Shown one piece after another: positions 1 through 64,000 of a DNA stretch of 64,000 bases. This DNA comes from Clostridium sp. 12(A) (GTDB lineage: Bacteria > Bacillota > Clostridia > Lachnospirales > Lachnospiraceae). The notes under the pieces were generated by a model that saw only the letters and a list, made by a program, of their open reading frames with translations, did no database searches and was not told the origin of the DNA. Position numbers and translations under genes: made by a program. Location of the stretch: positions 2,108,001-2,172,000 of the forward strand of contig JAGI01000002.1 of the NCBI GenBank assembly GCA_000526575.1. Reading direction: 5' to 3'. Positions within the stretch are counted from its first letter, which is position 1. Each line of letters opens with the position of its first letter.

Positions 1-581
1 CTGCTGCCATTACCAAGCTGTTTTTTTGCAATGGACCAAAGACAATCGCTTTTTACTACGGTATAGCTTTTTTCTTTCGGTGCCTCTCCCTCACGCTCGC
101 CTTCTGTTTGTTCTGCCTCAGCTTCTTCCTTATCAACCAGAACAAAGTTCATGATGTGGGTTCCGTAGTGCCTGTATTCTTTCAGTGAAATGGATACAAG
201 AAGATCAAGCCCCTGGCTGACATCATCTGACACCTTATAGTCTTCCAGAGTCACATCAAGGCTTGTATCAAACAGGCTGTCTCCACCAAAGTCTTCTCGG
301 ACAACGGTAAATTCAAAAGGTTTTTTTCCCTTCTTTAAGGCATCCAGCTTGCTAAGAAAATCTTCCGCATTTTCAATACTTCCGTCCCACACAGCTGATG
401 GATAATCCATTTGAGGAATGGTCACATCGATACTGATTTCTCTGAGCCCAGAGGGCTTTAAGAGGTTAATTTCTTCCCCATTTATTAAGTTGGCTGTTTT
501 GTTCTGACCACTGTATTTTACAGGGATTTTCTCTGGTGGTAATGGGAGCCGCATGTCATCTATGTATACCTCATAAGCCAT
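1..581 (-). CDS. Contractile-tail protein with LysM domain, XkdP-like (partial)
   Basis: The gene runs off the left edge, so only about the first 193 residues are visible. The N-terminal part (MAYEVYIDDMRLPLPPEK) resembles the XkdP family, which follows the tape measure in PBSX-like phages and tailocins. Near the edge a LysM-type motif begins (YTVVKSDCLWSIAKKQLGN), expected to bind peptidoglycan or help assemble the baseplate hub. A lysine/glutamate-rich linker of about 20 residues separates the two. Its ATG overlaps the stop of the tape measure gene by one base (TAATG), so the two are probably translationally coupled. Family assignment rests on position plus LysM. Confidence 0.75.
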   Translation of the reverse strand, partial: MAYEVYIDDMRLPLPPEKIPVKYSGQNKTANLINGEEINLLKPSGLREISIDVTIPQMDYPSAVWDGSIENAEDFLSKLDALKKGKKPFEFTVVREDFGGDSLFDTSLDVTLEDYKVSDDVSQGLDLLVSISLKEYRHYGTHIMNFVLVDKEEAEAEQTEGEREGEAPKEKSYTVVKSDCLWSIAKKQLGNGS

Positions 582-3094
582 TATCCAATCACTCCTTCCG
601 CAAAGGCAAAAAGTGCTTCGGATGTTGAATCTTTTAACATGTTGGAGACCATATCTGCATCTGCAACGCTTCGGATTGTGTTATTATTGTTAATATCCAG
701 TTTTAGATCAGCAAGGGTAAATCGGTTGATCACTTCCTGCTCTGCCACATCTCTCATGTATTTTAATTCTTCATCCATGGAATCCAGGGAGTTTGACATG
801 GCCGCTGTGTTCATTGCGGTATCTCCTGTATTTTTTGAAATATCCTGGAATCCAGAAGCTCCGCCAGTTGCGTTGTTGTTTAGGTTGTTTAATAGCGCTG
901 ATGTATCAGGTTGATTGTCTTCGCCTAAACCACCTCCAAAATTGTTGGGGTTAAGTGGGTTGTTCTCCCCATTAAAAATATTTCCCATTTTCTCGAAGGG
1001 GTTGTTCGAAAAATCATCGCCGGATTTATAGCTTTGCATAATTGACTCTCTCACGTCCTTAAATTCGGGTTTAAAACCATAAAGATCCATCGCAGTTTTA
1101 ACATCTAAATTTTCAAATCTTTTTTCAACCTTATTCTCATCATATTTTTTATCCCCTAGCTTATCTTCAATATTTTTCTGCAAAATAGAAAGCTTTTCTT
1201 TTCCCGTTATAATTAAGGATTCAAATTTAGTACCAAAGATTGAATCTAGGGTTTTAGCAACTTGTTGAAGTGCGCCTAGGATAGTGTCAGTCATTGTAAA
1301 AAATAAGTGTATAACAGTACCAATTGGATTAGTAAATAAGTTACTTAAAAAATTAGCAAATTTATCAAACAAATGTAAAAGGGTAACTATAGATGTAAAA
1401 ACAACAATACCAATAAAACTAAAAATATTTTGAATTACGGCTCCTACTGCACCAAAAAATCCGCAGATTAGTCCCGTTGCACTTAAAGAGGTTCCTGTAA
1501 ACTTATTAACCATTGCTATAGCTGAATAAAAAGCCGCAACTAAAGCTATCACAGCTATAATAATGAGACCAATTGGTGAAGCCCAAAATGCTGCATTTAA
1601 GGCTGTTTGTGCTACCGTTAGTATTCCTGTTGCAGTTGCAAAAATCAGCTTCACTGCAGCGCCAGCTAATTCACATATTTGCAACGCAGTTAATGCAGCA
1701 ATAATACCCAAAATAATTGGTTCAATGATTGACCAATTATCAGAGATAAAACCTCCTACAATCCCGATACCAAGTCCTAACATGCCAAATATTCCGTTGA
1801 TTTCATCCACTTTTCCTTGTAGACCTGTTGTAAAGTCATTAATTATATTCGTAACAAATGTGACTGCCCCAGTCATAGGTCCAGCCAGGCCTGTATTTAT
1901 CGTATTAGCAAGTGAAGATATCGCACTGCTTGCGCTGCCAAACTTTAGCTGATTTAATTCTTCTAAGTGTTGAGATGATAAGCTGACCGATCCATTTAGC
2001 TCAGACAATGCGGCTAAACCTTGCTGCCCTAATTCTCCCCATGAATCCCCAAATAATTTAGTTCCAGCAATATTTCTACTCACCGGATCATCCATTGTAT
2101 TTAGAGCGTTTATCGTTTCCAGGAATGCCTGCTTAGCGGCTTCTCCTCCACTGCTGAATGAATCTTTCATTTTTCCGGCATCGAGACCCAGAGCAGCAAA
2201 TCCTTCAGATGCATCTTTTCCTCCAACTACAGCCTTCTTTGAAAATTCGTTGACAGCATTGCCTAATGAACTGATGGAAACATTTCCGTTTTGTGCCCCG
2301 TTTACCAGCATATTAAACATTTCCTGCCCGCCAATTCCAAGAGACTTAAATTTGTCACTGCTGGCATTTATGGTTTCCAGCAAATCTCCATTTTTATTAA
2401 GCCCTGCCTGAGTCGCCTGTATGATTAAATCAAATGCTTCTGCTCCCTGAAGACCAAATTGCTGTTGCAGTGTTCCTGCTGATTTAATGCTGTCTGTCAG
2501 ACCATAACCAAAGGTGTCCTGTAAAAGCAGACCTGCCCGGGTAACTGACTCCAGGCCATCACCTGTCAGCCCCGTTAACTGGTTTACAGCTGACAGACTT
2601 TGTGCCGCCTCCTGAGGGCTTTTGCTCATATTATCAGCAAATAGACTTTTGGTGCTTTCTTTCGCAAGTTCAAGATCCTGGCCCTTCATTCCGGTTTGAG
2701 CCTGTATGATATTGCCAGAAGTATTTATATTATCTGCTCTTGTCAAAATATCCAGCGGATTATGATCAATTCCCATCTTATCCAGACCGCCTATAAAGGT
2801 TTTCCAAGCGTCCTTTAGCTTTTTTAGCTTTTTCTCATTATCTTGGGTAGCTGCACTCATATCCTTCTGCTTCTTCTCTACCTCTGCAGCCGTTTTCCAT
2901 ATGTCTTTGTAGTCATCATTAATGATATTTAATTTTCTACCCATTTTTTCAAACTCTAAAATGTTTAAGGACATGGCAGATAATTTTTGAAAAACCATAA
3001 GTGATGTAGTTGTTTTTTGAATGGTTTTGTCAATAGAGTTTAATGCAGTGACCATACCCTCTTGAATGGCAAGAGATTTTTTTACTGAAGCCAA
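581..3094 (-). CDS. Phage tail tape measure protein (contractile tail)
   Basis: This 837-residue protein sets tail length and occupies the tube lumen before firing. The N-terminal third is helical and charged. A TP901-like core follows (roughly residues 120-400, rich in Gly/Ser/Ala, for example SLSAVNQLTGLTGDGLESV). A block of hydrophobic segments spans about residues 430-590. The C-terminus has a low-complexity Asn/Gly/Pro stretch. At about 1.5 Å per residue it predicts a tail of about 125 nm, an estimate from the general tape-measure rule. The start has a strong AGGAGG site. The part encoded at about 1050-1550 looks more AT-rich than the rest, suggesting a mosaic join. Confidence 0.9.
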   Translation of the reverse strand: MASVKKSLAIQEGMVTALNSIDKTIQKTTTSLMVFQKLSAMSLNILEFEKMGRKLNIINDDYKDIWKTAAEVEKKQKDMSAATQDNEKKLKKLKDAWKTFIGGLDKMGIDHNPLDILTRADNINTSGNIIQAQTGMKGQDLELAKESTKSLFADNMSKSPQEAAQSLSAVNQLTGLTGDGLESVTRAGLLLQDTFGYGLTDSIKSAGTLQQQFGLQGAEAFDLIIQATQAGLNKNGDLLETINASSDKFKSLGIGGQEMFNMLVNGAQNGNVSISSLGNAVNEFSKKAVVGGKDASEGFAALGLDAGKMKDSFSSGGEAAKQAFLETINALNTMDDPVSRNIAGTKLFGDSWGELGQQGLAALSELNGSVSLSSQHLEELNQLKFGSASSAISSLANTINTGLAGPMTGAVTFVTNIINDFTTGLQGKVDEINGIFGMLGLGIGIVGGFISDNWSIIEPIILGIIAALTALQICELAGAAVKLIFATATGILTVAQTALNAAFWASPIGLIIIAVIALVAAFYSAIAMVNKFTGTSLSATGLICGFFGAVGAVIQNIFSFIGIVVFTSIVTLLHLFDKFANFLSNLFTNPIGTVIHLFFTMTDTILGALQQVAKTLDSIFGTKFESLIITGKEKLSILQKNIEDKLGDKKYDENKVEKRFENLDVKTAMDLYGFKPEFKDVRESIMQSYKSGDDFSNNPFEKMGNIFNGENNPLNPNNFGGGLGEDNQPDTSALLNNLNNNATGGASGFQDISKNTGDTAMNTAAMSNSLDSMDEELKYMRDVAEQEVINRFTLADLKLDINNNNTIRSVADADMVSNMLKDSTSEALFAFAEGVIG

Positions 3095-3121
3095 ACCTAT
3101 CTCCTCCTTTCCTATTATGAT

Positions 3122-3151
3122 AGGAAGAACGTCCCCATAGACGTTCTTCCT
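3122..3151 (-). promoter_or_regulatory. Perfect 11-bp stem-loop before the tape measure gene
   Basis: AGGAAGAACGT (3122-3132) pairs with ACGTTCTTCCT (3141-3151) around an 8-nt loop. It lies between the small chaperone ORF and the tape measure ribosome site. No T-run follows on the transcribed strand, so it is not a classic terminator. It may set mRNA stability or lower tape measure expression. Confidence 0.5.
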
Positions 3152-3153
3152 TG

Positions 3154-3321
3154 TTACCTGTATTTACCTGCCTTTGCCTTATCCGCTTCTTTCTTATCAT
3201 GCTCAAGCTTTAACTGCACTGCTGCAATGACAAAAGCACGTTCATACCGGTCAAGACTCAATAATTCGTGAGGCCATTTGTGGATTTTATGAAGGCAATA
3301 GTAGGCTACATTGGCCTCCAT
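3154..3321 (-). CDS. Tail assembly chaperone, frameshifted C-terminal part (gpT-like)
   Basis: This 55-residue ORF sits between the XkdN-like gene and the tape measure, where tailed phages encode the T part of the G/GT chaperone pair. The protein is basic and helical (for example HDKKEADKAKAGKYR at its end). It has its own ATG and a GGAGG site, so independent translation is possible. The frame is also entered directly by a -1 shift at the slippery heptamer at the end of the upstream gene, giving a fusion of about 203 residues. The fusion product is expected to load onto the tape measure. Position, size and frame relation support the call; sequence family is not recognised. Confidence 0.65.
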   Translation of the reverse strand: MEANVAYYCLHKIHKWPHELLSLDRYERAFVIAAVQLKLEHDKKEADKAKAGKYR

Positions 3322-3335
3322 ATCGCCTCCTTCAA

Positions 3336-3764
3336 TTAGTTTTTTGCTTCTTCTACCTGTTCTTCCATGGTGCTGTCAAAGCCGTTGACCTGCTGGATTT
3401 TCTCCAGATAGCCAGCGTACTCTCCGGCTGTCAGCATAGCCTTTAACAGCGCATCAGCGCCCATGACGTGGTAAGAATCCTGTAATGCTTTATCATTTAA
3501 ATTTGGATAAACGGTACATTCTGATGCCAGCTTTCCAAGATATAAGTTAAAGTCTGTTTCCTGAGTGTACTGGCCTTTTTTGCCGGATACGGGAACTCTT
3601 TTTGTACATTCTTTTCTTAAATCCTCATCTTCCTTAGAGGTAATGGCCTTGATTTCCCATTCTACCGGCTTCTTATCCGCTCCCAGAAAACGTTTGGATG
3701 CCACATATTTTTCACGATCTGCCTTTACTGCATTCTGACTTAAAAAACAGCTTAAATCTCCCAT
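3336..3764 (-). CDS. Tail assembly chaperone, XkdN-like
   Basis: This 142-residue protein follows the tube gene, the XkdN position in PBSX and diffocin loci. It is mostly soluble and helical, with a central charged segment and an acidic C-terminus ending EEAKN. XkdN-type proteins are thought to act as the G part of the tail chaperone that folds and delivers the tape measure during assembly; they are not in the finished tail. The 3' end carries a slippery heptamer allowing a longer product. A ribosome site (AAAGGAG) precedes the ATG. Confidence 0.8.
   Translation of the reverse strand: MGDLSCFLSQNAVKADREKYVASKRFLGADKKPVEWEIKAITSKEDEDLRKECTKRVPVSGKKGQYTQETDFNLYLGKLASECTVYPNLNDKALQDSYHVMGADALLKAMLTAGEYAGYLEKIQQVNGFDSTMEEQVEEAKN
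3339..3345 (-). promoter_or_regulatory. Programmed -1 ribosomal frameshift heptamer A AAA AAC
   Basis: On the minus strand the last codons of the XkdN-like gene read GCA AAA AAC TAA, so the heptamer A-AAA-AAC is in the X XXY YYZ phase immediately before the stop. A -1 slip continues as CTA ATT GAA GGA GGC GAT ATG, which is exactly the frame of the next small ORF. A frameshift here between tail chaperone genes is a widely conserved feature of tailed phages. Confidence 0.75.
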
Positions 3765-3785
3765 AACTTTACTCTCCTTTTATTC

Positions 3786-4259
3786 TTACTGCATTCCTGC
3801 GATTTTTCCGAAACGCTCTGGCATTTCCCAGCTTTCGAAAGTAAACTCAAATTCATCTTCCAGGTATTCTCCGGTAGCGTCAAATTTAGTTAATAGGCCG
3901 CCATTTAAGTTACAATCCTTTAATATAATGGTCTGTCTGCCTACGCTGGAGGTTGGATCTTCGTTGGTTACCTGGATATCAAAATAAACATCCTTTCCAG
4001 ACTGCTGATACTTGTATAAAATATCACGGAAAATGCTGGTGTTATAATGGAAGGTAGCGGAACCAGTCCCCTTCATTCCAACCGTTTTGTTTCCTTTCAT
4101 GGCCCGTCCTAAAATCGGGATTTCGGATTTTACCTTTTCAATTTTTGCCTCCAGCTTTAAAGCCTGCATAAAATTGTAACGCTCATTTTCAATTGTGATA
4201 AAACATTCTGCTTTCGCTGCGCTGATAGCGTCCCATGCGTTCATTGTAATATTGCTCAT
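3786..4259 (-). CDS. Contractile tail tube protein, XkdM-like
   Basis: This 157-residue protein is the inner tube subunit (DUF2001/XkdM type). The visible hallmark is the N-terminal NITMNAWDAISAAKAECFIT followed by a beta-rich body with the segment GTGSATFHYNTSIFRDILYK, typical of tube proteins of PBSX-like tails. It stacks as hexameric rings on the baseplate and is wrapped by the sheath encoded just upstream. The gap to the sheath gene is 17 bases, consistent with one operon. Length matches the usual 140-160 residues of the family. Confidence 0.88.
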   Translation of the reverse strand: MSNITMNAWDAISAAKAECFITIENERYNFMQALKLEAKIEKVKSEIPILGRAMKGNKTVGMKGTGSATFHYNTSIFRDILYKYQQSGKDVYFDIQVTNEDPTSSVGRQTIILKDCNLNGGLLTKFDATGEYLEDEFEFTFESWEMPERFGKIAGMQ

Positions 4260-4276
4260 AATCCATTACCCCTTTC

Positions 4277-5575
4277 TTAAGATACAACGACTGTCATATA
4301 TAAAATGCTCATACAGTTAACCGGCTGAACCGGGAAATTAACAACAACGGACCGTCTGCCTTCTCCCTTTTCAACAGTAATTGCTTCTGAATCAAGAGCC
4401 TCAATGGCCCGTAAGACCGCCAACTGTTTTCCGTATGTAACAATATCATTCCAAAGACTTACCCTGCCTGCTGCATCATTAGAGATTTTTCCAAGATAGC
4501 GGGTATTAAATAAGGAAGCGATGTCATTTCCAATCTGGTCCAAAATTCTGATAGTCTGGTTATTGGAGAAATCCTCTCCTTTTTCCGCAGTATAGGTAAC
4601 CAGGGTATTTACATCAGTGAGAACCCTGATATCTGTTCCGACTCTGTGGAAAAGGAATTTTCCTTCTTTCATACCATTGGCAAGCTGAGTCTGTGTATAA
4701 GGGACCTTTACGCTGTACTCACCGTCATAGATTCTGTTCTCATTGGTTTTGTTGATTTCACAGGCAGCTTCTGCACCTGTTACCCAGTAAACAAGCCCGG
4801 ATGCAGATTCCTCTGTTTCATTTTCCACGGAAATAATTCCTTCATGATCCGCCTTAGCATATTGATGTAACACAGTCTGAAATTTAATACCGGCTTCATC
4901 TCTCAGACGTTTTGTAAAGGCTGCAAACAGTGCTTTCACTTTATCATCGGTCGATGGGCAGCAAAGAACCTGGAAGGAAGTGCTTTCAATCGTTTCAAGA
5001 AATGCCGCGTAATCTTCTCCTGTTACATTGCTTCCATTGGTGCCTCCGACAAATGCACTGCCGGCTGTCTCGGCCAGAGACGCTTCCTTTTTAAAGGTGA
5101 TATAGGAATTGTCCTTTAATTCAGATGCGGTTAAAACAGTCTGGGAATCTACCTCTCTGCCGTCAAATAATGTTTTCACATAAAATTTCTTTCCGTCATC
5201 TACATTTTTTGTAATGACAGTCATAAGGCTGTTGCCCCGTTCTCCGGAATATTTGGCTGTACCATAGTCATTAGAACCATAAGCGCCGCCATTTAAACGA
5301 TAGAAGATTCCTTTTGTCATATTTTTGAAAAGTTCTCTGACAGGAAGCATGGCTTCATCATCTGAAGAAAAACCAAAGATCTCCTTAGCGTTCTTCTGAA
5401 ATTCTTCTGAGGTTACCTCAAATACCTGTTTTTCCGGTCCCCAGGAAAGAATCATAGGAATCGCTGCTACTCCTCTGTTTCCTAAAGAAGCCCTGGCTGA
5501 AACGCTGTTCACAAAATTGATATACGCACCTGGAAACACCTTATTCTGAACTGTAAAATTTCCTCCACCTAACAT
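4277..5575 (-). CDS. Contractile tail sheath protein, XkdK-like
   Basis: The start is set at the ATG giving MLGGGNFTVQNKVFPGAYIN, because a GGAAGGG ribosome site lies just before it and sheath proteins begin with this 'PGAYINF' element; the open frame extends further upstream but without support. The 432-residue product has the usual sheath length. Its C-terminal domain (for example ILDQIGNDIASLFNTRYLGK, then an insertion-free beta-rich end) matches the conserved region that links subunits into a contractile helix. Presence of a sheath shows that this tail is contractile (myovirus or R-type). The start overlaps the previous small gene by seven bases. Confidence 0.9.
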   Translation of the reverse strand: MLGGGNFTVQNKVFPGAYINFVNSVSARASLGNRGVAAIPMILSWGPEKQVFEVTSEEFQKNAKEIFGFSSDDEAMLPVRELFKNMTKGIFYRLNGGAYGSNDYGTAKYSGERGNSLMTVITKNVDDGKKFYVKTLFDGREVDSQTVLTASELKDNSYITFKKEASLAETAGSAFVGGTNGSNVTGEDYAAFLETIESTSFQVLCCPSTDDKVKALFAAFTKRLRDEAGIKFQTVLHQYAKADHEGIISVENETEESASGLVYWVTGAEAACEINKTNENRIYDGEYSVKVPYTQTQLANGMKEGKFLFHRVGTDIRVLTDVNTLVTYTAEKGEDFSNNQTIRILDQIGNDIASLFNTRYLGKISNDAAGRVSLWNDIVTYGKQLAVLRAIEALDSEAITVEKGEGRRSVVVNFPVQPVNCMSILYMTVVVS

Positions 5576-5766
5576 ACTTTCACCCTTCCTTTCATAAATC
5601 GATTCATAATTTCTTCTGCTTCTGACAGGGAATAAAGCTTCCCATCTTCCAGCAGAGCGCATAAAAGATCACTCTGGTTGCAATACCGTTCGGAGCAGAC
5701 CAGCTGTTTTTTGGTATAACGCTCGCTGGCTGTCTGATTTGCTGCTTTTACTTGTTTTTTAGTCAA
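5569..5766 (-). CDS. Small hypothetical tail-locus protein
   Basis: This 65-residue ORF starts at TTG, five bases after a GAGGTG ribosome site, and ends inside the start of the sheath gene (GTATGTTAG). It is basic at the N-terminus and has two cysteines in the middle (LVCSERYCNQSDLL). A similarly placed small ORF before the sheath is common in contractile tail loci of Clostridia. No family is recognised. The tight overlaps on both sides argue that it is translated. Confidence 0.6.
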   Translation of the reverse strand: MTKKQVKAANQTASERYTKKQLVCSERYCNQSDLLCALLEDGKLYSLSEAEEIMNRFMKGRVKVC

Positions 5767-5779
5767 AACTGCACCTCTT

Positions 5780-6193
5780 TCAATTTAGTTCTATGTCTTC
5801 CATGGATTCTTCTGCCTTGGCAGATTTTAAGACATGTATTTGATACTCTGTGAGGAAGTTTAAGTATCTTTCCTCATTTTTTGCTGTTCTCATGCTTCCC
5901 CTGATTAAAGAACCGTCGGCTGTTGTTATGTATTCTAAGTTGTCCATTAATGCATCCAGCACATTGTTTCTTTCTCTGAAAACATCTTGGGAGTCTTTTG
6001 GGTGATACATGATGGAAATGCTTATGTTTCGTAAATAGCGATTTCCATTGACCGGCTTTTCTTCAGAATCCGTAATCCTTACCTCAAAATAAGGACTGAG
6101 CTCCCCCTCCCCCAAGGGGTCTGCTGAGACTTTTATTTCTGGGAATAAGTCACCAAGCTTTTTCATAACTGCATCCAAAATTTCGTTGTACAC
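5780..6193 (-). CDS. Phage tail terminator-family protein
   Basis: The start is GTG at 6193, six bases after AGGAGG, giving a 137-residue protein (VYNEILDAVMKKLGDLFPE); the frame is open upstream but the longer form lacks a ribosome site. An N-terminal amphipathic helix, then an alternating beta pattern with YFEVRITDSEEKPVNGNRYL, resembles the tail terminator family (DUF6838-like), which caps the tube. It is the first structural gene of the leftward operon, directly after the regulator. In a tailocin it would close the head-proximal end. Confidence 0.65.
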   Translation of the reverse strand: MYNEILDAVMKKLGDLFPEIKVSADPLGEGELSPYFEVRITDSEEKPVNGNRYLRNISISIMYHPKDSQDVFRERNNVLDALMDNLEYITTADGSLIRGSMRTAKNEERYLNFLTEYQIHVLKSAKAEESMEDIELN

Positions 6194-6251
6194 GTATGCC
6201 CTCCTTTGCCATGCCGCCACCAGTTATTCGGGCCTTTTGTTCTCCATCTTC

Positions 6252-6488
6252 TCAAAAGAATGTAGTCTTATTGTCTACATCATCAGTAAAAAAAATTTCC
6301 TCTTTCTTTTTCAACGACGTAATCTTAAGAAGCTGGCACAAGCTTTTAATCTCTCCGGCCTTAAATTGGCTTTCATTGTTCATCTTCCGATGAAAACCAT
6401 AGCTGGATAACCCCAGCTCTGCTGCTATCCACCCTTTTTTCAAACCGGATCGTTTGATCTCCTCTTTCAGCCGAACCGTATCCGTCAT
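6252..6488 (-). CDS. Small phage regulator (DUF739/Cro-like)
   Basis: This 78-residue protein has a helix-turn-helix pattern (residues about 16-40: KKGWIAAELGLSSYGFHRKM) of the DUF739/Cro type. It is divergent from the XRE repressor gene and precedes the tail structural operon, the usual place of a Cro-like switch protein. The ATG follows GGGAGG. It is read from a TTGACA/TATGAT promoter with an operator over its start point. Whether it activates or represses the tail genes cannot be told from sequence. Confidence 0.75.
   Translation of the reverse strand: MTDTVRLKEEIKRSGLKKGWIAAELGLSSYGFHRKMNNESQFKAGEIKSLCQLLKITSLKKKEEIFFTDDVDNKTTFF
6261..6279. promoter_or_regulatory. Operator copy 1 (TGTAG-N9-CTACA)
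   Basis: TGTAGTCTTATTGTCTACA is a 19-bp inverted repeat just upstream of the structural tail operon, inside the end of the DUF739-like gene. It matches 16 of 19 bases of the copy at 6505-6523. It is probably bound by the element's repressor. Confidence 0.6.
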
Positions 6489-6504
6489 ACCTGCCCTCCC
6501 TTGT

Positions 6505-6523
6505 TGTAGTCATTTCGTCTACA
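6505..6523. promoter_or_regulatory. Operator copy 2 (TGTAG-N9-CTACA)
   Basis: TGTAGTCATTTCGTCTACA lies at the predicted start point of the leftward promoter, where bound repressor would block transcription. Both arms are perfect. Confidence 0.7.
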
Positions 6524-6528
6524 CCATT

Positions 6529-6557
6529 ATCATACTCCTATGTTTCACTTTTGTCAA
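6529..6557 (-). promoter_or_regulatory. Leftward sigma-A promoter of the tail locus
   Basis: On the minus strand TTGACA (6557-6552) and TATGAT (6534-6529) are separated by 17 bases. It drives the DUF739-like gene and probably the tail operon behind it. Confidence 0.75.
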
Positions 6558-6573
6558 CAGACTTTCCGAAAAT

Positions 6574-6604
6574 TGTTGAACTTTTATCTACAATGTGGTA
6601 TAAT
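6574..6604 (+). promoter_or_regulatory. Rightward repressor promoter with operator copy 3
   Basis: TTGAAC (6576-6581) and TATAAT (6599-6604) have 17-base spacing. The 19-bp TGTTG-N9-CTACA element at 6574-6592 covers the -35 box, with one arm base different from the other two operators. This suggests autoregulation of the repressor gene with weaker affinity. Confidence 0.7.
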
Positions 6605-6624
6605 ATCATTATGGAGGTGATCCT

Positions 6625-7107
6625 ATGGAAATAGGTCAGATCATTAAACGGAGGCGGGAGGAGCTTGGCATTTCCCAGGAGGAACTGGCGTTAAAGGCAG
6701 GCTACAAATCCCGCTCTTCCATTAATAAAATCGAGGTTGACGGCCGGGGGCTTCCCCAGTCAAAGATAGAGGCGATTGCAAAAGCATTAAAGACCACCCC
6801 CACTTATTTAATGGGCTGGGAGAATGATACTGCTTCTGCGTTCGATTATGTCAATAACTGTTTTGGTGTTGATGCCGGGGAGATGTTACAGAATTTCAAC
6901 CGCATGAATGAAAAGGGTCAAAAAGAAGCGTTAAAGCGTGTCAGGGAAATGGTACACATACCTGAATACATCAAAGAGCCAAGTAATATAAGAACCATTC
7001 GTCCTAAGGACAAGTCTTATCTTTTACCCGTGGCCTCTCATGAAAGAACGGACATTGAAGTGACCGAAGACATGAAGAGACACGATGATGCATTTTTTGA
7101 TGAATAA
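6625..7107 (+). CDS. XRE-family repressor of the tail locus
   Basis: The 160-residue protein has a canonical Cro/CI helix-turn-helix at residues 5-65 (IKRRREELGISQEELALKAG). A linker and a C-terminal tail of unclear fold follow. It starts at ATG after GGAGGTGATC. It lies divergent from the DUF739-like gene and 25 bases before an ImmA/IrrE-like gene, the ImmR/ImmA pairing of ICEBs1 and many prophages. In that pair the metalloprotease cleaves the repressor after DNA damage. I infer that it represses the leftward tail operon by binding the TGTAG-N9-CTACA sites. Confidence 0.85.
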   Translation: MEIGQIIKRRREELGISQEELALKAGYKSRSSINKIEVDGRGLPQSKIEAIAKALKTTPTYLMGWENDTASAFDYVNNCFGVDAGEMLQNFNRMNEKGQKEALKRVREMVHIPEYIKEPSNIRTIRPKDKSYLLPVASHERTDIEVTEDMKRHDDAFFDE

Positions 7108-7132
7108 TATTAACTCGCTGGGGTGATTTATT

Positions 7133-7588
7133 TTGAATTATGAAGCATTGATTGAAGAAGCTGAATTAGTTGGAATTACGATTAAAGAAAGGCCGCTTAA
7201 GGCCAATGATGGTCGGATCAGGGGGGAGAAAATCCTGATCCGGCAGAATATGCCGGACTGCAAAAAGGCCTGCGTCCTGGCAGAGGAACTTGGACATTAT
7301 TACACCACCGTAGGAGATATTTCAGATCAGTCTGAAGTTTCCAATCAGAAGCAGGAGCGAACTGCAAGACTTTGGGCCTATAATAAGATGATTACCTTAG
7401 ATAAACTGGTAGCGGCTAAGGATGCGGGATGCCGAAATGGTTATGAGATTGCTGAATATCTAGATGTAACCGAAGATTTTTTATATGAAGCCATTCATTG
7501 CTACCAGGCAAAGTACGGCAAGGGGTTCCAAAAGGACGATTACCTGATTCTTTTTGAACCATTTAATATTTATAAGTTAATGGATTGA
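7133..7588 (+). CDS. ImmA/IrrE-family metallopeptidase-like protein
   Basis: The 151-residue product starts at TTG after GGGGTGA. The family motif appears as AEELGHYYTTVGD near residue 57; the first His of HExxH is replaced by Glu-containing EELGH, a form common among phage members. The C-terminal half is helical (LDVTEDFLYEAIHCYQ). Its partner is the XRE repressor immediately upstream, and family knowledge suggests that it relieves repression by proteolysis. The altered motif makes catalytic activity uncertain. Confidence 0.8.
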   Translation: MNYEALIEEAELVGITIKERPLKANDGRIRGEKILIRQNMPDCKKACVLAEELGHYYTTVGDISDQSEVSNQKQERTARLWAYNKMITLDKLVAAKDAGCRNGYEIAEYLDVTEDFLYEAIHCYQAKYGKGFQKDDYLILFEPFNIYKLMD

Positions 7589-7647
7589 AGCATGTTCTCT
7601 CTCCTCACAGGGTTTCGTTACATATACTATCCAGAGGTGATGTCTTT

Positions 7648-7848
7648 ATGCAGTCCTGTGAACTTGTCTTGTTCATATCCTCTTTGGCGTGTTGCATTGC
7701 CAAAGACAAGACCGATGAGGAAATCGCACTGCTGAGCTGCATTTTTTCACAGCTTGGTGATACCCTGGGAACAATCTCCGCGCAGGAGGCGTTATGCTGC
7801 TGTGATGATGACGATGATGATAAAGATCCATGCTGTTGCGAAGATTAA
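7648..7848 (+). CDS. Small Cys/Asp-rich protein, DUF6774-like
   Basis: The start is ATG at 7648 after AGAGGTGA; the open frame extends upstream to 7585 without a ribosome site. The 66-residue product has a hydrophobic helix with cysteines, then QLGDTLGTISAQEALC, and ends in alternating Cys and Asp clusters (CCCDDDDDDKDPCCCED). The central part matches my memory of DUF6774, a small family in Lachnospiraceae with no known function. The acidic cysteine tail could bind metal, but this is only a suggestion. It is host rather than tail-related in composition. Confidence 0.6.
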   Translation: MQSCELVLFISSLACCIAKDKTDEEIALLSCIFSQLGDTLGTISAQEALCCCDDDDDDKDPCCCED

Positions 7849-7945
7849 GACCAGAGGCTTGTGTCGATAAGAACACGCCCAAAAAGGAGCTGTCACAAAA
7901 TAAATAGTGATGGGAAAGAATACTTAATATAATACAAATGACGCG

Positions 7946-7985
7946 AAAATACGCCTTGAAACGGAACTTTCAAGACGTATTTTTT
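7946..7985. terminator. Bidirectional intrinsic terminator
   Basis: AAAATACGCCTTGAAA pairs with TTTCAAGACGTATTTT around a 6-nt loop with one mismatch. T-runs exist on both strands. It separates rightward DUF6774-like and leftward holA transcripts. Confidence 0.75.
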
Positions 7986-7995
7986 GTAAACTTCC

Positions 7996-8967
7996 TTAAT
8001 ACTTTTTGGTAATCAATAGCTCCACTGCCATTCGATCTCCCAAACGTCCGGTTTTTACCGATTCCTCCGCATCCACGCAAAGATCAACATAGGAAAGTAT
8101 ATCTTCCTTGGTAAATGATCTTGCCTGAGGCATCAGCTTTCCTGCTGCAAAGGGAGGAATCTTAAGCTTGGAAGCAATACCTGCTTTATCCATCCCTTTT
8201 CCCATCAGCTCCTTTACCTGTAGTAACTGGTTGAACTGTCTTGCAATGAGAAATAGAATCCTCATAGGAGGCTCTTTTAAGGTCAGCAGATCCTCATATA
8301 AATCCATAGCTTTTCTTGTCTGTCTGTTTACAATGGCAGCCACCATATCAAAAATCTTATTGGTGACCCGCTCGGTACAAATCGTCTCCACATCTTGCGC
8401 CTCGATGACCTCACGTCCTAAGGTATAGCTGATCAGCTTTTCTAATTCCATCTTGATATTTTCCATATCATCTCCGGTTTTATGAAGAAACAGCTCCATG
8501 GTATTTCCAGTGATTTTTTTTCCTTCTCTGGCAAGAATGGTGCCTGCCCATTTGGCAAGCTGATTTAAATCCTGACGCTCCATTTCACAGGCATATCCGA
8601 TTTCCTTCACCTTTTTAAACATCTTGCTCCGCTTGTCCACCTCTGATTCCACAAAAATAATACAGGTGGTTTCCGGAACCTGAGGCAGATAAGTAGTCAG
8701 TTCCTCTGACGGGCTTTTGAAAAATCCGCTGTCCTCAACAAGAATCAACCGCTTATCCGCGAAAAACGGCATGGTGTCTGACAAGCTGATAAGCTCCCTC
8801 ACATCAATTCCTTTTCCTTCAAACTGATTGAAATTAACGATATCGCCTTGTGTGATGGAAGCCTTTAGCTGATTTTTATAGCTGTTCTTTAAAAATACTT
8901 CTTCCCCATATAATAAATAAACCGATTTAAAGCGGTTTTCTTTTATATCCTGAGCTAACGTCTGCAT
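7996..8967 (-). CDS. holA: DNA polymerase III delta subunit
   Basis: The clamp-loader delta subunit opens the beta sliding clamp. The start is taken at MQTLAQDIKENRFKSVYLLYG, following GAGAGGATATACC, giving 323 residues, the normal family length; the open frame continues 44 codons upstream without support. The N-terminal YLLYGEEVFLKNSYK is the typical HolA opening, in place of a true Walker A motif. The mid region and C-terminal helical collar (LKEPPMRILFLIARQFNQLL) fit. It follows comEC, the usual Firmicute order comEC-holA. Confidence 0.93.
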   Translation of the reverse strand: MQTLAQDIKENRFKSVYLLYGEEVFLKNSYKNQLKASITQGDIVNFNQFEGKGIDVRELISLSDTMPFFADKRLILVEDSGFFKSPSEELTTYLPQVPETTCIIFVESEVDKRSKMFKKVKEIGYACEMERQDLNQLAKWAGTILAREGKKITGNTMELFLHKTGDDMENIKMELEKLISYTLGREVIEAQDVETICTERVTNKIFDMVAAIVNRQTRKAMDLYEDLLTLKEPPMRILFLIARQFNQLLQVKELMGKGMDKAGIASKLKIPPFAAGKLMPQARSFTKEDILSYVDLCVDAEESVKTGRLGDRMAVELLITKKY

Positions 8968-9010
8968 GGTATATCCTCTCTTCTTTCCTTCTATTATTAT
9001 ACCCATAGAA

Positions 9011-11371
9011 TCACTCCTCGTCAACGAACCCGGAAAAATGAATGTCTTGTCCGTCAGTCCACAGACGAATCGCTCCGTTTTTGGCTGTTTCAAATACACG
9101 GACCCGCCTCTCTTCCAATCGATCCATTACTTCCTGATGAGGATGTCCATACGTATTATTTTCCCCATAGGAGATGACTGCCCAACTGGGAGAAACCACA
9201 TCAAGAAATGCCCCGCAGGACGAATATTTAGAGCCATGGTGAGCAGTTTTCAGCACATTAATCTGAGATAACTGACTCCTGTAACGCTCCAGAAGCTGCA
9301 TCTCTCCTTTTTCTCCCATATCTCCGGTAAATAACATATGACAATCTCCAAAGTCCATTTTGAGAACTTCAGACTGTTCATTTACATTATCAGGAGTATC
9401 CTTAATTTCTGGATAAAGGCATGAAATCTCTAAGCCTTCCACTTGAAATGTCTCTCCGGCAGCTAAATATCTTACTTTCGTTCCTCTCCTGTTTGCCAGT
9501 GACTCAAGGTTTTGTATTGCTTCATCTTCTTTGCCATGGTAAGGAAGCAGGATGGTTTTTATGGATACGTCTTTGCTTTCTTCCAGCAGAAAACGAACAC
9601 CACTGATATGATCTAGATCTCCATGGCTGACAAAGGCATAGTCAATGGCTGGAACCCCCAGGTTTTTAAGGCACGGCTCCAGGGTATATTGACCAAGAGC
9701 CTTTTTTGATGAACTTCCCCCATCTATGAGCACGGAAGAGGTTCCGGTGCGAAGAAGAATTCCATCTCCCTGCCCTACGTCCAGGAAAGTAGCTTCCAAT
9801 CCATTTACGGGCGCTGGTTTAAAGAACAGGATACTGCTTCCATAGATAAAGAATAAAAGCAAAAGGCGTATTGAGGTAGAGTGGAACCTTGGTTTTTCTT
9901 CCTTCTTCCCAGGGTTCGTATTAGTTGTGATAGAAAAGAGAATAAAAAGAGCTGATAAAAAGAAAAGATAGGCTAGAATCCGCTTAGAATCTGGTCTTCC
10001 AAAGGTCAGATTATAATAGGGAAGCTTTTCTATACATCTGCAAGCAAACTCATAGAAAATAAGAATGTAATTTCCCAGACCTGCTGCCGCTGTTCCAAGA
10101 ATCGGACAGATACTGCCAATAAATATGACAGCCAAACCAGAATATACCACCGCATCCATAAGAGGTATGGCTATAAAATTTAGTAAGATCCCGTAGAGGG
10201 GCAGCTGATAGAAATGATAAAGAATAACCGGAAGTGTGGCTAACTGTATGGCAATGGATGTTGCTATCCCCTTCACAAGTGGTCTGTCGTCCCCCACCCA
10301 CTTTACCATCATTGGCATGATTCCTCCAATGGCAAATACGGCACCAAAGGATAACTGCACACCTCCCTGCATCAGGATTAGTGGAGATTGAAGCCCTAAA
10401 AGTAGGAGGGCTAAGGCTGCGGAACAAAGAAGATCATAAGTCCTTCCAAGATAGGAGGCTAAAAATGCTATGATCATCATAATTACGGCTCTTAAAACAG
10501 ACGGTGAACCTCCGGTCAGGATTCCATAAAGAATGACTGCCACAGAACTGACCCCACCTGCAAAACCATAGGAAAGCCCAGTTTTTCTAAGTATCCGGTA
10601 AAAGAAAAGTCCGATTACCGACATATGCATTCCGCTGATAGCTAAAAGATGGGCAATGCCATTCTTCTGATAAAGATCATTGATCTCCTTTGGTATTCCT
10701 TCCTTATCACCAATGACAGCGGCTACAAAGATTCCGGCTTCCTTTTCCCCTGTGAGCCTGTAAAATATCCCTATAATCCACAGCTTAACCTGACGGATTC
10801 CTTCAAGAACAGGATCCTTCCGGCTATCCAGGATGAAAATTCCTTCGCCATATAGCTTCATATCCAGATCCATTACCTGATAGAAGGATTTAGAATCAAA
10901 CTCACCTGGATTCCTGGCTCTGGAAAAGAGCTCTCCCTCACCTCGGACCAAGACCTTCTGCCCAACCAAAAGTGTATGAAGGCCAGCACTATTGCCACGT
11001 TTCTCCCGCTCAGAGATATCCTTTACCGTCACCATAAGGCCTTTCACAGATACCCCCTCGTCGCTTCGTTTTCCTTTATCCCCCAGCTTCCAGACCTTGT
11101 TATCCTTACATATGACCTTTAAGGTCCCATCTTTTTCCTCCAGTGTTGAAATTCTTCCCTCTGCTTCCACAAAGGTCTTCGAAAGGCTTTTGGCGCATTC
11201 CTCTCTCCTTGTCCAGTCTCTGTCATATTTACAAGTCCAGGCCATACCCAGATAGAAAAAAATGAGAGGCACAAACACCCAACGGGTATCTTTGCCTCTC
11301 CAATAACCATAAAGAATCATTCCGGCAGCAAAAAAAGCCGGAATCAAAAGCCATGATGTCAGAGCCAGCAA
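9011..11371 (-). CDS. comEC: Competence protein ComEC/Rec2, DNA uptake channel
   Basis: ComEC forms the membrane channel that brings single-stranded DNA into the cell. Order: N-terminal membrane segments and soluble OB-like domain (about 1-190), the competence membrane domain with GIAHLLAISGMHMSVIGLFF (about 235), and a C-terminal metallo-beta-lactamase-like domain with FLDVGQGDGILLRTG and SHGDLDHISG. Coordinates use TTG at 11371. The same frame extends upstream through KRPLCLIAGGFVLGETAAL, a very typical ComEC N-terminus, to an ATA codon at 11428 nine bases after AGGAGG; the protein may really start there (805 residues). No other competence genes are nearby. Confidence 0.93.
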   Translation of the reverse strand: MLALTSWLLIPAFFAAGMILYGYWRGKDTRWVFVPLIFFYLGMAWTCKYDRDWTRREECAKSLSKTFVEAEGRISTLEEKDGTLKVICKDNKVWKLGDKGKRSDEGVSVKGLMVTVKDISEREKRGNSAGLHTLLVGQKVLVRGEGELFSRARNPGEFDSKSFYQVMDLDMKLYGEGIFILDSRKDPVLEGIRQVKLWIIGIFYRLTGEKEAGIFVAAVIGDKEGIPKEINDLYQKNGIAHLLAISGMHMSVIGLFFYRILRKTGLSYGFAGGVSSVAVILYGILTGGSPSVLRAVIMMIIAFLASYLGRTYDLLCSAALALLLLGLQSPLILMQGGVQLSFGAVFAIGGIMPMMVKWVGDDRPLVKGIATSIAIQLATLPVILYHFYQLPLYGILLNFIAIPLMDAVVYSGLAVIFIGSICPILGTAAAGLGNYILIFYEFACRCIEKLPYYNLTFGRPDSKRILAYLFFLSALFILFSITTNTNPGKKEEKPRFHSTSIRLLLLFFIYGSSILFFKPAPVNGLEATFLDVGQGDGILLRTGTSSVLIDGGSSSKKALGQYTLEPCLKNLGVPAIDYAFVSHGDLDHISGVRFLLEESKDVSIKTILLPYHGKEDEAIQNLESLANRRGTKVRYLAAGETFQVEGLEISCLYPEIKDTPDNVNEQSEVLKMDFGDCHMLFTGDMGEKGEMQLLERYRSQLSQINVLKTAHHGSKYSSCGAFLDVVSPSWAVISYGENNTYGHPHQEVMDRLEERRVRVFETAKNGAIRLWTDGQDIHFSGFVDEE

Positions 11372-11424
11372 AGCGGCAGTCTCTCCAAGTACAAATCCCC
11401 CTGCGATCAGACATAATGGGCGTT

Positions 11425-12429
11425 TTATTGTTGTTTTCCTCCTGTTTCGGTTTCCGTTTCTCCTTCTTTCTCTGTTCCTGCATTCTCCGCGTTATAATCC
11501 AGGTTACGCTCAAACAGCTGATTTAAGGAAATGGAATCCCGGAACATAAATTCCTGAGAGCCATTAACCGTGATCTGCACCTTGTTTATAGAGGTCACAG
11601 CAGCCAGAGAGTTTACGATGGAGTAAATAGGAATGTACTCTTTCACTTCCAGAGTATTATTTAAAAATGTGGAATCAAAATTGATATAACAAACATTATC
11701 GTTTACCGATACATTTAACAGCTTTGTTTCCTTTGGAAGCGTGGGATTCATTCCCACACGGCTGGGACCGGCAATGAGCTGTTCTACAATCAGCTTCTCC
11801 AAGGAGGTATTCACGCTGTGAACCACCTCTCTGGTCTCCCTTTCCAGCTTATCTCCTGTGCCATTTGCAAAATATAGCACAAGCTCTGTCTTTTCATAGG
11901 AGTTAACGTTGCTGATGTTATCAATAAAATCTGAATTGGCCATGGGCCTTACTGGACTTCCTGCGCTATCCATAAGGGGCTGATCTGCGGTGTAGACTGC
12001 AACATAATCTACTCCCTTGATCTGGGTCAGTGTCCTTACCAGGGACGCTCTGCAAAGGATCTCCCTGGTGCTGTTCATCATGGAATAATTGTTGTCAAAA
12101 TACAGATAGAGGACCTTATCCTCCAGCTTGTATTTTTCAAATCCTACCTTGTCCGGAACAGCGGCCTGACGGTCCAAATCCTTTGGTACCGTTTTTAACT
12201 GTTCCATGAGTTTTACGATTTCCCAATCTAACTGGGTATCATCACTTTCAGACGTTTTTTCAGGCATGGTATAATCCTGAGGCTCCAGTCTCGTCATTGC
12301 CGAATTTAAGTAATAAATCTTATATACGTTACCAGTTGTATCTCCTCCTATATCCCTTCTTCCCTTGCATCCTGTCAAGAAGAGAAGGCAGACCAGGAGG
12401 AGAAATACCATAAATTTTTGTTTCTTCAT
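11425..12429 (-). CDS. GerMN-domain lipoprotein
   Basis: The N-terminus is a lipoprotein signal (FLLLVCLLFLTGCKG), so the protein is anchored outside the membrane. Two GerMN-like repeats can be seen, at about residues 80-170 and 205-300 (LEKLIVEQLIAGPSRVGMNP is the hallmark of the second). The family is linked to spore germination and envelope sensing. The C-terminus is a Glu/Thr-rich tail. It lies 16 bases downstream of the sensor kinase and overlaps the presumed start of comEC, so the three are probably cotranscribed. In many Clostridia this lipoprotein accompanies a two-component system. Confidence 0.85.
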   Translation of the reverse strand: MKKQKFMVFLLLVCLLFLTGCKGRRDIGGDTTGNVYKIYYLNSAMTRLEPQDYTMPEKTSESDDTQLDWEIVKLMEQLKTVPKDLDRQAAVPDKVGFEKYKLEDKVLYLYFDNNYSMMNSTREILCRASLVRTLTQIKGVDYVAVYTADQPLMDSAGSPVRPMANSDFIDNISNVNSYEKTELVLYFANGTGDKLERETREVVHSVNTSLEKLIVEQLIAGPSRVGMNPTLPKETKLLNVSVNDNVCYINFDSTFLNNTLEVKEYIPIYSIVNSLAAVTSINKVQITVNGSQEFMFRDSISLNQLFERNLDYNAENAGTEKEGETETETGGKQQ

Positions 12430-12445
12430 ATGACTCCTCCTGTTT

Positions 12446-13888
12446 CTATGAAATATAGGTAAGAGGAATTCGCACCGTAAAGGTTGTTCCCTCTCCGTCC
12501 TTGCTTTGAAGCTTTAAGGCTCCCTGGTGCATTAATATAATCTTCTTTGTAATAGAAAGGCCAAGGCCGGTTCCGCCGGTTTCTCTGGATCTCGCTTTAT
12601 CTACCCGGTAGAACCGTTCAAATACATGCTCCTGAAATTCCTCCGGGATACCAATGCCGGAGTCAGCCACCTTAACATAGAAAAACTTGTGGTCTGCATC
12701 CAAGGTTACACGAACCCAGCCGCTTTCAATATTATACTTAATAGCATTTTCCACAAGATTACTGAGAGCCAGGGACAGCTTCATCTCATCTACATCAGCC
12801 GTCACCTCTCGGATGCTCTCAAAAATCAGCTCCACATTTCGTTTTCCTGCAATGGGTCTCAGCCTTTTTAAGATCAGCTCCAAAAGCCCATTGATATTCA
12901 CCTGGGCGATGTTTAAATTGCCCCCAGATGTCTTATCCATTCGAACAAGAGCCAGCAGGTCGTCGATAATCTTGCTTTCCCGCTCGATTTCCACAGAAAT
13001 ATCACCCATGAATTCCCTGTAAAGCTCCACCGGAGCATCCTCCATCCCTATGAGAGAATCTGCAAGCACCCGAATGGAGGTAATAGGCGTTTTAAGCTCA
13101 TGGGAAACGTTAGATACAAATTCTTCCCTGGACTGGTCCACTGCTTTTAGCTTCTTTAAAGTCTGATTGATGGAATCTGTAATTTCCATGGTCTCTTTGT
13201 ATGCATGAGAGCTGATTGGCTCATCCATATTTCCTTCGGAAGCACGATTTAACAGACGTTGAAGGTCTCTAAATGGCTTCATGACCAGCTTAGCCAAAAT
13301 GACCGCTATAATGGCCAGAATGGATATAATCATTATATTCAGTAAGGATCCTTTTTCCGATACCTGGGAAACCCGGTTAAGAAGATCTTCCGTGGAAGCA
13401 GTTACTATCATGACACCGTCAATCTCTTTATCCTGACTGTTGGAATAGATTGGAATGGTAAGAGCAGAATATCGCTTTTCAGAATTGTATTTGTTACTGT
13501 TTTCCCCTCCAAAGCACCGAATTACCTCTTCTGACACATTAATTTTACCAAGGGATAAGGAAAACGTATCTCTAATGATACGAAAGCTACGGTTTACAAT
13601 CACGATTCTTCCATTAAACATATCTGCTTTCACAGACATCTCATTATCCAGGAGAGGATCCTTTGGTTCCGAGGTAAGATATCCGCTCCTGGTCATCTTA
13701 TTGCTTAATATCCAGCACTGGTTTTGAATATCCTGCATTCTGGAATCAATGAGATTCTGCTTATAAGAGCCCAGCATCACCGGACTCTGGATAAATACAG
13801 GTATACTGCCAATGAGCAAAAAAGCAAGAATTAAGGTGGCTCTCAGGCTAATGGTGTGTTTCATCTTAAAAAACTTTAACGGAAACAT
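12446..13888 (-). CDS. Sensor histidine kinase (orphan at this locus)
   Basis: The start is ATG at 13888 nine bases after AGGAGG, giving 480 residues. Order: first membrane helix (about 15-35), an extracellular sensor domain, second membrane helix (about 180-205), HAMP, the dimerisation box VSNVSHELKTPITSIR with the phosphorylated His, then the ATPase domain with N box (LSNLVENAIKYN), G1 (ADSGIGIPEEF) and G2 (GTGLGLSITKKI). It is a WalK/PhoR-type kinase. The gene upstream is degV, not a response regulator, so its partner must be elsewhere. It probably acts with the GerMN lipoprotein downstream. Confidence 0.92.
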   Translation of the reverse strand: MFPLKFFKMKHTISLRATLILAFLLIGSIPVFIQSPVMLGSYKQNLIDSRMQDIQNQCWILSNKMTRSGYLTSEPKDPLLDNEMSVKADMFNGRIVIVNRSFRIIRDTFSLSLGKINVSEEVIRCFGGENSNKYNSEKRYSALTIPIYSNSQDKEIDGVMIVTASTEDLLNRVSQVSEKGSLLNIMIISILAIIAVILAKLVMKPFRDLQRLLNRASEGNMDEPISSHAYKETMEITDSINQTLKKLKAVDQSREEFVSNVSHELKTPITSIRVLADSLIGMEDAPVELYREFMGDISVEIERESKIIDDLLALVRMDKTSGGNLNIAQVNINGLLELILKRLRPIAGKRNVELIFESIREVTADVDEMKLSLALSNLVENAIKYNIESGWVRVTLDADHKFFYVKVADSGIGIPEEFQEHVFERFYRVDKARSRETGGTGLGLSITKKIILMHQGALKLQSKDGEGTTFTVRIPLTYIS

Positions 13889-13916
13889 CGTCCCGCACCT
13901 CCTACATGATCTCCTG

Positions 13917-14783
13917 TCATAGTTCCAGCTTTTTTGTACAGGTGATAGCAAGAGCACCAGGGCCAATGTGGCAGGAAATGCTTAAGGATAAATGATCCAC
14001 ATAAATCTCACCGGTCTCTGGAAATATTTCTTCCAGCTCCTGTTTAAATTCCAGTGCAGCTGCTTCATTATGGGAATGAACTACAGCTATGCTGGTACGA
14101 ATCCCTTTGGGGTCTGAAAAGCGTTCTTCCATATCCTTTTTGGCAGCGGCAATCATCATGCTCTTAGCCTGTTTTGTGGTTCTTGCCTTTGCAAAGGCAT
14201 CCAGCTTCTCTCCCTGAATGGTAAGAACTGGCTTGATTCTAAGAAAGGAACCAAGAAGGGCGGCTGCCGGGGTGATTCTTCCACCCTTTTTTAAATATTC
14301 CAGGGTATCCAGAGTAATATAGATGGTGGAATCCATCTTCGTTTCTTCCAGTTTTTCTTTAATGGCACTGCCGCTCATACCGGCATCTGCCATTCTTTTT
14401 GCCTCCAGGGCTGACTCTCTTAATGTAACGGAGATTCTCTGGTTATTGACTACAAACACCTTACCCTCGTAATCTTCCGCAAGCATCATAGCAGTCTGGC
14501 AGGAGCTGCTTAAACCGCTTGACATGGGAATGTGAACCACTTCATCGTGGTCTTCCAGAAGCTTATTCCAGACATCCATAAGGTCTGCAGGAGACGGCTG
14601 TGAGGTGGAAATATCCACTCCCTCCTCCAGCTTTTCATAAAATTCATCTTGAGTTAATGTGATATCTTCATAATATGTCTCTCCGCCCATCATAAAAGGC
14701 ATTGGTATCACATGAATTCCAGCTTCCTCTCCCTGCTTTTGGGTGATTCCGCTGTTGCTGTCAGTTAATATTGCTACTTTCAT
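13917..14783 (-). CDS. DegV-family fatty-acid-binding protein
   Basis: This 288-residue protein matches DegV/FakB throughout. The N-terminal KVAILTDSNSGITQKQGEE and the loop HIPMSSGLSSSCQTAMM contain the residues that bind the fatty acid carboxylate. Members deliver fatty acids to the kinase FakA for membrane lipid synthesis. No fakA is in this window. It lies 12 bases downstream of the ABC transporter gene. Confidence 0.92.
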   Translation of the reverse strand: MKVAILTDSNSGITQKQGEEAGIHVIPMPFMMGGETYYEDITLTQDEFYEKLEEGVDISTSQPSPADLMDVWNKLLEDHDEVVHIPMSSGLSSSCQTAMMLAEDYEGKVFVVNNQRISVTLRESALEAKRMADAGMSGSAIKEKLEETKMDSTIYITLDTLEYLKKGGRITPAAALLGSFLRIKPVLTIQGEKLDAFAKARTTKQAKSMMIAAAKKDMEERFSDPKGIRTSIAVVHSHNEAAALEFKQELEEIFPETGEIYVDHLSLSISCHIGPGALAITCTKKLEL

Positions 14784-14795
14784 TTCCGTTCTCCT

Positions 14796-16577
14796 TTATT
14801 CCTCTAACTCAGCTTCCGCCCCTGTGTCCTTTACAGAGGTATAAAGCTGATAATACATGCCCTGTTTGGCAAGAAGCTCTTCGTGGCTTCCTTCTTCTAT
14901 GATTCTGCTGTCTGACAGAACCAGGATCCTGTCAGCATTCTGTATGGTTGTAAGACGATGGGCAATGGTAAGAGTGGTACGTCCTGAGGACAAACGCTCC
15001 AGGGACTGAGATACCAGGTGTTCACTTTCATTATCCAGAGCTGAGGTAGCCTCATCAAGAATCAGAACCGGAGGATTCTTTAAAAATACTCTGGCAATGC
15101 TGATTCTCTGCTTCTGTCCTCCAGAGAGCTTAACCCCTCGTTCTCCTACGTAAGTATCATAACCATCTTTTAAGCCCAGAATGAACTCATGAGCTCCGGC
15201 AAGCTTCGCTGCCTCATACACGGCTTCCCTTGACGCACCTGGGTGACCGTATTCAATATTTTCAAAAACAGTACCGGAGAACAGGTATACATCCTGCTGA
15301 ACCACACCCACAGCGTTACGCAGACTCTCCAGCGTCACCGTTTTTATCTCCTGACCGTCGATCCATATGCTTCCTTCTGTTGGATCATAAAAGCGGGGAA
15401 GGAGGTTGCATAATGTTGTCTTTCCACCGCCGGAAGGGCCAACCAAAGCGACCTTTTCCCCTGGTCTAATGGACAGATTAATATGGCTCAGCACCGGATT
15501 GTGATCATCGGGATATTCAAAGGAAACATTTTTAAATTCAATGCTGCCCTTTACGTCATGAAGAGGAACCGCTCCTTCCTCATCAAAAATGTCCACATCT
15601 GCATCCATTAACTCCATGAACCGCTCAATACCTGTCATACCTCTCTGGAACTGCTCCGCAAACTCAATGATTCTTCTTATAGTGGAAAGAAGAGCGGTCA
15701 CGTAAAGAGTATACGCAACTAAATCTCCCGGTTCAATCAGGCCCTTGATCATAAAAAGACCGCCTGCTACAATGACTACCACATACATCAGGCCGTCAAA
15801 CATGCGAATGGTATTCTGGAATGCAGCCATGTATTTGTAGGTTTTCCTTTTGATTTTAAGAAACTCCATATTGTCCTGGGTAAACTTTTCTATCTCAATC
15901 TTTTCGTTGGCAAATGCCCGGACTACCCGGTTGCCTAGAAGACTGTCTTCAATTCTTGCATTCAACTCACCAATATGATTTCTCTGATGTTTAAAGGCCC
16001 GTTTTACCTGAAGATTAAAGTAGATACAGGAAGCCCCCATGACTGGAATCAGGACGAAAATAAGTACAGTCAGCGGCAGGTTAATTCTTGATAAAATAAT
16101 AAACGATACCACTGTCTTTAAAAATGCAATGAAAAACTCTTCCGGACAATGGTGGGAAAACTCTGTTACTTCAAATAAGTCACTGGTGATTCTGGACATG
16201 ATCTGTCCGATTTTCGTATTATTAAAATAGTTATCTGATAGCTTCTGCAAATGGGAAAAGGCATCCTGCCTCATGTCCGTTTCAATGGCGGCTCCCATCA
16301 CATGACCCGTATATGCCATATAAAAGCTGGCCAATCCATCAATGATTCTAAGTCCAAAATAAACGAGGCCAATGGTCACAATGGTCTTAGCAGATAAAGA
16401 AGCCAGATCCCGAAGTCCCTGATTTGTAATGTAACGTAAAATAAGCGGTAATACCATCTCGCAGATGGTTGTCAGTGATGCACAGAACAAGTCCATAATC
16501 ATCACTTTCGTGTATTTCTTATAGTAAGGCACAAAGCGTTTCAGCAATACGCCTGTCTTCATCTCTTTTTCTTTCAT
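14796..16577 (-). CDS. ABC transporter, fused permease and ATPase (MsbA/YheI type)
   Basis: The 593-residue half-transporter has six membrane helices in residues 1-320 and a nucleotide-binding domain after about 345. Visible motifs are Walker A (GPSGGGKTTLCNLL), Q-loop (GVVQQDVYLFSG), signature (VKLSGGQKQR), Walker B (VLILDEATSALD) and the H-loop (TLTIAHRL). It probably works as a homodimer exporting a lipid, peptide or drug; the substrate cannot be told. No second half-transporter gene is adjacent. Confidence 0.93.
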   Translation of the reverse strand: MKEKEMKTGVLLKRFVPYYKKYTKVMIMDLFCASLTTICEMVLPLILRYITNQGLRDLASLSAKTIVTIGLVYFGLRIIDGLASFYMAYTGHVMGAAIETDMRQDAFSHLQKLSDNYFNNTKIGQIMSRITSDLFEVTEFSHHCPEEFFIAFLKTVVSFIILSRINLPLTVLIFVLIPVMGASCIYFNLQVKRAFKHQRNHIGELNARIEDSLLGNRVVRAFANEKIEIEKFTQDNMEFLKIKRKTYKYMAAFQNTIRMFDGLMYVVVIVAGGLFMIKGLIEPGDLVAYTLYVTALLSTIRRIIEFAEQFQRGMTGIERFMELMDADVDIFDEEGAVPLHDVKGSIEFKNVSFEYPDDHNPVLSHINLSIRPGEKVALVGPSGGGKTTLCNLLPRFYDPTEGSIWIDGQEIKTVTLESLRNAVGVVQQDVYLFSGTVFENIEYGHPGASREAVYEAAKLAGAHEFILGLKDGYDTYVGERGVKLSGGQKQRISIARVFLKNPPVLILDEATSALDNESEHLVSQSLERLSSGRTTLTIAHRLTTIQNADRILVLSDSRIIEEGSHEELLAKQGMYYQLYTSVKDTGAEAELEE

Positions 16578-16585
16578 ATAATCCT

Positions 16586-17830
16586 CTACTCTGTAATTCG
16601 AATGCTATTAATCAGTTTCAAAGCCCAATCCTTTTCTCCCGGGCTTCTGCTGATTATATTTATGTTCATGCGTTGATCCCCGTAAATTACCTGGGCTGAC
16701 ACCCCATAGAGAATTTCTCCCTTTTTATCCTCCGGTTCATAAAATGCTGCACGTGCTCTTGCTTCCCCCACTTTAAAATCCATGAGTTCTTCTACCGTCC
16801 CCTGTTCAAACCACTGCTTTTTAAATTCCGCCTCCCGTCCCTCAAAGACGGCAGCATAAATATAATAATCATGTCCCCCATACTTAGGACCATCATAATA
16901 ATGATCCATGATTCCCTGATCCACTTCATCGTATAAGAAATTTCCAGGAAGTCCAAAGGTCATGTTTCCAATCTTACGGTAAACCATATGCTTCCTGCAT
17001 CCAATGGAATCCTCAGACAGAAGTACAGCATCCGTAACCTCCACCGGCGTATGGTGATCAAGGTTGCATACCTCTAAATATTCCTCTTTGGGAAATGGAA
17101 TTTTATCGTCCATGGATCTGGCTGTTTCCAGAAGCTTTATAATCTCACGGTTAATCTGTTTATCCAGCCTGCTGCGCTCAGAAGGCATGAAATAACAAAA
17201 CTGGTTAAGCAGTACCAGTGCACTGTTTCGATAGAACCAGGCATCCTTTTCTATTTCGTTCCACACAAAAAAGTCTCTGGCAAATGCAACGCTTAGGCCG
17301 GAGTTTGCCATGCCTTTTAATTCCTTGAATGAAAATGCCCGGATATGGGTAATCAGCTTTTCTTCCTGTCTCTCCGGTATGTAATAGACCGCAGGCCAGC
17401 AAAACATATATTCTTCGTTTTCATTCCATCCGGATACAAGATCCACCAGATCCGAAAACCACTGATAGAAATATTTCTGGCGCATGGCAAGAAAATCTCT
17501 CTTCACAAAATACCCCGTACGGTCCTCAACCTTAAGCTTAAGTTTTTCTTTCCCTGCAAGCCGCTCCAGAAATTCTATGACAGCAACATGAAAGCCTGGT
17601 CCGGCAATATTCGTCTGGCTTTCTCCCTGCAGCTTATTCTTGTTCCATTGAAACCAGATGAAACCTTCCGGACAGAGCTGGACCAGCAAAAAACCTTCCA
17701 TCCGATAGCAATGATACCCCATTTCCTTTATCAGGCTTTTCGTCATTCGCTCCGCATTTTGGGCATTCCAGTTCACCCCGGAAAATAATTTTTTCTTTGG
17801 TTCCAAAGTAAATCTGATACGAATACTCAT
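16586..17830 (-). CDS. Hypothetical protein, 414 residues
   Basis: I do not recognise a family. The protein is soluble, without signal peptide or membrane helix, and is rich in aromatic residues (for example KFDF-like Trp/Tyr/Phe blocks around residues 40-65 and 125-160). A central helical segment (LDKQINREIIKLLETARSM) is followed by a beta-rich C-terminal half that includes GGHDYYIYAAVFEGREAEF. It ends nine bases before the ABC transporter gene and shares its direction, so an operon is likely. It may belong to a Lachnospiraceae-restricted family. Confidence 0.7.
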   Translation of the reverse strand: MSIRIRFTLEPKKKLFSGVNWNAQNAERMTKSLIKEMGYHCYRMEGFLLVQLCPEGFIWFQWNKNKLQGESQTNIAGPGFHVAVIEFLERLAGKEKLKLKVEDRTGYFVKRDFLAMRQKYFYQWFSDLVDLVSGWNENEEYMFCWPAVYYIPERQEEKLITHIRAFSFKELKGMANSGLSVAFARDFFVWNEIEKDAWFYRNSALVLLNQFCYFMPSERSRLDKQINREIIKLLETARSMDDKIPFPKEEYLEVCNLDHHTPVEVTDAVLLSEDSIGCRKHMVYRKIGNMTFGLPGNFLYDEVDQGIMDHYYDGPKYGGHDYYIYAAVFEGREAEFKKQWFEQGTVEELMDFKVGEARARAAFYEPEDKKGEILYGVSAQVIYGDQRMNINIISRSPGEKDWALKLINSIRITE

Positions 17831-17932
17831 CTGAAACCCTTCCTAACATATCTTTATCTATTCTATCGTATTTCTGTTAGAAATGGAAGCCCAAAACGAG
17901 TTTGGACAGATATAAATTTCCAGGCAGTGAAA

Positions 17933-17973
17933 GGAGGGCTCTCCAGATTCCCCCTGGAAAGCCCTCTTTTTTA
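17933..17973. terminator. Intrinsic terminator beside gpmI
   Basis: GAGGGCTCTCCAG pairs with CTGGAAAGCCCTC around a short loop. Six or more T follow on the plus strand, a shorter T-run on the minus strand. It ends the gpmI transcript before the 414-residue gene's promoter region. Confidence 0.65.
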
Positions 17974-17980
17974 CTATGCT

Positions 17981-19519
17981 TTATTTTACAAGCAATGATT
18001 TTCCTGTCATCTCCTCTGGCTGCTTCATTCCCAAAAGCTCAATGAGAGTCGGAGCAATATCTGCAAGGCATCCGCCTTCTCTCAGCTTATAGGAAGGATC
18101 TGCATTTACCAGAATGAATGGAACTGGATTTGTGGTATGAGCCGTAAATGGTTCTCCGGTCTCATAATCCAGAAGCTGCTCTGCATTTCCATGGTCCGCG
18201 CAGATAAATAATGCGCCGCCGGTTTCCTTAATGGCATCAACCGTCTCGCCAACGCATGCATCCACGGTTTCAATGGCCTTAATGGCAGCAGCCTCAATTC
18301 CTGTATGACCAACCATATCAGGATTTGCAAAGTTCACAATAATTACATCGTATTTACCGGAACGAATGGCGCCTGTAAGTTTTTCACAAACAACAGGAGC
18401 GCTCATCTCAGGCTGTAAATCATAGGTGGCAACCTTTGGTGACGGAACTAAAATACGGTCTTCTCCTTCATTTGGCTCTTCTACGCCGCCATTAAAGAAG
18501 AAGGTTACATGGGCATATTTCTCAGTCTCTGCAATTCTAGCCTGAGTCATATGATTGTCAGCAAGGAATTGTCCAAAGGTATTGGTAATGGATTCCTTCT
18601 TAAATGCCACCAGCTTATTTTTAATGGTCTCATCATAGTTGGTGAAGCAGACAAAGGTCAGATGGAGGCGCTTCTCTCTCTCAAATCCTTTAAATTCGTC
18701 GTCACAGAAAGCTCTTGTCAGCTCTCTTGCACGGTCAGGGCGGAAGTTAAAGAAGATTACTGAATCATGGTCTGATACCACTGCCAGCGGCTTTCCACCC
18801 TCTGTTACTACAAGGGGCTCAACAAATTCATCGTAAACTTCCTTATCATAAGATGCCTGGATTCCAGCTACTGCAGATTCAGCATAGTTTCCTTCTCCCT
18901 TCGTGAGCGCACGGTAGGCACGTTCTACACGGTCCCAGCGGTTATCACGGTCCATGGCGTAATAACGTCCGGATACAGATGCTACTTTGCCTACTCCAAG
19001 CTCTTTCATCTTCGCTTCCAGTGCCTCTACAAAGCCTTTTCCGGAAGCAGGAGGAGTATCGCGGCCATCTAAGAAGCAGTGTACATAAACGTTTTCAAGT
19101 CCGCTTCTTTTTGCAAGCTCCAGTAAGCCGTAGATGTGGGTATTATGGCTGTGTACACCACCATCTGATACCAGTCCCCACATATGAAGAGCGGAGTTAT
19201 TCTTTTTACAGTTTTCAACTGCCTGTAAAAATTCCTGTATTTCAAAGAAATCGCCGTCTGCAATGGATTTTGTTATTCTTGTCAGCTCCTGGTATACGAT
19301 GCGTCCGGCACCCATATTTAAATGTCCTACCTCTGAGTTGCCCATCTGTCCTTCCGGAAGTCCAACAGAAAGACCGCTTGCATATCCTTTTACATAAGGA
19401 CACTGGCTCATTAACTGGTCCATGATGGGAGTTCTTGCTTCACAGACAGCATTATGGTCACAGTTATCATTTAATCCATAACCATCAAGTATCATTAATA
19501 CAACTGGTTTTTTGCTCAT
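17981..19519 (-). CDS. gpmI: 2,3-bisphosphoglycerate-independent phosphoglycerate mutase
   Basis: The enzyme interconverts 3- and 2-phosphoglycerate in glycolysis, using Mn2+. The 512-residue length is standard. Visible elements are the metal-site start LMILDGYGLNDN, the phosphoserine nucleophile in GQMGNSEVGHLNMGAG, the substrate segment CFLDGRDTPP, and the late metal-binding site ICADHGNAEQLLD. It is the last gene of the gap-pgk-tpiA-gpmI run, separated from tpiA by a terminator. Confidence 0.97.
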   Translation of the reverse strand: MSKKPVVLMILDGYGLNDNCDHNAVCEARTPIMDQLMSQCPYVKGYASGLSVGLPEGQMGNSEVGHLNMGAGRIVYQELTRITKSIADGDFFEIQEFLQAVENCKKNNSALHMWGLVSDGGVHSHNTHIYGLLELAKRSGLENVYVHCFLDGRDTPPASGKGFVEALEAKMKELGVGKVASVSGRYYAMDRDNRWDRVERAYRALTKGEGNYAESAVAGIQASYDKEVYDEFVEPLVVTEGGKPLAVVSDHDSVIFFNFRPDRARELTRAFCDDEFKGFEREKRLHLTFVCFTNYDETIKNKLVAFKKESITNTFGQFLADNHMTQARIAETEKYAHVTFFFNGGVEEPNEGEDRILVPSPKVATYDLQPEMSAPVVCEKLTGAIRSGKYDVIIVNFANPDMVGHTGIEAAAIKAIETVDACVGETVDAIKETGGALFICADHGNAEQLLDYETGEPFTAHTTNPVPFILVNADPSYKLREGGCLADIAPTLIELLGMKQPEEMTGKSLLVK

Positions 19520-19564
19520 AACTAGTTTCTCCTTTTCATTATGCTTTCACAAAACAGATGTTGA

Positions 19565-19608
19565 GAAAAAAACTGCCGACTCATGGCATGATCATATGGA
19601 GTCGGCAG
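19565..19608 (-). terminator. Intrinsic terminator after tpiA
   Basis: CTGCCGACTC and GAGTCGGCAG form a perfect 10-bp stem. On the minus strand it is followed by seven T. It lies between tpiA and gpmI. Confidence 0.85.
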
Positions 19609-19614
19609 CATTCT

Positions 19615-20367
19615 TTATTTGTTATAATTAACAATGGAACCAAACTCAGGCTTTAAGGAAGCCCCTCCAACCAAACCGCCGTCAATGTCAGGCTGTGCAA
19701 ACAGCTCAGGTGCGCTGGCTGCAGATACGGAACCGCCATATTGAATGCGAATGGCAGCAGCGGTTGCTTCATCATAGATTTCACCGATGCAGACACGGAT
19801 AGCACTGCAGACCTCCTGAGCCTGCTCAGTCGTTGCTACCTTGCCGGTACCAATGGCCCAGATTGGCTCATAAGCGATGACTGCTTCTTTTGCCTGATCT
19901 GCGGTTACATTTAAAAATGCAATCTTGATCTGCTGGCGGATCCAGTCAAGTGTGATGCCCTGCTCTCTCTGGGTTAAGGATTCTCCGCAGCATACGATTG
20001 GGGTAATGCCGTATTCAAATGCCTTTAATACTTTTTTATTCACAGTCTCATCGGATTCTGCAAAATATTCTCTTCGCTCAGAATGGCCGATTACCACGTA
20101 TTTAACCCCTGCATCCTTTAACATGGCAGGAGAAATCTCACCGGTATAAGCCCCCTTATCCTCATAATACATGTTTTCAGCACCAATATTAATATTGGAA
20201 CCCTTTGCTGCTTCCATGGCCGGAATGATATCAATGGCCGGCACACAGAAAATAACATCCACCTCGTCGTTTGCTACCAGAGGTTTCAATGTATTTACAA
20301 GCTCAACCGCCTCGGTTGGCGTCATATTCATCTTCCAGTTTCCTGCTATGATTTTTTTTCTAGACAT
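19615..20367 (-). CDS. tpiA: Triosephosphate isomerase
   Basis: This cytosolic enzyme interconverts dihydroxyacetone phosphate and glyceraldehyde 3-phosphate. The 250 residues carry the substrate Lys in AGNWKMN, the electrophile His in GHSERREY, the catalytic Glu in [11 protein letters not shown], and the phosphate loop YGGSVSA with GGASL. It lies between pgk and gpmI in the same direction. Confidence 0.97.
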
Positions 20368-20394
20368 ACGATTACCCTTCCTTTTTCTACACTC

Positions 20395-20422
20395 AAAGCC
20401 CGGACGCTCACCGCCCGGGCCG
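20395..20422 (-). terminator. GC-rich intercistronic hairpin between pgk and tpiA
   Basis: AGCCCGGACG and CGCCCGGGC can pair with one mismatch. Only three T follow on the minus strand, so it is at best a weak terminator or an mRNA processing or stability element. Confidence 0.4.
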
Positions 20423-20432
20423 GTATCTTTTC

Positions 20433-21644
20433 TTATTTGTTGTCAGCTGCTGCTACGCCTGGCAGTTCTTTTCCTTCCAGGAACTCTAAGGATGCACCGC
20501 CACCAGTAGAGATATGAGTCATCTTATCTGCAAATCCAAGTCTCTTCACTGCATTTACAGAATCACCACCGCCGATTACGGTAGTTGCATCGCTGAGTGC
20601 TGCAACAGCACGGCATACCTCTAAAGTACCTTCTGCGAAATTGGAGAACTCGAAAACGCCCATCGGTCCGTTCCATACAACGGTCTTTGCGCCTGCTAAA
20701 GCGTCTTTAAAAAGTTCGATGGACTTTGGTCCGATATCAAAGCCTGACCAGCCTGCTTCAATGGTCTCAACCACTTTTCTCTCTGTATCGTTAGAGAATT
20801 CCTTACCAATTACATTATCAACCGGAAGAAGAAGCTTCACGCCTTTTTCTTTCGCTTTTTCAATCATCTCTAATGCATAATCAAGCTTATCTTCTTCACA
20901 TAAAGAATTGCCGATTTCTTTGCCCTGAGCTTTTGCAAAGGTATAAGCCATACCGCCGCCGATGATTAAGGTATCAACCTTATCGAGCAGGTTATTGATT
21001 ACGTTAATCTTATCAGAAACCTTAGCTCCTCCCAGGATAGCCACGAAAGGACGTACCGGATTCTCAACTGCCTGACCTAAGAACTTGATCTCTTTTTCCA
21101 TCAGGTAACCAACTACATTGGTAGATGTATACTTTGTTACCCCTACGTTAGAGCAGTGAGCTCTGTGAGCGGTACCAAATGCATCGTTAACAAAAATGCC
21201 GTCGCTGAGCGCTGCAAGCTCTTTTGCATAAGCTTCTGCATTCTCGTCTTTGCCGTATTTTGTCTCTTCCACTCTGTAACGGGTATTCTGAAGTAAAAGA
21301 ACTTCACCGTCCTTTAATTCAGCAGCGACCTTCTGTGTCTCAGGTCCTGTTACCTGTGGATCGTTTACGAATTTAACTGTCACGCCAAGTCTCTCGCTTA
21401 ATGCAGGAGCTACTGGCTCTAATGAAAGCTCTGGAAGCGGCTCGCCCTTTGGCTTCCCTAAATGAGAGCAGAGAATGACTCTTGCGCCCTGGTCTAATAA
21501 CTTCTTTATGGTCGGAATAGCTCCGTCAATACGGTTAAAGTTCTGGATCACTCCATCCTTTAACGGTACATTAAAATCGCAACGAACTAATACTTTCTTT
21601 CCCTGTAATCCGGATAAATCGTCAACTGTTTTCTTATTAAGCAT
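20433..21644 (-). CDS. pgk: Phosphoglycerate kinase
   Basis: The enzyme makes ATP from 1,3-bisphosphoglycerate. The start is set at [20 protein letters not shown], giving 403 residues; the frame begins slightly earlier. Visible motifs are VRCDFNVPL near the N-terminus, the hinge and nucleotide region [11 protein letters not shown], and the C-terminal [17 protein letters not shown] terminator separates it from gap upstream. Confidence 0.97.
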
Positions 21645-21691
21645 GCTAATAATGCTCCTTTCCATTATGGTGTATACAATATAATTACAAA

Positions 21692-21726
21692 ATAATAAAA
21701 GGGCCCGGTCCTCAACGACCGGACCC
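21692..21726 (-). terminator. Intrinsic terminator after gap
   Basis: GGGCCCGGTCC and GACCGGACCC form a GC-rich stem around a 5-nt loop. On the minus strand TTTTATTATTTTG follows. It allows gap to be made as its own message. Confidence 0.8.
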
Positions 21727-21737
21727 TTCTTGGATCA

Positions 21738-22769
21738 TTAGCCTAATTCAGCAAAGTACTTAATTGTACGAACCATCTGGCTTGTATAGGAATTCTCGTT
21801 GTCATACCAGGAAACAACCTGTACCTGATATAAATCATCACCGATCTTGGAAACCATTGTCTGTGTGGAATCAAACAGAGAACCGAATCTTGTACCGATA
21901 ACATCAGAAGATACGATCTCGTCTTCGTTGTAGCCGAAGGACTCGCTTGCTGCTGCCTTCATAGCTGCATTGATTCCGTCTTTTGTTACATTTGCGCCCT
22001 TAACAACTGCTGTTAAGATTGTAGTGGAACCTGTAGGAACCGGAACACGCTGAGCGGAACCGATTAACTTGCCGTTTAACTCAGGAATAACTAAACCGAT
22101 TGCTTTTGCAGCACCAGTAGAGTTAGGAACGATGTTTGCAGCTCCTGCTCTTGCTCTTCTTAAGTCGCCTTTTCTATGAGGTCCGTCAAGGATCATCTGA
22201 TCACCAGTGTAAGCATGAATGGTGCTCATGATACCAGACTGGATCTCTGCATAATCGTTAAGAGCCTTAGCCATAGGTGCTAAGCAGTTAGTTGTACAGG
22301 AAGCAGCAGAGATGATCTTGTCATCAGCTGTTAATACGTTCTCATTTACGCTGTAAACGATGGTAGGAAGATCGTTGCCTGCTGGAGCAGAGATAACAAC
22401 TTTCTTAGCGCCTGCATCGATATGAGCCTGAGACTGTGCTTTAGAGCAGTAGAAACCGGTACACTCTAAAACTACATCTACACCAATTTTGCCCCAAGGA
22501 AGGTTTGCAGCATCTTTCTCAGCGTAAATTTTAATGTTCTTACCATCAACAGTGATAGAATCTTCAGAAGCTTCAACTGTATGAGCATTCTCGCCGTAGT
22601 ATCCAGCGTATCCACCCTGTGCAGTGTCATATTTTAATAAATGTGCTAACATCTTTGGATCTGTTAAATCGTTGATTGCTACTACTTCATAGCCTTCTGC
22701 GCCAAACATCTGTCTGAAAGCAAGACGGCCAATACGTCCGAAACCATTAATTGCAACTTTTACTGCCAT
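21738..22769 (-). CDS. gap: Glyceraldehyde-3-phosphate dehydrogenase, type I
   Basis: This 343-residue enzyme oxidises glyceraldehyde 3-phosphate with NAD+. It has the Rossmann start [17 protein letters not shown] and the catalytic cysteine in [13 protein letters not shown]. The C-terminus with [14 protein letters not shown] is typical. It is followed by pgk, tpiA and gpmI in the same direction. Codon use looks optimised (frequent GAA, GCT, AAG), fitting a highly expressed gene. Confidence 0.97.
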
Positions 22770-22830
22770 AATTCAATTCCTCCTAAGAATAAAATTAATG
22801 TGATTGTTAAATAATAATCAACTACCTTTT

Positions 22831-22859
22831 ATTTTACCTAATATCCCAATAAATAGCAA
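22831..22859 (-). promoter_or_regulatory. Candidate gap promoter
   Basis: On the minus strand TTGCTA (22859-22854) and TAAAAT (22836-22831) are 17 bases apart, about 60 bases before the gap ATG. Confidence 0.5.
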
Positions 22860-23191
22860 GTCCTTTTTTTATTTTTCTCTTTTCCTCAAGTGCTATTTGT
22901 TATCTTCCCAAATAGAGGAAAAAGCCTTGTAAAAAGATCATTTATCCTCATAAGTGATGGATAAATATGATAAAAAGACTTATCTTATCCTATTATAATT
23001 CTGCTTTTCTTAATTATACATATTATTATGAAAACACATATTTTTTATTCCTTTGGCCTAACTATTATTTTCTTTTGATTTTTGCGATATTTGTAAACTT
23101 TTGTCTTAATTTATATAAAACAGACGGTTCTGTCCGTTGCTTTTCTACCCTTATTTGATTATAATTAATTTACTTTTGAAAGGAGACCTTC
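22860..23191. other. AT-rich intergenic region
   Basis: This divergent intergenic stretch is very AT-rich. I see no gene. On the plus strand TTGTAA (23090-23095) and TATAAA (23113-23118), 17 bases apart, form a likely promoter for the PHP phosphatase gene. The rest holds nothing I can name. Confidence 0.5.
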
Positions 23192-23989
23192 ATGCTGCCA
23201 GATTATCATTTTCATACTATTTTTTCAGGAGACTCCGAAACACCAGTGAGGGAACAGCTTAATCAGGCTATTTCGCTTGGAATGAAATCACTCTGTGTTA
23301 CAGACCATCATGATTATGATGTGGATTCCCCCATAGATTTTACCCTTGATTTAGACCGGTACTTTGAAACCATGATCCGGTTAAAAGAGGAATATAAAAA
23401 CAAGCTGGAACTTCGCATTGGCATCGAGCTTGGGCTCCAGACTCATTTGGAAGAATATTTTAAAAATCTACTTTCTACCTATCCTATTGATTTTGTCATC
23501 GGCTCCACCCATTTCATCAATCGAAAGGACGCGGTCTATCCCGAATTTTTCCAGGGAAGAACAGAGGAAGAAGCATATCTTCACTATTTCCAGGTCACAC
23601 TGGATAATGTAAAGAATTTAAGTACGTTTGACGTGGCAGGGCATTTGGATTATATTGTTCGATATGGACCTAATAAGGCTGATTTTTATAACTATGATAC
23701 GTATCAGGATCTTTTTGATGAGATTTTAAAAGCCATCATTAAAAAAGGCAGAGGAATTGAATGCAATACAGCCGGATACCGGAAAGGAATCAACCAGCCA
23801 AATCCAGGACCGGAAATTATAAAGCGCTACCGGGAGCTGGGGGGAGAAATTATAACCATCGGATCGGACGCACATATTCCGGAGGATTTAGGAGCAGATT
23901 TTCACAGGGCAAAAGAGCTTCTGCGTTCTGCCGGATTCACCTATTACACGGAATTTAAAGAACGCAGGCCGGAATTTAAGCCTTTATAA
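23192..23989 (+). CDS. Histidinol-phosphatase, PHP family (HisJ-like)
   Basis: The 265-residue protein has the PHP metal-binding pattern: DYHFHTIFSGD at the start, CVTDHHDY, GSTHF in the middle and GSDAH near the C-terminus. Family members hydrolyse histidinol phosphate, but related PHP proteins have other phosphoesterase roles, and no his genes are nearby. It is the first of three rightward genes, followed 30 bases later by the serine dehydratase pair. Confidence 0.88.
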   Translation: MLPDYHFHTIFSGDSETPVREQLNQAISLGMKSLCVTDHHDYDVDSPIDFTLDLDRYFETMIRLKEEYKNKLELRIGIELGLQTHLEEYFKNLLSTYPIDFVIGSTHFINRKDAVYPEFFQGRTEEEAYLHYFQVTLDNVKNLSTFDVAGHLDYIVRYGPNKADFYNYDTYQDLFDEILKAIIKKGRGIECNTAGYRKGINQPNPGPEIIKRYRELGGEIITIGSDAHIPEDLGADFHRAKELLRSAGFTYYTEFKERRPEFKPL

Positions 23990-24019
23990 ACATACGAGAA
24001 CCAGAATTGGAGAAAAATT

Positions 24020-24679
24020 ATGAATGTATTTGACATCGTTGGTCCTGTTATGATCGGCCCTTCCAGCTCCCATACTGCGGGTGCTGCCAGGATCGGAAAA
24101 ACAGCCGCTATGCTTTTAGGCGCCCCCATTGCCAAAGCGGATATCCTGTTTCACGGCTCTTTTGCTAAAACCTACAGGGGACACGGTACGGATAAAGCCA
24201 TCGTCGGCGGTATTTTAAAACTGGATCCCTGGAATCCGGGAATCAGAACCAGCATAGAAACCGCAGAAAAAATGGGCATTGAAATCATGTTTCGGACCGG
24301 AACCATTGAAAATGCCCACCCAAACACAGCCCTGATTACCCTGACCTCGGAGAAAGGAAAGACCATATCCGTACAGGGGGCTTCCATTGGAGGAGGCAAC
24401 ATTGTCATCACCAAGGTAAATGATATGGAGGTTTATTTTACCGGGCAGAAGACAACCTTAATCGTCATGCACCAGGATGTTCCCGGAATCATTGCTCACG
24501 TAACCAACCTGGTGGCAGCAGGAAATGCCAACATCTGCAATTTCCGCTTAAACCGGGAAGAAAAAGGAGGCCTGGCCATTATGACCCTTGAAATGGACTC
24601 TGATTTCGATAGTTCCCTGGTCAAACAGGTGAAAGCCATTCCTTTTGTATATAATACCATACTGTTAAAATTAAATTAA
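24020..24679 (+). CDS. sdaAB: L-serine ammonia-lyase, iron-sulfur-dependent, beta subunit
   Basis: With the alpha subunit encoded next, this 219-residue protein converts L-serine to pyruvate and ammonia. It begins with the family signature FDIVGPVMIGPSSSHTAGA and ends with an ACT regulatory domain (about 145-219, VMHQDVPGIIAHVTNLVA). Two separate subunits are the usual Clostridia arrangement. The alpha gene follows after 52 bases. Confidence 0.95.
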   Translation: MNVFDIVGPVMIGPSSSHTAGAARIGKTAAMLLGAPIAKADILFHGSFAKTYRGHGTDKAIVGGILKLDPWNPGIRTSIETAEKMGIEIMFRTGTIENAHPNTALITLTSEKGKTISVQGASIGGGNIVITKVNDMEVYFTGQKTTLIVMHQDVPGIIAHVTNLVAAGNANICNFRLNREEKGGLAIMTLEMDSDFDSSLVKQVKAIPFVYNTILLKLN

Positions 24680-24731
24680 TCTCTGCTACTTTAATAAACC
24701 TAACAGGGACACAGTCATTTAGGAGAAACTC

Positions 24732-25610
24732 ATGAAACTGAAATACAACTCTGTGGAAGAACTGGTTAACGCCGCACTCTCTTCCAACCAAAAAATATCA
24801 CAAATCGTACTTACAGAACAGGCGGAGGATATGGAGCTTCCCGAGGAAACCGTCTATGAGACCATGGAAAAAAGCTTTGATGTCATGAGGCAGTCCGTTG
24901 AAAATGGAATGGATGCTGATCTTCGCTCTCCCAGCGGATTATCGGGAGGAGCTGCTGCTAAACTTAAAAAAGCAGTGGATGAAGGCCGGAATCATTATGG
25001 TCATCTCCTTGGAAATGCCATCAGTATGGCTCTTGCCGTAACAGAATACAACTCCTGTATGGGACAGATTGTGGCTGCACCAACTGCCGGTTCCTGCGGT
25101 GTCATACCAGCGGCTCTGATTTCTGTTCTGGAGGAATATAAGCTTCCAAAACGTGATATTGTCATGGGATTATTCACTGCCTCTGCCATTGGTATGGTCA
25201 TTGCCAAATGTGCCAGCATAGCAGGTGCGGAAGGAGGCTGTCAGGCTGAGGTAGGCTCTGCATCAGCCATGGCTGCGGCTGCCCTGACAGAGATTTTCGA
25301 CGGAACACCGGAGATGGTTTCCGACAGCTGTGCCATTGCTTTGAAAAACACCATGGGACTTGTCTGTGACCCGGTGGCTGGACTGGTAGAGGTTCCATGC
25401 ATTAAACGAAATGCCATGGGAGTCGCCAATGCCTTTACCGCCTCTGAGCTGGCGCTGGCCGGAATTAAAAGCGTAATTCCAGCCGATGAAGTTATCATGG
25501 CTATGAAAAAGGTAGGAGACCAAATGTCACCGTCTCTTAGGGAAACGGCAGAAGGTGGTCTTGCTGCCACTCCTACTGGATGCAGACTTTGTAAAAAGAT
25601 TTTTGGTTAA
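24732..25610 (+). CDS. sdaAA: L-serine ammonia-lyase, iron-sulfur-dependent, alpha subunit
   Basis: This 292-residue catalytic subunit carries the cysteines that hold the [4Fe-4S] cluster (in APTAGSCGVIPAAL, SDSCAIALKNTMGLVCDP and the C-terminal CRLCKKIFG). It works with SdaAB in serine catabolism. A strongly structured terminator-like element lies directly downstream. Confidence 0.95.
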   Translation: MKLKYNSVEELVNAALSSNQKISQIVLTEQAEDMELPEETVYETMEKSFDVMRQSVENGMDADLRSPSGLSGGAAAKLKKAVDEGRNHYGHLLGNAISMALAVTEYNSCMGQIVAAPTAGSCGVIPAALISVLEEYKLPKRDIVMGLFTASAIGMVIAKCASIAGAEGGCQAEVGSASAMAAAALTEIFDGTPEMVSDSCAIALKNTMGLVCDPVAGLVEVPCIKRNAMGVANAFTASELALAGIKSVIPADEVIMAMKKVGDQMSPSLRETAEGGLAATPTGCRLCKKIFG

Positions 25611-25630
25611 TTGCTATTAATACAATACAA

Positions 25631-25733
25631 AAAAGCCTGCTGGAAAGGAATTTTTGAACTTACATCCAACAAGTTAATTTTAAGTCTAACTTGTGGTGGT
25701 ACAGCTCAAATTCCTTATTTCAGCAGGCTTTTA
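25631..25733. repeat. Nested palindrome (cruciform-like), probable terminator
   Basis: An outer 10-bp perfect stem (AAGCCTGCTG 25633-25642 with CAGCAGGCTT 25721-25730) continues through an imperfect stem around GGAATTT/AAATTCC. It encloses an inner hairpin CAAGTTA (25670-25676) with TAACTTG (25687-25693). A- and T-rich ends flank it on both sides, so it can terminate both sdaAA and argH transcripts. Its size (about 100 nt) is unusual; a small palindromic mobile element is an alternative. Confidence 0.6.
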
Positions 25734-25739
25734 TCATAT

Positions 25740-25960
25740 ATCTTTCTCTTTTATCTCTAATCCTTTATTTCTAATACTTTATTTCTTATCTTTTATTACT
25801 TATCTTTTATCTCTTATCTTTATTATTTGGTATTGTCTTATAAATGTAGATTTAAAAAGCTATTTAGAAGTACCAACGCATATATCGTATACCTCTTTTA
25901 CAGTTTTAATCTTCTACTCTATTAATCCTCTACTCATTGAATCTTCTGCTTTTTGACTCT
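25740..25960. other. Low-complexity pyrimidine/AT-rich spacer
   Basis: Repeated variants of CTTATCTTTTAT fill 25740-25830. They are irregular and there are no spacers or repeats of CRISPR type. No gene is supported. Confidence 0.5.
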
Positions 25961-27334
25961 CTACGCTTCCAGCTTTCTCTTATAGATTTCAATTACCTTT
26001 TTCATTGCTTCCTGACCAGGAGCGCCGATGGTCATTCTCTTTTCCACACATGTCTTTAAGCTGATCGCATCATAAATATCCTGTTCAAATACCGGGCTGA
26101 TTGCCTTATATTCTTCCAGAGTCATATCATCAAGCGCAATTCCTTTTTCAATACAGAAAAGAACCAGCTGACCAACGATTCCGTGAGCATCCCGGAAAGC
26201 AACGCCGTGATTTACCAGATAATCTGCTGCATCCGTTGCATTGGTAAAACCATTCTTCGCACTGGCTTCCATAACATCTTTGCGGAAGGACATGGAAGAA
26301 ATCATGCCTGTAAACAGGGCAAGACAGCCTTTTACTGTATCAATGGCATCAAAGGTCAGTTCCTTATCTTCCTGCATATCTTTGTTGTATGCAAGAGGAA
26401 TTCCCTTCATGGTAGTAAGGATGGAAACAAGAGCACCATACACTCTACCTGCCTTACCACGAATCAGTTCTGCAATATCAGGATTCTTCTTCTGAGGCAT
26501 AATACTGCTGCCTGTGCTGTAGGAATCATCGATCTCCACGAACCGATACTCATTGGTATTCCAGATAATAATTTCCTCGCAAAATCTGCTTAAATGCATG
26601 GCAATGGTAGACAAAGCGCTTAACAGCTCAATAAGATAATCCCTGTCTGCAACAGAATCCATACTATTTAAGGTAGGGCCGTCAAAACCAAGAAGCTCTG
26701 CCGTATATTCCCGGTCTAGGGGATAGGTTGTACCTGCAAGGGCACCAGAACCTAAGGGACAATAGTTCATCCTCTTTCTGATATCAGAAAGACGGGAGAA
26801 GTCCCGGTCGAACATTTCAAAATAAGCACCAATATGATGGGCAAGGGTAATTGGCTGAGCCTTCTGCAAATGGGTGAAACCAGGCATATAAGTATCAATA
26901 TGCTCCTCCATCACCTTTAAAAGCTCTGCTAAAAGGCTTTTCACCAGACCGGATAATTCATCGATTTCATCTCTGGTGTAGAGCTTCATATCAAGTGCGA
27001 CCTGATCATTACGGCTGCGTCCGGTATGAAGGCGCTTTCCGGCTTCTCCGATCCGCTCCGTTAAAACAGCTTCCACAAAAGAATGAATGTCTTCATGCTC
27101 CGCTGTAATGAAAAGAGTTCCATTCTCAAGGTCTTTTCGAATCCCCATGAGCCCGTTAACAATGGTATCCCGATCTTCCTCCGTAAGGATTCCCTGCTTT
27201 GCAAGCATTTTCACATGTGCCATGCTTCCTTCAATATCCTGGTGGTAGAATTTCTGGTCAAAGGATATGGATGCGTTGAAGTTGTGTACCAGCTGATTGG
27301 TTTCTTTTGTGAAGCGTCCGCCCCATAATTTCAT
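25961..27334 (-). CDS. argH: Argininosuccinate lyase
   Basis: The enzyme splits argininosuccinate to arginine and fumarate, the last step of arginine synthesis. The start is ATG at 27334 (MKLWGGRFTKETNQLV), eight bases after GAGGAG; a TTG two codons upstream is less likely. The 457 residues contain the superfamily signature GSSIMPQKKNPDIAELIRG with the catalytic serine. No argG is adjacent. Confidence 0.97.
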   Translation of the reverse strand: MKLWGGRFTKETNQLVHNFNASISFDQKFYHQDIEGSMAHVKMLAKQGILTEEDRDTIVNGLMGIRKDLENGTLFITAEHEDIHSFVEAVLTERIGEAGKRLHTGRSRNDQVALDMKLYTRDEIDELSGLVKSLLAELLKVMEEHIDTYMPGFTHLQKAQPITLAHHIGAYFEMFDRDFSRLSDIRKRMNYCPLGSGALAGTTYPLDREYTAELLGFDGPTLNSMDSVADRDYLIELLSALSTIAMHLSRFCEEIIIWNTNEYRFVEIDDSYSTGSSIMPQKKNPDIAELIRGKAGRVYGALVSILTTMKGIPLAYNKDMQEDKELTFDAIDTVKGCLALFTGMISSMSFRKDVMEASAKNGFTNATDAADYLVNHGVAFRDAHGIVGQLVLFCIEKGIALDDMTLEEYKAISPVFEQDIYDAISLKTCVEKRMTIGAPGQEAMKKVIEIYKRKLEA

Positions 27335-27357
27335 AATCAAATCTCCTCTTTTCGCTG

Positions 27358-30261
27358 TTAGTTAATTGAGTGTACCCGCATGGGATGATGTTTCTTCCTT
27401 TTTCTTAAGGAGATGCCTGCGATCATGAGAAGAATCAGAACACTTCCCAATGTTATGGCTCCGCCAAGCTTCAAGCCCTGAGGCATATATTCCAGTGTGA
27501 TTTCATGCGTTCCAGCTGTCATATGCACACTTAAAAAGGTATCAAATATTTTATAGGAATCCACTTTCTTTCCATCCAGATATATGGTCCAGCCCTTATC
27601 ATAAGGAATGCTTAAGAACAAGAGACCTGCCCGGTCTGCATTTACAGTGCCCTTAATCTGAGTATCAGACCATTTCGTAAGGGTTAGGGAATTCTTATTT
27701 AAGATATCGTAAATCGATTTAAGCCCCTCCGGACTAAAGCGGTAAGCAACTGCAATCAGATCCTGCTCATTGTCTTCATTGTTAATGGTAACCTTTTCTC
27801 CCGCCTTAGCAGTTCCAAGCTCCAGAAGATATCCACGGCTTACATTATCAAAGCTCTTTGATCGTTCACCGATAAATGCATTTACCTTTTCCACTTTTTT
27901 ATTGCTGACGTAAACGTAATAATCTCCCTCTTCCTGAGGTGTAAATGAAAAGCTGGTTCCTTTAATCTCACTCGGCACCTCTGTCAGCACAGGGCTGGCT
28001 CCTAAGACCACGGAGAGATCATTTTGCACCTCTGCCGGATTGGTGAGATTCAGCTGCCAGTTATTTTCCACATCATAAGGCATCATAAAGCCCAGGGACA
28101 ATGCATAATTGTTCTGACGCAAGTACATATCCTCTTCGTTAGAAACTGGTGTAGAGATGGTATCTCCTTCCTCTGGTTCTCCTGAATAGAGAGCATATTT
28201 AACTGCAAACAGAGCATCCACTAAAGGGGTACTTCCCGTAATGCTATAGGCATTGGTGGAGCTTTCACAGCCAATCTTTTTAAAGAACTTGGATAAATCC
28301 GCGTTGGCTGTAGAGGAGAATAAGGAAACCGTAGGAAAGTGAAGCCACGCTCCGTCATTCTTTGTTTTACGGTCTACTTTTTCCACACGGTAAAAGGTAT
28401 CGTTTGGCATTAAGCTTGCGGCCAGCTTCATTGATGACTCATTGTCTTTTACATAACTGGTCCGGCTGGTGGTTGTCACACTGGTCACTGTAGTATTAAC
28501 CGCAGCTTCCAGGGCCACTACTCCAAGAGCCACCAAAACAAGTACATTGCGATTGAAGCCTTTCTGGTAGAGATGAATCAGCCCTGCATAAGCCCCAAGG
28601 AATAAGAGGGCCACGTAGAAGATGGAAAAATGAAAGGCATCATCCGTAATCAGCTTCTGAGCCATTAATACAAAGATCACGGAAGCAAAGAATGATATCA
28701 CAACATGTTTCCACGGTGTTTCATGAAGGTGAATATAAGCATGGTAGCAAACAGCCAGCATGAGAAAAATATAAATAAATGACTGTCTGCATGGAAGGCT
28801 GTTGGGATAATGAAATCCATGCCAGATAAAGTTCAAAATATTGACGGAAAAGCTTGCAAAAAAGAAAAGAAGGAGCGAGCACATAACAATCTTATCTTTT
28901 TTCTTAATCTTTGAACTGCCCAGATATAATAAGAAGAACATAAGAACTGCAACGCCGCAGTAAATATTGGGCCAGTGATCCAGTCCAATCTCTGTTTCCA
29001 CTGCTGGCAGATGTCTGGCAATCATATCAAAGATGGAGAAATAGGAACTTATGGTCTGCGGAAAGTTAAAGTCACTGGAAGCTGTCATCTGAAGGGCATA
29101 AATCTCCGGCAGCAGGACAGCTGCGGAAAGACCTCCGGCTAAAAGAGAAAATAAGGCAAAATGACAGGCGTTAACAAAGACTTCCTTCCATGGCCGTCTT
29201 CCTTCTAAAATAAGAAGAACTGCAAAATAGAAGACCATAAAAATACATATCATAATAGATATGTAATAATTCGATATAATTGATAACCCAAGAGTTATAC
29301 AATAGAGGAAGCATTTCTTTTCTTTTACCAGTCTTTCAAGTCCCAGCATAATGATGGGGAATAAAAGAATGCAGTCCAGCCACATAATATTCCAGCTGTA
29401 AGCTGCCAAATATCCAGAAAGGGCATAAAAAATACCAAAGAATGCGATTCCAAAATCATTGGTTTTAAAATGCTTTCTTAAATACCAGGAAAAGCTTAAA
29501 CCGGAAAGACCGATCTTCAGTACGATCATATAGGTCATGAACTCAATGACCGAATTTTTCGGGCAGAATATCAACAGCCAGTTTAATGGGCTTGCCAGGT
29601 AATAAGCATAAAGGGCTGCAAAATTCACCCCCATACCAATATCCCAGCTATATAAAAGACTGCCACCATGAGTCAGCTTGTACCGGAACTCAGAAAAAAA
29701 CGGCGCATACTGGTGATACATATCCGTTCTTAAAAAGCTTTCTTCCCCAAAAGGAAAAATCCCTCTTTGAGCAAATATGATAACCATAACGATCACAGGC
29801 ACAAAAAAGGCCGCCAAAAATCCATCCACAGGCCGCACCAGGGTAGTACTGGACCGTCTATCCTTTACCAGAACTCGCTGCTCCAGTTTCTGATCTTCAT
29901 CATCCATATCCGTTTCTTCTATTATAATGTCCTCTTCCATGAAATCCTCTGCCATATCTTCTTCATAAGCATCCTTTTCAAAAGGATCCTCAGATTCTGT
30001 CAAAGGCTTCTTCGTATCTTTTAAATCGTTTTCATTCTCATCAGATTCTAATGGACCTTCCTCATACAATTCCTCCATGCCTTCCACCGGCACAAGCAAA
30101 TGGATTTTGGGAGGATCTATAAGCTCTGGTTCCATCTTCTGGTTGTTCTCGTTCTCTTTCAAATCTGTTTCCCCTGCTGTATTTTCTTTTTCATCTGATG
30201 TCATCTTTAGCATATTCTCAAGTTCTTTTGAAATTTTCTCAATCTCGTCATCGTGTTCCAT
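27358..30261 (-). CDS. YfhO-family multi-membrane-spanning protein
   Basis: This 967-residue protein has an unusual acidic cytoplasmic N-terminal extension of about 145 residues, rich in Glu and Asp. A GT-C-like membrane domain of about a dozen helices follows (about 150-600), with FLRTDMYHQYAPFFSEFRYK typical of YfhO. The C-terminus has an external beta-rich domain (SIPYDKGWTIYLDGKKVDSY) and a last membrane helix. YfhO proteins are linked to glycosylation of teichoic or lipoteichoic acid. GtrA follows upstream by 15 bases, supporting an envelope glycosylation role. Confidence 0.9.
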   Translation of the reverse strand: MEHDDEIEKISKELENMLKMTSDEKENTAGETDLKENENNQKMEPELIDPPKIHLLVPVEGMEELYEEGPLESDENENDLKDTKKPLTESEDPFEKDAYEEDMAEDFMEEDIIIEETDMDDEDQKLEQRVLVKDRRSSTTLVRPVDGFLAAFFVPVIVMVIIFAQRGIFPFGEESFLRTDMYHQYAPFFSEFRYKLTHGGSLLYSWDIGMGVNFAALYAYYLASPLNWLLIFCPKNSVIEFMTYMIVLKIGLSGLSFSWYLRKHFKTNDFGIAFFGIFYALSGYLAAYSWNIMWLDCILLFPIIMLGLERLVKEKKCFLYCITLGLSIISNYYISIMICIFMVFYFAVLLILEGRRPWKEVFVNACHFALFSLLAGGLSAAVLLPEIYALQMTASSDFNFPQTISSYFSIFDMIARHLPAVETEIGLDHWPNIYCGVAVLMFFLLYLGSSKIKKKDKIVMCSLLLFFFASFSVNILNFIWHGFHYPNSLPCRQSFIYIFLMLAVCYHAYIHLHETPWKHVVISFFASVIFVLMAQKLITDDAFHFSIFYVALLFLGAYAGLIHLYQKGFNRNVLVLVALGVVALEAAVNTTVTSVTTTSRTSYVKDNESSMKLAASLMPNDTFYRVEKVDRKTKNDGAWLHFPTVSLFSSTANADLSKFFKKIGCESSTNAYSITGSTPLVDALFAVKYALYSGEPEEGDTISTPVSNEEDMYLRQNNYALSLGFMMPYDVENNWQLNLTNPAEVQNDLSVVLGASPVLTEVPSEIKGTSFSFTPQEEGDYYVYVSNKKVEKVNAFIGERSKSFDNVSRGYLLELGTAKAGEKVTINNEDNEQDLIAVAYRFSPEGLKSIYDILNKNSLTLTKWSDTQIKGTVNADRAGLLFLSIPYDKGWTIYLDGKKVDSYKIFDTFLSVHMTAGTHEITLEYMPQGLKLGGAITLGSVLILLMIAGISLRKRKKHHPMRVHSIN

Positions 30262-30275
30262 TTCATTACCTCTCT

Positions 30276-30701
30276 TTACAGGGGTTTTTCCTCACTGTTT
30301 CGGAATATGAAAAGTTTGCTGAATACATAGTTTGCTACCACTACTACTACGGATACCAGTACTTTACTTACATATTCATCCATATTGAGCCAGGAAACCA
30401 TAATCACCATCAGAACCATTTCTATGACGCCTGATGCTGCTCTGCACGTGGTAAAGGATACTATTTCCTTTATCACAAAACTAAGATGCATGTCATAGCT
30501 TTGAAAAACAAAAATTTTATTTACAACATAGGCAAACAGAACGGATATGACCCAGGCTGCTGCTGTTGCGATTCGATAATCTACGCCGGTTTTTACCATC
30601 ATGCCATAGACTACCCAGTTCACAAGGGTTGTCAAGACTCCAAATATCAAATAAGAAATGACTTCACGGCTCATGAATTTATGCCATATTTTCTTTAACA
30701 T
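30276..30701 (-). CDS. GtrA-family membrane protein
   Basis: The 141-residue protein has four predicted membrane helices and the GtrA pattern (EVISYLIFGVLTTLVNWVVY at the first helix). GtrA proteins are thought to move lipid-linked sugars across the membrane. It is the first gene of a pair with the YfhO-family gene, and both would act on cell-envelope polymers. Confidence 0.9.
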   Translation of the reverse strand: MLKKIWHKFMSREVISYLIFGVLTTLVNWVVYGMMVKTGVDYRIATAAAWVISVLFAYVVNKIFVFQSYDMHLSFVIKEIVSFTTCRAASGVIEMVLMVIMVSWLNMDEYVSKVLVSVVVVVANYVFSKLFIFRNSEEKPL

Positions 30702-30768
30702 TTCTTTTTCTCCTGTAAAATTACATTTCCTCTATTGTATTATAGGGAAGGAAAATTGTAAAGGGAAT

Positions 30769-31770
30769 CTAAGGCTTGACTTCCAGAAAGTCTTTGGCTC
30801 CATCAGAATAGTAAACCTCGTAATCATCAGTGATAAATATCCCATAAACATCCTCTAAGGAATTGACTAATTTAAGTCCTCCTTCCAGTCCCTGGGAAAA
30901 ACAGGCGGTAGTAAGACCATCAGCATCACCGGAAATCTTCGTTATTATAGTAACCGATACAAGACCATTGCGGTAAGGATAACCAGTCTTAGGATCTAAC
31001 AGATGGTGATAATTGACCCCGTCTTTGATAAAATGGCGTTCATAAACACCGGAAGATACCACTGACATATCATTTATATTAAGAGTTTCTATGGTCTCAT
31101 TCCGATCTGCGAAAGGCTTTTGAAGACCCACTTTAAATGGTGTCCCATCTGGCTTTTCCCCGACACAAAGGACATTTCCGCCTAAATTAATAATAGCACT
31201 TTTGACGCCCTGCTCTTTTAAATAATCCTTTAAGCGGTCAGCAATGTATCCTTTTGCAACTCCACCAAAATCAAGGGTGGTATCCGGTGATAAAAAGGTG
31301 AGACTGTTTCCCTCCAGCTTTAAGTTCTGATAATCTACCTTTTTCACATCTTCTTTGATCTCATTTTCAGGGGGAATGACAGGATTTTGAGAGGTAAAGT
31401 CCCAAAGGGAGGACAAGGGCTCTATGGTAATATCAAAGCCTCCTCCTGATATCTTTGAAAGATATTCTGCTCTGGTAATCAGATTTTTAATATCATCCGA
31501 TACGGTAATTGTCTGCTGATCCTTTGGCCTGTGATTCAGCTTGTAAACTTCGCTGCCTTCTATGGTCTTGCTTAATATATTTTCATAGGAACGGCATAAT
31601 TCCAGGCAGCCGTCTAATACCTTAGGATCATCGTTGTCATAGATGGTAACAGTAACATACGTATTCAGTAAAAAACCGGATTTGCTGACAGGTTCTATCT
31701 TCCGGTCACAGCCGGATAGCAAAAGCGCTGCCAATCCGGCAATAAAAAGGAGCTTTTTCCCTTTTATCAT
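30769..31770 (-). CDS. apbE: FAD:protein FMN transferase, ApbE family lipoprotein
   Basis: ApbE attaches FMN to flavoproteins such as RnfG/NqrC subunits outside the membrane. The N-terminus is a lipoprotein signal (LAALLLSGCDRK). The ApbE domain follows with TLDFGGVAKGYIADRLKDYL and the metal-binding C-terminal region around DADGLTTACFSQG. Length 333 is normal. The ATG overlaps the stop of the cbiK-like gene by four bases. No rnf genes are in the window. Confidence 0.93.
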   Translation of the reverse strand: MIKGKKLLFIAGLAALLLSGCDRKIEPVSKSGFLLNTYVTVTIYDNDDPKVLDGCLELCRSYENILSKTIEGSEVYKLNHRPKDQQTITVSDDIKNLITRAEYLSKISGGGFDITIEPLSSLWDFTSQNPVIPPENEIKEDVKKVDYQNLKLEGNSLTFLSPDTTLDFGGVAKGYIADRLKDYLKEQGVKSAIINLGGNVLCVGEKPDGTPFKVGLQKPFADRNETIETLNINDMSVVSSGVYERHFIKDGVNYHHLLDPKTGYPYRNGLVSVTIITKISGDADGLTTACFSQGLEGGLKLVNSLEDVYGIFITDDYEVYYSDGAKDFLEVKP

Positions 31771-32564
31771 TCCATTCCCTCCATCTTACCCTTGGCTTCC
31801 CTTGCATGATCTACCAGGATCTGGCATACCCCATCTAATTCTCCCATGCCCTTTAACCGGCAGATCACCTCATACCCCTCTTCTTCCAACTGAGCTTTCC
31901 AGGAATCATCCTCTTCTCCTGCCATATCGTTGTGGGCGTGGTCTCCGCAGACGATCATCAGAGGCTGAAGAATAATACGGGTGGAATCTGTTTTCTTTAC
32001 TTCTTCCATAATATCCTGAAACGTAGGTTCTGCCTCTACGGTACCAATATGATAACGGTCAAAACTACGGCTGGAAAAAACACCTGCCAGCCGATGGTAT
32101 GCTTCATTGGCAACATGCTCGGTGCCATGTCCCATAAATATGATTTCCGTTCCAGCCTCATCATATTCCCTGGTATCCTCAGTCAGCACGTTTGTCAGCC
32201 TGTCATAATCCTCTTCTGAGGATAAAAGAGGCTGGCCACATACTATTTTATCAAAATGGTCCTTATATTCCTCTACGGCTGAAAGCATACGGTCATTTTC
32301 TTCCCCGCCCATAACCAGGGTAGGCTGAACCAGTACATGGGTATAGCCGTCTTTTTCCAACTGTAAAAGAGCTTCAGAAACTCCATCTATTTCAATTCCA
32401 TCTCTATTTTTAAGTATTCCAATAATGATCCGGCTGGTGAATGCACGGCGTATTTCAAAGTCTTTGAATTCATCTCTGATTGCCTGTTCTATGGCCTCAA
32501 TGGTCTTTTTTCTGCTCTCATTATAGGTTGTACCAAAACTAACTACTAAAACCGCTTTTTTCAT
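31767..32564 (-). CDS. cbiK: Sirohydrochlorin cobaltochelatase, CbiK family
   Basis: The 265-residue enzyme inserts Co2+ into sirohydrochlorin in anaerobic cobalamin synthesis. The N-terminal KKAVLVVSFGTTYNESRKKT and the two metal-coordinating His regions (FMGHGTEHVANEAYH and VCGDHAHNDMAGEE) identify it. There is no signal peptide, so it is cytosolic. It is not with other cob or cbi genes; instead it is translationally coupled to apbE. Confidence 0.92.
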   Translation of the reverse strand: MKKAVLVVSFGTTYNESRKKTIEAIEQAIRDEFKDFEIRRAFTSRIIIGILKNRDGIEIDGVSEALLQLEKDGYTHVLVQPTLVMGGEENDRMLSAVEEYKDHFDKIVCGQPLLSSEEDYDRLTNVLTEDTREYDEAGTEIIFMGHGTEHVANEAYHRLAGVFSSRSFDRYHIGTVEAEPTFQDIMEEVKKTDSTRIILQPLMIVCGDHAHNDMAGEEDDSWKAQLEEEGYEVICRLKGMGELDGVCQILVDHAREAKGKMEGME

Positions 32565-32639
32565 TTTATTCTCCTATATGTATATTTCCTGATTACCATA
32601 TCACAGATGATTTTTACTGTCAAACTCCTTTTCACGCAC

Positions 32640-32673
32640 CGTAGGCGCAAAACCAAAAGGTCTTGCGCCTACG
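32640..32673. other. Perfect 11-bp stem-loop downstream of the alcohol dehydrogenase gene
   Basis: CGTAGGCGCAA (32640-32650) pairs with TTGCGCCTACG (32663-32673) around a 12-nt loop. Neither strand has a T-run directly after it, so a classic terminator is not certain. It is the only structure between the dehydrogenase and cbiK-like genes. Confidence 0.5.
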
Positions 32674-32703
32674 ACTCACATTGCATTCATTTTAGGAGAT
32701 TTT

Positions 32704-33894
32704 TTAGAAATCTACCTCTTTATCATAGTAACAACAAATCAACAGTTTCTCCATCTCAGCCGGTGTAATCGGTCTTGGGTTGGAACCGGTGCATGCATCA
32801 CCAACTGCTAATTCGGCTACTGACGCTAACTTATCATTGAACTCTGCTTCGTCAATGATTCCGCCTTCGTATTCCTTAATACAGGTTGGAATACTAAGCT
32901 TTTCATTCATGGAACGAATCTCAGCAATCAATGCATCAACCAGTTCTTCGTCAGTATTACCCTCTAAACCAATGAAGCGGGCAATCTCAGCATAACGTGT
33001 TGCTGCTTCGGAAACCTTTGCGTTGAACTTGATTACTTTAGGAAGATACATTGCATTTGCACAGCCATGAACAATATGTCCACCGGAATATGCAGCCCCT
33101 GTCTTATGGGCCATGGAATGAACGATACCTAACAGTGCATTGGAGAATGCCATACCTGCAAGGCACTGTGCATTGTGCATACGTGCACGAGCATCTAAAT
33201 CTCCATGATAGGATTTAATCAAATCATTATGTATCATCTTGATCGCATGAAGCGCAAGAGGATCGGTATAGTCACAGTGAAGGGTAGATACATATGCCTC
33301 TACTGCATGTGTCAAAGCATCCATTCCAGTGTAAGCGGTCAGCTGCTGAGGCATTGTCTCAGCAAGATCAGGATCAACGATCGCAACATCTGGTGTGATG
33401 TTAAAGTCTGCTAACGGATATTTAATACCCTTCTGATAATCTGTAATAACACTGAATGCCGTTACTTCGGTTGCTGTTCCGGAAGTAGACGGAATCGCAC
33501 AGAACTTAGCCTTTAAACGTAAGGATGGGAAATTAAATGGGATACATAAATCTTCAAATGTGACATCCGGATATTCATAAAATGCCCACATTGCTTTTGC
33601 TGCATCAATTGGGGAACCGCCGCCGATTGCAACGATCCAGTCTGGTTCAAACTCGCGCATCATCTGAGCGCCTTTTAATACCGTCTCCACGCTTGGATCC
33701 GGCTCTACCCCTTCAAATAACTTTACTTCAATTCCAGCTTCCTTTAAGTAAGCCTCAACCCTGTCAAGAAATCCAAATCGTTTCATCGAACCGCCGCCAA
33801 CTACCACGATTGCCTTATTTCCCTTTAAATTCTTAAGTTCTTCTAAGGCACCCTTTCCGTGATACAAGTCTCTCGGTAATGTAAATCTAGCCAT
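32704..33894 (-). CDS. Iron-containing alcohol dehydrogenase
   Basis: The 396-residue NAD(P)H-dependent enzyme has the nucleotide pattern VVGGGSMKRFG and VAIGGGSPIDAAKA, the family segment PSTSGTATEVTAF, and metal-binding His residues in GIVHSMAHKTGAAY and GGHIVHGCANAM. It is likely an ethanol/butanol dehydrogenase of fermentation. It has its own leader and is downstream of the LysR and Rex regulators, both candidate controllers of redox-linked fermentation. Confidence 0.93.
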   Translation of the reverse strand: MARFTLPRDLYHGKGALEELKNLKGNKAIVVVGGGSMKRFGFLDRVEAYLKEAGIEVKLFEGVEPDPSVETVLKGAQMMREFEPDWIVAIGGGSPIDAAKAMWAFYEYPDVTFEDLCIPFNFPSLRLKAKFCAIPSTSGTATEVTAFSVITDYQKGIKYPLADFNITPDVAIVDPDLAETMPQQLTAYTGMDALTHAVEAYVSTLHCDYTDPLALHAIKMIHNDLIKSYHGDLDARARMHNAQCLAGMAFSNALLGIVHSMAHKTGAAYSGGHIVHGCANAMYLPKVIKFNAKVSEAATRYAEIARFIGLEGNTDEELVDALIAEIRSMNEKLSIPTCIKEYEGGIIDEAEFNDKLASVAELAVGDACTGSNPRPITPAEMEKLLICCYYDKEVDF

Positions 33895-33977
33895 GTTATA
33901 ACCCTCCTTATGAATTTCCAGTTCTTGCTATAAAAATATTGTATTATAATTCGACAGGAAATACAAAGGTAAAAAGG

Positions 33978-34007
33978 TATATATCAGTATATATATATTG
34001 ATATATA
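33978..34007. promoter_or_regulatory. AT-only near-perfect palindrome
   Basis: TATATATCA and TGATATATA arms surround a TA-repeat centre just after the LysR stop and about 85 bases before the dehydrogenase ATG. It could be a regulator site for the dehydrogenase gene or a weak terminator. Confidence 0.4.
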
Positions 34008-34008
34008 T

Positions 34009-34935
34009 TTAACACTCCATGGCAGATAAAGGCTCTGTGGACTCCAGTTCTTTTAAGAATTCCTTATCCCAGGCAGTAAAGGTATATCCCTTTCTATATA
34101 TGAGAGAATCCTGAAACAGCCGATGATTTCCTATGCATTCCCGCTCAATCAGATGATACCGCTTAAGTACCTGGTCTGGCATGGGAGATACCCACATATA
34201 GGAATCTGGATTCTCACATAAGAGGTCGAACTGACTTCCTCTCTCAAATACAAAGATCCGCTTGGCTGGGTTTTTAAGGTGTGTATCCCTTTCAAAGGTC
34301 TCTTTGTTCCTGGTTACTCCGTCTCCATGTGAGATTTCGATATACGGCTCCAGGTCTTCTGAATATATCTCTTTCTTTTTAGCCAGAGGATGGTGTGAGG
34401 ATAAAAGCAGTCTTAAAGAATAACCAAACAAGGGCTCCATGCTAAGGCCCTTTGTTGATGTGACCTGCCTGTAATAAGCCTCTGATGAAGATTGGTATCG
34501 GATTATCCCCAAATTATATTCCCCTGTTTCTACATCCCTTAAGGTCTCGGCTGTATTGGTCTCCCTCAGCCAGACAGCCATGGATTCTTCCGGATCCATG
34601 GTCCTTATAAATCTGGTACAGGCAAGGCTTATATAACTTGCCCTTGGCATAGAAAGAGAAAACTTCATGCCATTGATTTCATCGGGCTTATATAAGTGCT
34701 CCATTTCCTCAATCTGCACCAGAACGTTCCTTGCGTATTCCAGGAACACTCTCCCCCGTTCCGTTGGAACCACACCTTTGGGAGTTCGTTTAAAAATAGG
34801 AGCTCCAAGACTTTCTTCCAGACTTTTGATTGCCTTACTCAGATTTGGCTGATCCATGTAAAGGTTTGCTGCTGCCTGAGTGATGGAGCCTGTTTTTTCT
34901 ACTTCAACCGCATATTGTAATAGTACCGTATTCAA
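34009..34935 (-). CDS. LysR-family transcription regulator
   Basis: The 308-residue protein has the N-terminal winged helix-turn-helix (about 1-60, TGSITQAAANLYMDQPNLSK) and a periplasmic-binding-like effector domain (about 90-300). The effector is unknown. It lies 20 bases downstream of rex and directly before the alcohol dehydrogenase gene in the same direction. Confidence 0.92.
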   Translation of the reverse strand: MNTVLLQYAVEVEKTGSITQAAANLYMDQPNLSKAIKSLEESLGAPIFKRTPKGVVPTERGRVFLEYARNVLVQIEEMEHLYKPDEINGMKFSLSMPRASYISLACTRFIRTMDPEESMAVWLRETNTAETLRDVETGEYNLGIIRYQSSSEAYYRQVTSTKGLSMEPLFGYSLRLLLSSHHPLAKKKEIYSEDLEPYIEISHGDGVTRNKETFERDTHLKNPAKRIFVFERGSQFDLLCENPDSYMWVSPMPDQVLKRYHLIERECIGNHRLFQDSLIYRKGYTFTAWDKEFLKELESTEPLSAMEC

Positions 34936-34955
34936 ACGCCTTCCTCCTTTGTATG

Positions 34956-35615
34956 CTACCTGCCTTCCTTTTCAGCTTCATAAAGATATTTAGACAGCGC
35001 CGCCAGGGAAACTGCCATATTTTCATTCTGAACCAGAACATGACCCGGAACCTTTAGATGAATGGGTGCAAAATTCCAGATTGCCTTTACCCCTGCTGCC
35101 ACCAGATGGTCACAGGCCTCCTGGGCTGAATGTGCCGGAACTGTAATGATTCCAATATGAATGTTCATTCTCTGGCAAAGATTCTCCAGCTTTACAAAGG
35201 GCAAAATAAGCTTGCCTCCGATTTTAGTATTCACCTTTCTTCCGTCGGAATCAAAGGCCATCACAATCTCCACCCCATACTGTTCAAACCCTCGGTAAGT
35301 CAAAAGTGCTTTTCCCAAAGAGCCTGCCCCTACTAAAACAGCCTGGTTGGTGTTATGATATCCAAGAAACTCTTCGATATCCCGGATCAGTTCCCGAATC
35401 TGGTACCCCATCTTGGGCTTCCCCCCAGTTTTGGTTACCATGGCAAGGTCTTTTCGAACCTGGACCTCATTAAGCTTTAAGTCAGCAGCCATTAAGGGAG
35501 CGGAAATGGTTTCCGTTTTTTCCTTCTCTTTTTGCTCCAGGTAATGATGATAAACCGGAAGACGCTCCAGCGTTTTTCGGGAGATCCCTCCCACCATATG
35601 TTTCTTTTCTTCCAT
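34956..35615 (-). CDS. rex: Redox-sensing transcriptional repressor Rex
   Basis: Rex senses the NADH/NAD+ ratio and controls fermentation genes. The start is ATG at 35615, nine bases after GGGGAGG, giving 219 residues. An N-terminal winged helix (about 12-75) precedes the Rossmann motif AVLVGAGSLGKALLTY; a C-terminal swapped helix ends the protein. I did not find a clear Rex operator in front of the alcohol dehydrogenase gene or gap. Confidence 0.92.
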   Translation of the reverse strand: MEEKKHMVGGISRKTLERLPVYHHYLEQKEKEKTETISAPLMAADLKLNEVQVRKDLAMVTKTGGKPKMGYQIRELIRDIEEFLGYHNTNQAVLVGAGSLGKALLTYRGFEQYGVEIVMAFDSDGRKVNTKIGGKLILPFVKLENLCQRMNIHIGIITVPAHSAQEACDHLVAAGVKAIWNFAPIHLKVPGHVLVQNENMAVSLAALSKYLYEAEKEGR

Positions 35616-35633
35616 AAGCAAATACCTCCCCTT

Positions 35634-37343
35634 CTAAAAACGCAGGCTGCGGCACCGGTTAAATGCTGCAAACAATTCCTGTCTTCTGGGAACCGCCAGA
35701 TTACCAGGAGGTTGACCTTTTTCTCCCAGAGCATTCAGGCCTTGTAACTCCATACGCTTCTCCAGCTCGTCCACAATCTGAACCAGCGTCTTTTTACCAT
35801 CTATAAGATGAGCCCCTGCGTACTGAATCAAATAACCCAGGGCAGCAATCTGCTCTATATCTGCAATCTGCTCCACATAACGCAGATCGACGGTTTCAGA
35901 ATCAAGTCTAAGACTATCCCTGCCTAACACCTTTGTTTTAGACCGCTTTCCATCTCCTGCCGTCTCAAGGCGGGAAGGAATGCGGCTAAGATTAACAGGA
36001 GGAAACTCAAGAGACTGCATTGCTTCCCCAAACGACTTTGCAGCATCCTTTGCTTCCTTTGTAATCTCTTTTGGAACATAGGAATCCATTTGAATGACGT
36101 GATCTGCAACATGAAAATAAGCACCAGAGCTTCCTGCAACCAGTATAGTAGAAATTCCTTTTGTTTCATAAAGTCCCCGAATACTCTCAATAAATGGAGT
36201 AATAGGCTCCTGACTTGGCTTTACCACCTGCTGCATGAGGCGGTCACGTATCATAAAATTAGTTGCGCTGGTATCTTCATCAATTAGAAATACATGTGCC
36301 CCTGCTTCCATGGCCTCCACCATAGAAGCTGCCTGAGAGGTGCTCCCGCTGGCATCCTCAGTGGAAAATCTGCTGGTATCTTTCCCATTGGGCAAATGGT
36401 TAATGAACCCGGAGATATCTACCTTTCTTACGCTTCTTCCATCCTCTGCCCGAAGCTTAACAGCGGAGGAATCTGTAATGACAAATTCCCTGCCATCTCC
36501 GGCAACGTGAGGATACACCCCCTTTTCAAGTGCCTCCAAAAGTGTGGATTTTCCATGATATCCACCTCCAACAATAAGAGTTACTCCTTTTGGTATTCCC
36601 ATTCCCCTTATGGCTCCTCTATGAGGAAGAACAATCTCCAACTCCATGGAGGACGGAGATTGAAATGGTACTGCTTTTACCATTGGCCGATTGGAGATTC
36701 CTGACTGTCTGGGAAGAATGGCACCATTGGCAACAAATGCAATAAGACCAAGGTCAGATAACTTGCATCTTAAGGCTTCCTGGTCTTCGGAAAGCTCTAT
36801 TACCGATGTTATCCCTGCCTTTTCCTCCTTGGTATAAGCATCGTAAAAACAGACCTTGGAAATACAGGCTGGCAGAAAATCAAAAAGAATCTTAATAAGC
36901 TCTTCCGACCGTATGGATCTTCCATTGGCAGGAAATCCTGCTTCAAGGCGAAAGGTCAGACTGCCATCAAATCTATCCACCTGACAGGCGGTCCGTTCTA
37001 AAATTTCCTGTCCAGGACGACTGATTGTTATTAGTCCGCTTTTTCCAGAGCCCTTTGCCTGATAGGAGTATGGCTCCAGCATTTTTCCAAAACGCCTTAA
37101 CAGCTCGTCTGAAAGAGCAATTCTTTTATGTTTTAAATTATAAGTATCAGCTGGGAATGCCGCCTTTTTCCCCTGTACATGAATACTGATCCGTGAGGGG
37201 GAGGCAAAAGGATCCCCCTGTACATGGTCAATGGATAACACATAGCCAGGAAACTGATATTCTCCTTTTGCTCCTTTATAAGCAGGATATCCTTTTCCAT
37301 CTATAGAACGGAGAAATTGCTTTAAATCCCCGGAAGTCTTCAT
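35634..37343 (-). CDS. ABC-class ATPase of unknown role (COG3044-like)
   Basis: The 569-residue soluble protein has an N-terminal domain of about 240 residues, Walker A as [18 protein letters not shown], and a Walker B-like [17 protein letters not shown]. These are the hallmarks of the 'predicted ATPase of the ABC class' family; no membrane domain is present. The biological role is unknown. The ATG overlaps the stop of queA by four bases and the gene ends 18 bases before rex. Confidence 0.88.
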
Positions 37344-38404
37344 TCCAAAGGCCTCCTCCCATTCTGATTATTAGAAAGGTCTGTAAGGAACATGGCATCT
37401 CCGAAGCTAAAGAAACGATAACGCTCTTTGATTGCCTCTTCATAGGCATGAAGCACATGCTCTCTTCCTGCCAGTGCAGATACCAGCATCACAAGAGTGG
37501 ATTCCGGCAGATGAAAGTTGGTGATCAGGCAATCCAAAGTCTTAAAACGGTATCCTGGATAAATGAAAATTTCAGTCCACCCGCTTCCAGCCTTTAAAAT
37601 TCCATCTTCTGTGGAAGCAGATTCCACGGTACGGCAGCTGGTGGTTCCAACGCAGATGATGCGGCCACCGCTTTTTTGGGTATCGTTGACCTTCTTTGCC
37701 TCCGCCTCTTCTACCATATAGAATTCGGAATGCATGTGATGGGATTCAATTGTGTCCACCTTCACCGGGCGAAAGGTTCCCAGTCCAACGTGAAGCGTTA
37801 CCCGTGCAATGGAAATGCCTTTTTTCTCGATTTCTTCCAACAATTCCTTTGTAAAATGAAGCCCGGCAGTTGGTGCAGCTGCGGAGCCTTCATGCTTTGC
37901 ATACACCGTCTGATAACGGTTTTTATCCTGAAGCTGATGGGTAATGTAAGGAGGGAGAGGCATCTGTCCCAGCCGATCTAAAATTTCTTCAAAAATTCCG
38001 TCATAGCTAAACTGAATGAGCCTGTTTCCTTCTTCCACAACATCAATGACAGTTCCCTTTAAAAGTCCGTCACCAAAGGATATAACGGTTCCTTCCTTCG
38101 CCTTCTTCCCAGGCTTAACAAGTGTTTCCCAAATATCATTCTCTCTTCTTTTTAAGAGAAGAATCTCTATTTTTGCTTCGGTTCCTTCTTTCACACCAAA
38201 GAGTCTGGCTGGAATAACCTTAGTATCATTGATTACAAGACAATCTCCTTCCTTTAAATAGGAAAGAATGTCTCTAAAATGCCTATGTTCGATTTCTCCC
38301 GTCTGCTTGTCCATCACTAAAAGCCTTGAAGAAGAACGATCTAACAGGGGATCCTGGGCGATCAGCTCCTGGGGTAAGTCAAAATTAAAATCTCTCACGT
38401 TCAT
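37340..38404 (-). CDS. queA: tRNA preQ1(34) S-adenosylmethionine ribosyltransferase-isomerase
   Basis: QueA makes epoxyqueuosine at tRNA position 34. The 354 residues begin with the family start [20 protein letters not shown] and include [14 protein letters not shown] and the C-terminal [20 protein letters not shown]. No tgt gene is in the window. It is first in a queA-ATPase-rex-lysR run. Confidence 0.96.
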
Positions 38405-38422
38405 GATTTATTATCTCCTTTG

Positions 38423-38456
38423 ATAAAAATGCCCCTCTGCACGGTGCCACGCAGAG
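38423..38456 (-). terminator. Intrinsic terminator after the 38.5-kb gene
   Basis: CTCTGC (38435-38440) pairs with GCAGAG (38451-38456). The minus strand continues GGGCATTTTTATC. It separates the anchored protein gene from queA. Confidence 0.7.
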
Positions 38457-38475
38457 AAGCATCTGTTCTTACATA

Positions 38476-39291
38476 TTAATTCGCCTGACTGCCCTGGCTG
38501 GCAGACTCTTTGGCTGCTTCTGTCTCCTGACTGGTTGTTTCTTTTCCAGCCTCTGACTCGCTCTCAGAGCTTTCCCCAGTCTCCTCTTTCTGATTCATCA
38601 AGGTATGATAAACAGCTAAAAGATTTTCATCAGACTTTAATGCCTTATCAAGGCTTTCATTTACTTCTTTAGCCAGCTTCTGAACTTCATCTGACTGGTT
38701 GGCCTCTTCCATTAACTCAGACTGCTTTTTATCCGTTTCGGCAACCAAATAATACGCTCCGTCTGCATTCTTCTTTGCATAGCAAACGATGAGACTGGGT
38801 GCCAGGGATTCCGCCTGACGGAATTTGACATCAAACCTTGTGTAAACAAGCAAATCGCCTTCCTCTGCGCCTGGAGCTGTATAGCAAACCAGATTTTCAT
38901 AATCCTGATAGAATTTTACCTCTTCTTCCATTCTGGTAATCTGCTGATTTAGTTCCTCTGCCGGGCTGGTTCCTCCATATACCGCAGAAAGAGCTTCTTT
39001 ATCACAGGTTTTTCTGGCCTTAAAATATGCTTCCATTAATTCCTTGATTTCCGGTATTGCATCCTTCTTTAAAACGATCTCTGCCTTTGGAATTTCACCT
39101 GATCCATTATCCTCCGCACCAACAGAATTTCCTGTCTTCGATGATAAATCCTTTTCCCCTTGACCCGGCTTATCGAGGATAACTACCGTGATCATAAGTA
39201 TAATTACTACCAATGGAATGGCAAGAAATTTCCAGTAACGCTTCAAAACGTCCATGGTACCATTTTTCCATTTTTCCAATAAGTGCTTCAT
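38476..39291 (-). CDS. Membrane-anchored hypothetical protein
   Basis: One membrane helix at residues 22-42 (FLAIPLVVIILMITVVIL) follows a short cytoplasmic part; the rest is external or exported. A soluble domain of about 130 residues (about 80-215) has the NTF2-like look of proteins with ELMEAYFKARKTCDKEAL. The C-terminus is a Glu/Ser/Thr-rich tail. The ATG is ten bases after AGGAGG. No function is known. Confidence 0.75.
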   Translation of the reverse strand: MKHLLEKWKNGTMDVLKRYWKFLAIPLVVIILMITVVILDKPGQGEKDLSSKTGNSVGAEDNGSGEIPKAEIVLKKDAIPEIKELMEAYFKARKTCDKEALSAVYGGTSPAEELNQQITRMEEEVKFYQDYENLVCYTAPGAEEGDLLVYTRFDVKFRQAESLAPSLIVCYAKKNADGAYYLVAETDKKQSELMEEANQSDEVQKLAKEVNESLDKALKSDENLLAVYHTLMNQKEETGESSESESEAGKETTSQETEAAKESASQGSQAN

Positions 39292-39364
39292 ATGGGCTTG
39301 ACCTCCTGGAGAATGAATCTCCTTTTCATTTTAGCAAAAAATGCGATAAAAATCAACAAAACTC

Positions 39365-39393
39365 TTGCGCTTTAAAACTTCTTATAGTAGAAT
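39365..39393 (+). promoter_or_regulatory. tRNA-Arg promoter
   Basis: TTGCGC (39365-39370) and TAGAAT (39388-39393) with 17-base spacing end ten bases before the tRNA. Confidence 0.75.
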
Positions 39394-39402
39394 ATAAAAG
39401 AT

Positions 39403-39474
39403 GCATCTGTAGCTCAGTGGATAGAGCAATGGCCTCCGGAGCCGTGTGCGTAGGTTCGATTCCTATCAGATGCA
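39403..39474 (+). tRNA. tRNA-Arg (anticodon CCG)
   Basis: A 7-bp acceptor stem (GCATCTG with CAGATGC), the D arm GCTC...GAGC, the anticodon stem ATGGC/GCCGT with loop CTCCGGA, and the T loop TTCGATT are visible. The anticodon CCG reads CGG. The CCA end is not encoded. A T-run follows within a few bases. The tRNA lies at the left border of the accessory island. Confidence 0.93.
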
Positions 39475-40562
39475 CTATTTTTTTGCCCGAAAATAATTCT
39501 TTAATTTTTCTATTTTACAAGTTCTCTTTGTATTTATCTATTATTTAATTCTTCTATATCCATATTTAATATTTACAACTGAATTTTTCCCATTACCGCT
39601 GAAATATAAGTAGTCATTTTATGACAGCTAACTAGTCAGATGCTTTTCCACTTTTAATGTATATTTTGTTCTGTCCTCATTATATTCCTTAATTTAGCAT
39701 TTAAGCTCCTATTCTTCTTTCGTATAGAATATTCATTCCATTTTCTTCATGTAAACTACATAATTATAATTATTGACATATTTCTACAAAAACATATTTG
39801 TTTACTTGGAAGCAATAAAATAATAGAGAGTGGAACATTATCCACTCTAAATTTAATAGAAATTAGAGATTCATAAGTATTCTTTATTCTTATGATGGAT
39901 TGTGTAATTGATCTCTATTGGAATCATATAATTAAGTGAATCAGGGAAAGAAGCTAAGATAGACAATCAAAGCTTGTTTCGCAATCTTGAATTCCTATTG
40001 ACGAAGGTTATAAAATAGCGAGAAGATTTTTTTTGATAAATCTTAAACCATCTATTTGCTTAGTTCAATCGAATCCAAAGCTCAGACTTTATGAATTAAT
40101 AGAAAGATAATATAAAAACTAAAAATACGTAAGTAATATAACCAGCACTCATACTTAATCTATATGTAATAAAAGTATGTATAGAATTCTAATAGCTTTT
40201 AACTCTGGTAATGTAAGTTATAAAGCACCCTTATTTTTATTCACCACGGCTATTAGTTACCTAGCCGTGGTGCATCCATAAAATTGCCTAAATATCATTT
40301 AGACCAAGATTCTGTATAACCTTTTCATTTATGAAAACACCCAGGGTGATTATAAAAAGTTGCTCTATATAAAATATATCATAAAACTTTACCACAGCTG
40401 CCCGGTTGAAGCTTATATCATCGCAGCTATACTTGTAAAGCATGTGCAAGATAATCTGACTCAGGCGTTTACACCTAAGTTATGAAGATTTTTACTTCAT
40501 TGTGCCTGACTACCTGCTTTGAATTTTGAATCCTGATTAAATCCCTTATTTCAATTACATCT
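39475..40562. other. AT-rich non-coding region with a hairpin
   Basis: No supported gene lies in this 1.1 kb. A GC-rich hairpin stands out (CACCACGGCTA 40242-40252 with TAGCCGTGGTG 40262-40272, 9-nt loop). On the minus strand a short open stretch at about 40285-40480 (LYKYSCDDISFNRAAVV) may be a gene remnant. I found no copy of the tRNA 3' end that would mark an attachment site. Confidence 0.5.
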
Positions 40563-40889
40563 TCATTGTACCTGTTTCTGGCAATTTATATTCTTCTTTT
40601 TTATTGCCAGTTCAATCCGAACCGTATCGTATGTAAAAGTCAGAATCAAGTCTCCCAACTCCATAATTCCGACATCTCTTAATCTGGAATAGCCGATTTT
40701 AACTATGGCATCTCCATCTTTCTTGTCTTTTATTTCCAGACCTGCACTAAAATCCTGTTTATTGATACAGGCCCTTTCAATGGTCTGGCAAGCTCTAAAG
40801 CCTTCTCCTCCTCGACAAGAAAATATATTAACTGTTATTTTACTGTCCTGTCTGCTCATTAGCAGTGCTTCCACAAATTCTATTCTCAT
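40563..40889 (-). CDS. SOS-regulated small hypothetical protein
   Basis: The start is ATG at 40889 after GGGGAG, giving 108 residues; the frame is open upstream but the promoter lies inside that part. The protein looks like a compact alpha/beta fold (MRIEFVEALLMSRQDSK, then alternating strands) with no known motif. Its promoter is flanked by two LexA boxes, so expression should follow DNA damage. Its place at the edge of the tail island suggests an inducer, anti-repressor or assembly role, but no family is recognised. Confidence 0.7.
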   Translation of the reverse strand: MRIEFVEALLMSRQDSKITVNIFSCRGGEGFRACQTIERACINKQDFSAGLEIKDKKDGDAIVKIGYSRLRDVGIMELGDLILTFTYDTVRIELAIKKKNINCQKQVQ

Positions 40890-40907
40890 ATCAACTCCCC
40901 AAAACTC

Positions 40908-40919
40908 GAACACATGTTC
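40908..40919. promoter_or_regulatory. LexA box 1 (start-point side)
   Basis: GAACACATGTTC fits the Gram-positive LexA core GAAC-RNRY-GTTC with a 5' C as in the CGAAC consensus. It overlaps the predicted transcription start of the 108-residue gene. Confidence 0.75.
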
Positions 40920-40926
40920 TATGTAT

Positions 40927-40955
40927 ATCATATCACCGGAAATTAATTTCGTCAA
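40927..40955 (-). promoter_or_regulatory. SOS-controlled sigma-A promoter
   Basis: On the minus strand TTGACG (40955-40950) and TATGAT (40932-40927) are 17 bases apart. LexA boxes lie directly on both sides. Confidence 0.8.
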
Positions 40956-40963
40956 GCCCAAGC

Positions 40964-40977
40964 AGAACATATGTTCT
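40964..40977. promoter_or_regulatory. LexA box 2 (upstream side)
   Basis: AGAACATATGTTCT is a perfect 14-bp palindrome containing GAAC-ATAT-GTTC. It lies eight bases before the -35 box; its centre is about 57 bases from box 1. Confidence 0.75.
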
Positions 40978-41006
40978 AAACAAGCTATTGATTTAAAATA
41001 TTATAC

Positions 41007-41032
41007 AAAAAAATAAGCCGGTATCACCGGCT
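41007..41032 (-). terminator. Intrinsic terminator of the recombinase-like gene
   Basis: AGCCGGT and ACCGGCT form a 7-bp stem with a 3-nt loop. On the minus strand TATTTTTTTG follows. The stem touches the stop codon, so the gene is monocistronic. Confidence 0.85.
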
Positions 41033-41913
41033 CACTTGTTCTTAAGTTTAAAACTTTCATAATAACTTTTATAACGATATCTGATATATTTCCCTTCCAA
41101 AAAGAGACCATATTCCCTACCATAGGTTTCTATCTCATCACACAGCTCCATCATCAGACCTCTAACCTTATCATTTGCGTAGAATAACTCGTCCATTTTA
41201 TCAATGGAGCCACATTTCTTATATAAATAATTAATAAATCCTGAGCCATATAAATGAATCTTTTTAAAACCTGCTTTGCTGACGAACCGGGAAGCTGTAT
41301 TGGAAAAATTGATAAAAAAATCAGTTGTGCTCCTATACTGATTCACCTTTACAAAGCTGTTTTCATATGGTCTTATTAACTTAAAACTATCCATATCCCA
41401 GGTATCTAAGTAGATTTTCATAGAATGGTATAAGTCTTCTGACATATTCAGAGTATGATTTTTAAAATAAATTCTGCGATTCTCTAAATCAATCTGATCC
41501 ATGGTAATTTGATATAAATCCCCTGCCTCCCGTATTCCTTCATAGAAAAGCCGTAGAATACAGGCGCCTATTTCCTTGTTATTCAGCTGATTAATTCCAG
41601 TATCTAATTCCAAAGGGGTAATATAAATATTCTTCTTCGCCGATTGATAAATATTTCTAGCTTCCAGCTTATAAGAATCAAATGGATTATAATCTGTATC
41701 ACCGATTAATTGAAATACGTTACAAAGCTTATGGAGGGAGGTCCTTGTTTTATGTATTGTCTGCATGTTATCGAGACCCATAGTAAGAAATAGGGAAAGC
41801 CAATCCTCTTCATTCATGGACAATATATCCTTTTCTGATATCTCCTCCAAAATCTTTTTCTGAATATCGATACCATATTCTTCACATAAATTTGCTAATT
41901 TTTGATATTCCAT
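41032..41913 (-). CDS. Degenerate tyrosine-recombinase-like protein
   Basis: The start is ATG at 41913, six bases after GGAGG, giving 293 residues (MEYQKLANLCEEYGID). A helical N-terminal part resembles a SAM-like arm-binding region. The C-terminal part resembles the recombinase fold: RLFYEGIREAGDLYQITMDQ matches box I including its Arg, followed by a beta pair IDLENRRIYF. At the box II position, KKIHLYGSGFINYL keeps His but lacks the second catalytic Arg. It is therefore probably a DNA-binding regulator, not an active integrase. It is divergent from the RNA polymerase operon and may control it. Confidence 0.55.
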   Translation of the reverse strand: MEYQKLANLCEEYGIDIQKKILEEISEKDILSMNEEDWLSLFLTMGLDNMQTIHKTRTSLHKLCNVFQLIGDTDYNPFDSYKLEARNIYQSAKKNIYITPLELDTGINQLNNKEIGACILRLFYEGIREAGDLYQITMDQIDLENRRIYFKNHTLNMSEDLYHSMKIYLDTWDMDSFKLIRPYENSFVKVNQYRSTTDFFINFSNTASRFVSKAGFKKIHLYGSGFINYLYKKCGSIDKMDELFYANDKVRGLMMELCDEIETYGREYGLFLEGKYIRYRYKSYYESFKLKNK

Positions 41914-42016
41914 AGTGACCTCCGGTGAAATGGCGCATTTTTTCAACCTTAACACAGGATGATTTGTATGTCAATACGGTTAATATTTTTGAATGTTTAC
42001 AATTATTTCATCCCTG

Positions 42017-42045
42017 TTGACAAACGAAATTCCTTATGATAGTAT
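42017..42045 (+). promoter_or_regulatory. Promoter of the RNA polymerase operon
   Basis: TTGACA (42017-42022) and TAGTAT (42040-42045) have 17-base spacing. It lies between the divergent recombinase-like gene and the 57-residue ORF, leaving a leader of about 160 bases. No LexA box overlaps it. Confidence 0.75.
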
Positions 42046-42212
42046 GACATCACAAGAAAATATTAACTGTATTTTAAATTTGTTGTTTCCTCCCATTCAC
42101 AAATTTCTATCTCAATTCTCTCTCCCATGCCATTTACATCCTTAAGGAATGTGCCGTAGAGGTATTCTTCGGATGCTGCCAATATAAATGGAAAGGAGAA
42201 ACAATCACAATT

Positions 42213-42386
42213 ATGGACTATCATAGAAAAACAAAGGTTCCCACCAGGGAAGAATTTCATAGAATGTATGCCGGTGAGATAAGCGTAGATGATTTCTGCA
42301 CCCATCGGTCGAAAAAACGTAAAGTTCCTCATTATACTCTGGAAGAACGAAAGCTTCAGTCGTTGAGTAAAAAACTGCACCCATAA
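42213..42386 (+). CDS. Small basic hypothetical protein, 57 residues
   Basis: The ORF MDYHRKTKVPTREEFHRMYA continues to LQSLSKKLHP. It is Lys/Arg/His-rich and mostly helical, with no known motif. A GAAAGGAG site lies about 14 bases before the ATG, rather far. It is the first ORF of the polymerase transcript and ends about 50 bases before the polymerase start. A small basic DNA- or polymerase-binding factor would fit, but this is a guess. A minus-strand ORF overlaps it and is judged less likely. Confidence 0.5.
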   Translation: MDYHRKTKVPTREEFHRMYAGEISVDDFCTHRSKKRKVPHYTLEERKLQSLSKKLHP

Positions 42387-42435
42387 CATACGAATTAACT
42401 ATAACCAATAACAAATGAATCAAGGGGGGATCTTC

Positions 42436-45201
42436 TTGGCAAAGGAAAAATCATGCCATAAATTTATTTATAAAATACCCAGCAAACGACTTTCTCAGTC
42501 GGACTGGAAGCTATCACTGCCGCTGCAAACGGCAATCAAGAATAAAAATGATGTAGTAGCACTTGGTGACAGCCAGCTTTTACGCTGGATTTGTGAACTG
42601 AATGGAATCAAGGACTTAGATCAGGAAGTAAGAAATACTCAATCACAAATAAAACATCAAAAGAAATTACCCAAAAGCGAGGAATCTAAGAGTAAGATCA
42701 AAGAATTATACAAAAAGCTGTATTCCCTTCAATACCAGAAGGATTATTTTTGCATGATCATGAATACAAAAAAAGATTACTTAAGAGCAAACAAAGGCTT
42801 CACCATCAATCAATACTCTTACCGCAGACTGGTGGGAACAAACGGTGGCATTAAAAAATCAACTATCACTTATATAGGTAGTCCCATATACGAAGAAATA
42901 AAAAAACGTATGGATAATGGAAGAGATTTAAGTAAACCATTGATTCCCGCCAAGCTGGAAGCTTATCAGGCTTTAATCTGCAGCAGCTCTACTCCTGTCT
43001 CCATGCCACGGATTGCCATAGTAAAGGATTGCAATGTAACCTTTAAGGAAGATGTAATTCTGATTCAGGATGGAAACAATGACGAACCAGAGATGAGCCG
43101 CCAAAAAGACTACAAAATAAATTACTGCGATTCCGACGGCTATGGACTGATGTCACCGGAATATTCCAGGATTGTAAATAAGGAGCTGTCCGGAGATTCC
43201 TCAAATGAAAATACCATTTCCGGAATCAATACCCGTTTTGCCTGGACCAAAGGAATGCTCTTTACCTTTGATTTTAAAGAGTTTGCTAAAAAAGTGAACC
43301 ACGGAGACTTTACCTTTCAGGATGCCTGGGGGGCGTTACGTGATGTCAGGGATTATGATGTTTTACTTACCACCTCCATGGTTAAGCTATGGGATTCCTA
43401 TGACAGCCTGGAGCACTTTTTAGAATGCTCCTATGAAAATCATTATGAATTTTCCGTTTCAAAGACAACCCCAGATAGATTGGAACATGCGAGAAATGCC
43501 AACTATCAGTTTCTGCAGACCTTTGAATTAACAGACGATGAGCTGTATCAGCTTTGCGAACCTACCATCCGGGAAATTAAAGATGTACTGTTTGATGACT
43601 GGAGGAAAACCATTGTATTTTTAAAAGGGATGAACTTAAATGAGCTTCAGTCCGAGCAATGGGAGCATGACTTTGTAAAAGCTCTGATGATAGATAAGCG
43701 GATGGCAGAGGACCCATTTGTAGTAGGAAAAATCCACAGTATGATACGAAAGCGGATTCAGATGGCTGCCAAAGGGTCCATTAAACTGCCCGGGAACTTT
43801 GCCATGGTATGTGGGGACCCCTACTCTCTTGCCCAGTCCATCTTCGGGCTTCCAGTTACCGGACTTTTAAAGCAGGGAGAGGTTTACCATTCCTATTGGA
43901 AGCAAAGGGATGTCCATGAGATTGCCTGCTTTCGCGCTCCCATGACCTGTCACAATAACATCAGGAGAAGGAAGGTTGTACATAGCAATGAAATGGATTA
44001 CTGGTATCAATATATACAAACCGGGATGATTCTTAATTCCTGGGATTCCACCTGCGATGCCTTAAATGGTGCAGATAAAGACAGCGATGCCTTTTTTACT
44101 ACAAATCATCCGATTATTGTAAAAAACACTAAGAATGCTCCCACCATTGAATGCGTCCAGAAACGAGCGGATAAAGTGATTCCAGAGGAATCCCATCTGG
44201 TACAGGCAAATTTACTTGCATTTGGAGACGAAATTGGTTCCACTACTAATAAAATTACTGCCATGATTGAATTGCAAGCCGGTTTCCCAAAAGACAGCCT
44301 GGAATATCAGACACTGGAATACCGAATTATGTGCGGCCAGCACTATCAGCAGAATTCCATTGATAAGGCCAAAGGTATTCTGTCAAAACCAATGCCAAAG
44401 CACTGGTATGATAAGTCTGCCTGCAGAGCCCTTCCGGAGAACAGCGAGGAAGAGAAAGCATATAAAAAGATATGCCTTGAAATTTGTGCCAGTAAAAAGC
44501 CGTATTTCATGAGATACATCTATCCCGAGCTCATGGCTGATCACAAAAAGTATATCAATGACAGTAATAAGAAATGTATTCGCATGTTCCAAATGCCATT
44601 GGAAGAACTCAAACAAAATCCTGCTAAAACAAAGGAAGCATTAGAATTTCTTAAATATCACCAGGAGGGATTGCCAGTAGGAAATGAACCCTGTACCGTA
44701 AACCGTATCTGCTGGCTTTTTGAGCAGGAATTTCAAGATGTCCTTCAAAAACAAAGAACATCCTCTGCTTTTGATTATTCTATCTTAAAATCAGGAGCGC
44801 CCTATAGCAAACGTGATTATAAAAAGATTGAGAAAATAAAAGGGGAATACGACCTGGATGTGAAACATTATCAGCAGCAGGCTAAAACTCAGCGATTGGA
44901 TAAAGACGAAGTAAGTATGAACCGAACTTTGCTCATTCAAAAATTCAAAGCAGCCTGTGAAGCAATCTGTCCCAATGAAAAAGAGCTTTGCGACATTTTG
45001 CTGGATATGTGCTATACCACCAATAAATCAAAGCAGTTCGTCTGGGACATCTGTGGAGAGACCATGATTAATAACTTGCTGAAAAAGAACGACTACGTTG
45101 TCAATTACCCGGTACTGACAGAAGGTCATGGGGAATTTGAGTACGCTGGGGAATCATTTATTATGAACCAAAGGAAACAAAGGGAGGATGAAGAGTCATA
45201 A
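42436..45201 (+). CDS. Single-chain DPBB RNA polymerase-like protein (YonO/eukaryotic RdRP type)
   Basis: The start is TTG at 42436, seven bases after AAGGGGGG, giving 921 residues. The key signature is NGADKDSDAFFTTNHPIIVK, with Asp547, Asp549 and Asp551 in the place of the Mg-binding DxDGD of multisubunit RNA polymerases and of the SGSDLDGD of eukaryotic RNA-dependent polymerases; Ser replaces Gly. Upstream, LPGNFAMVCGDPYSLA (451-466), GLLKQGEVYHSYW (about 478) and CFRAPMTCHNNIRRRKVV (498-515) match the order of RdRP motifs (substrate barrel, 'G-L-x-x-G-E-V', 'RNPCLHPGDVR'). Phage SPbeta YonO is the known bacterial relative. It probably transcribes DNA of this element. Template type and activity are unproven. 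The stop overlaps the presumed next start. Confidence 0.78.
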   Translation: MAKEKSCHKFIYKIPSKRLSQSDWKLSLPLQTAIKNKNDVVALGDSQLLRWICELNGIKDLDQEVRNTQSQIKHQKKLPKSEESKSKIKELYKKLYSLQYQKDYFCMIMNTKKDYLRANKGFTINQYSYRRLVGTNGGIKKSTITYIGSPIYEEIKKRMDNGRDLSKPLIPAKLEAYQALICSSSTPVSMPRIAIVKDCNVTFKEDVILIQDGNNDEPEMSRQKDYKINYCDSDGYGLMSPEYSRIVNKELSGDSSNENTISGINTRFAWTKGMLFTFDFKEFAKKVNHGDFTFQDAWGALRDVRDYDVLLTTSMVKLWDSYDSLEHFLECSYENHYEFSVSKTTPDRLEHARNANYQFLQTFELTDDELYQLCEPTIREIKDVLFDDWRKTIVFLKGMNLNELQSEQWEHDFVKALMIDKRMAEDPFVVGKIHSMIRKRIQMAAKGSIKLPGNFAMVCGDPYSLAQSIFGLPVTGLLKQGEVYHSYWKQRDVHEIACFRAPMTCHNNIRRRKVVHSNEMDYWYQYIQTGMILNSWDSTCDALNGADKDSDAFFTTNHPIIVKNTKNAPTIECVQKRADKVIPEESHLVQANLLAFGDEIGSTTNKITAMIELQAGFPKDSLEYQTLEYRIMCGQHYQQNSIDKAKGILSKPMPKHWYDKSACRALPENSEEEKAYKKICLEICASKKPYFMRYIYPELMADHKKYINDSNKKCIRMFQMPLEELKQNPAKTKEALEFLKYHQEGLPVGNEPCTVNRICWLFEQEFQDVLQKQRTSSAFDYSILKSGAPYSKRDYKKIEKIKGEYDLDVKHYQQQAKTQRLDKDEVSMNRTLLIQKFKAACEAICPNEKELCDILLDMCYTTNKSKQFVWDICGETMINNLLKKNDYVVNYPVLTEGHGEFEYAGESFIMNQRKQREDEES

Positions 45202-46073
45202 TTATTTTAAATGAAAAAGAATATGTGGAACATTTACTGGAAACAAACCGGCCGGACTTAACAAAAACCTATCAGACCTTAAGTATGCTGGCAAGATATT
45301 ATTTTCATATGAAGGGGCTGGAGAACAAAAGGAATATGGAAAGGCTTCATATATTTATGGAAGCTCACTATCCCAAATATAATCCGGTTGACTGGTCTGA
45401 AACAATAGAATCCTGTGTGAGCCGTGCTCCCAAATATCCCTTATGTCTTTGTGACGGCATCTGGATTACGGATCAGGAGATTAAAACCATTGAGAGTCTT
45501 TCAGATAAAGTATTAGAGAGGCTGGCATTTACTCTTTTATGCCTGGCTAAGTACGGGAATTTCAGGAACAAGGAAAATAATAACTGGGTGACAAACAGTG
45601 ACAGTGAGATTTATAAGATGGCCTGTATCACCACCAAGGCGTATGACAAGGATATCCGATTTCATAAGCTAAGAGATCTTGGACTCATTGAATTTGCTAA
45701 GAAGATAGATAATTTAAGCATTCGTGTACTGTTTTCAGATGAATCCGAAAAAGGCTGCGCATTCATTCGGGATTTTAGAAAGCTTGGGTATGAATGGAGA
45801 GTTATGAAGGGTGAGAATTACATCAGATGTGTTAAGTGCGGCATATTGGTGAGAAGAACTTCTTTAAATAGGAAGTACTGCACCGACTGTACCAAACAAA
45901 ATCCCTACTACTCTCCCATTGGAACTAAAAAGATATCCTGCATAGACTGTGGAATCACGTTTGAAGCCGTGGCTGCCAGCAGAGAATGCAGATGTGAAGC
46001 ATGTAAGCTGAACCATAAAAGAGAAATTCAAAAGATGAAAGCGAGACGATACCGCAGCAAAACAATGGCGTAA
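45198..46073 (+). CDS. Winged-helix-like protein with two C-terminal zinc ribbons
   Basis: No ATG starts this frame. ATA at 45198 overlaps the polymerase stop as ATAA, ten bases after AGGGAGG, and would give IIILNEKEYVEHLLE; GTG at 45225 is the conventional alternative with no ribosome site. A helical N-terminal half contains a winged-helix-like stretch (about 110-195, RFHKLRDLGLIEFAKK). The C-terminus has Cys211/214/228/231 (RCVKCG ... YCTDC) and Cys248/251/264/266/269, two zinc sites. Tight coupling to the polymerase suggests an accessory transcription factor, in the way zinc-ribbon subunits serve other RNA polymerases; this is inference. Confidence 0.65.
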   Translation: MIILNEKEYVEHLLETNRPDLTKTYQTLSMLARYYFHMKGLENKRNMERLHIFMEAHYPKYNPVDWSETIESCVSRAPKYPLCLCDGIWITDQEIKTIESLSDKVLERLAFTLLCLAKYGNFRNKENNNWVTNSDSEIYKMACITTKAYDKDIRFHKLRDLGLIEFAKKIDNLSIRVLFSDESEKGCAFIRDFRKLGYEWRVMKGENYIRCVKCGILVRRTSLNRKYCTDCTKQNPYYSPIGTKKISCIDCGITFEAVAASRECRCEACKLNHKREIQKMKARRYRSKTMA

Positions 46074-46141
46074 CCCAGCTCATTTTAGAGGAGCTCTTAA
46101 AAATACCATTACGAAACCATTGATTTTGCGGCTTTTTATAA

Positions 46142-46153
46142 GAACATACGTTC
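46142..46153. promoter_or_regulatory. LexA box 3, before the tail genes
   Basis: GAACATACGTTC, with a 3' G, fits GAAC-RNRY-GTTCG. TAATAT further downstream could be a -10 box with this element over the -35 region, but the promoter is not clear. It implies SOS control of the tail genes from 46.3 kb on. Confidence 0.65.
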
Positions 46154-46225
46154 GATTGTAATTTTACTAATATGGAAAGGTACAAAGAATCCATTCCTTT
46201 CTCATAACACTCCTTGGCACCGGTG

Positions 46226-46249
46226 GTCCGATTGACGCTGTCGTCGGAC
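46226..46249 (+). promoter_or_regulatory. Leader hairpin before the tail genes
   Basis: GTCCGA (46226-46231) pairs with TCGGAC (46244-46249), with an inner GAC/GTC pair. It lies in the leader between LexA box 3 and the first tail gene. Only a broken T-run follows, so it may be an attenuator. Confidence 0.4.
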
Positions 46250-46326
46250 TGCCGTTTATTTGTACCGGTTGAGAGTATGACTAAAATTATGGAATTATGT
46301 ACATTTATCAGAAAGAAGGTATTACC

Positions 46327-46716
46327 ATGAAAAAACGCATTTTTCCAAACGTGGATCATTTGATAAGTGAAATAATCTCACTGGCTGATTCTTCTTCCCC
46401 TTCTGTTCAGGAAATTAATATTGTAGCCGGATATGTACATCTTTGCTCTATATTAAATGCAATCGTGAAAAACAGCGATTACCAGCTCTGCAATGTAAAG
46501 CTGAGCGATTTTCATGTGGATGGATACAGAGACGAATACATACTTACTTTATCTGACAAAAAGATATGGTGTCAGGAAGCGAAGAATGAAAAAGGATACT
46601 TATGGGTGGATGGAATTTTAACCTATGTCCATTCCGATTGCAGCAGCGCATTCGTAATAAAGAACAGGGAACAGCCTATGTTAGAATTTGAATTTATTTA
46701 TGAAGAGGAAAGATAG
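46327..46716 (+). CDS. Hypothetical tail-module protein, 130 residues
   Basis: The ATG at 46327 follows GAAGG; an earlier in-frame ATG at 46297 lacks a ribosome site. The protein begins with a helical segment (KKRIFPNVDHLISEIISLA) and has a beta-rich second half (ILTLSDKKIWCQEAKNEKGY). It overlaps nothing and ends five bases before the next gene, so coupling is likely. No family is recognised. As the first gene after the SOS box it could be regulatory or structural. Confidence 0.6.
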   Translation: MKKRIFPNVDHLISEIISLADSSSPSVQEINIVAGYVHLCSILNAIVKNSDYQLCNVKLSDFHVDGYRDEYILTLSDKKIWCQEAKNEKGYLWVDGILTYVHSDCSSAFVIKNREQPMLEFEFIYEEER

Positions 46717-46720
46717 TTCT

Positions 46721-47542
46721 ATGAAATTAGATTACGGAACACTTATCAGCATATCACCTTTGGAGCTAAAAAACGGCCTGGGCATCCGTTCTCCCCTGCT
46801 AAGAGAAATTGAGGCCCTCTCCTTTCCGGTTTACCAATCCTTCCTTGGCGTTTTATTGCTGGACATTGAATCCTATTACAGTGGAATGGATAAGAATGGA
46901 CCGGATTACTTTGCAAACTATTCCCACCAGGAAAAGCAAGCCATTTGCCAGATTCGAGAGGAATATAATCATTTGAACCTGGAGGAAAAGGAAGGGATTT
47001 TGCCCATAGACATTTTCTCCTATGATACAAAGCTTTTAAACAGCGTAACAGAGGCACTGTCCTTTTTTCTGGATTGCCGTCTAAGCTATTCCCATGAACA
47101 TAAGGGTTTTATTGCAATCGATGGAAAGAGGACTGATTGCCATGTACCAAGAGAAATTTATTCTCTGGTTACAGAACTCATTTTACAGCGAAATGGTATC
47201 TTTCCTTCCAAGACAGTTATAGAAAAGCCAAAATTCAAAAGCGAGATGGCAAAAAAACTATATTATCGTGCCAAAGAGGCGGAACAAAAAAGAGAAAAGA
47301 GCAGAGATAACAGTGCAAGTATGGATTTGCCCAATATTTTATCTGCGGTTGCTGCCAGACACCCCTCCCTAAACATGCTAAACATATGGGATATTACAGT
47401 CTATCAGCTCTATGACCAATTTAAGCGGCTGCAAAACAATACGCTCTATGACATTCAATCCATGTCAGTAGCCGCATGGGGAGACAGTAAAAACAATTTC
47501 GACCCTTCTCAATGGTACAAAAACTTAAACACCGAAAATTAA
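46721..47542 (+). CDS. Tail-module protein, possible assembly chaperone
   Basis: The start is ATG at 46721 after GAGGAAAG, giving 273 residues. The N-terminal part opens LDYGTLISISPLELKNGLGI, a pattern I associate with Gp15-like phage proteins of tail modules. The C-terminal 75 residues (AVAARHPSLNMLNIWDITVY then LYDIQSMSVAAWGDSKNNF) resemble tail assembly chaperones. It precedes the tube gene. An intrinsic terminator begins at its stop codon. The chaperone role is inferred. Confidence 0.6.
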   Translation: MKLDYGTLISISPLELKNGLGIRSPLLREIEALSFPVYQSFLGVLLLDIESYYSGMDKNGPDYFANYSHQEKQAICQIREEYNHLNLEEKEGILPIDIFSYDTKLLNSVTEALSFFLDCRLSYSHEHKGFIAIDGKRTDCHVPREIYSLVTELILQRNGIFPSKTVIEKPKFKSEMAKKLYYRAKEAEQKREKSRDNSASMDLPNILSAVAARHPSLNMLNIWDITVYQLYDQFKRLQNNTLYDIQSMSVAAWGDSKNNFDPSQWYKNLNTEN

Positions 47543-47570
47543 GATTTACATATTTGTAAGTCTTTTTTTT
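47542..47570 (+). terminator. Intrinsic terminator directly before the tail tube gene
   Basis: AGATTTACA (47542-47550) pairs with TGTAAGTCT (47555-47563) with one G-T pair and a 4-nt loop, followed by seven T. Only 28 bases remain before the tube ATG, too few for a normal promoter. The tube gene must therefore be reached by read-through. Confidence 0.8.
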
Positions 47571-47598
47571 ATATTTCAAAAATCAGGAGGATTTTATT

Positions 47599-48327
47599 AT
47601 GACAAACATGAACAAAGCCAACAGAACTTGCTGTGACGTGGATATCAGAGTGTTAAAGACACTGGCTCCATATCTCTTCTTTGAGGATGCTAACGTAACC
47701 ACATTTGGTTTTACAGCAGACGAGACTTATGCTACCAGCAAAGGTGCTAAGAAAATTGCTTTCTCAAACCCAATGGACGGCACAATGACAATCGAAGCAC
47801 AGGTAAAACCATTTAAGCTTTACGCTTTATTATCTGACGGTGTCATTGATACCACTGCTGTTGTTGCCGAGAGAAAGACCATTTCCAGTACAACTGCTGG
47901 AGAACTCACTCTTTCAGAAGGCGTAAAAGCCGGTTCCGTATTTGTATACGAAGAAGGTGATTTTGGCGGTAAAGCCGTACAGGGAACTGTGGAAGGTGCT
48001 AAATTCAGCGCTGCCGGCATCTTAGCTGGTAATTCCTATGAAGTAGGTTATTTAATCGCCAAAGAAACTGGTGTTCAGAAAATCAGCTTTAACAACAAAA
48101 AGAATCCACAGGATTACTACATAACCATGAAAACAGTAGAAAAAGATGAAAACGGCGTGATTACTCCTTACCTCATTACAGGTTATAAGTGCAAGCCTAA
48201 AAAGGCCCTGGACTTAAGCTTCTCTTCCAGTGGTGATGCAGCTACTGTAAAAATTGAATTTGCCTGCTTAGAAGATAAGGACGGCAATGTTGCTGACATG
48301 GTAGAGTACATGGAAGCGGAAGCATAA
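47599..48327 (+). CDS. Major tail tube protein (non-contractile tail)
   Basis: The 242-residue protein has strong expression signs: AGGAGG eight bases before ATG and codons resembling highly expressed genes. The N-terminal NRTCCDVDIRVLKTLAPYLF precedes a beta-rich body. FSNPMDGTMTIEAQVKPFKLY and a C-terminal ITGYKCKPKKALDLSFSSSG segment match tube proteins of siphovirus tails of Firmicute phages. Position before the tape measure supports this. Tail tube is made in many copies, fitting the strong signals. No sheath gene follows, so the tail is non-contractile. Confidence 0.75.
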   Translation: MTNMNKANRTCCDVDIRVLKTLAPYLFFEDANVTTFGFTADETYATSKGAKKIAFSNPMDGTMTIEAQVKPFKLYALLSDGVIDTTAVVAERKTISSTTAGELTLSEGVKAGSVFVYEEGDFGGKAVQGTVEGAKFSAAGILAGNSYEVGYLIAKETGVQKISFNNKKNPQDYYITMKTVEKDENGVITPYLITGYKCKPKKALDLSFSSSGDAATVKIEFACLEDKDGNVADMVEYMEAEA

Positions 48328-48364
48328 GCTTTTCGTTTCAGAATTGAATCAATTCAGGTTTAAC

Positions 48365-48437
48365 CGATTGTAGTTTGTGTTATTTATAACACTTAGGGAA
48401 TAACGAGTCCGCTACAATCGTTATTCCCTATTTTTTT
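48365..48437 (+). terminator. Intrinsic terminator with a competing antiterminator pairing
   Basis: AGGGAATAACG (48395-48405) and CGTTATTCCCT (48419-48429) form a perfect 11-bp stem followed by a run of seven T. Its loop and right arm (CTACAATCG, 48412-48420) can pair instead with CGATTGTAG (48365-48373), nine perfect bases, enclosing a small hairpin at 48377-48392. The two structures share bases, so they could act as a switch between tube and tape measure expression. Confidence 0.75.
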
Positions 48438-48452
48438 GCATAAGGAGACGTT

Positions 48453-48668
48453 ATGAAATTTTATTCTTTAGAAGAAGCAAAATCCGTTTATGGAGAGGAA
48501 TCCTTAATTCCTATTTCCTCCTTAAAACAGATTATATTTTACTGTTCCAACGGACTTCAGCCCGAATTCATCTGGGAATCGGAACGACAGGAAGGAAAAA
48601 TCGTCGCCTGGTTCCACAAGGCTAAAAGTGAGCTGATCTATAAGCGCTGGCAGGAAAATAAACCGTAA
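48453..48668 (+). CDS. Small tail-module protein between tube and tape measure
   Basis: This 71-residue ORF has GGAG nine bases before its ATG. The sequence (MKFYSLEEAKSVYGEESLIP) is amphipathic with aromatic residues and a basic C-terminus. Its position between tube and tape measure genes is where tail assembly chaperones usually lie. I see no slippery heptamer at its end. No family is recognised; a small chaperone or adaptor is likely. Confidence 0.6.
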   Translation: MKFYSLEEAKSVYGEESLIPISSLKQIIFYCSNGLQPEFIWESERQEGKIVAWFHKAKSELIYKRWQENKP

Positions 48669-48719
48669 CAAAACCGTATCTCACCAAATCTCCCACCTAT
48701 ATATAAATGAGGAAAATCT

Positions 48720-51700
48720 ATGGCAGACAATGATTCTATGTTAAAACTTACCGCTGCTTTGGACAAAGCCAAGAGTACAAAGCAGCTGAATCAGGATATA
48801 AAAAACATAGAGAAAACCATCAACCAGCTTCATCTGATGGCAAAACTCTATCAAGGGGAAAGCAGGACTCAAGTAAATGCTTCCATAAAAGAACTGGAAA
48901 AAAAAGTAGATGTCATCCGTTTAAAAGCAGAGATTGACAATAAGAAATTAAAAGCAGATTTAGAAAATGCATTAAGTAGTGTTTCACTAAAAGAGATAAA
49001 AATCAGCGAACAGGGAATGAAAGTCTCGGCTATGAAAATCGCCCAGAGTCTAAACTCTGTTTTATCTAAATATACCATTTTACCAAAAATCGATATAAAG
49101 CCTGAGGGGCTCAAAAAGGACCTTACTGGTATCCAAAGTAAAATAAACTCCGTGACTACCGCCTTTGGACTGGCAAGAACCGGAATTGTTAAATTTAAGC
49201 AGTCTACGGCCACCTTAAAAGAAATTTCTTCTATTCTAAACGATATTTCAAAAGCCGCTGGAATGAGTCGGGAAGAAATTAAAAAGTTAGGAAAAGAATC
49301 CTTTCAATCTGCCGGGGCTTATGGAGCCTCCGCCAAGGACTATCTTCTAAGCGTCCTTTCCATGGCAAAAAGCGGGTACGGCTCTGTTTCCAAAGAACTG
49401 GGTAAATTGTCTTTGTTAGCCCAGTCACTAGGTTCAGTTTCTGCAGCCGCTGCTGACAGCTTTATTAAGTCCATGGATACTGCATATCAATACAGCGGAA
49501 ACGTAGAAGAACTCACCAGGGCACTTGAGGGCGTAATTTCAGTATCGATGCAAAGCAAGATACCACTGGCTGAGCTTACCACCGCCATGGAAGCAAATGC
49601 CGCATCAGCTGCAAAGGCAGGCATTGGAATCGACCAGCTGACTGCTGCAGAAGCAACGCTAATTGCTTCCTCCAGCCAGTCAGGCTCTCTCGTGGGGCAA
49701 TCCTTTCAATCTGTTCTGGACCAGCGGGACCGAATGAATCAGTCATCACAGCAACTGACTGAACCAATCAAACGCCTGGAAGAAATGGCAAATTCCTACT
49801 CTTCTATCTCCAGTCAGAACGATGTTTCTTTGTTTGGAGATATGGATAGTCAGGAAATGTCTAATCCCATTAAAGTATTGTTAGAACAATGGAGTCTTTA
49901 TGAACAGCTTCTCTCTAATTACTCCAATGGTAGTCAGGCAGCCATGGAAGCAGCCAGTGCCACTGCTAACACTTGGGAGAGCCAGCTTATTTCCCTTCAA
50001 AATTCCTGGGATTCATTTATTTACTCTTTGACTAGTCAAAATCAGTCATTGGGAGTTGGGTTGTTTCTGGAGCAAACGCTTGTTAGCTTGGAAACGGTAG
50101 AAGAAAACTTGAAACAGATACCTCAGATGTTAGAAGGGATTAATGGGATAACTCCAAATGCAGATAATAAATCCTTAAAATCCGACTCAACAATGTCCCC
50201 TATTTCCTTTGATGTGAAATCCATTTTAGAACCAGCTAATAATCTACTTGACTTTTCAAAATCAGTTGATGAGCTGGAAGAAAGTTTAATCAAGGGAGAA
50301 TATGGATTAAATATATTTTCTGCATCTGTTGCAAAAAGCCATGTAACATTAAAAGATTACTTGGCAACATGCACTAAGAAAGCACCAGCTTCTTTAAGTG
50401 GGTATAAAGCTCATTTAAAAAATACGGGAATAGAAACAGATCTCTTGAGATCTAAAACTATATTACTTAATGCAGCAATGTCCGGTATTGTTGCGATTGC
50501 AATGCAGGTTTTATCTATGGCTGTCTCCGCCTTAGGTCAGGCTATTTATGATCATTACCATCAAGTGGAAATTGCAGAAAAAGCCCTGGCTGATGCTGAA
50601 CAGAAATTAGAAGACTCTAATTCAAGAATAACTTCGATTAATGACAAACTGAAAGAAACAGCAGATCGACTGAATGAATTAAATGCGAAAGGTAAACTAA
50701 CTTTTGTTGAGCAAGAGGAAGTTGAGAAATTAAAAACGTATAATGAGGAATTGAATCGACAGCTCTTGGCCGAAAAAGCTATTAATGAATATAATAAACA
50801 GAACGAAAGAAAGAAAACATTAGATTACCTGAATGCTGAGACAGATTATACCGAATATAATGGTTTTACCCCTTCTCTACCTAATCGAGCTGGAGCACCT
50901 GTTTCTCAAGCAAAGATTTTCACAAGATCTGGTACTGTATTAGATAAGACTTCCAGTGAATTAGCAGAGATTGAACGCTTAAAATCAGAGCTTGAAGGTA
51001 AAAAAGTGGAAGTAGATCGTATCAAAGCATCAGATCCTAAAGGATACAAATGGGATATAAAATACCAAAATACAGATAAAGAACGAACTATACTAGAGGG
51101 TCGGATAAAAGAGTTAGAAACTACACTAGCAGAGGAAATTCCAAAAATCACCGAAAAACTTTATAGTTTAGATTCTAAAAATGATAAAGATGCCATTAGT
51201 AAAATAAAGTTTATTTTAAATTCATATATCCGACAATCCCCCGACATTACTCCAGAGGAAAAGTTTAACAATATTTGGAATTCTGAAGAGTTCTCCAATT
51301 CAAAGAATTTGCTGACTACCCAAGTTGGGTCAGGAAATTTTATAGGAATCAAGCCTATTTTTGATATTAATTTACAAAAGCTTGCAAGTGAAACTGGCTT
51401 AGGTTATGCAGAAACATATCAGAAGGTCATATCTGCAGCACAGCAACAAATTAATGATGAAATGAACAACAACTTTATAAAATCATTTTCAGGACTTCCT
51501 ATAAATGAAATTAAAGATTACTTTAATCAGCTTGATACCGGTGATCTTAACGAAACAACAATTACTTCCTTTGAGAACTTGAATAAAATAATTCAGTCTA
51601 CAGGTGTAAGTTCGGCCAGTGCTATAGAAAATATAAAGAACTTTTCTAAAAATATAGATTTTACTCCAGAGTTAGAAGCAAATATGAAAAAAGTTGCTGA

Positions 51701-54700
51701 TTTAGTTAATTCAATAAATCAGGAATTTCAAAATACTGATAAAATAAGCTCTTCCAGTTTAAAATCCATGGCTAATCAATTTCCTGCTATGGAAAGCGAT
51801 ATAGAAAATTATAAAAATGGCTTAATCAGTTCGAAGGCACTACATGACCAGCTATTAGAAGTTTACAAGAATGACGCAGAATCTTTTCAAGTTAACATGG
51901 TTAACAAACTTAGTGAGAATGATTCTTTTTATGATAACGTAAGAAAGAATAATCAAAGCTTATTCGTAGACCTAGCAATCGCATATAAAGATGATCTAAA
52001 AAACTGGAAAAATCTTATGACTGCAAAAGGTAGAATGAAGCTTGCTTTAGAAAAGACACTCTCTGGTATGTGGACTGGTAAATATGGAGAAGCCGGTTCC
52101 TATGGTTCTTTTGAAAACAACATTAAAGAGGGAAAAGATGGTCAAGTAACTGTAATTTCAGATGACCCTACCGCAATATACGAAAAGGGATTTCAGAATA
52201 TAGAGGCAGAGGCATATAAATACAATGTGCTCATCAGACAATTAAATGAGGCTGCAAAAGCTGAAATAACTATGCCCGAAATAACAAACTCAAACTCTGG
52301 AAGTAAAGCAACATCTTCACCCAACAAAACATCATCTGTTCAAAAGCAAAAGTTTGATTGGGCCGAACGCCATGAGAAATACCAAGATGACAAGAGGAGT
52401 AAATTAAAAGATGCCTCCTCAAATACCTACATCGACTACCTGGGCATATCAGAAAATGATTTTAAACGTGGCAAGGAAATCTTAGATAATGAAGCTCCCA
52501 CCATAGAGCAGCTAGAAGAACTGAAAAACATGGCCGAGAAATCAGGGATATCCATCAATGATCTAACTCGCACATTAACAAGCGGAACCTGGACTGCCTC
52601 CCGCCAAAGCGCATTACAGCAGCTAGTGGAACACGATAAAGCTGCCCTGGAAGATCAGACAAAAATAATTGACCAGTATCAGTCTCAATATGACGCTGCC
52701 CTCTCAAAAATAGACCCCGATTACAGAAGTAAAATAGAGACAGGGGAACTGTCCACCGAAAATCTTTCAGGAGCGGAAGCAGAAAACGTACAGTCTGCCA
52801 TAGATGCATACGATAAGCTAAAAGCATCAAAAAACAAACAAATTGATCTACAAAAAAATTATACCGAAAGCTTTATGGCCAGCTATGAAAATCAAGCAGC
52901 AGCCGTTAAAGCGGAAAATGATGAACTAAAAGCCTCAAGCTCACTCATTGAAAAACAGATTGCCTACATGAAATCAGCCGGTGAACTCATAGATGCTTCC
53001 ATTTATAACAAGCTGATCGAGCAATCAGAAAAACAGGAAGCAAACACCCAACGGCTGATAGAAATCAAGCGAAAAGAAATGCAGGATTTAAGAAAGCAAA
53101 ATCAAAACTCCGAAAACTCCGAATCCTATCAAAAGCTTGAGCAGGAAGTCAGTGACTTGGAATCCTCTATTCTGGACTTGAAGAAGTCTCAGGAAGAATA
53201 CAATTTCCAGCTTCTAAAAATGCCAATTGAGCACATGGAAACAGTCGCTGGAATGTACAAGAACATCCAGTCTGCCATGGAAAATTGGAACAGTGAACTG
53301 GAGGCTTCCGGCAAAAAAGCAGATAGTAACTACTATCAGAAGTTAATTTCAAACGGCTTCACCCTGATGGATCAATACCAAAAACAGGCCGCACTAATTG
53401 AAGATGTCATGAATGAATACGATGCCGGTACTGACAATTGGAATGAATTATACAGCAAGCTTCAAAATGTAAACTCAGAAATGTCCTCCATGGTCCAAAA
53501 TCTCCACAAATGGAACGAAGCACTTTTAAAAATGCCGCTGGAAAAGATCACCGCTAATTCCTCCGATCTGCAAAAGCTATTAAGCGGCCTGGAATCCGTA
53601 AAAGGAGAATATGATACCGTCATCAGCGCTGTAACAGGTGCCATTAATGACCAGGTCAAAGCCATCAATGAGCAAAAAGAGGCTGTCAACGAGGAATATG
53701 AAGCGTCAAAAAAATCATTACAGGATAAATTAGATCTATTAAGCAAACAAAATGAAAAGCTTAAATTGCAGCAAAGATACGAACAATCCTTATATGATCT
53801 TCAAAAGGTCAACCGTCAGGCGACTGAAAAAGTAATCCGAGATGGACAGACAGTTTACGAGCAGGATGCTGACAAGCTTAGGCAAGCAAAAGAAGCGGTG
53901 CAGGATGCTAAGTTTGACTTAGAAACCAATGAGCTGAAAACCCAAATCGATAACCTGCAGGAAACCCTTAACGGCTTAAACGATACCTACCAGGAGCAGC
54001 TGGAATCCTTACAGAAAATATCTGATAAATGGTCTGAAATCAACGGAAAAATCTCTCAGGCACAGAACGAGTCCAAAGCCGATGAAATTCTAGGAAAAGG
54101 CTGGAAGGATAAGATCTTATCCGGCAATGACACACAGCTCTTTCAGAACATCACACAGATGTATACAGGTATTTCAGAACAAATCCTACAGTATAAAGAG
54201 CAAATCGATGCCACCAATCAGATTTCTACTCTCCTTGAAAGCTATATTGCCTCCTACAAGGAGGGAACTCTAAGCTATAACCAGGCTCTGACTGGAATCA
54301 ATAATCTCCTATCCCAGCTCAACCAAAAGATGCCTGCTGTCGATGGTCTTCAAAACTTATACGATTATTACGGTGCCATAAAAGGAACTGCTGCTAACGG
54401 TGACAGCATATTTTCTGAGATTCAGAAGAGCTTAGCAGCCACTGCCGGAGACCTTGTAAAATCTCTGGAGCAGTATAATAAAAATTACGGAGCCATCTCC
54501 GAATATACCTCCAGCTGGCAGCAGCTGACGGATAATGTAGCTTCTATGCTACGTGTATTAAAAGAGGTCCGGGATAATTTAAAATCCACAGAGGACGACG
54601 ACGATGAGGATAAAAAGAGTAACAAGAAGTCTAACGGCGAGCCATACATAGGCGGTGGCTGGGTAAGCGGAGGACCAGGTGACCCTGGCGCCAGATCCCT

Positions 54701-55067
54701 TAAAATCGGCATTCAAGGCGGACTAATCGGTAACAGTACCCCCTTTGACCGGGAAGCAAAAATGAAGCTCTTAGGTCTTAAGAAACTGGAGCCCGACGAA
54801 TTTCCAACAATTCTTCATAAAAATGAAGCCGTTTTCAACACTGAACAGCAGGATACTCTTCTCTCCAACTTGGGCCAGGCCTGGAACTATACTCCATTTT
54901 CTTCATCATTTCTCACAGACATATCAAAAGGAGTGGAACAGACAACCACGAATTTCGAATTTGGAGATATCCGCATAGAATCATGCAGCAATGCAGATGA
55001 GCTGGCACAAGGCATCTTAAATGGCGGCCTGAGAAATGCCATGATTCAGCATACAGGAAAGCGTTAA
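48720..55067 (+). CDS. Phage tail tape measure protein, long non-contractile tail
   Basis: At 2115 residues it is by far the largest protein of the island. A TP901-like core lies at about residues 150-420 (for example SMAKSGYGSVSKELGKLSLL and SQSGSLVGQSFQSVLDQRDR). Membrane-like helices lie at about 585-610. Long coiled coils fill 625-760 and 1350-1850. The C-terminal domain after residue about 1970 is Gly-rich (IGGGWVSGGPGDPGARSLKI). The usual 1.5 Å per residue predicts a tail of about 320 nm, far longer than that of the left cluster. The central part (about 50.2-52.3 kb) is more AT-rich than both ends, suggesting module exchange. Confidence 0.9.
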   Translation: MADNDSMLKLTAALDKAKSTKQLNQDIKNIEKTINQLHLMAKLYQGESRTQVNASIKELEKKVDVIRLKAEIDNKKLKADLENALSSVSLKEIKISEQGMKVSAMKIAQSLNSVLSKYTILPKIDIKPEGLKKDLTGIQSKINSVTTAFGLARTGIVKFKQSTATLKEISSILNDISKAAGMSREEIKKLGKESFQSAGAYGASAKDYLLSVLSMAKSGYGSVSKELGKLSLLAQSLGSVSAAAADSFIKSMDTAYQYSGNVEELTRALEGVISVSMQSKIPLAELTTAMEANAASAAKAGIGIDQLTAAEATLIASSSQSGSLVGQSFQSVLDQRDRMNQSSQQLTEPIKRLEEMANSYSSISSQNDVSLFGDMDSQEMSNPIKVLLEQWSLYEQLLSNYSNGSQAAMEAASATANTWESQLISLQNSWDSFIYSLTSQNQSLGVGLFLEQTLVSLETVEENLKQIPQMLEGINGITPNADNKSLKSDSTMSPISFDVKSILEPANNLLDFSKSVDELEESLIKGEYGLNIFSASVAKSHVTLKDYLATCTKKAPASLSGYKAHLKNTGIETDLLRSKTILLNAAMSGIVAIAMQVLSMAVSALGQAIYDHYHQVEIAEKALADAEQKLEDSNSRITSINDKLKETADRLNELNAKGKLTFVEQEEVEKLKTYNEELNRQLLAEKAINEYNKQNERKKTLDYLNAETDYTEYNGFTPSLPNRAGAPVSQAKIFTRSGTVLDKTSSELAEIERLKSELEGKKVEVDRIKASDPKGYKWDIKYQNTDKERTILEGRIKELETTLAEEIPKITEKLYSLDSKNDKDAISKIKFILNSYIRQSPDITPEEKFNNIWNSEEFSNSKNLLTTQVGSGNFIGIKPIFDINLQKLASETGLGYAETYQKVISAAQQQINDEMNNNFIKSFSGLPINEIKDYFNQLDTGDLNETTITSFENLNKIIQSTGVSSASAIENIKNFSKNIDFTPELEANMKKVADLVNSINQEFQNTDKISSSSLKSMANQFPAMESDIENYKNGLISSKALHDQLLEVYKNDAESFQVNMVNKLSENDSFYDNVRKNNQSLFVDLAIAYKDDLKNWKNLMTAKGRMKLALEKTLSGMWTGKYGEAGSYGSFENNIKEGKDGQVTVISDDPTAIYEKGFQNIEAEAYKYNVLIRQLNEAAKAEITMPEITNSNSGSKATSSPNKTSSVQKQKFDWAERHEKYQDDKRSKLKDASSNTYIDYLGISENDFKRGKEILDNEAPTIEQLEELKNMAEKSGISINDLTRTLTSGTWTASRQSALQQLVEHDKAALEDQTKIIDQYQSQYDAALSKIDPDYRSKIETGELSTENLSGAEAENVQSAIDAYDKLKASKNKQIDLQKNYTESFMASYENQAAAVKAENDELKASSSLIEKQIAYMKSAGELIDASIYNKLIEQSEKQEANTQRLIEIKRKEMQDLRKQNQNSENSESYQKLEQEVSDLESSILDLKKSQEEYNFQLLKMPIEHMETVAGMYKNIQSAMENWNSELEASGKKADSNYYQKLISNGFTLMDQYQKQAALIEDVMNEYDAGTDNWNELYSKLQNVNSEMSSMVQNLHKWNEALLKMPLEKITANSSDLQKLLSGLESVKGEYDTVISAVTGAINDQVKAINEQKEAVNEEYEASKKSLQDKLDLLSKQNEKLKLQQRYEQSLYDLQKVNRQATEKVIRDGQTVYEQDADKLRQAKEAVQDAKFDLETNELKTQIDNLQETLNGLNDTYQEQLESLQKISDKWSEINGKISQAQNESKADEILGKGWKDKILSGNDTQLFQNITQMYTGISEQILQYKEQIDATNQISTLLESYIASYKEGTLSYNQALTGINNLLSQLNQKMPAVDGLQNLYDYYGAIKGTAANGDSIFSEIQKSLAATAGDLVKSLEQYNKNYGAISEYTSSWQQLTDNVASMLRVLKEVRDNLKSTEDDDDEDKKSNKKSNGEPYIGGGWVSGGPGDPGARSLKIGIQGGLIGNSTPFDREAKMKLLGLKKLEPDEFPTILHKNEAVFNTEQQDTLLSNLGQAWNYTPFSSSFLTDISKGVEQTTTNFEFGDIRIESCSNADELAQGILNGGLRNAMIQHTGKR

Positions 55068-55101
55068 CAATGACGGAGAAATGGAAAGGAAGTGAACTCA
55101 A

Positions 55102-55374
55102 TTGAATCTGCAAGATGTCTATAAAAAGCTGGTGGAGGACATTCATTACTTATTTAAAAATGCAGCCGAAACCATGAAATTTGACCGCACATTCCGTGCC
55201 AAGGTCATTGGCCCTGCTGCCAAAGGGAAATACACCATTTCCTACAAAAATAGAACGCTCACAGCCAGAGGCAGCCAAAATCTTTTACCAAATGATACTG
55301 TTTGGGTCTGCGCTCCCTGTAATGACTGGAATTCCTTATTTATTCAGGCAACAGAGCCAAAAGAGAGTTCCTGA
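55102..55374 (+). CDS. Small distal tail-module protein, OB-fold-like
   Basis: The start is TTG at 55102 after GGAAGTGA, giving 90 residues. An amphipathic helix (LQDVYKKLVEDIHYLFKNAA) is followed by a beta-barrel-like stretch FRAKVIGPAAKGKYTISYKN and LLPNDTVWVCAPCNDWNSLF. It fits the small OB-like proteins found just after the tape measure in Clostridia phage tails. The role is probably in the tail tip. An alternative frame is open here but lacks a ribosome site. Confidence 0.6.
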   Translation: MNLQDVYKKLVEDIHYLFKNAAETMKFDRTFRAKVIGPAAKGKYTISYKNRTLTARGSQNLLPNDTVWVCAPCNDWNSLFIQATEPKESS

Positions 55375-55420
55375 CCAAAACAGAACCGGATAACCACTCA
55401 AATAAGAAAAGGAGCAGACT

Positions 55421-56476
55421 ATGTATGCAACCATACACCCAATAGAACCATTTGATTCGTCAACTGGAACTACCATTCATTTTTCCTGGCAGGGGAATCA
55501 GATTTACAAAGCAAGGTGCCTCATTAAAGACAATGCTTCTGGAACAACCGTTTACGATAAAACGATCAGCACCATGAAACAAAGCTATTCTCTTCCAGCC
55601 GATACCGGTCTAAAAAACGGCGGCTATTATGTAGCTTATTTATCCGTTTTCGACGTAGACGACAAAGAGTCCACCCTGCAAAGCATAGGAACACCATTTT
55701 ACTGCTATGAGACACCGGAATTTAAATTGTCCGTAAATGCTGGTGATATTTTAAAATCATCAGCATTTCAAACTGGACTCGTCTACTCCCAGAAGCAGAA
55801 TGAGCCCCTTAATTCCTTTTGCATTACGCTCTACACCTATCAGAAAACAGAGCTGCAGACCTCTGGCGATCTATACGATACCAGTGAATTAACGTATCTC
55901 ATTTCTGGACTTGAAAATGCAAAACAGTACTACATAAGAGCAACAGGAAAGACCCTTCATAACATGAGCCTGGATACCGGCTATATATTATTTACCGTAT
56001 CCTATACTCAGGCTCAGATTTTCAATCCTCTTGAGCTAAACAACAGAGCCGAGCACGGCGCCATAGAAATAAAAAGCAATATCATTTCAACCATTGGCAT
56101 CCCGGAAAAAGATGTCATATATCTTGAAAATGAATTTGCTGACTTAAGAGAGAATTCCGTCACCTATGATATCGGTTTTGAGGTAAAAGGAGACTTCACT
56201 AAGGCATTTCGCTTTCACCGACCGGTGTGTAATGCAAAAATCATTCATTTTACCAATAAAGACCAATGTCATGTAAACATTTATTACAGGGAAGGTATTT
56301 ATTCAGATTCTGGAGGAGAAAAAGCATTTTTTGAGCTGGAATCAGTCTCTTCCGGCGCCAAATATATTCTCTTTACCAAATACCTTCCAATCCCCAAGGA
56401 TACCCAGCAATTTGTGCTCTGCATTAACCGAACCAGCAGCTATTATGAAATGAAAGCTGATCTGGTAAACAAATAG
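55421..56476 (+). CDS. Distal tail protein with Ig/fibronectin-like repeats
   Basis: The 351-residue protein is beta-rich. Two repeat units look fibronectin III-like: one around IHFSWQGNQIYKARCLIKDN and another around LTYLISGLENAKQYYIRATG. The rest is a jelly-roll-like region with no catalytic motif. Position after the tape measure points to a tail-tip or host-binding component. GGAG precedes the ATG. Confidence 0.6.
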   Translation: MYATIHPIEPFDSSTGTTIHFSWQGNQIYKARCLIKDNASGTTVYDKTISTMKQSYSLPADTGLKNGGYYVAYLSVFDVDDKESTLQSIGTPFYCYETPEFKLSVNAGDILKSSAFQTGLVYSQKQNEPLNSFCITLYTYQKTELQTSGDLYDTSELTYLISGLENAKQYYIRATGKTLHNMSLDTGYILFTVSYTQAQIFNPLELNNRAEHGAIEIKSNIISTIGIPEKDVIYLENEFADLRENSVTYDIGFEVKGDFTKAFRFHRPVCNAKIIHFTNKDQCHVNIYYREGIYSDSGGEKAFFELESVSSGAKYILFTKYLPIPKDTQQFVLCINRTSSYYEMKADLVNK

Positions 56477-56491
56477 AAAGGCGGTGATATT

Positions 56492-57385
56492 ATGTTTTTA
56501 GGAAGCTGTTTTGCCTCAAGCAAGGAATCCCTGGCCTCATCACCAGCCTCATCTTCTGACATTTCCGACCTAACCATAGCTTCAGCAGTCTATGATGAAA
56601 TATTCGCAACGGAAAAAGTAATTGAACTGTCAGAAGAAGACCATGCCTTTCCTTCTGTCTGGGGCTTTGATACCAGGCTTCACGCTCTGTTTCAGGGAAC
56701 CCTCTACGGTGGAAATGTCAGCTTTACAGAGAGCATCGTAGAATCCATACGAATTAAAAAGAAGGTAAAGGGCGATAAAAAATTTAAGACAATCTTTGAA
56801 AAGCCCATCCGCTCCAATGAAGATTTTAAAATAGAGTTAATGGATTACTATGAACCAGTAGGAACGGTGGAGTACGCCTATGTACCAGTCATTTCCGGCG
56901 GTGAAAATAACTATATTACAAACCGTGTAGAATCCTGGTTTGACTCCTATTTTATCTGTGAAAAGAATATCTCCTATCCTATGGTCCTGGACACAAGATT
57001 CGATAAAAAGCTGACTCAGCGCACCAATCTCATTGAGCTTTTGGGAAGAGAAAAGCCAGTGGTATTAAAGGGTGGAAAAATCCGATATTTCTCCGGAGAT
57101 ATCTCCTGTACCTTTATTGAATTAAAAGAAGATGGCTGGCAAACTCATTCGTCATGGGAATACCGAAATGGAATCTATGATTTCCTTACCAACGGCCAGC
57201 CAAAGATCCTGAAGGATTTTCTTGGAAATGTCTATATGGTGGCTGTCACAAGCAGTGATATCACAGAAGAATCCGATCATTATGAGCACGTAACCACGAA
57301 ATTCAGCGTTGCGGAATGCGGCAGTGCCTATGAAGCCGGAGACCTTTATGACAACGGCTTTATTGACGCCGACATTGACAGGTAG
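56492..57385 (+). CDS. Distal tail structural protein
   Basis: The 297-residue protein has an N-terminal Ser/Ala-rich stretch (ASSKESLASSPASSSDISDL), then a beta-rich body with WGFDTRLHALFQGTLYGGNV and KYFSGDISCTFIEL-like strands. It lies 15 bases after the previous gene behind GGCGGTGA and nine bases before the next gene. No named family is recalled. Distal tail (Dit-like) proteins are the nearest functional guess from position. Confidence 0.55.
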   Translation: MFLGSCFASSKESLASSPASSSDISDLTIASAVYDEIFATEKVIELSEEDHAFPSVWGFDTRLHALFQGTLYGGNVSFTESIVESIRIKKKVKGDKKFKTIFEKPIRSNEDFKIELMDYYEPVGTVEYAYVPVISGGENNYITNRVESWFDSYFICEKNISYPMVLDTRFDKKLTQRTNLIELLGREKPVVLKGGKIRYFSGDISCTFIELKEDGWQTHSSWEYRNGIYDFLTNGQPKILKDFLGNVYMVAVTSSDITEESDHYEHVTTKFSVAECGSAYEAGDLYDNGFIDADIDR

Positions 57386-57393
57386 GTGATACA

Positions 57394-58890
57394 ATGGCAT
57401 ATGAAGTAACTCAAAAAGACTTGGATTTATTAAAGCAGGGCACCCAGGAAATATATTTAAAAGTTGAGCTAATGGATTCCACGTTTAAAACACTGGACTC
57501 CCTGGAAGGTCAAATCATAAATGACAGCTACAGCCAGGACAGCGAATCCATACAGCGCAGAAGTTACCAATTTGATCTGGCGGTCTTAAACTCTTCCTTT
57601 GTTATTGGGAAGGATAAAAAAATATGGCTGGACAAACGCCTGCGAGTCTTTTACGGAATCAAATCCGTAAGGACAAAAGAAATCATCTGGTATCAACTGG
57701 GAGTATTCTGCTATCTGAGCATGAAGTACTCCTTTTCTAATACCGAAAAAAAGCTATCCGTATCCTGTGGGGACTTAATGTCCCTATACGATGGCACTTT
57801 AAATGGCCATCTTCATGGATACGGCTCTTCCAACAACGCCCCAGATTATGCTGTTCAAAATCTCACCATACCAGCCGGGGAGGATATCCGGGCTTCTGTC
57901 ATTGCAACCATGAAGGAGGCCGGAATCGAAAAATATATTGTTGAGGACATTGGAAAACCCATTCCCTATGACTTGACCTTTGCAACCGGAAGTACATACG
58001 CTGATATCTGGCAAAAAATCCGGGATCTATACGATTCCTGGGAATTTTATTTTGATGCAGACGGAACCTTTATCTGGCGACAGATTCCCACCTGCTTGGA
58101 AGACCCGGTCATTTTAAACGATACGGTCATGCAGAACATCGTAGTAAATGAAAATGCAGATTCCAAATTTGACGGAATCTATAATGTCACTGAAGTCTGG
58201 GGCAAGGTATTAACACTGGAACAGGAAGACCGATACGCAGACACTTCCAGCTATACCAACAATACGTATGGGATTAACCTTAGTATGTACACGGCTTGGG
58301 AAAGCGTAGACAACCTGACACAGCTGGCATTTAAGGCAAGCGACGACAACCTTGCTGCGCCAAAATTTACAATCAACAACTTCTCTCCCACCATTCCTAT
58401 TTATGACGGTGATGGGAATCCATTGAAGCCAGGGGCGATGAAAAAGGATAATATTTACGTCTTCCGTTATAGACGTCTCACACCTGACCAAAACGCCTTG
58501 TTCCTGTTAGGTCAGTTTCAGTGCTATGGAAGATACGTGGAGGAATCACCGGATTGTCCCTACTCAGTGAAAAATATTGGTTACGAAATTTCGCAATCAG
58601 TAGACTACGGTAATTTAAGTGACGATGCGGCCTGCTACAATCAGGCAGAATTTCTAACCTATAAGTCAACCGCCATGTTGGATACCATAAATTTAAGTAC
58701 TTTAGTGGTTCCCTGGCTGGAAGTTAACACAAAACTCGAATACACTCCCAGATACAACAAGGAAACCAGCCAGTATATTGTTAAAAATCTAAGCTGGTCA
58801 ACTGGTGACGGAACAATGAGTATGACTCTTTATAAATTTTTAGAGAGCTATTCCTATGTATATGGGAGAAAAAAGAAAGGAGCTAATTAA
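57394..58890 (+). CDS. Tail hub protein, DUF5048-like
   Basis: The 498-residue protein resembles DUF5048, common in tails of Clostridia phages, by its start LKVELMDSTFKTLDSLEGQI and by SVSCGDLMSLYDGTLNGHLH. The order of a double-barrel hub (about 30-260) plus a C-terminal domain ending in WSTGDGTMSMTLYKFLESYS resembles baseplate hub or Tal N-terminal domains. No peptidase or lytic domain is attached. Its stop touches the GTG of the next gene. Confidence 0.65.
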   Translation: MAYEVTQKDLDLLKQGTQEIYLKVELMDSTFKTLDSLEGQIINDSYSQDSESIQRRSYQFDLAVLNSSFVIGKDKKIWLDKRLRVFYGIKSVRTKEIIWYQLGVFCYLSMKYSFSNTEKKLSVSCGDLMSLYDGTLNGHLHGYGSSNNAPDYAVQNLTIPAGEDIRASVIATMKEAGIEKYIVEDIGKPIPYDLTFATGSTYADIWQKIRDLYDSWEFYFDADGTFIWRQIPTCLEDPVILNDTVMQNIVVNENADSKFDGIYNVTEVWGKVLTLEQEDRYADTSSYTNNTYGINLSMYTAWESVDNLTQLAFKASDDNLAAPKFTINNFSPTIPIYDGDGNPLKPGAMKKDNIYVFRYRRLTPDQNALFLLGQFQCYGRYVEESPDCPYSVKNIGYEISQSVDYGNLSDDAACYNQAEFLTYKSTAMLDTINLSTLVVPWLEVNTKLEYTPRYNKETSQYIVKNLSWSTGDGTMSMTLYKFLESYSYVYGRKKKGAN

Positions 58891-59517
58891 GTGAGCTATT
58901 CAGAATACCCACATAGTAAATTCCCAGAAACAATCTGCGACCTGCCAAACATGCAGGACGCCTCTGCCACTCTTCGCCCTGTAATTGAACAGTATAATGA
59001 GGCGTGGATGAATAATGATACGGACAAAATGGCTGCGCTGACAAATCAGTATCCAAATTTGACAAAATCATTATTTAATGCAGATAAATTCAACGTCCTG
59101 CTGGACGGAGTCAAGGCAACACAGAAGTTCTTTAAAGAAGAAGTCGATGAAATGATTCTAACAGTTGCTCAGAAAACAGTTGGGATTAATGATTCAGCGG
59201 AGGGTGAGGACAAGAAGAGAAATGCTTACTCCGCAGAAAAAACTGATTATTTAACCGGCGTTACCATTGCAACCGATATTGAAATACCAGTAGGTGCATG
59301 GGATGAGAATTTAACTTATACTTATTCATCTGATAAGATTCTGGAAAATGACAGAGTGAATGTGTTTTTTAACTCTGACAGTATGTTTCATGCTGCAAAA
59401 GCATTTATTGTTGTGAAAGAAAATACCGGCGCTGGGAACTTTTTATTAAAGGCTAATAAGCTGCCAAAAAGTGCATTGACTATTAGAGAAATTGAGGTGA
59501 TGAGAAAAGATGGCTAA
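58891..59517 (+). CDS. Hypothetical distal tail protein, 208 residues
   Basis: The start is GTG immediately after the previous stop, behind AAAGGAG. Helices dominate the N-terminal half (LRPVIEQYNEAWMNNDTDKM); the C-terminal half is beta-rich with ITIREIEVMRK-like ending. It overlaps the fibre gene by eight bases. No family is recognised. It may connect hub and fibre. Confidence 0.6.
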   Translation: MSYSEYPHSKFPETICDLPNMQDASATLRPVIEQYNEAWMNNDTDKMAALTNQYPNLTKSLFNADKFNVLLDGVKATQKFFKEEVDEMILTVAQKTVGINDSAEGEDKKRNAYSAEKTDYLTGVTIATDIEIPVGAWDENLTYTYSSDKILENDRVNVFFNSDSMFHAAKAFIVVKENTGAGNFLLKANKLPKSALTIREIEVMRKDG

Positions 59518-60436
59518 ATATGGCGTAACTAATATTGCCGGCGGAGGTGGAATCGGATCCGATGAGGTCTCCGTTACAAAGGAATATGTATTAAATGGAA
59601 AAACCTATGTAGGCTCCGATACCAGTGATGAAATTAGTACTGGAACAATGGTTAATAATGGGGCTACAGGGAATCAGAATTTAAATGCTGGTGGCTCTTT
59701 TAGTGTCAAAAAGGGGTATCATGCTCAGGATTTTACAGTAAATGCTAATAATTTAGTAAGTCAGACACAGGGTACGGCAACCTCCGCACATATTTTAAGC
59801 GGCCAAACCGCTTGGGTCAATGGAAATAAAATTAATGGAGGTATACCCATTCAAAAAGGTGATGCAGCTCAAGATCAAGTTTGGAGCACTAACTGGACTA
59901 CTTCAGGAGATGGAAATATATTTATGGGTGTCCGTAATGGTCATTACTTAAATGGGGTAAATTGGATAAGAGCTAATGTTCCTAATTTTATAGCCAGTAA
60001 TATTAAAAAAGGAGTTAGTATTGGAGGAATAATTGGCACATTTGAGGGCTATGTGCCAATAGCTGCAGATTTGTATTTACGCGGAAATAATATTGCTAAT
60101 TGGATATCTGAAAATAGCGCAACTTTTGACACAGGACAGATATCTTCAAACTTTTATAATTTTGGCATCGGAGCAAATTTAAATCTAGTAGGAAAAACCC
60201 AACTAAATGTTCAAGGTATTGCTAAAGCTGGTTCAACTAAAACCTGGGTATTAACAAAAAAAAACAATCAAATTATACAAGAAAACTTAACAATACCTGC
60301 TTCCGGTCAGTTTACCTATTCCTTTAACATATCTGCATACCAAGTTTCTGATAATTTCAAGCTATATACTTATCATGAAAACGGTTCTAACTTAGGAGGT
60401 ATGTATATGGCAATATACAGAATATGGCTAAGTTGA
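59510..60436 (+). CDS. Tail fibre or receptor-binding protein
   Basis: The 308-residue protein has the repeat style of Firmicute tail fibres: 'GxxAWVNGxKIxGxIP' (HILSGQTAWVNGNKINGGIP) and a second imperfect unit (NIKKGVSIGGIIGTFEGYVP). Gly/Asn-rich beta segments follow. The last 120 residues are encoded by more AT-rich DNA, a common sign of exchanged receptor-binding tips. It is the last gene of the tail operon; a terminator follows after about 310 bases. Confidence 0.75.
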   Translation: MAKYGVTNIAGGGGIGSDEVSVTKEYVLNGKTYVGSDTSDEISTGTMVNNGATGNQNLNAGGSFSVKKGYHAQDFTVNANNLVSQTQGTATSAHILSGQTAWVNGNKINGGIPIQKGDAAQDQVWSTNWTTSGDGNIFMGVRNGHYLNGVNWIRANVPNFIASNIKKGVSIGGIIGTFEGYVPIAADLYLRGNNIANWISENSATFDTGQISSNFYNFGIGANLNLVGKTQLNVQGIAKAGSTKTWVLTKKNNQIIQENLTIPASGQFTYSFNISAYQVSDNFKLYTYHENGSNLGGMYMAIYRIWLS

Positions 60437-60569
60437 TTTTTTGTTGGCAACTTCATTAACATTTTAATAAGAATATTGAAAATTATTTAAATAGTACTTT
60501 TGATGAATAGATATGGATTAATTTAAACTAACTTAATTAATGATTTACTAATATTTGTTAAGGGTACCC
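60437..60569. other. AT-rich end of the island
   Basis: The stretch after the fibre gene is very AT-rich. I see no gene or conserved structure in it. Confidence 0.4.
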
Positions 60570-61060
60570 TTACAATCCTAAAACTAATTTAGTTTGCAAG
60601 CAAGAACCGACGAAAAGAGGCTGCATAAAGTTAAACTTATGTTGATAATCTAAGTTTACGTCTATATTTACTGTACTCAATTGTCCAAGTATAATCATTA
60701 TTTGTTTTTCGTTATTCCATTTAATGTGACTATCCAGGTGCTTTATGAAGTGCTCTATGGAAACGCCAATCCATGGTTTTCCATAGAGCATTTCATTTTT
60801 AATTGTCAAAGAAACTTCTCAGGCGAGTTTTCAGGTAAGCATCCATTCTTAGTAATAGAAGGAGTTAATCCTGGTTTTTACACTCATTCTATCCAACCTG
60901 GTCATCTATAGTGTCGTGTCAAGCATAAGGCTTACAAGTTCCACCGTAGTACTTGTTCTAGTCAACCACCTAACTACTTGTTCAACAAAAACAATCAAGT
61001 ATTGGTGACAGATACGCATTTCCATCTAAAAGAGCAAATTAAGTTATATCAGCCTCCCCA
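60570..61060 (-). pseudogene. Remnant of an IS3-family transposase (orfB)
   Basis: Minus-strand translation gives broken but ordered pieces of the IS3 integrase: DGNAYLSPILDCF near 61030, then GLTPSITKNGCLPENSPEKF near 60850 (compare the usual 'SMSRKGNCLDNAPMESFF'), then KNEMLYG and HIKWNNEKQIMIILGQLSTV (compare 'YIHYYNNKRIKxKLKGLSPVEY'). Several stops and frame changes separate them. The element is inactive. It marks the right border of the tail island and may have carried rearrangements. No inverted repeats were found. Confidence 0.65.
60745..60800 (+). terminator. Terminator-like long hairpin downstream of the tail operon
   Basis: ATGAAGTGCTCTATGGAAAC and its near-perfect complement ending at 60796 form about 20 bp, followed by five T on the plus strand. 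It lies within the transposase remnant. It could end the tail transcript. Confidence 0.6.
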
Positions 61061-61192
61061 CACACACAAAGTAGATGGTGAGATGTATCCTGGTATCTGA
61101 ACAGTAGCACAGTTAGACCTATACATTTAAATTCTTTTAGTGATATACTTTTTAATTATTGGTGCAATTAGTAAGTATCTTAAAATAATTAT

Positions 61193-62410
61193 TTATGATA
61201 AACTAATACTATCAAACACCCCATCCAAATCCTTCACAATCCCTTCATCAATCATCCCCATCCCCGCCATATTCCCAAGCACCTTCATAGCCTCCCCATG
61301 AGCCATCCCCTTCCGATAAGGCCTCTCTTCCGTAAGCGCCTGATAAATATCAAGGCACCCCATCAGCCGTGAGTTAAAATCAAGCTCCTCCCCCTTCTTC
61401 CCAGACGGATACCCCTTCCCATTCAGCTTCTCATGATGATTCGCCGCCCATTCCGTAATATCCTCAAATCCACTAATCTTCTCAAGGGCAACCCTGGTAT
61501 AATACACATGCTTTTTCACAACCTTAAATTCCCTATCCGTAAGCGCCCTTGGACAATCCAATATACTATTAGGCACCGCTAACTTCCCCAGATCATGTAA
61601 ATCAGCTGCTATGATTAATTTTGTCCTCTCCTCCTCATCCTTTCCATAATAATCCGCCATTGCTGCTGCTTTTTCCGCGAGCCCACTGGAATGACGTTTC
61701 GTAAAATGAGACTTGGAGTCAATGATTCTGGAAAAAATCTTAGTAATCTTCTGAATTTCCTCAAAGGACAGCTGGCAGTCAAACTCAGGTATCACATCGG
61801 ATAGAGCTTTCCCTACATTCTCATCCGCCATCTTCTCCCAAATAGATAAATCCTCCGCCATCTTACGAAGTGCAATTCCCAAGTCCTTAGAGAACACTAT
61901 GCCTTCCTCTTGTTCAATCCATTGTACCAGTACATCCTTCCCATTCCCTGCTTCATCCGGCTGATATCTGTCCTCAAATCCATCTGCCGCTGCAATAATC
62001 TGAGAAATTAAAGGAATTTCATCTCCACTTAATCCATAGAATCCGCTTCCGTTATACCTTTCATGATGATAAAGAATCACATTTTCAGGAGCTGTAAGAA
62101 AAGGATACCCCTTAACATTCTTCTCTCCAATCACACAATGGGCCTTTGACCGTTCAAAATCATTAACCGAAAAATCTTCTCCCGCCGAAACCTCATATAA
62201 ACTGGACTCACTTAACCCATTGTCATGAAGCATAGCCAAAGCTGCCGTATCATATAGTTCTTCTTTTGATAATCCCAATTCTCTGGCAATGTATAAAGAA
62301 ATAAATGCCGTTCTTTTCCCGTGATTCGATTGTCTCCCCAACCGATCCATTTCCACAAAATCCAGTGCAAAAGAAACGGAAATCAAAAAATCATTTAAGC
62401 TGAATCTCAT
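61193..62410 (-). CDS. Tandem HD-GYP domain protein
   Basis: The 405-residue cytosolic protein carries two HD-GYP-like units. The first (about 1-190) has AMLHDNGLSE and YHHERYNGSGFYG. The second (about 225-400) has AADLHDLGKLAVP and NHHEKLNGKGYPSG. HD-GYP proteins usually degrade cyclic di-GMP or related dinucleotides. The C-terminal unit keeps HD and the second histidines; true 'GYP' is GKGYP. There is no sensor domain. It stands alone and shares no operon. Confidence 0.88.
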   Translation of the reverse strand: MRFSLNDFLISVSFALDFVEMDRLGRQSNHGKRTAFISLYIARELGLSKEELYDTAALAMLHDNGLSESSLYEVSAGEDFSVNDFERSKAHCVIGEKNVKGYPFLTAPENVILYHHERYNGSGFYGLSGDEIPLISQIIAAADGFEDRYQPDEAGNGKDVLVQWIEQEEGIVFSKDLGIALRKMAEDLSIWEKMADENVGKALSDVIPEFDCQLSFEEIQKITKIFSRIIDSKSHFTKRHSSGLAEKAAAMADYYGKDEEERTKLIIAADLHDLGKLAVPNSILDCPRALTDREFKVVKKHVYYTRVALEKISGFEDITEWAANHHEKLNGKGYPSGKKGEELDFNSRLMGCLDIYQALTEERPYRKGMAHGEAMKVLGNMAGMGMIDEGIVKDLDGVFDSISLS

Positions 62411-62708
62411 TATTATTATCCTCTCTCTCTTCGTATCATGTCGTAGCTAAAATGCCAAAAAAGGATGCTATACTTTTGTAAAAATCATGCCATCGTGCAC
62501 AAAATACAGTTCTTCCCATACATAAGATGCAATGGGCACCAATCTAATTTTATCAATAAAAAGAATAATGTCAACTATCTCCAATATTCTAAACCACTTA
62601 GAGCATCAAATCTATACTTTAATTCTATTACCCTTTCTCAATATCATTTAAAAAAATCCCCCCATCAAATACAAAAAAGTCTTCTTCCAGCCACTCTCTT
62701 ATATCCCT
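62411..62708. other. Intergenic region
   Basis: This AT-rich stretch between two leftward genes shows no convincing gene. It probably contains the HD-GYP promoter, but I cannot choose a clear pair of boxes. Confidence 0.4.
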
Positions 62709-62766
62709 AAAAAAACTTACAGGAATCGCCCCCGGTGATTCTATCATCCAGCAACAATTCCTGTAA
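62709..62766 (-). terminator. Intrinsic terminator after the small membrane protein gene
   Basis: TTACAGGAAT (62717-62726) pairs with ATTCCTGTAA (62757-62766) around a 30-nt loop. On the minus strand GTTTTTTTAGGG follows. The loop is longer than usual. Confidence 0.7.
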
Positions 62767-62831
62767 ACGTTCACTTTATCATACTAATAAATTTAGCCCC
62801 TTAATGAGGAGATTCCCTTATCTCATGTACC

Positions 62832-63077
62832 TTAATATTCTAGTTCATGTAGTTTTTTTTCTCCGTTTAGATTAATAATACCTGCCTGGAATTCTGGTCT
62901 TTTTACTTCCTTTGACTTCATTCCCCAAATATTTAGCCCCATGCCCAAAGCAAAGAGACCAATAAAAACAATAAGCTGCGAGAGTTGATTCCTGTTTGCC
63001 AGGATAACAAAAATTCCATAGGCTGCAATTAAAGTAATCGGAATACCCAGAACAAAATAAGGAAATTTTCTAATCAT
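62832..63077 (-). CDS. Small membrane protein, 81 residues
   Basis: Two membrane helices are visible (about 7-26 FVLGIPITLIAAYGIFVILA and 34-53 LIVFIGLFALGMGLNIWGM) with a charged C-terminal tail. The ATG follows GGGG and a purine stretch. A clear terminator lies downstream. No function is known. Confidence 0.7.
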   Translation of the reverse strand: MIRKFPYFVLGIPITLIAAYGIFVILANRNQLSQLIVFIGLFALGMGLNIWGMKSKEVKRPEFQAGIINLNGEKKLHELEY

Positions 63078-63199
63078 TTTTTTATCCCCCTCGTATTATT
63101 TGATAATTTGATTATACCACAAAATACTGTTAAAATATGTTAATTTTCTTCCATTTGTCACCAGACAGCCATAAAACTAATGAAAAAGAAATAAATCGG

Positions 63200-63228
63200 T
63201 TGTTATTTTCCTTCTGCTTCGGTATAAT
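63200..63228 (+). promoter_or_regulatory. Promoter of the DUF5688-like gene
   Basis: TTGTTA (63200-63205) and TATAAT (63223-63228) have 17-base spacing, about 140 bases before the ATG. Confidence 0.65.
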
Positions 63229-63368
63229 GAAAAGAAACAAGTCTATATCACATCTAATTCTAATATCACTTCTTAATCCTTCTATTTTATTTAAAGGATT
63301 AACACATCTTCATTCGTTGTAAATCTGCTTAAAGCAATTTACATACATCATATCTAAGGAGGTATACT

Positions 63369-64000
63369 ATGGTATACGAATCATTTCTTGAAACCATCAA
63401 ACAATCCCTGAAAGAACGTCTTGGCTCTGAATATACTCTAAGCATTCAGCCCATAACAAAGAACAATGGATTAAGCCTGGACGGAATCTGCATCGGAAGA
63501 ACCGGAGAAAAAGCTGCTCCCACCATCTACTTAAATCAATTCTACAACTGCCATATGGAGGGTGTCCCAATTGACGAGATAATTAACGATATTCTACTGC
63601 TCTATCAGACAAACAAGCTGCCAGATGAAGTCCATCTTAACGATCTCACTTCACCTGACCACATAAAAAGCCGTGTTATTTACCGCTTAATCAATGAATC
63701 CGCCAATCAGGCACAGCTTTCCCAAATCCCCCACATCTCATATCCAGCACTTGATTTATGTCTTGTTTTTAGCATCTATGTGCATGAAGCCCAGGACAAT
63801 CTTTTAACAGCCCTCATTCTAAATAGCCATTTAAAAACCTGGAATCTATCATTTGGTGAGCTGCAAGAGGCTGCAAAACTCAATACTCCCCGTCTGTTTC
63901 CAGCTCGAATCCGGTCACTTTCTGAGGTCATAAAGGATATCGCTATAAAATCTTCCCAGGAAGAAATATGCGAAGATGATCTTCTGGACTTTTTTGATAC
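63369..64000 (+). CDS. DUF5688-like protein (partial)
   Basis: The gene starts at ATG after AAGGAGG and is cut by the window end after about 210 residues. The start (VYESFLETIKQSLKERLGSE) with PITKNNGLSLDGICI, and the segment HMEGVPIDEIINDILLLYQT, match DUF5688, a family expanded in Lachnospiraceae without known role. It is soluble and lacks membrane segments. Members often occur in several copies per genome. Confidence 0.8.
   Translation, partial: MVYESFLETIKQSLKERLGSEYTLSIQPITKNNGLSLDGICIGRTGEKAAPTIYLNQFYNCHMEGVPIDEIINDILLLYQTNKLPDEVHLNDLTSPDHIKSRVIYRLINESANQAQLSQIPHISYPALDLCLVFSIYVHEAQDNLLTALILNSHLKTWNLSFGELQEAAKLNTPRLFPARIRSLSEVIKDIAIKSSQEEICEDDLLDFFD

What the first reader, a model, noticed from the sequence alone, without database searches (positions are those of the whole stretch)
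40563..60436. SOS-controlled, capsid-less long-tail island with its own RNA polymerase
The island joins a single-chain RNA polymerase-like protein, a zinc-ribbon protein and a complete-looking siphovirus tail module (tube, 2115-residue tape measure, hub, fibre). I see no capsid, portal, terminase, lysis or active integrase gene. Three LexA-type boxes lie at its control points. A dedicated polymerase would be unexpected for a simple tailocin. It could be a tail-like weapon, a satellite using another phage's head, or a new delivery particle.
Basis: partly seen in the sequence, partly recalled or inferred. Interest (0 to 1): 0.92.

Follow-up and report, generated by a model that had tools for sequence, protein, structure and literature searches.

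The report
Headless phage-tail island with own polymerase
A gut-type bacterium carries a conserved, DNA-damage-controlled set of genes for a headless phage tail, probably a weapon against neighbouring bacteria, that seems to be switched on by an RNA polymerase kept from the phage it came from; related bacteria appear to have made such islands more than once.

Summary
Window 40563-60436 encodes an SPbeta/YonO-type single-chain RNA polymerase (Pfam RdRP 1.6e-14, three catalytic-type Asp kept), a zinc-ribbon partner, tail tube, 2115-aa tape measure, hub and fibre; no capsid, portal or terminase gene was found. The same headless order follows the polymerase at 29 of 54 related bacterial loci and at 0 of 80 related viral loci, of which 56 show terminase/portal instead. 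In Lacrimispora it sits at fixed chromosomal sites under purifying selection, while the fibre tip and a tape-measure cassette vary. An exact LexA-type box lies upstream of the polymerase at 20 of 28 headless and 0 of 55 headed loci; one window box equals the box beside the host's lexA gene. A conserved motif 83 bp behind the zinc-ribbon gene, shared with three close phage-type loci, is a candidate promoter for the polymerase. Best reading: an F-type tailocin-like weapon expressed by a retained phage polymerase under SOS control, evolved more than once. Killing and particle formation are untested, and this copy has no recognisable lysis gene.

The parts
40563..40970 (-). small ORF (135 aa; 108 aa from the inner ATG near 40889) directly behind two LexA-type boxes; possible SOS-induced regulator (inferred)
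   Evidence: no Pfam match; homologues found in G321 and G397
40908..40919 (.). LexA-type box GAACACATGTTC
   Evidence: conserved in G321 and, with other centre letters, G397
40965..40976 (.). LexA-type box GAACATATGTTC, identical to the box between the host's lexA and a DNA polymerase IV-type gene
41032..41955 (-). degenerate integrase-like protein, 307 aa; possible repressor (inferred)
   Evidence: phrog_5830 integrase 3.5e-7; the only HxxR motif is at residue 68, none in the C-terminal half
42213..42389 (+). 57-aa conserved leader protein of the polymerase operon
   Evidence: present in all 12 Lacrimispora loci looked at
42415..45201 (+). YonO-type single-chain RNA polymerase, 928 aa
45225..46073 (+). 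zinc-ribbon partner of the polymerase, 282 aa; candidate promoter-specificity factor (inferred)
   Evidence: four invariant Cys in 61 relatives; model pLDDT 92.5
46142..46153 (.). LexA-type box GAACATACGTTC at the head of the tail operon
46156..46180 (+). conserved motif TTGTAATTTTACTAATATGGAAAGG, candidate late promoter for the island polymerase
46221..46254 (+). 12-bp RNA hairpin in the leader of the tail operon
   Evidence: one pair changed on both sides; z -3.75
46327..46716 (+). o139, homologue of the gene that follows the HU gene in related phages
46688..47542 (+). o284, homologue of the phage gene just upstream of the tail tube
   Evidence: phrog_4051 1e-33; hhalign to BUCT082 20722-21450 89.7%
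47599..48327 (+). major tail tube protein, 242 aa
   Evidence: phrog_2729 3.5e-30; hhalign to phage tube proteins but not to capsid proteins
48453..48668 (+). 71-aa conserved protein of unknown function
48720..55067 (+). tape measure protein, 2115 aa (about 334 nm predicted tail)
50070..52320 (+). exchangeable central cassette of the tape measure (about residues 451-1200), low G+C
   Evidence: 27-51% identity in G397 and G406 against 81% or more on both sides; G+C 0.332
55102..55374 (+). 90-aa conserved tail-tip-region protein
55421..56476 (+). o351, homologue of PMBT24 baseplate hub protein
   Evidence: 30% over 358 aa, 5e-41
56492..57385 (+). o297, tail-tip protein
   Evidence: phrog_27355 1e-43; PMBT24 homologue
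57394..58890 (+). hub protein, DUF5048
58891..59517 (+). o208, linker or fibre-associated protein
59510..60436 (+). receptor-binding fibre, conserved N terminus and variable tip

Best explanation
The island is a domesticated, headless late module of a YonO-type siphovirus that makes an F-type tailocin-like particle. DNA damage removes LexA from boxes upstream of the polymerase region and at the head of the tail operon. The phage-derived polymerase and its zinc-ribbon partner are made and transcribe the 14-kb tail operon from one dedicated late promoter just behind them. The products assemble into a flexible tail of about 330 nm whose variable fibre binds related bacteria, which it kills by opening the envelope. 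Shown: gene content, absence of head genes, conservation, selection, LexA-type boxes, the conserved motif. Inferred: use of the motif by the polymerase, particle formation, killing, release.
For: Tail genes homologous and collinear with Enterocloster phage PMBT24, a siphovirus with a 238 nm non-contractile tail and a 1508-aa tape measure (PMC11035940 passages). Headless order at 29 of 54 bacterial loci and 0 of 80 viral loci. Same chromosomal site (QueA to HD-GYP) in five genomes, a second site in others, complete tail order in 9 of 12 Lacrimispora maps. dN/dS of tail genes other than the fibre 0.014-0.152 against G398, as for neighbours QueA 0.025 and HD 0.127; fibre 0.571. LexA-type box upstream of the polymerase at 20 of 28 headless and 0 of 55 headed loci; box identity with the host lexA region. 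YonO transcribes 37 SPbeta genes including the structural ones (PMC5467207 passages). Endolysin in 9 of 29 headless loci.
Against: No holin or endolysin is recognisable in this island, so release is unexplained. 8 of 28 headless loci lack an exact box upstream, and one headed locus has a box in the gap behind the zinc-ribbon gene. The motif is not found in SPbeta or in place in PMBT24 and scores 19 or more in only 12 of 34 headless-group and 3 of 79 other loci. G420 keeps a portal-like and connector-like genes. Tail genes are lost in G418 and G419, and only polymerase fragments are left in G403 and G410, so the island is dispensable. No experiment.
Confidence: 0.75

Rival explanations
1. A satellite-like element that supplies its own tails and borrows heads from a helper phage to move its DNA.
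For: It lies near a tRNA-Arg gene and an integrase-like gene; the own genome holds a distant terminase-like gene elsewhere (C2:338770, 1.9e-22).
Against: No second copy of the tRNA end in the window, no replication or packaging family matched, fixed sites across species. The related terminase is absent from 8 of the 9 Lacrimispora genomes with a complete island and from 10 of 11 other headless-type genomes tested; no SPP1-type portal in the own genome. The terminase model covers only this terminase family.
Confidence: 0.05
2. A decaying prophage remnant without function.
For: No lysis genes here; losses in G418, G419, G403 and G410.
Against: Intact frames and purifying selection across species, conserved control sites, the headless layout in distinct polymerase lineages.
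Confidence: 0.08
3. A headless tail used for something other than killing, such as adhesion or delivery of a payload held in the exchangeable tape-measure cassette.
For: A 750-residue tape-measure cassette with two alleles, low G+C and a hydrophobic stretch.
Against: No effector domain recognised in the tape measure; a variable fibre tip is the usual mark of tailocins (recalled).
Confidence: 0.1

Closest known systems
SPbeta / YonO late-gene system (Bacillus phages)
   Same: Single-chain YonO-type polymerase; YonO transcribes late structural and lysis genes (PMC5467207, passages)
   Different: SPbeta is a complete phage with terminase, portal and capsid; only about 24% identity over 58% of the polymerase; SPbeta has no zinc-ribbon gene annotated behind yonO
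Enterocloster phage PMBT24 (proposed Kielviridae)
   Same: Polymerase 36%, tape measure, both hub proteins, tail-tip proteins and a fibre homologous and in the same order
   Different: 100-kb phage with HU, terminase, portal, capsid, holin and lysin
Listeria monocin (F-type tailocin)
   Same: SOS-induced, non-contractile tail-like element with capsid genes missing (PMC6872733, passages)
   Different: Has holin and endolysin; the term RNA polymerase does not occur in that paper
Rhizoviticin (F-type tailocin of Allorhizobium)
   Same: Headless, SOS-dependent; the paper calls F-type tailocins rare (PMC10811719, passages)
   Different: Chimeric prophage controlled by a LexA-family phage repressor and early-region genes; no YonO-type polymerase in the passages seen

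Membership tests
F-type tailocin | tail genes of non-contractile (siphovirus) type, no sheath | tested here: met
   homology to PMBT24 tail genes, PMBT24 imaged as siphovirus; no sheath family matched
F-type tailocin | no capsid, portal or terminase genes | tested here: met
   exception among relatives: portal-like gene in G420
F-type tailocin | kills related bacteria as a headless particle | not testable with these tools
   needs induction, microscopy and spot tests; hence filed as tailocin-like only
F-type tailocin | SOS induction (usual, not defining) | tested here: met
   in silico only:
F-type tailocin | lysis cassette for release (usual, not defining) | tested here: not met
   none recognised in this island; endolysin in 9 of 29 headless relatives
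YonO-type RNA polymerase | sequence homology to YonO and the RdRP fold family | tested here: met
YonO-type RNA polymerase | three catalytic aspartates (DxDxD; motif recalled) | tested here: met
   Asp 554, 556, 558 invariant
YonO-type RNA polymerase | transcribes the late operon of its element | not testable with these tools
   needs RNA-seq with a deletion
SPbeta-like prophage | HU, terminase, portal and capsid genes behind the polymerase | tested here: not met
MrpR-type repressor (41032-41955) | tyrosine-recombinase fold and kinship to SPbeta MrpR | tested here: inconclusive
   phrog integrase 3.5e-7; hhalign to YopR/MrpR 1.1%; model pLDDT 45, not usable
phage satellite | own integration/excision and packaging functions | tested here: not met
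   no duplicated tRNA end, degenerate integrase-like gene only, no packaging family

The most novel reading that the evidence does not exclude
A class of headless-tail weapons of Lachnospiraceae that arose repeatedly by cutting the head genes out of YonO-type phages. Each keeps the phage's multi-subunit-like single-chain polymerase as a private transcription engine with its own promoter, puts it under the host's LexA (in Lacrimispora at two points, the polymerase region and the late promoter), and diversifies both the fibre tip and an exchangeable tape-measure cassette that acts inside the target cell or sets immunity.
Probability: 0.3. Interest if true: 0.88.

Novelty: new variant of a known kind. 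Interest (0 to 1): 0.74.

Why it matters
F-type tailocins are described as rare (F-pyocin, monocin, rhizoviticin; PMC10811719 passage), and a review reports that clostridial R-type tailocin prophages keep their capsid genes (PMC10538166 passages). Here a headless, non-contractile family is spread through Lachnospiraceae, and its expression seems to rest on a dedicated polymerase that is not the host's. This would make three questions testable in harmless strains: what promoter a YonO-type polymerase reads (left open in PMC5467207), why a host keeps a second polymerase for one weapon, and how tailocins repeatedly arise from phages.

Tried and rejected
MrpR idea: I expected the integrase-like gene to be an SPbeta MrpR homologue; hhalign gave 1.1%, PDB profile search only XerC-like 0.035, and the structure model was unusable, so it is not claimed. 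It is also missing in G398 and G409.

Promoter motif in SPbeta: no convincing site (best 2.8); PMBT24's best site lies inside its polymerase gene; BUCT082's best site (9.3) lies in the gap between the zinc-ribbon-position gene and HU, but three shuffled 64-kb windows reached 11.0, 16.7 and 11.8, so only its place is suggestive. The consensus and matrix were built from sites found here, so scores of those sites are circular. The k-mer scan of the other phage loci gave only pyrimidine-rich and ribosome-site words.

Zinc-ribbon fold: no PDB match at E 0.001 or better (best sequence match PriX-like 0.008); viral matches are unnamed or loosely named relatives.

Rfam: only the tRNA plus one sub-threshold hit on its other strand in 39000-61200. 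Tape-measure split in relatives as a known intron: no intron family found in five loci.

Rows dropped: tree used 59 of 128 polymerases (short-context loci, near-copies and part of the pure phage clade removed; G131 removed as long branch); one search used 42 (25 headless, 17 headed; L068 and HU-only loci removed); motif and k-mer scans used 113 loci after removing near-copies. L068 (=G420), with a portal-like hit, was counted as headless by hand because o284, tube and tape measure follow and no terminase or capsid was found. In one search the loci of unknown context had a box in 8 of 22, HU-only loci in 0 of 9, and loci with broken polymerase frames in 1 of 8.
Full report
What is there. Window 40563-60436 holds, left to right: a small leftward ORF behind two LexA-type boxes, a leftward integrase-like gene, a 57-aa gene, a 928-aa RNA polymerase, a zinc-ribbon protein, a 223-bp gap with a third LexA-type box, and a rightward tail operon: o139, o284, tube, o71, tape measure (2115 aa), a 90-aa protein, o351, o297, hub, o208, fibre. 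The flanks are ordinary genes: QueA and a tRNA-Arg on the left, an HD-domain protein on the right.

The polymerase. Pfam RdRP 1.6e-14. tblastn finds 36 phage records, among them Enterocloster phages (35-36% identity over 94%), Bacillus phage BUCT082 (29% over 97%) and the SPbeta group (about 24% over 53-58%). Asp 554, 556 and 558 are invariant in six relatives. In SPbeta, YonO transcribes 37 genes including structural and lysis genes, as one operon from a promoter whose sequence was left open (PMC5467207, abstract and passages). A polymerase beside tail genes is therefore inherited phage logic.

Head genes. In PMBT24 the order is polymerase, zinc-ribbon-position gene, HU, DNA-binding protein, terminase, portal, capsid, connectors, major tail protein, tape measure, two hub proteins. 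PMBT24 tail proteins match the island's in order. The island's o139 is homologous to the gene behind HU in related phage loci, and o284 to the gene just before the tube in BUCT082. The island thus looks like the phage late operon with the block from HU/terminase to the connectors taken out. The tube profile matches phage tube proteins (hhalign 69%, 92%, 96%) and none of four capsid proteins (0.1% each).

How general. A scan of one genome per species for the polymerase gave 54 loci; the best 80 of 250 viral hits were also taken. With profiles for terminase, portal, HU, o284, tube, tape measure and endolysin, the 54 genome loci are 29 headless, 6 with terminase/portal, 4 with HU only, 4 neither, 11 with under 4 kb downstream; the 80 viral loci are 56 with terminase/portal, 4 HU only, 3 neither, 17 short, and none headless. 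Of six HU-only loci searched further, four have a terminase match just beyond the stretch held, on what appears to be the same contig; for L067 and L097 the match lies on another contig number. Within a 397-genome sample of the family, 36 have some polymerase of this kind.

Lacrimispora. In 25 genomes of the genus, 15 have a match: 11 full-length close copies, one split frame (G419), two fragments (G403, G410), one with only distant copies (G408). Five genomes, including the window's, carry the island between QueA and the HD gene; others carry it at a second site. Of 12 loci mapped, 9 show the complete tail order without head genes, one ends with its contig (G399), two have lost the tail genes (G418, G419). 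Against G398, dN/dS is 0.032 for the hub, 0.061 for the tube, 0.104 for the tape measure, 0.101 for the polymerase, 0.025 and 0.127 for neighbours QueA and HD, and 0.571 for the fibre. Against G397 the tape measure reaches 0.376, because of the cassette below. The fibre keeps its N terminus but is 60% identical even within the species.

Tape-measure cassette. Residues about 451-1200 are 27-51% identical in G397 and G406 but 83% or more in G321 and G398, with 81% or more on both sides in all four. The allele pattern crosses the species pattern (G397 is 96% identical in the polymerase, G398 80%), so the cassette is exchanged. The stretch 50001-52000 has G+C 0.332 against about 0.40 around it. 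No known domain was found there.

SOS control. Exact GAACN4GTTC boxes occur within 1600 bp upstream of the polymerase at 20 of 28 headless loci with enough sequence, 0 of 55 headed loci and 0 of 9 HU-only loci; one headed locus has a box in the gap behind the zinc-ribbon gene. Near-copies are counted in these numbers and hosts differ, so they are not independent. In the window, G321 and G397 the boxes are at about -1.5 kb (two) and +3.7 kb; in G398 and G406 at about -0.75 and +3.7 kb; in six more at about -0.5 kb, one of these (G399) also at +3.7 kb and one (G412) with a further box at +8.7 kb. Where the +3.7 kb box is not exact it is kept with one changed letter in G409, G411, G412 and G400. 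The host's lexA gene lies beside a box identical to the window's second one.

Candidate late promoter. Behind the zinc-ribbon gene, directly after the third box, lies TTGTAATTTTACTAATATGGAAAGG, kept in nine aligned Lacrimispora loci. A variant (TTGAGATTTTnnTAATATGGTAAGG) sits 62-83 bp behind the same gene in the phage-type loci L067, L069 and L098, without the LexA box. Its two AT-rich parts are too close for a sigmaA promoter (inference). The core matches exactly once in the whole genome, at this place. Against this, it is not seen in SPbeta, in place in PMBT24 or in most other loci. A 12-bp hairpin with one compensated pair follows in the leader.

Origins. Headless polymerases do not form one group. 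FastTree on 128 rows needs 4 changes between headless (30) and headed (60) rows; IQ-TREE on 59 rows needs 8, at least 4 forced by well-supported branches; holding 25 headless rows together against 17 headed ones is rejected (p-AU 4.8e-54; quick tree, simple model, selected rows). Repeated head loss is the simplest reading; exchange of polymerases between phages and islands would give the same pattern. G420 may be an intermediate: a holin-like ORF, a portal-like protein (2e-6 with our profile, but no PHROG or Pfam match) and connector-like genes, without terminase or capsid match.

How it most likely works. Damage, loss of LexA, synthesis of the polymerase and zinc-ribbon partner, transcription of the tail operon from the late promoter, assembly of a flexible tail, binding through the fibre, killing. 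Scaling PMBT24 (238 nm, 1508 aa; PMC11035940 passages) gives about 334 nm. Release is unexplained in this copy: no membrane-protein holin or endolysin was seen, although 9 of 29 headless relatives have an endolysin. The integrase-like gene may be a repressor, but kinship to MrpR could not be shown.

Known and new. Ten literature searches (listings and abstracts' beginnings seen, passages of six papers) showed no tailocin with a YonO-type polymerase; the library holds open-licence papers only. F-type tailocins are known (monocin, F-pyocin, rhizoviticin), so this is a new variant of a known kind, provided that it kills.

Noticed in passing
L038:1304-2512, L044:6326-7799, L039:14152-16966: In relatives G157, G289 and G309 the tape-measure gene is in two frames with a 1.2-2.8 kb insert that carries leftward small zinc-ribbon ORFs of one type; in G309 the insert also holds a TwoAYGGAY RNA. 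PMBT24's relative CB457P1 also has a split tape measure (PMC11035940 passage).
   Followed up: partly
L039:8-173 and L039:16105-16272: Two TwoAYGGAY RNAs (Rfam RF01731, 90.6 and 85.8 bits) on one headless-type contig, one of them inside the tape-measure insert.
   Followed up: no
L002 around 1501-2030 (own genome C1:297460): A box identical to the window's first LexA-type box lies just upstream of a 144-aa ORF of unknown family far from the island.
   Followed up: partly
L209-L210 (G420), polymerase to tube: A headless-type locus that keeps holin-like, portal-like and connector-like genes but no terminase or capsid match: a possible intermediate.
   Followed up: partly
L198-L199 (G418) and L206-L207 (G419): Polymerase and zinc-ribbon genes kept while the tail genes are gone and a carbohydrate-binding-like remnant is left.
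   Followed up: no
own genome C2:338770-339534: A distant terminase-like gene (1.9e-22), probably another prophage.
   Followed up: no
window 39550-40500: AT-rich stretch without clear genes between the tRNA-Arg gene and the island, with an inverted repeat at 40239-40275.
   Followed up: no
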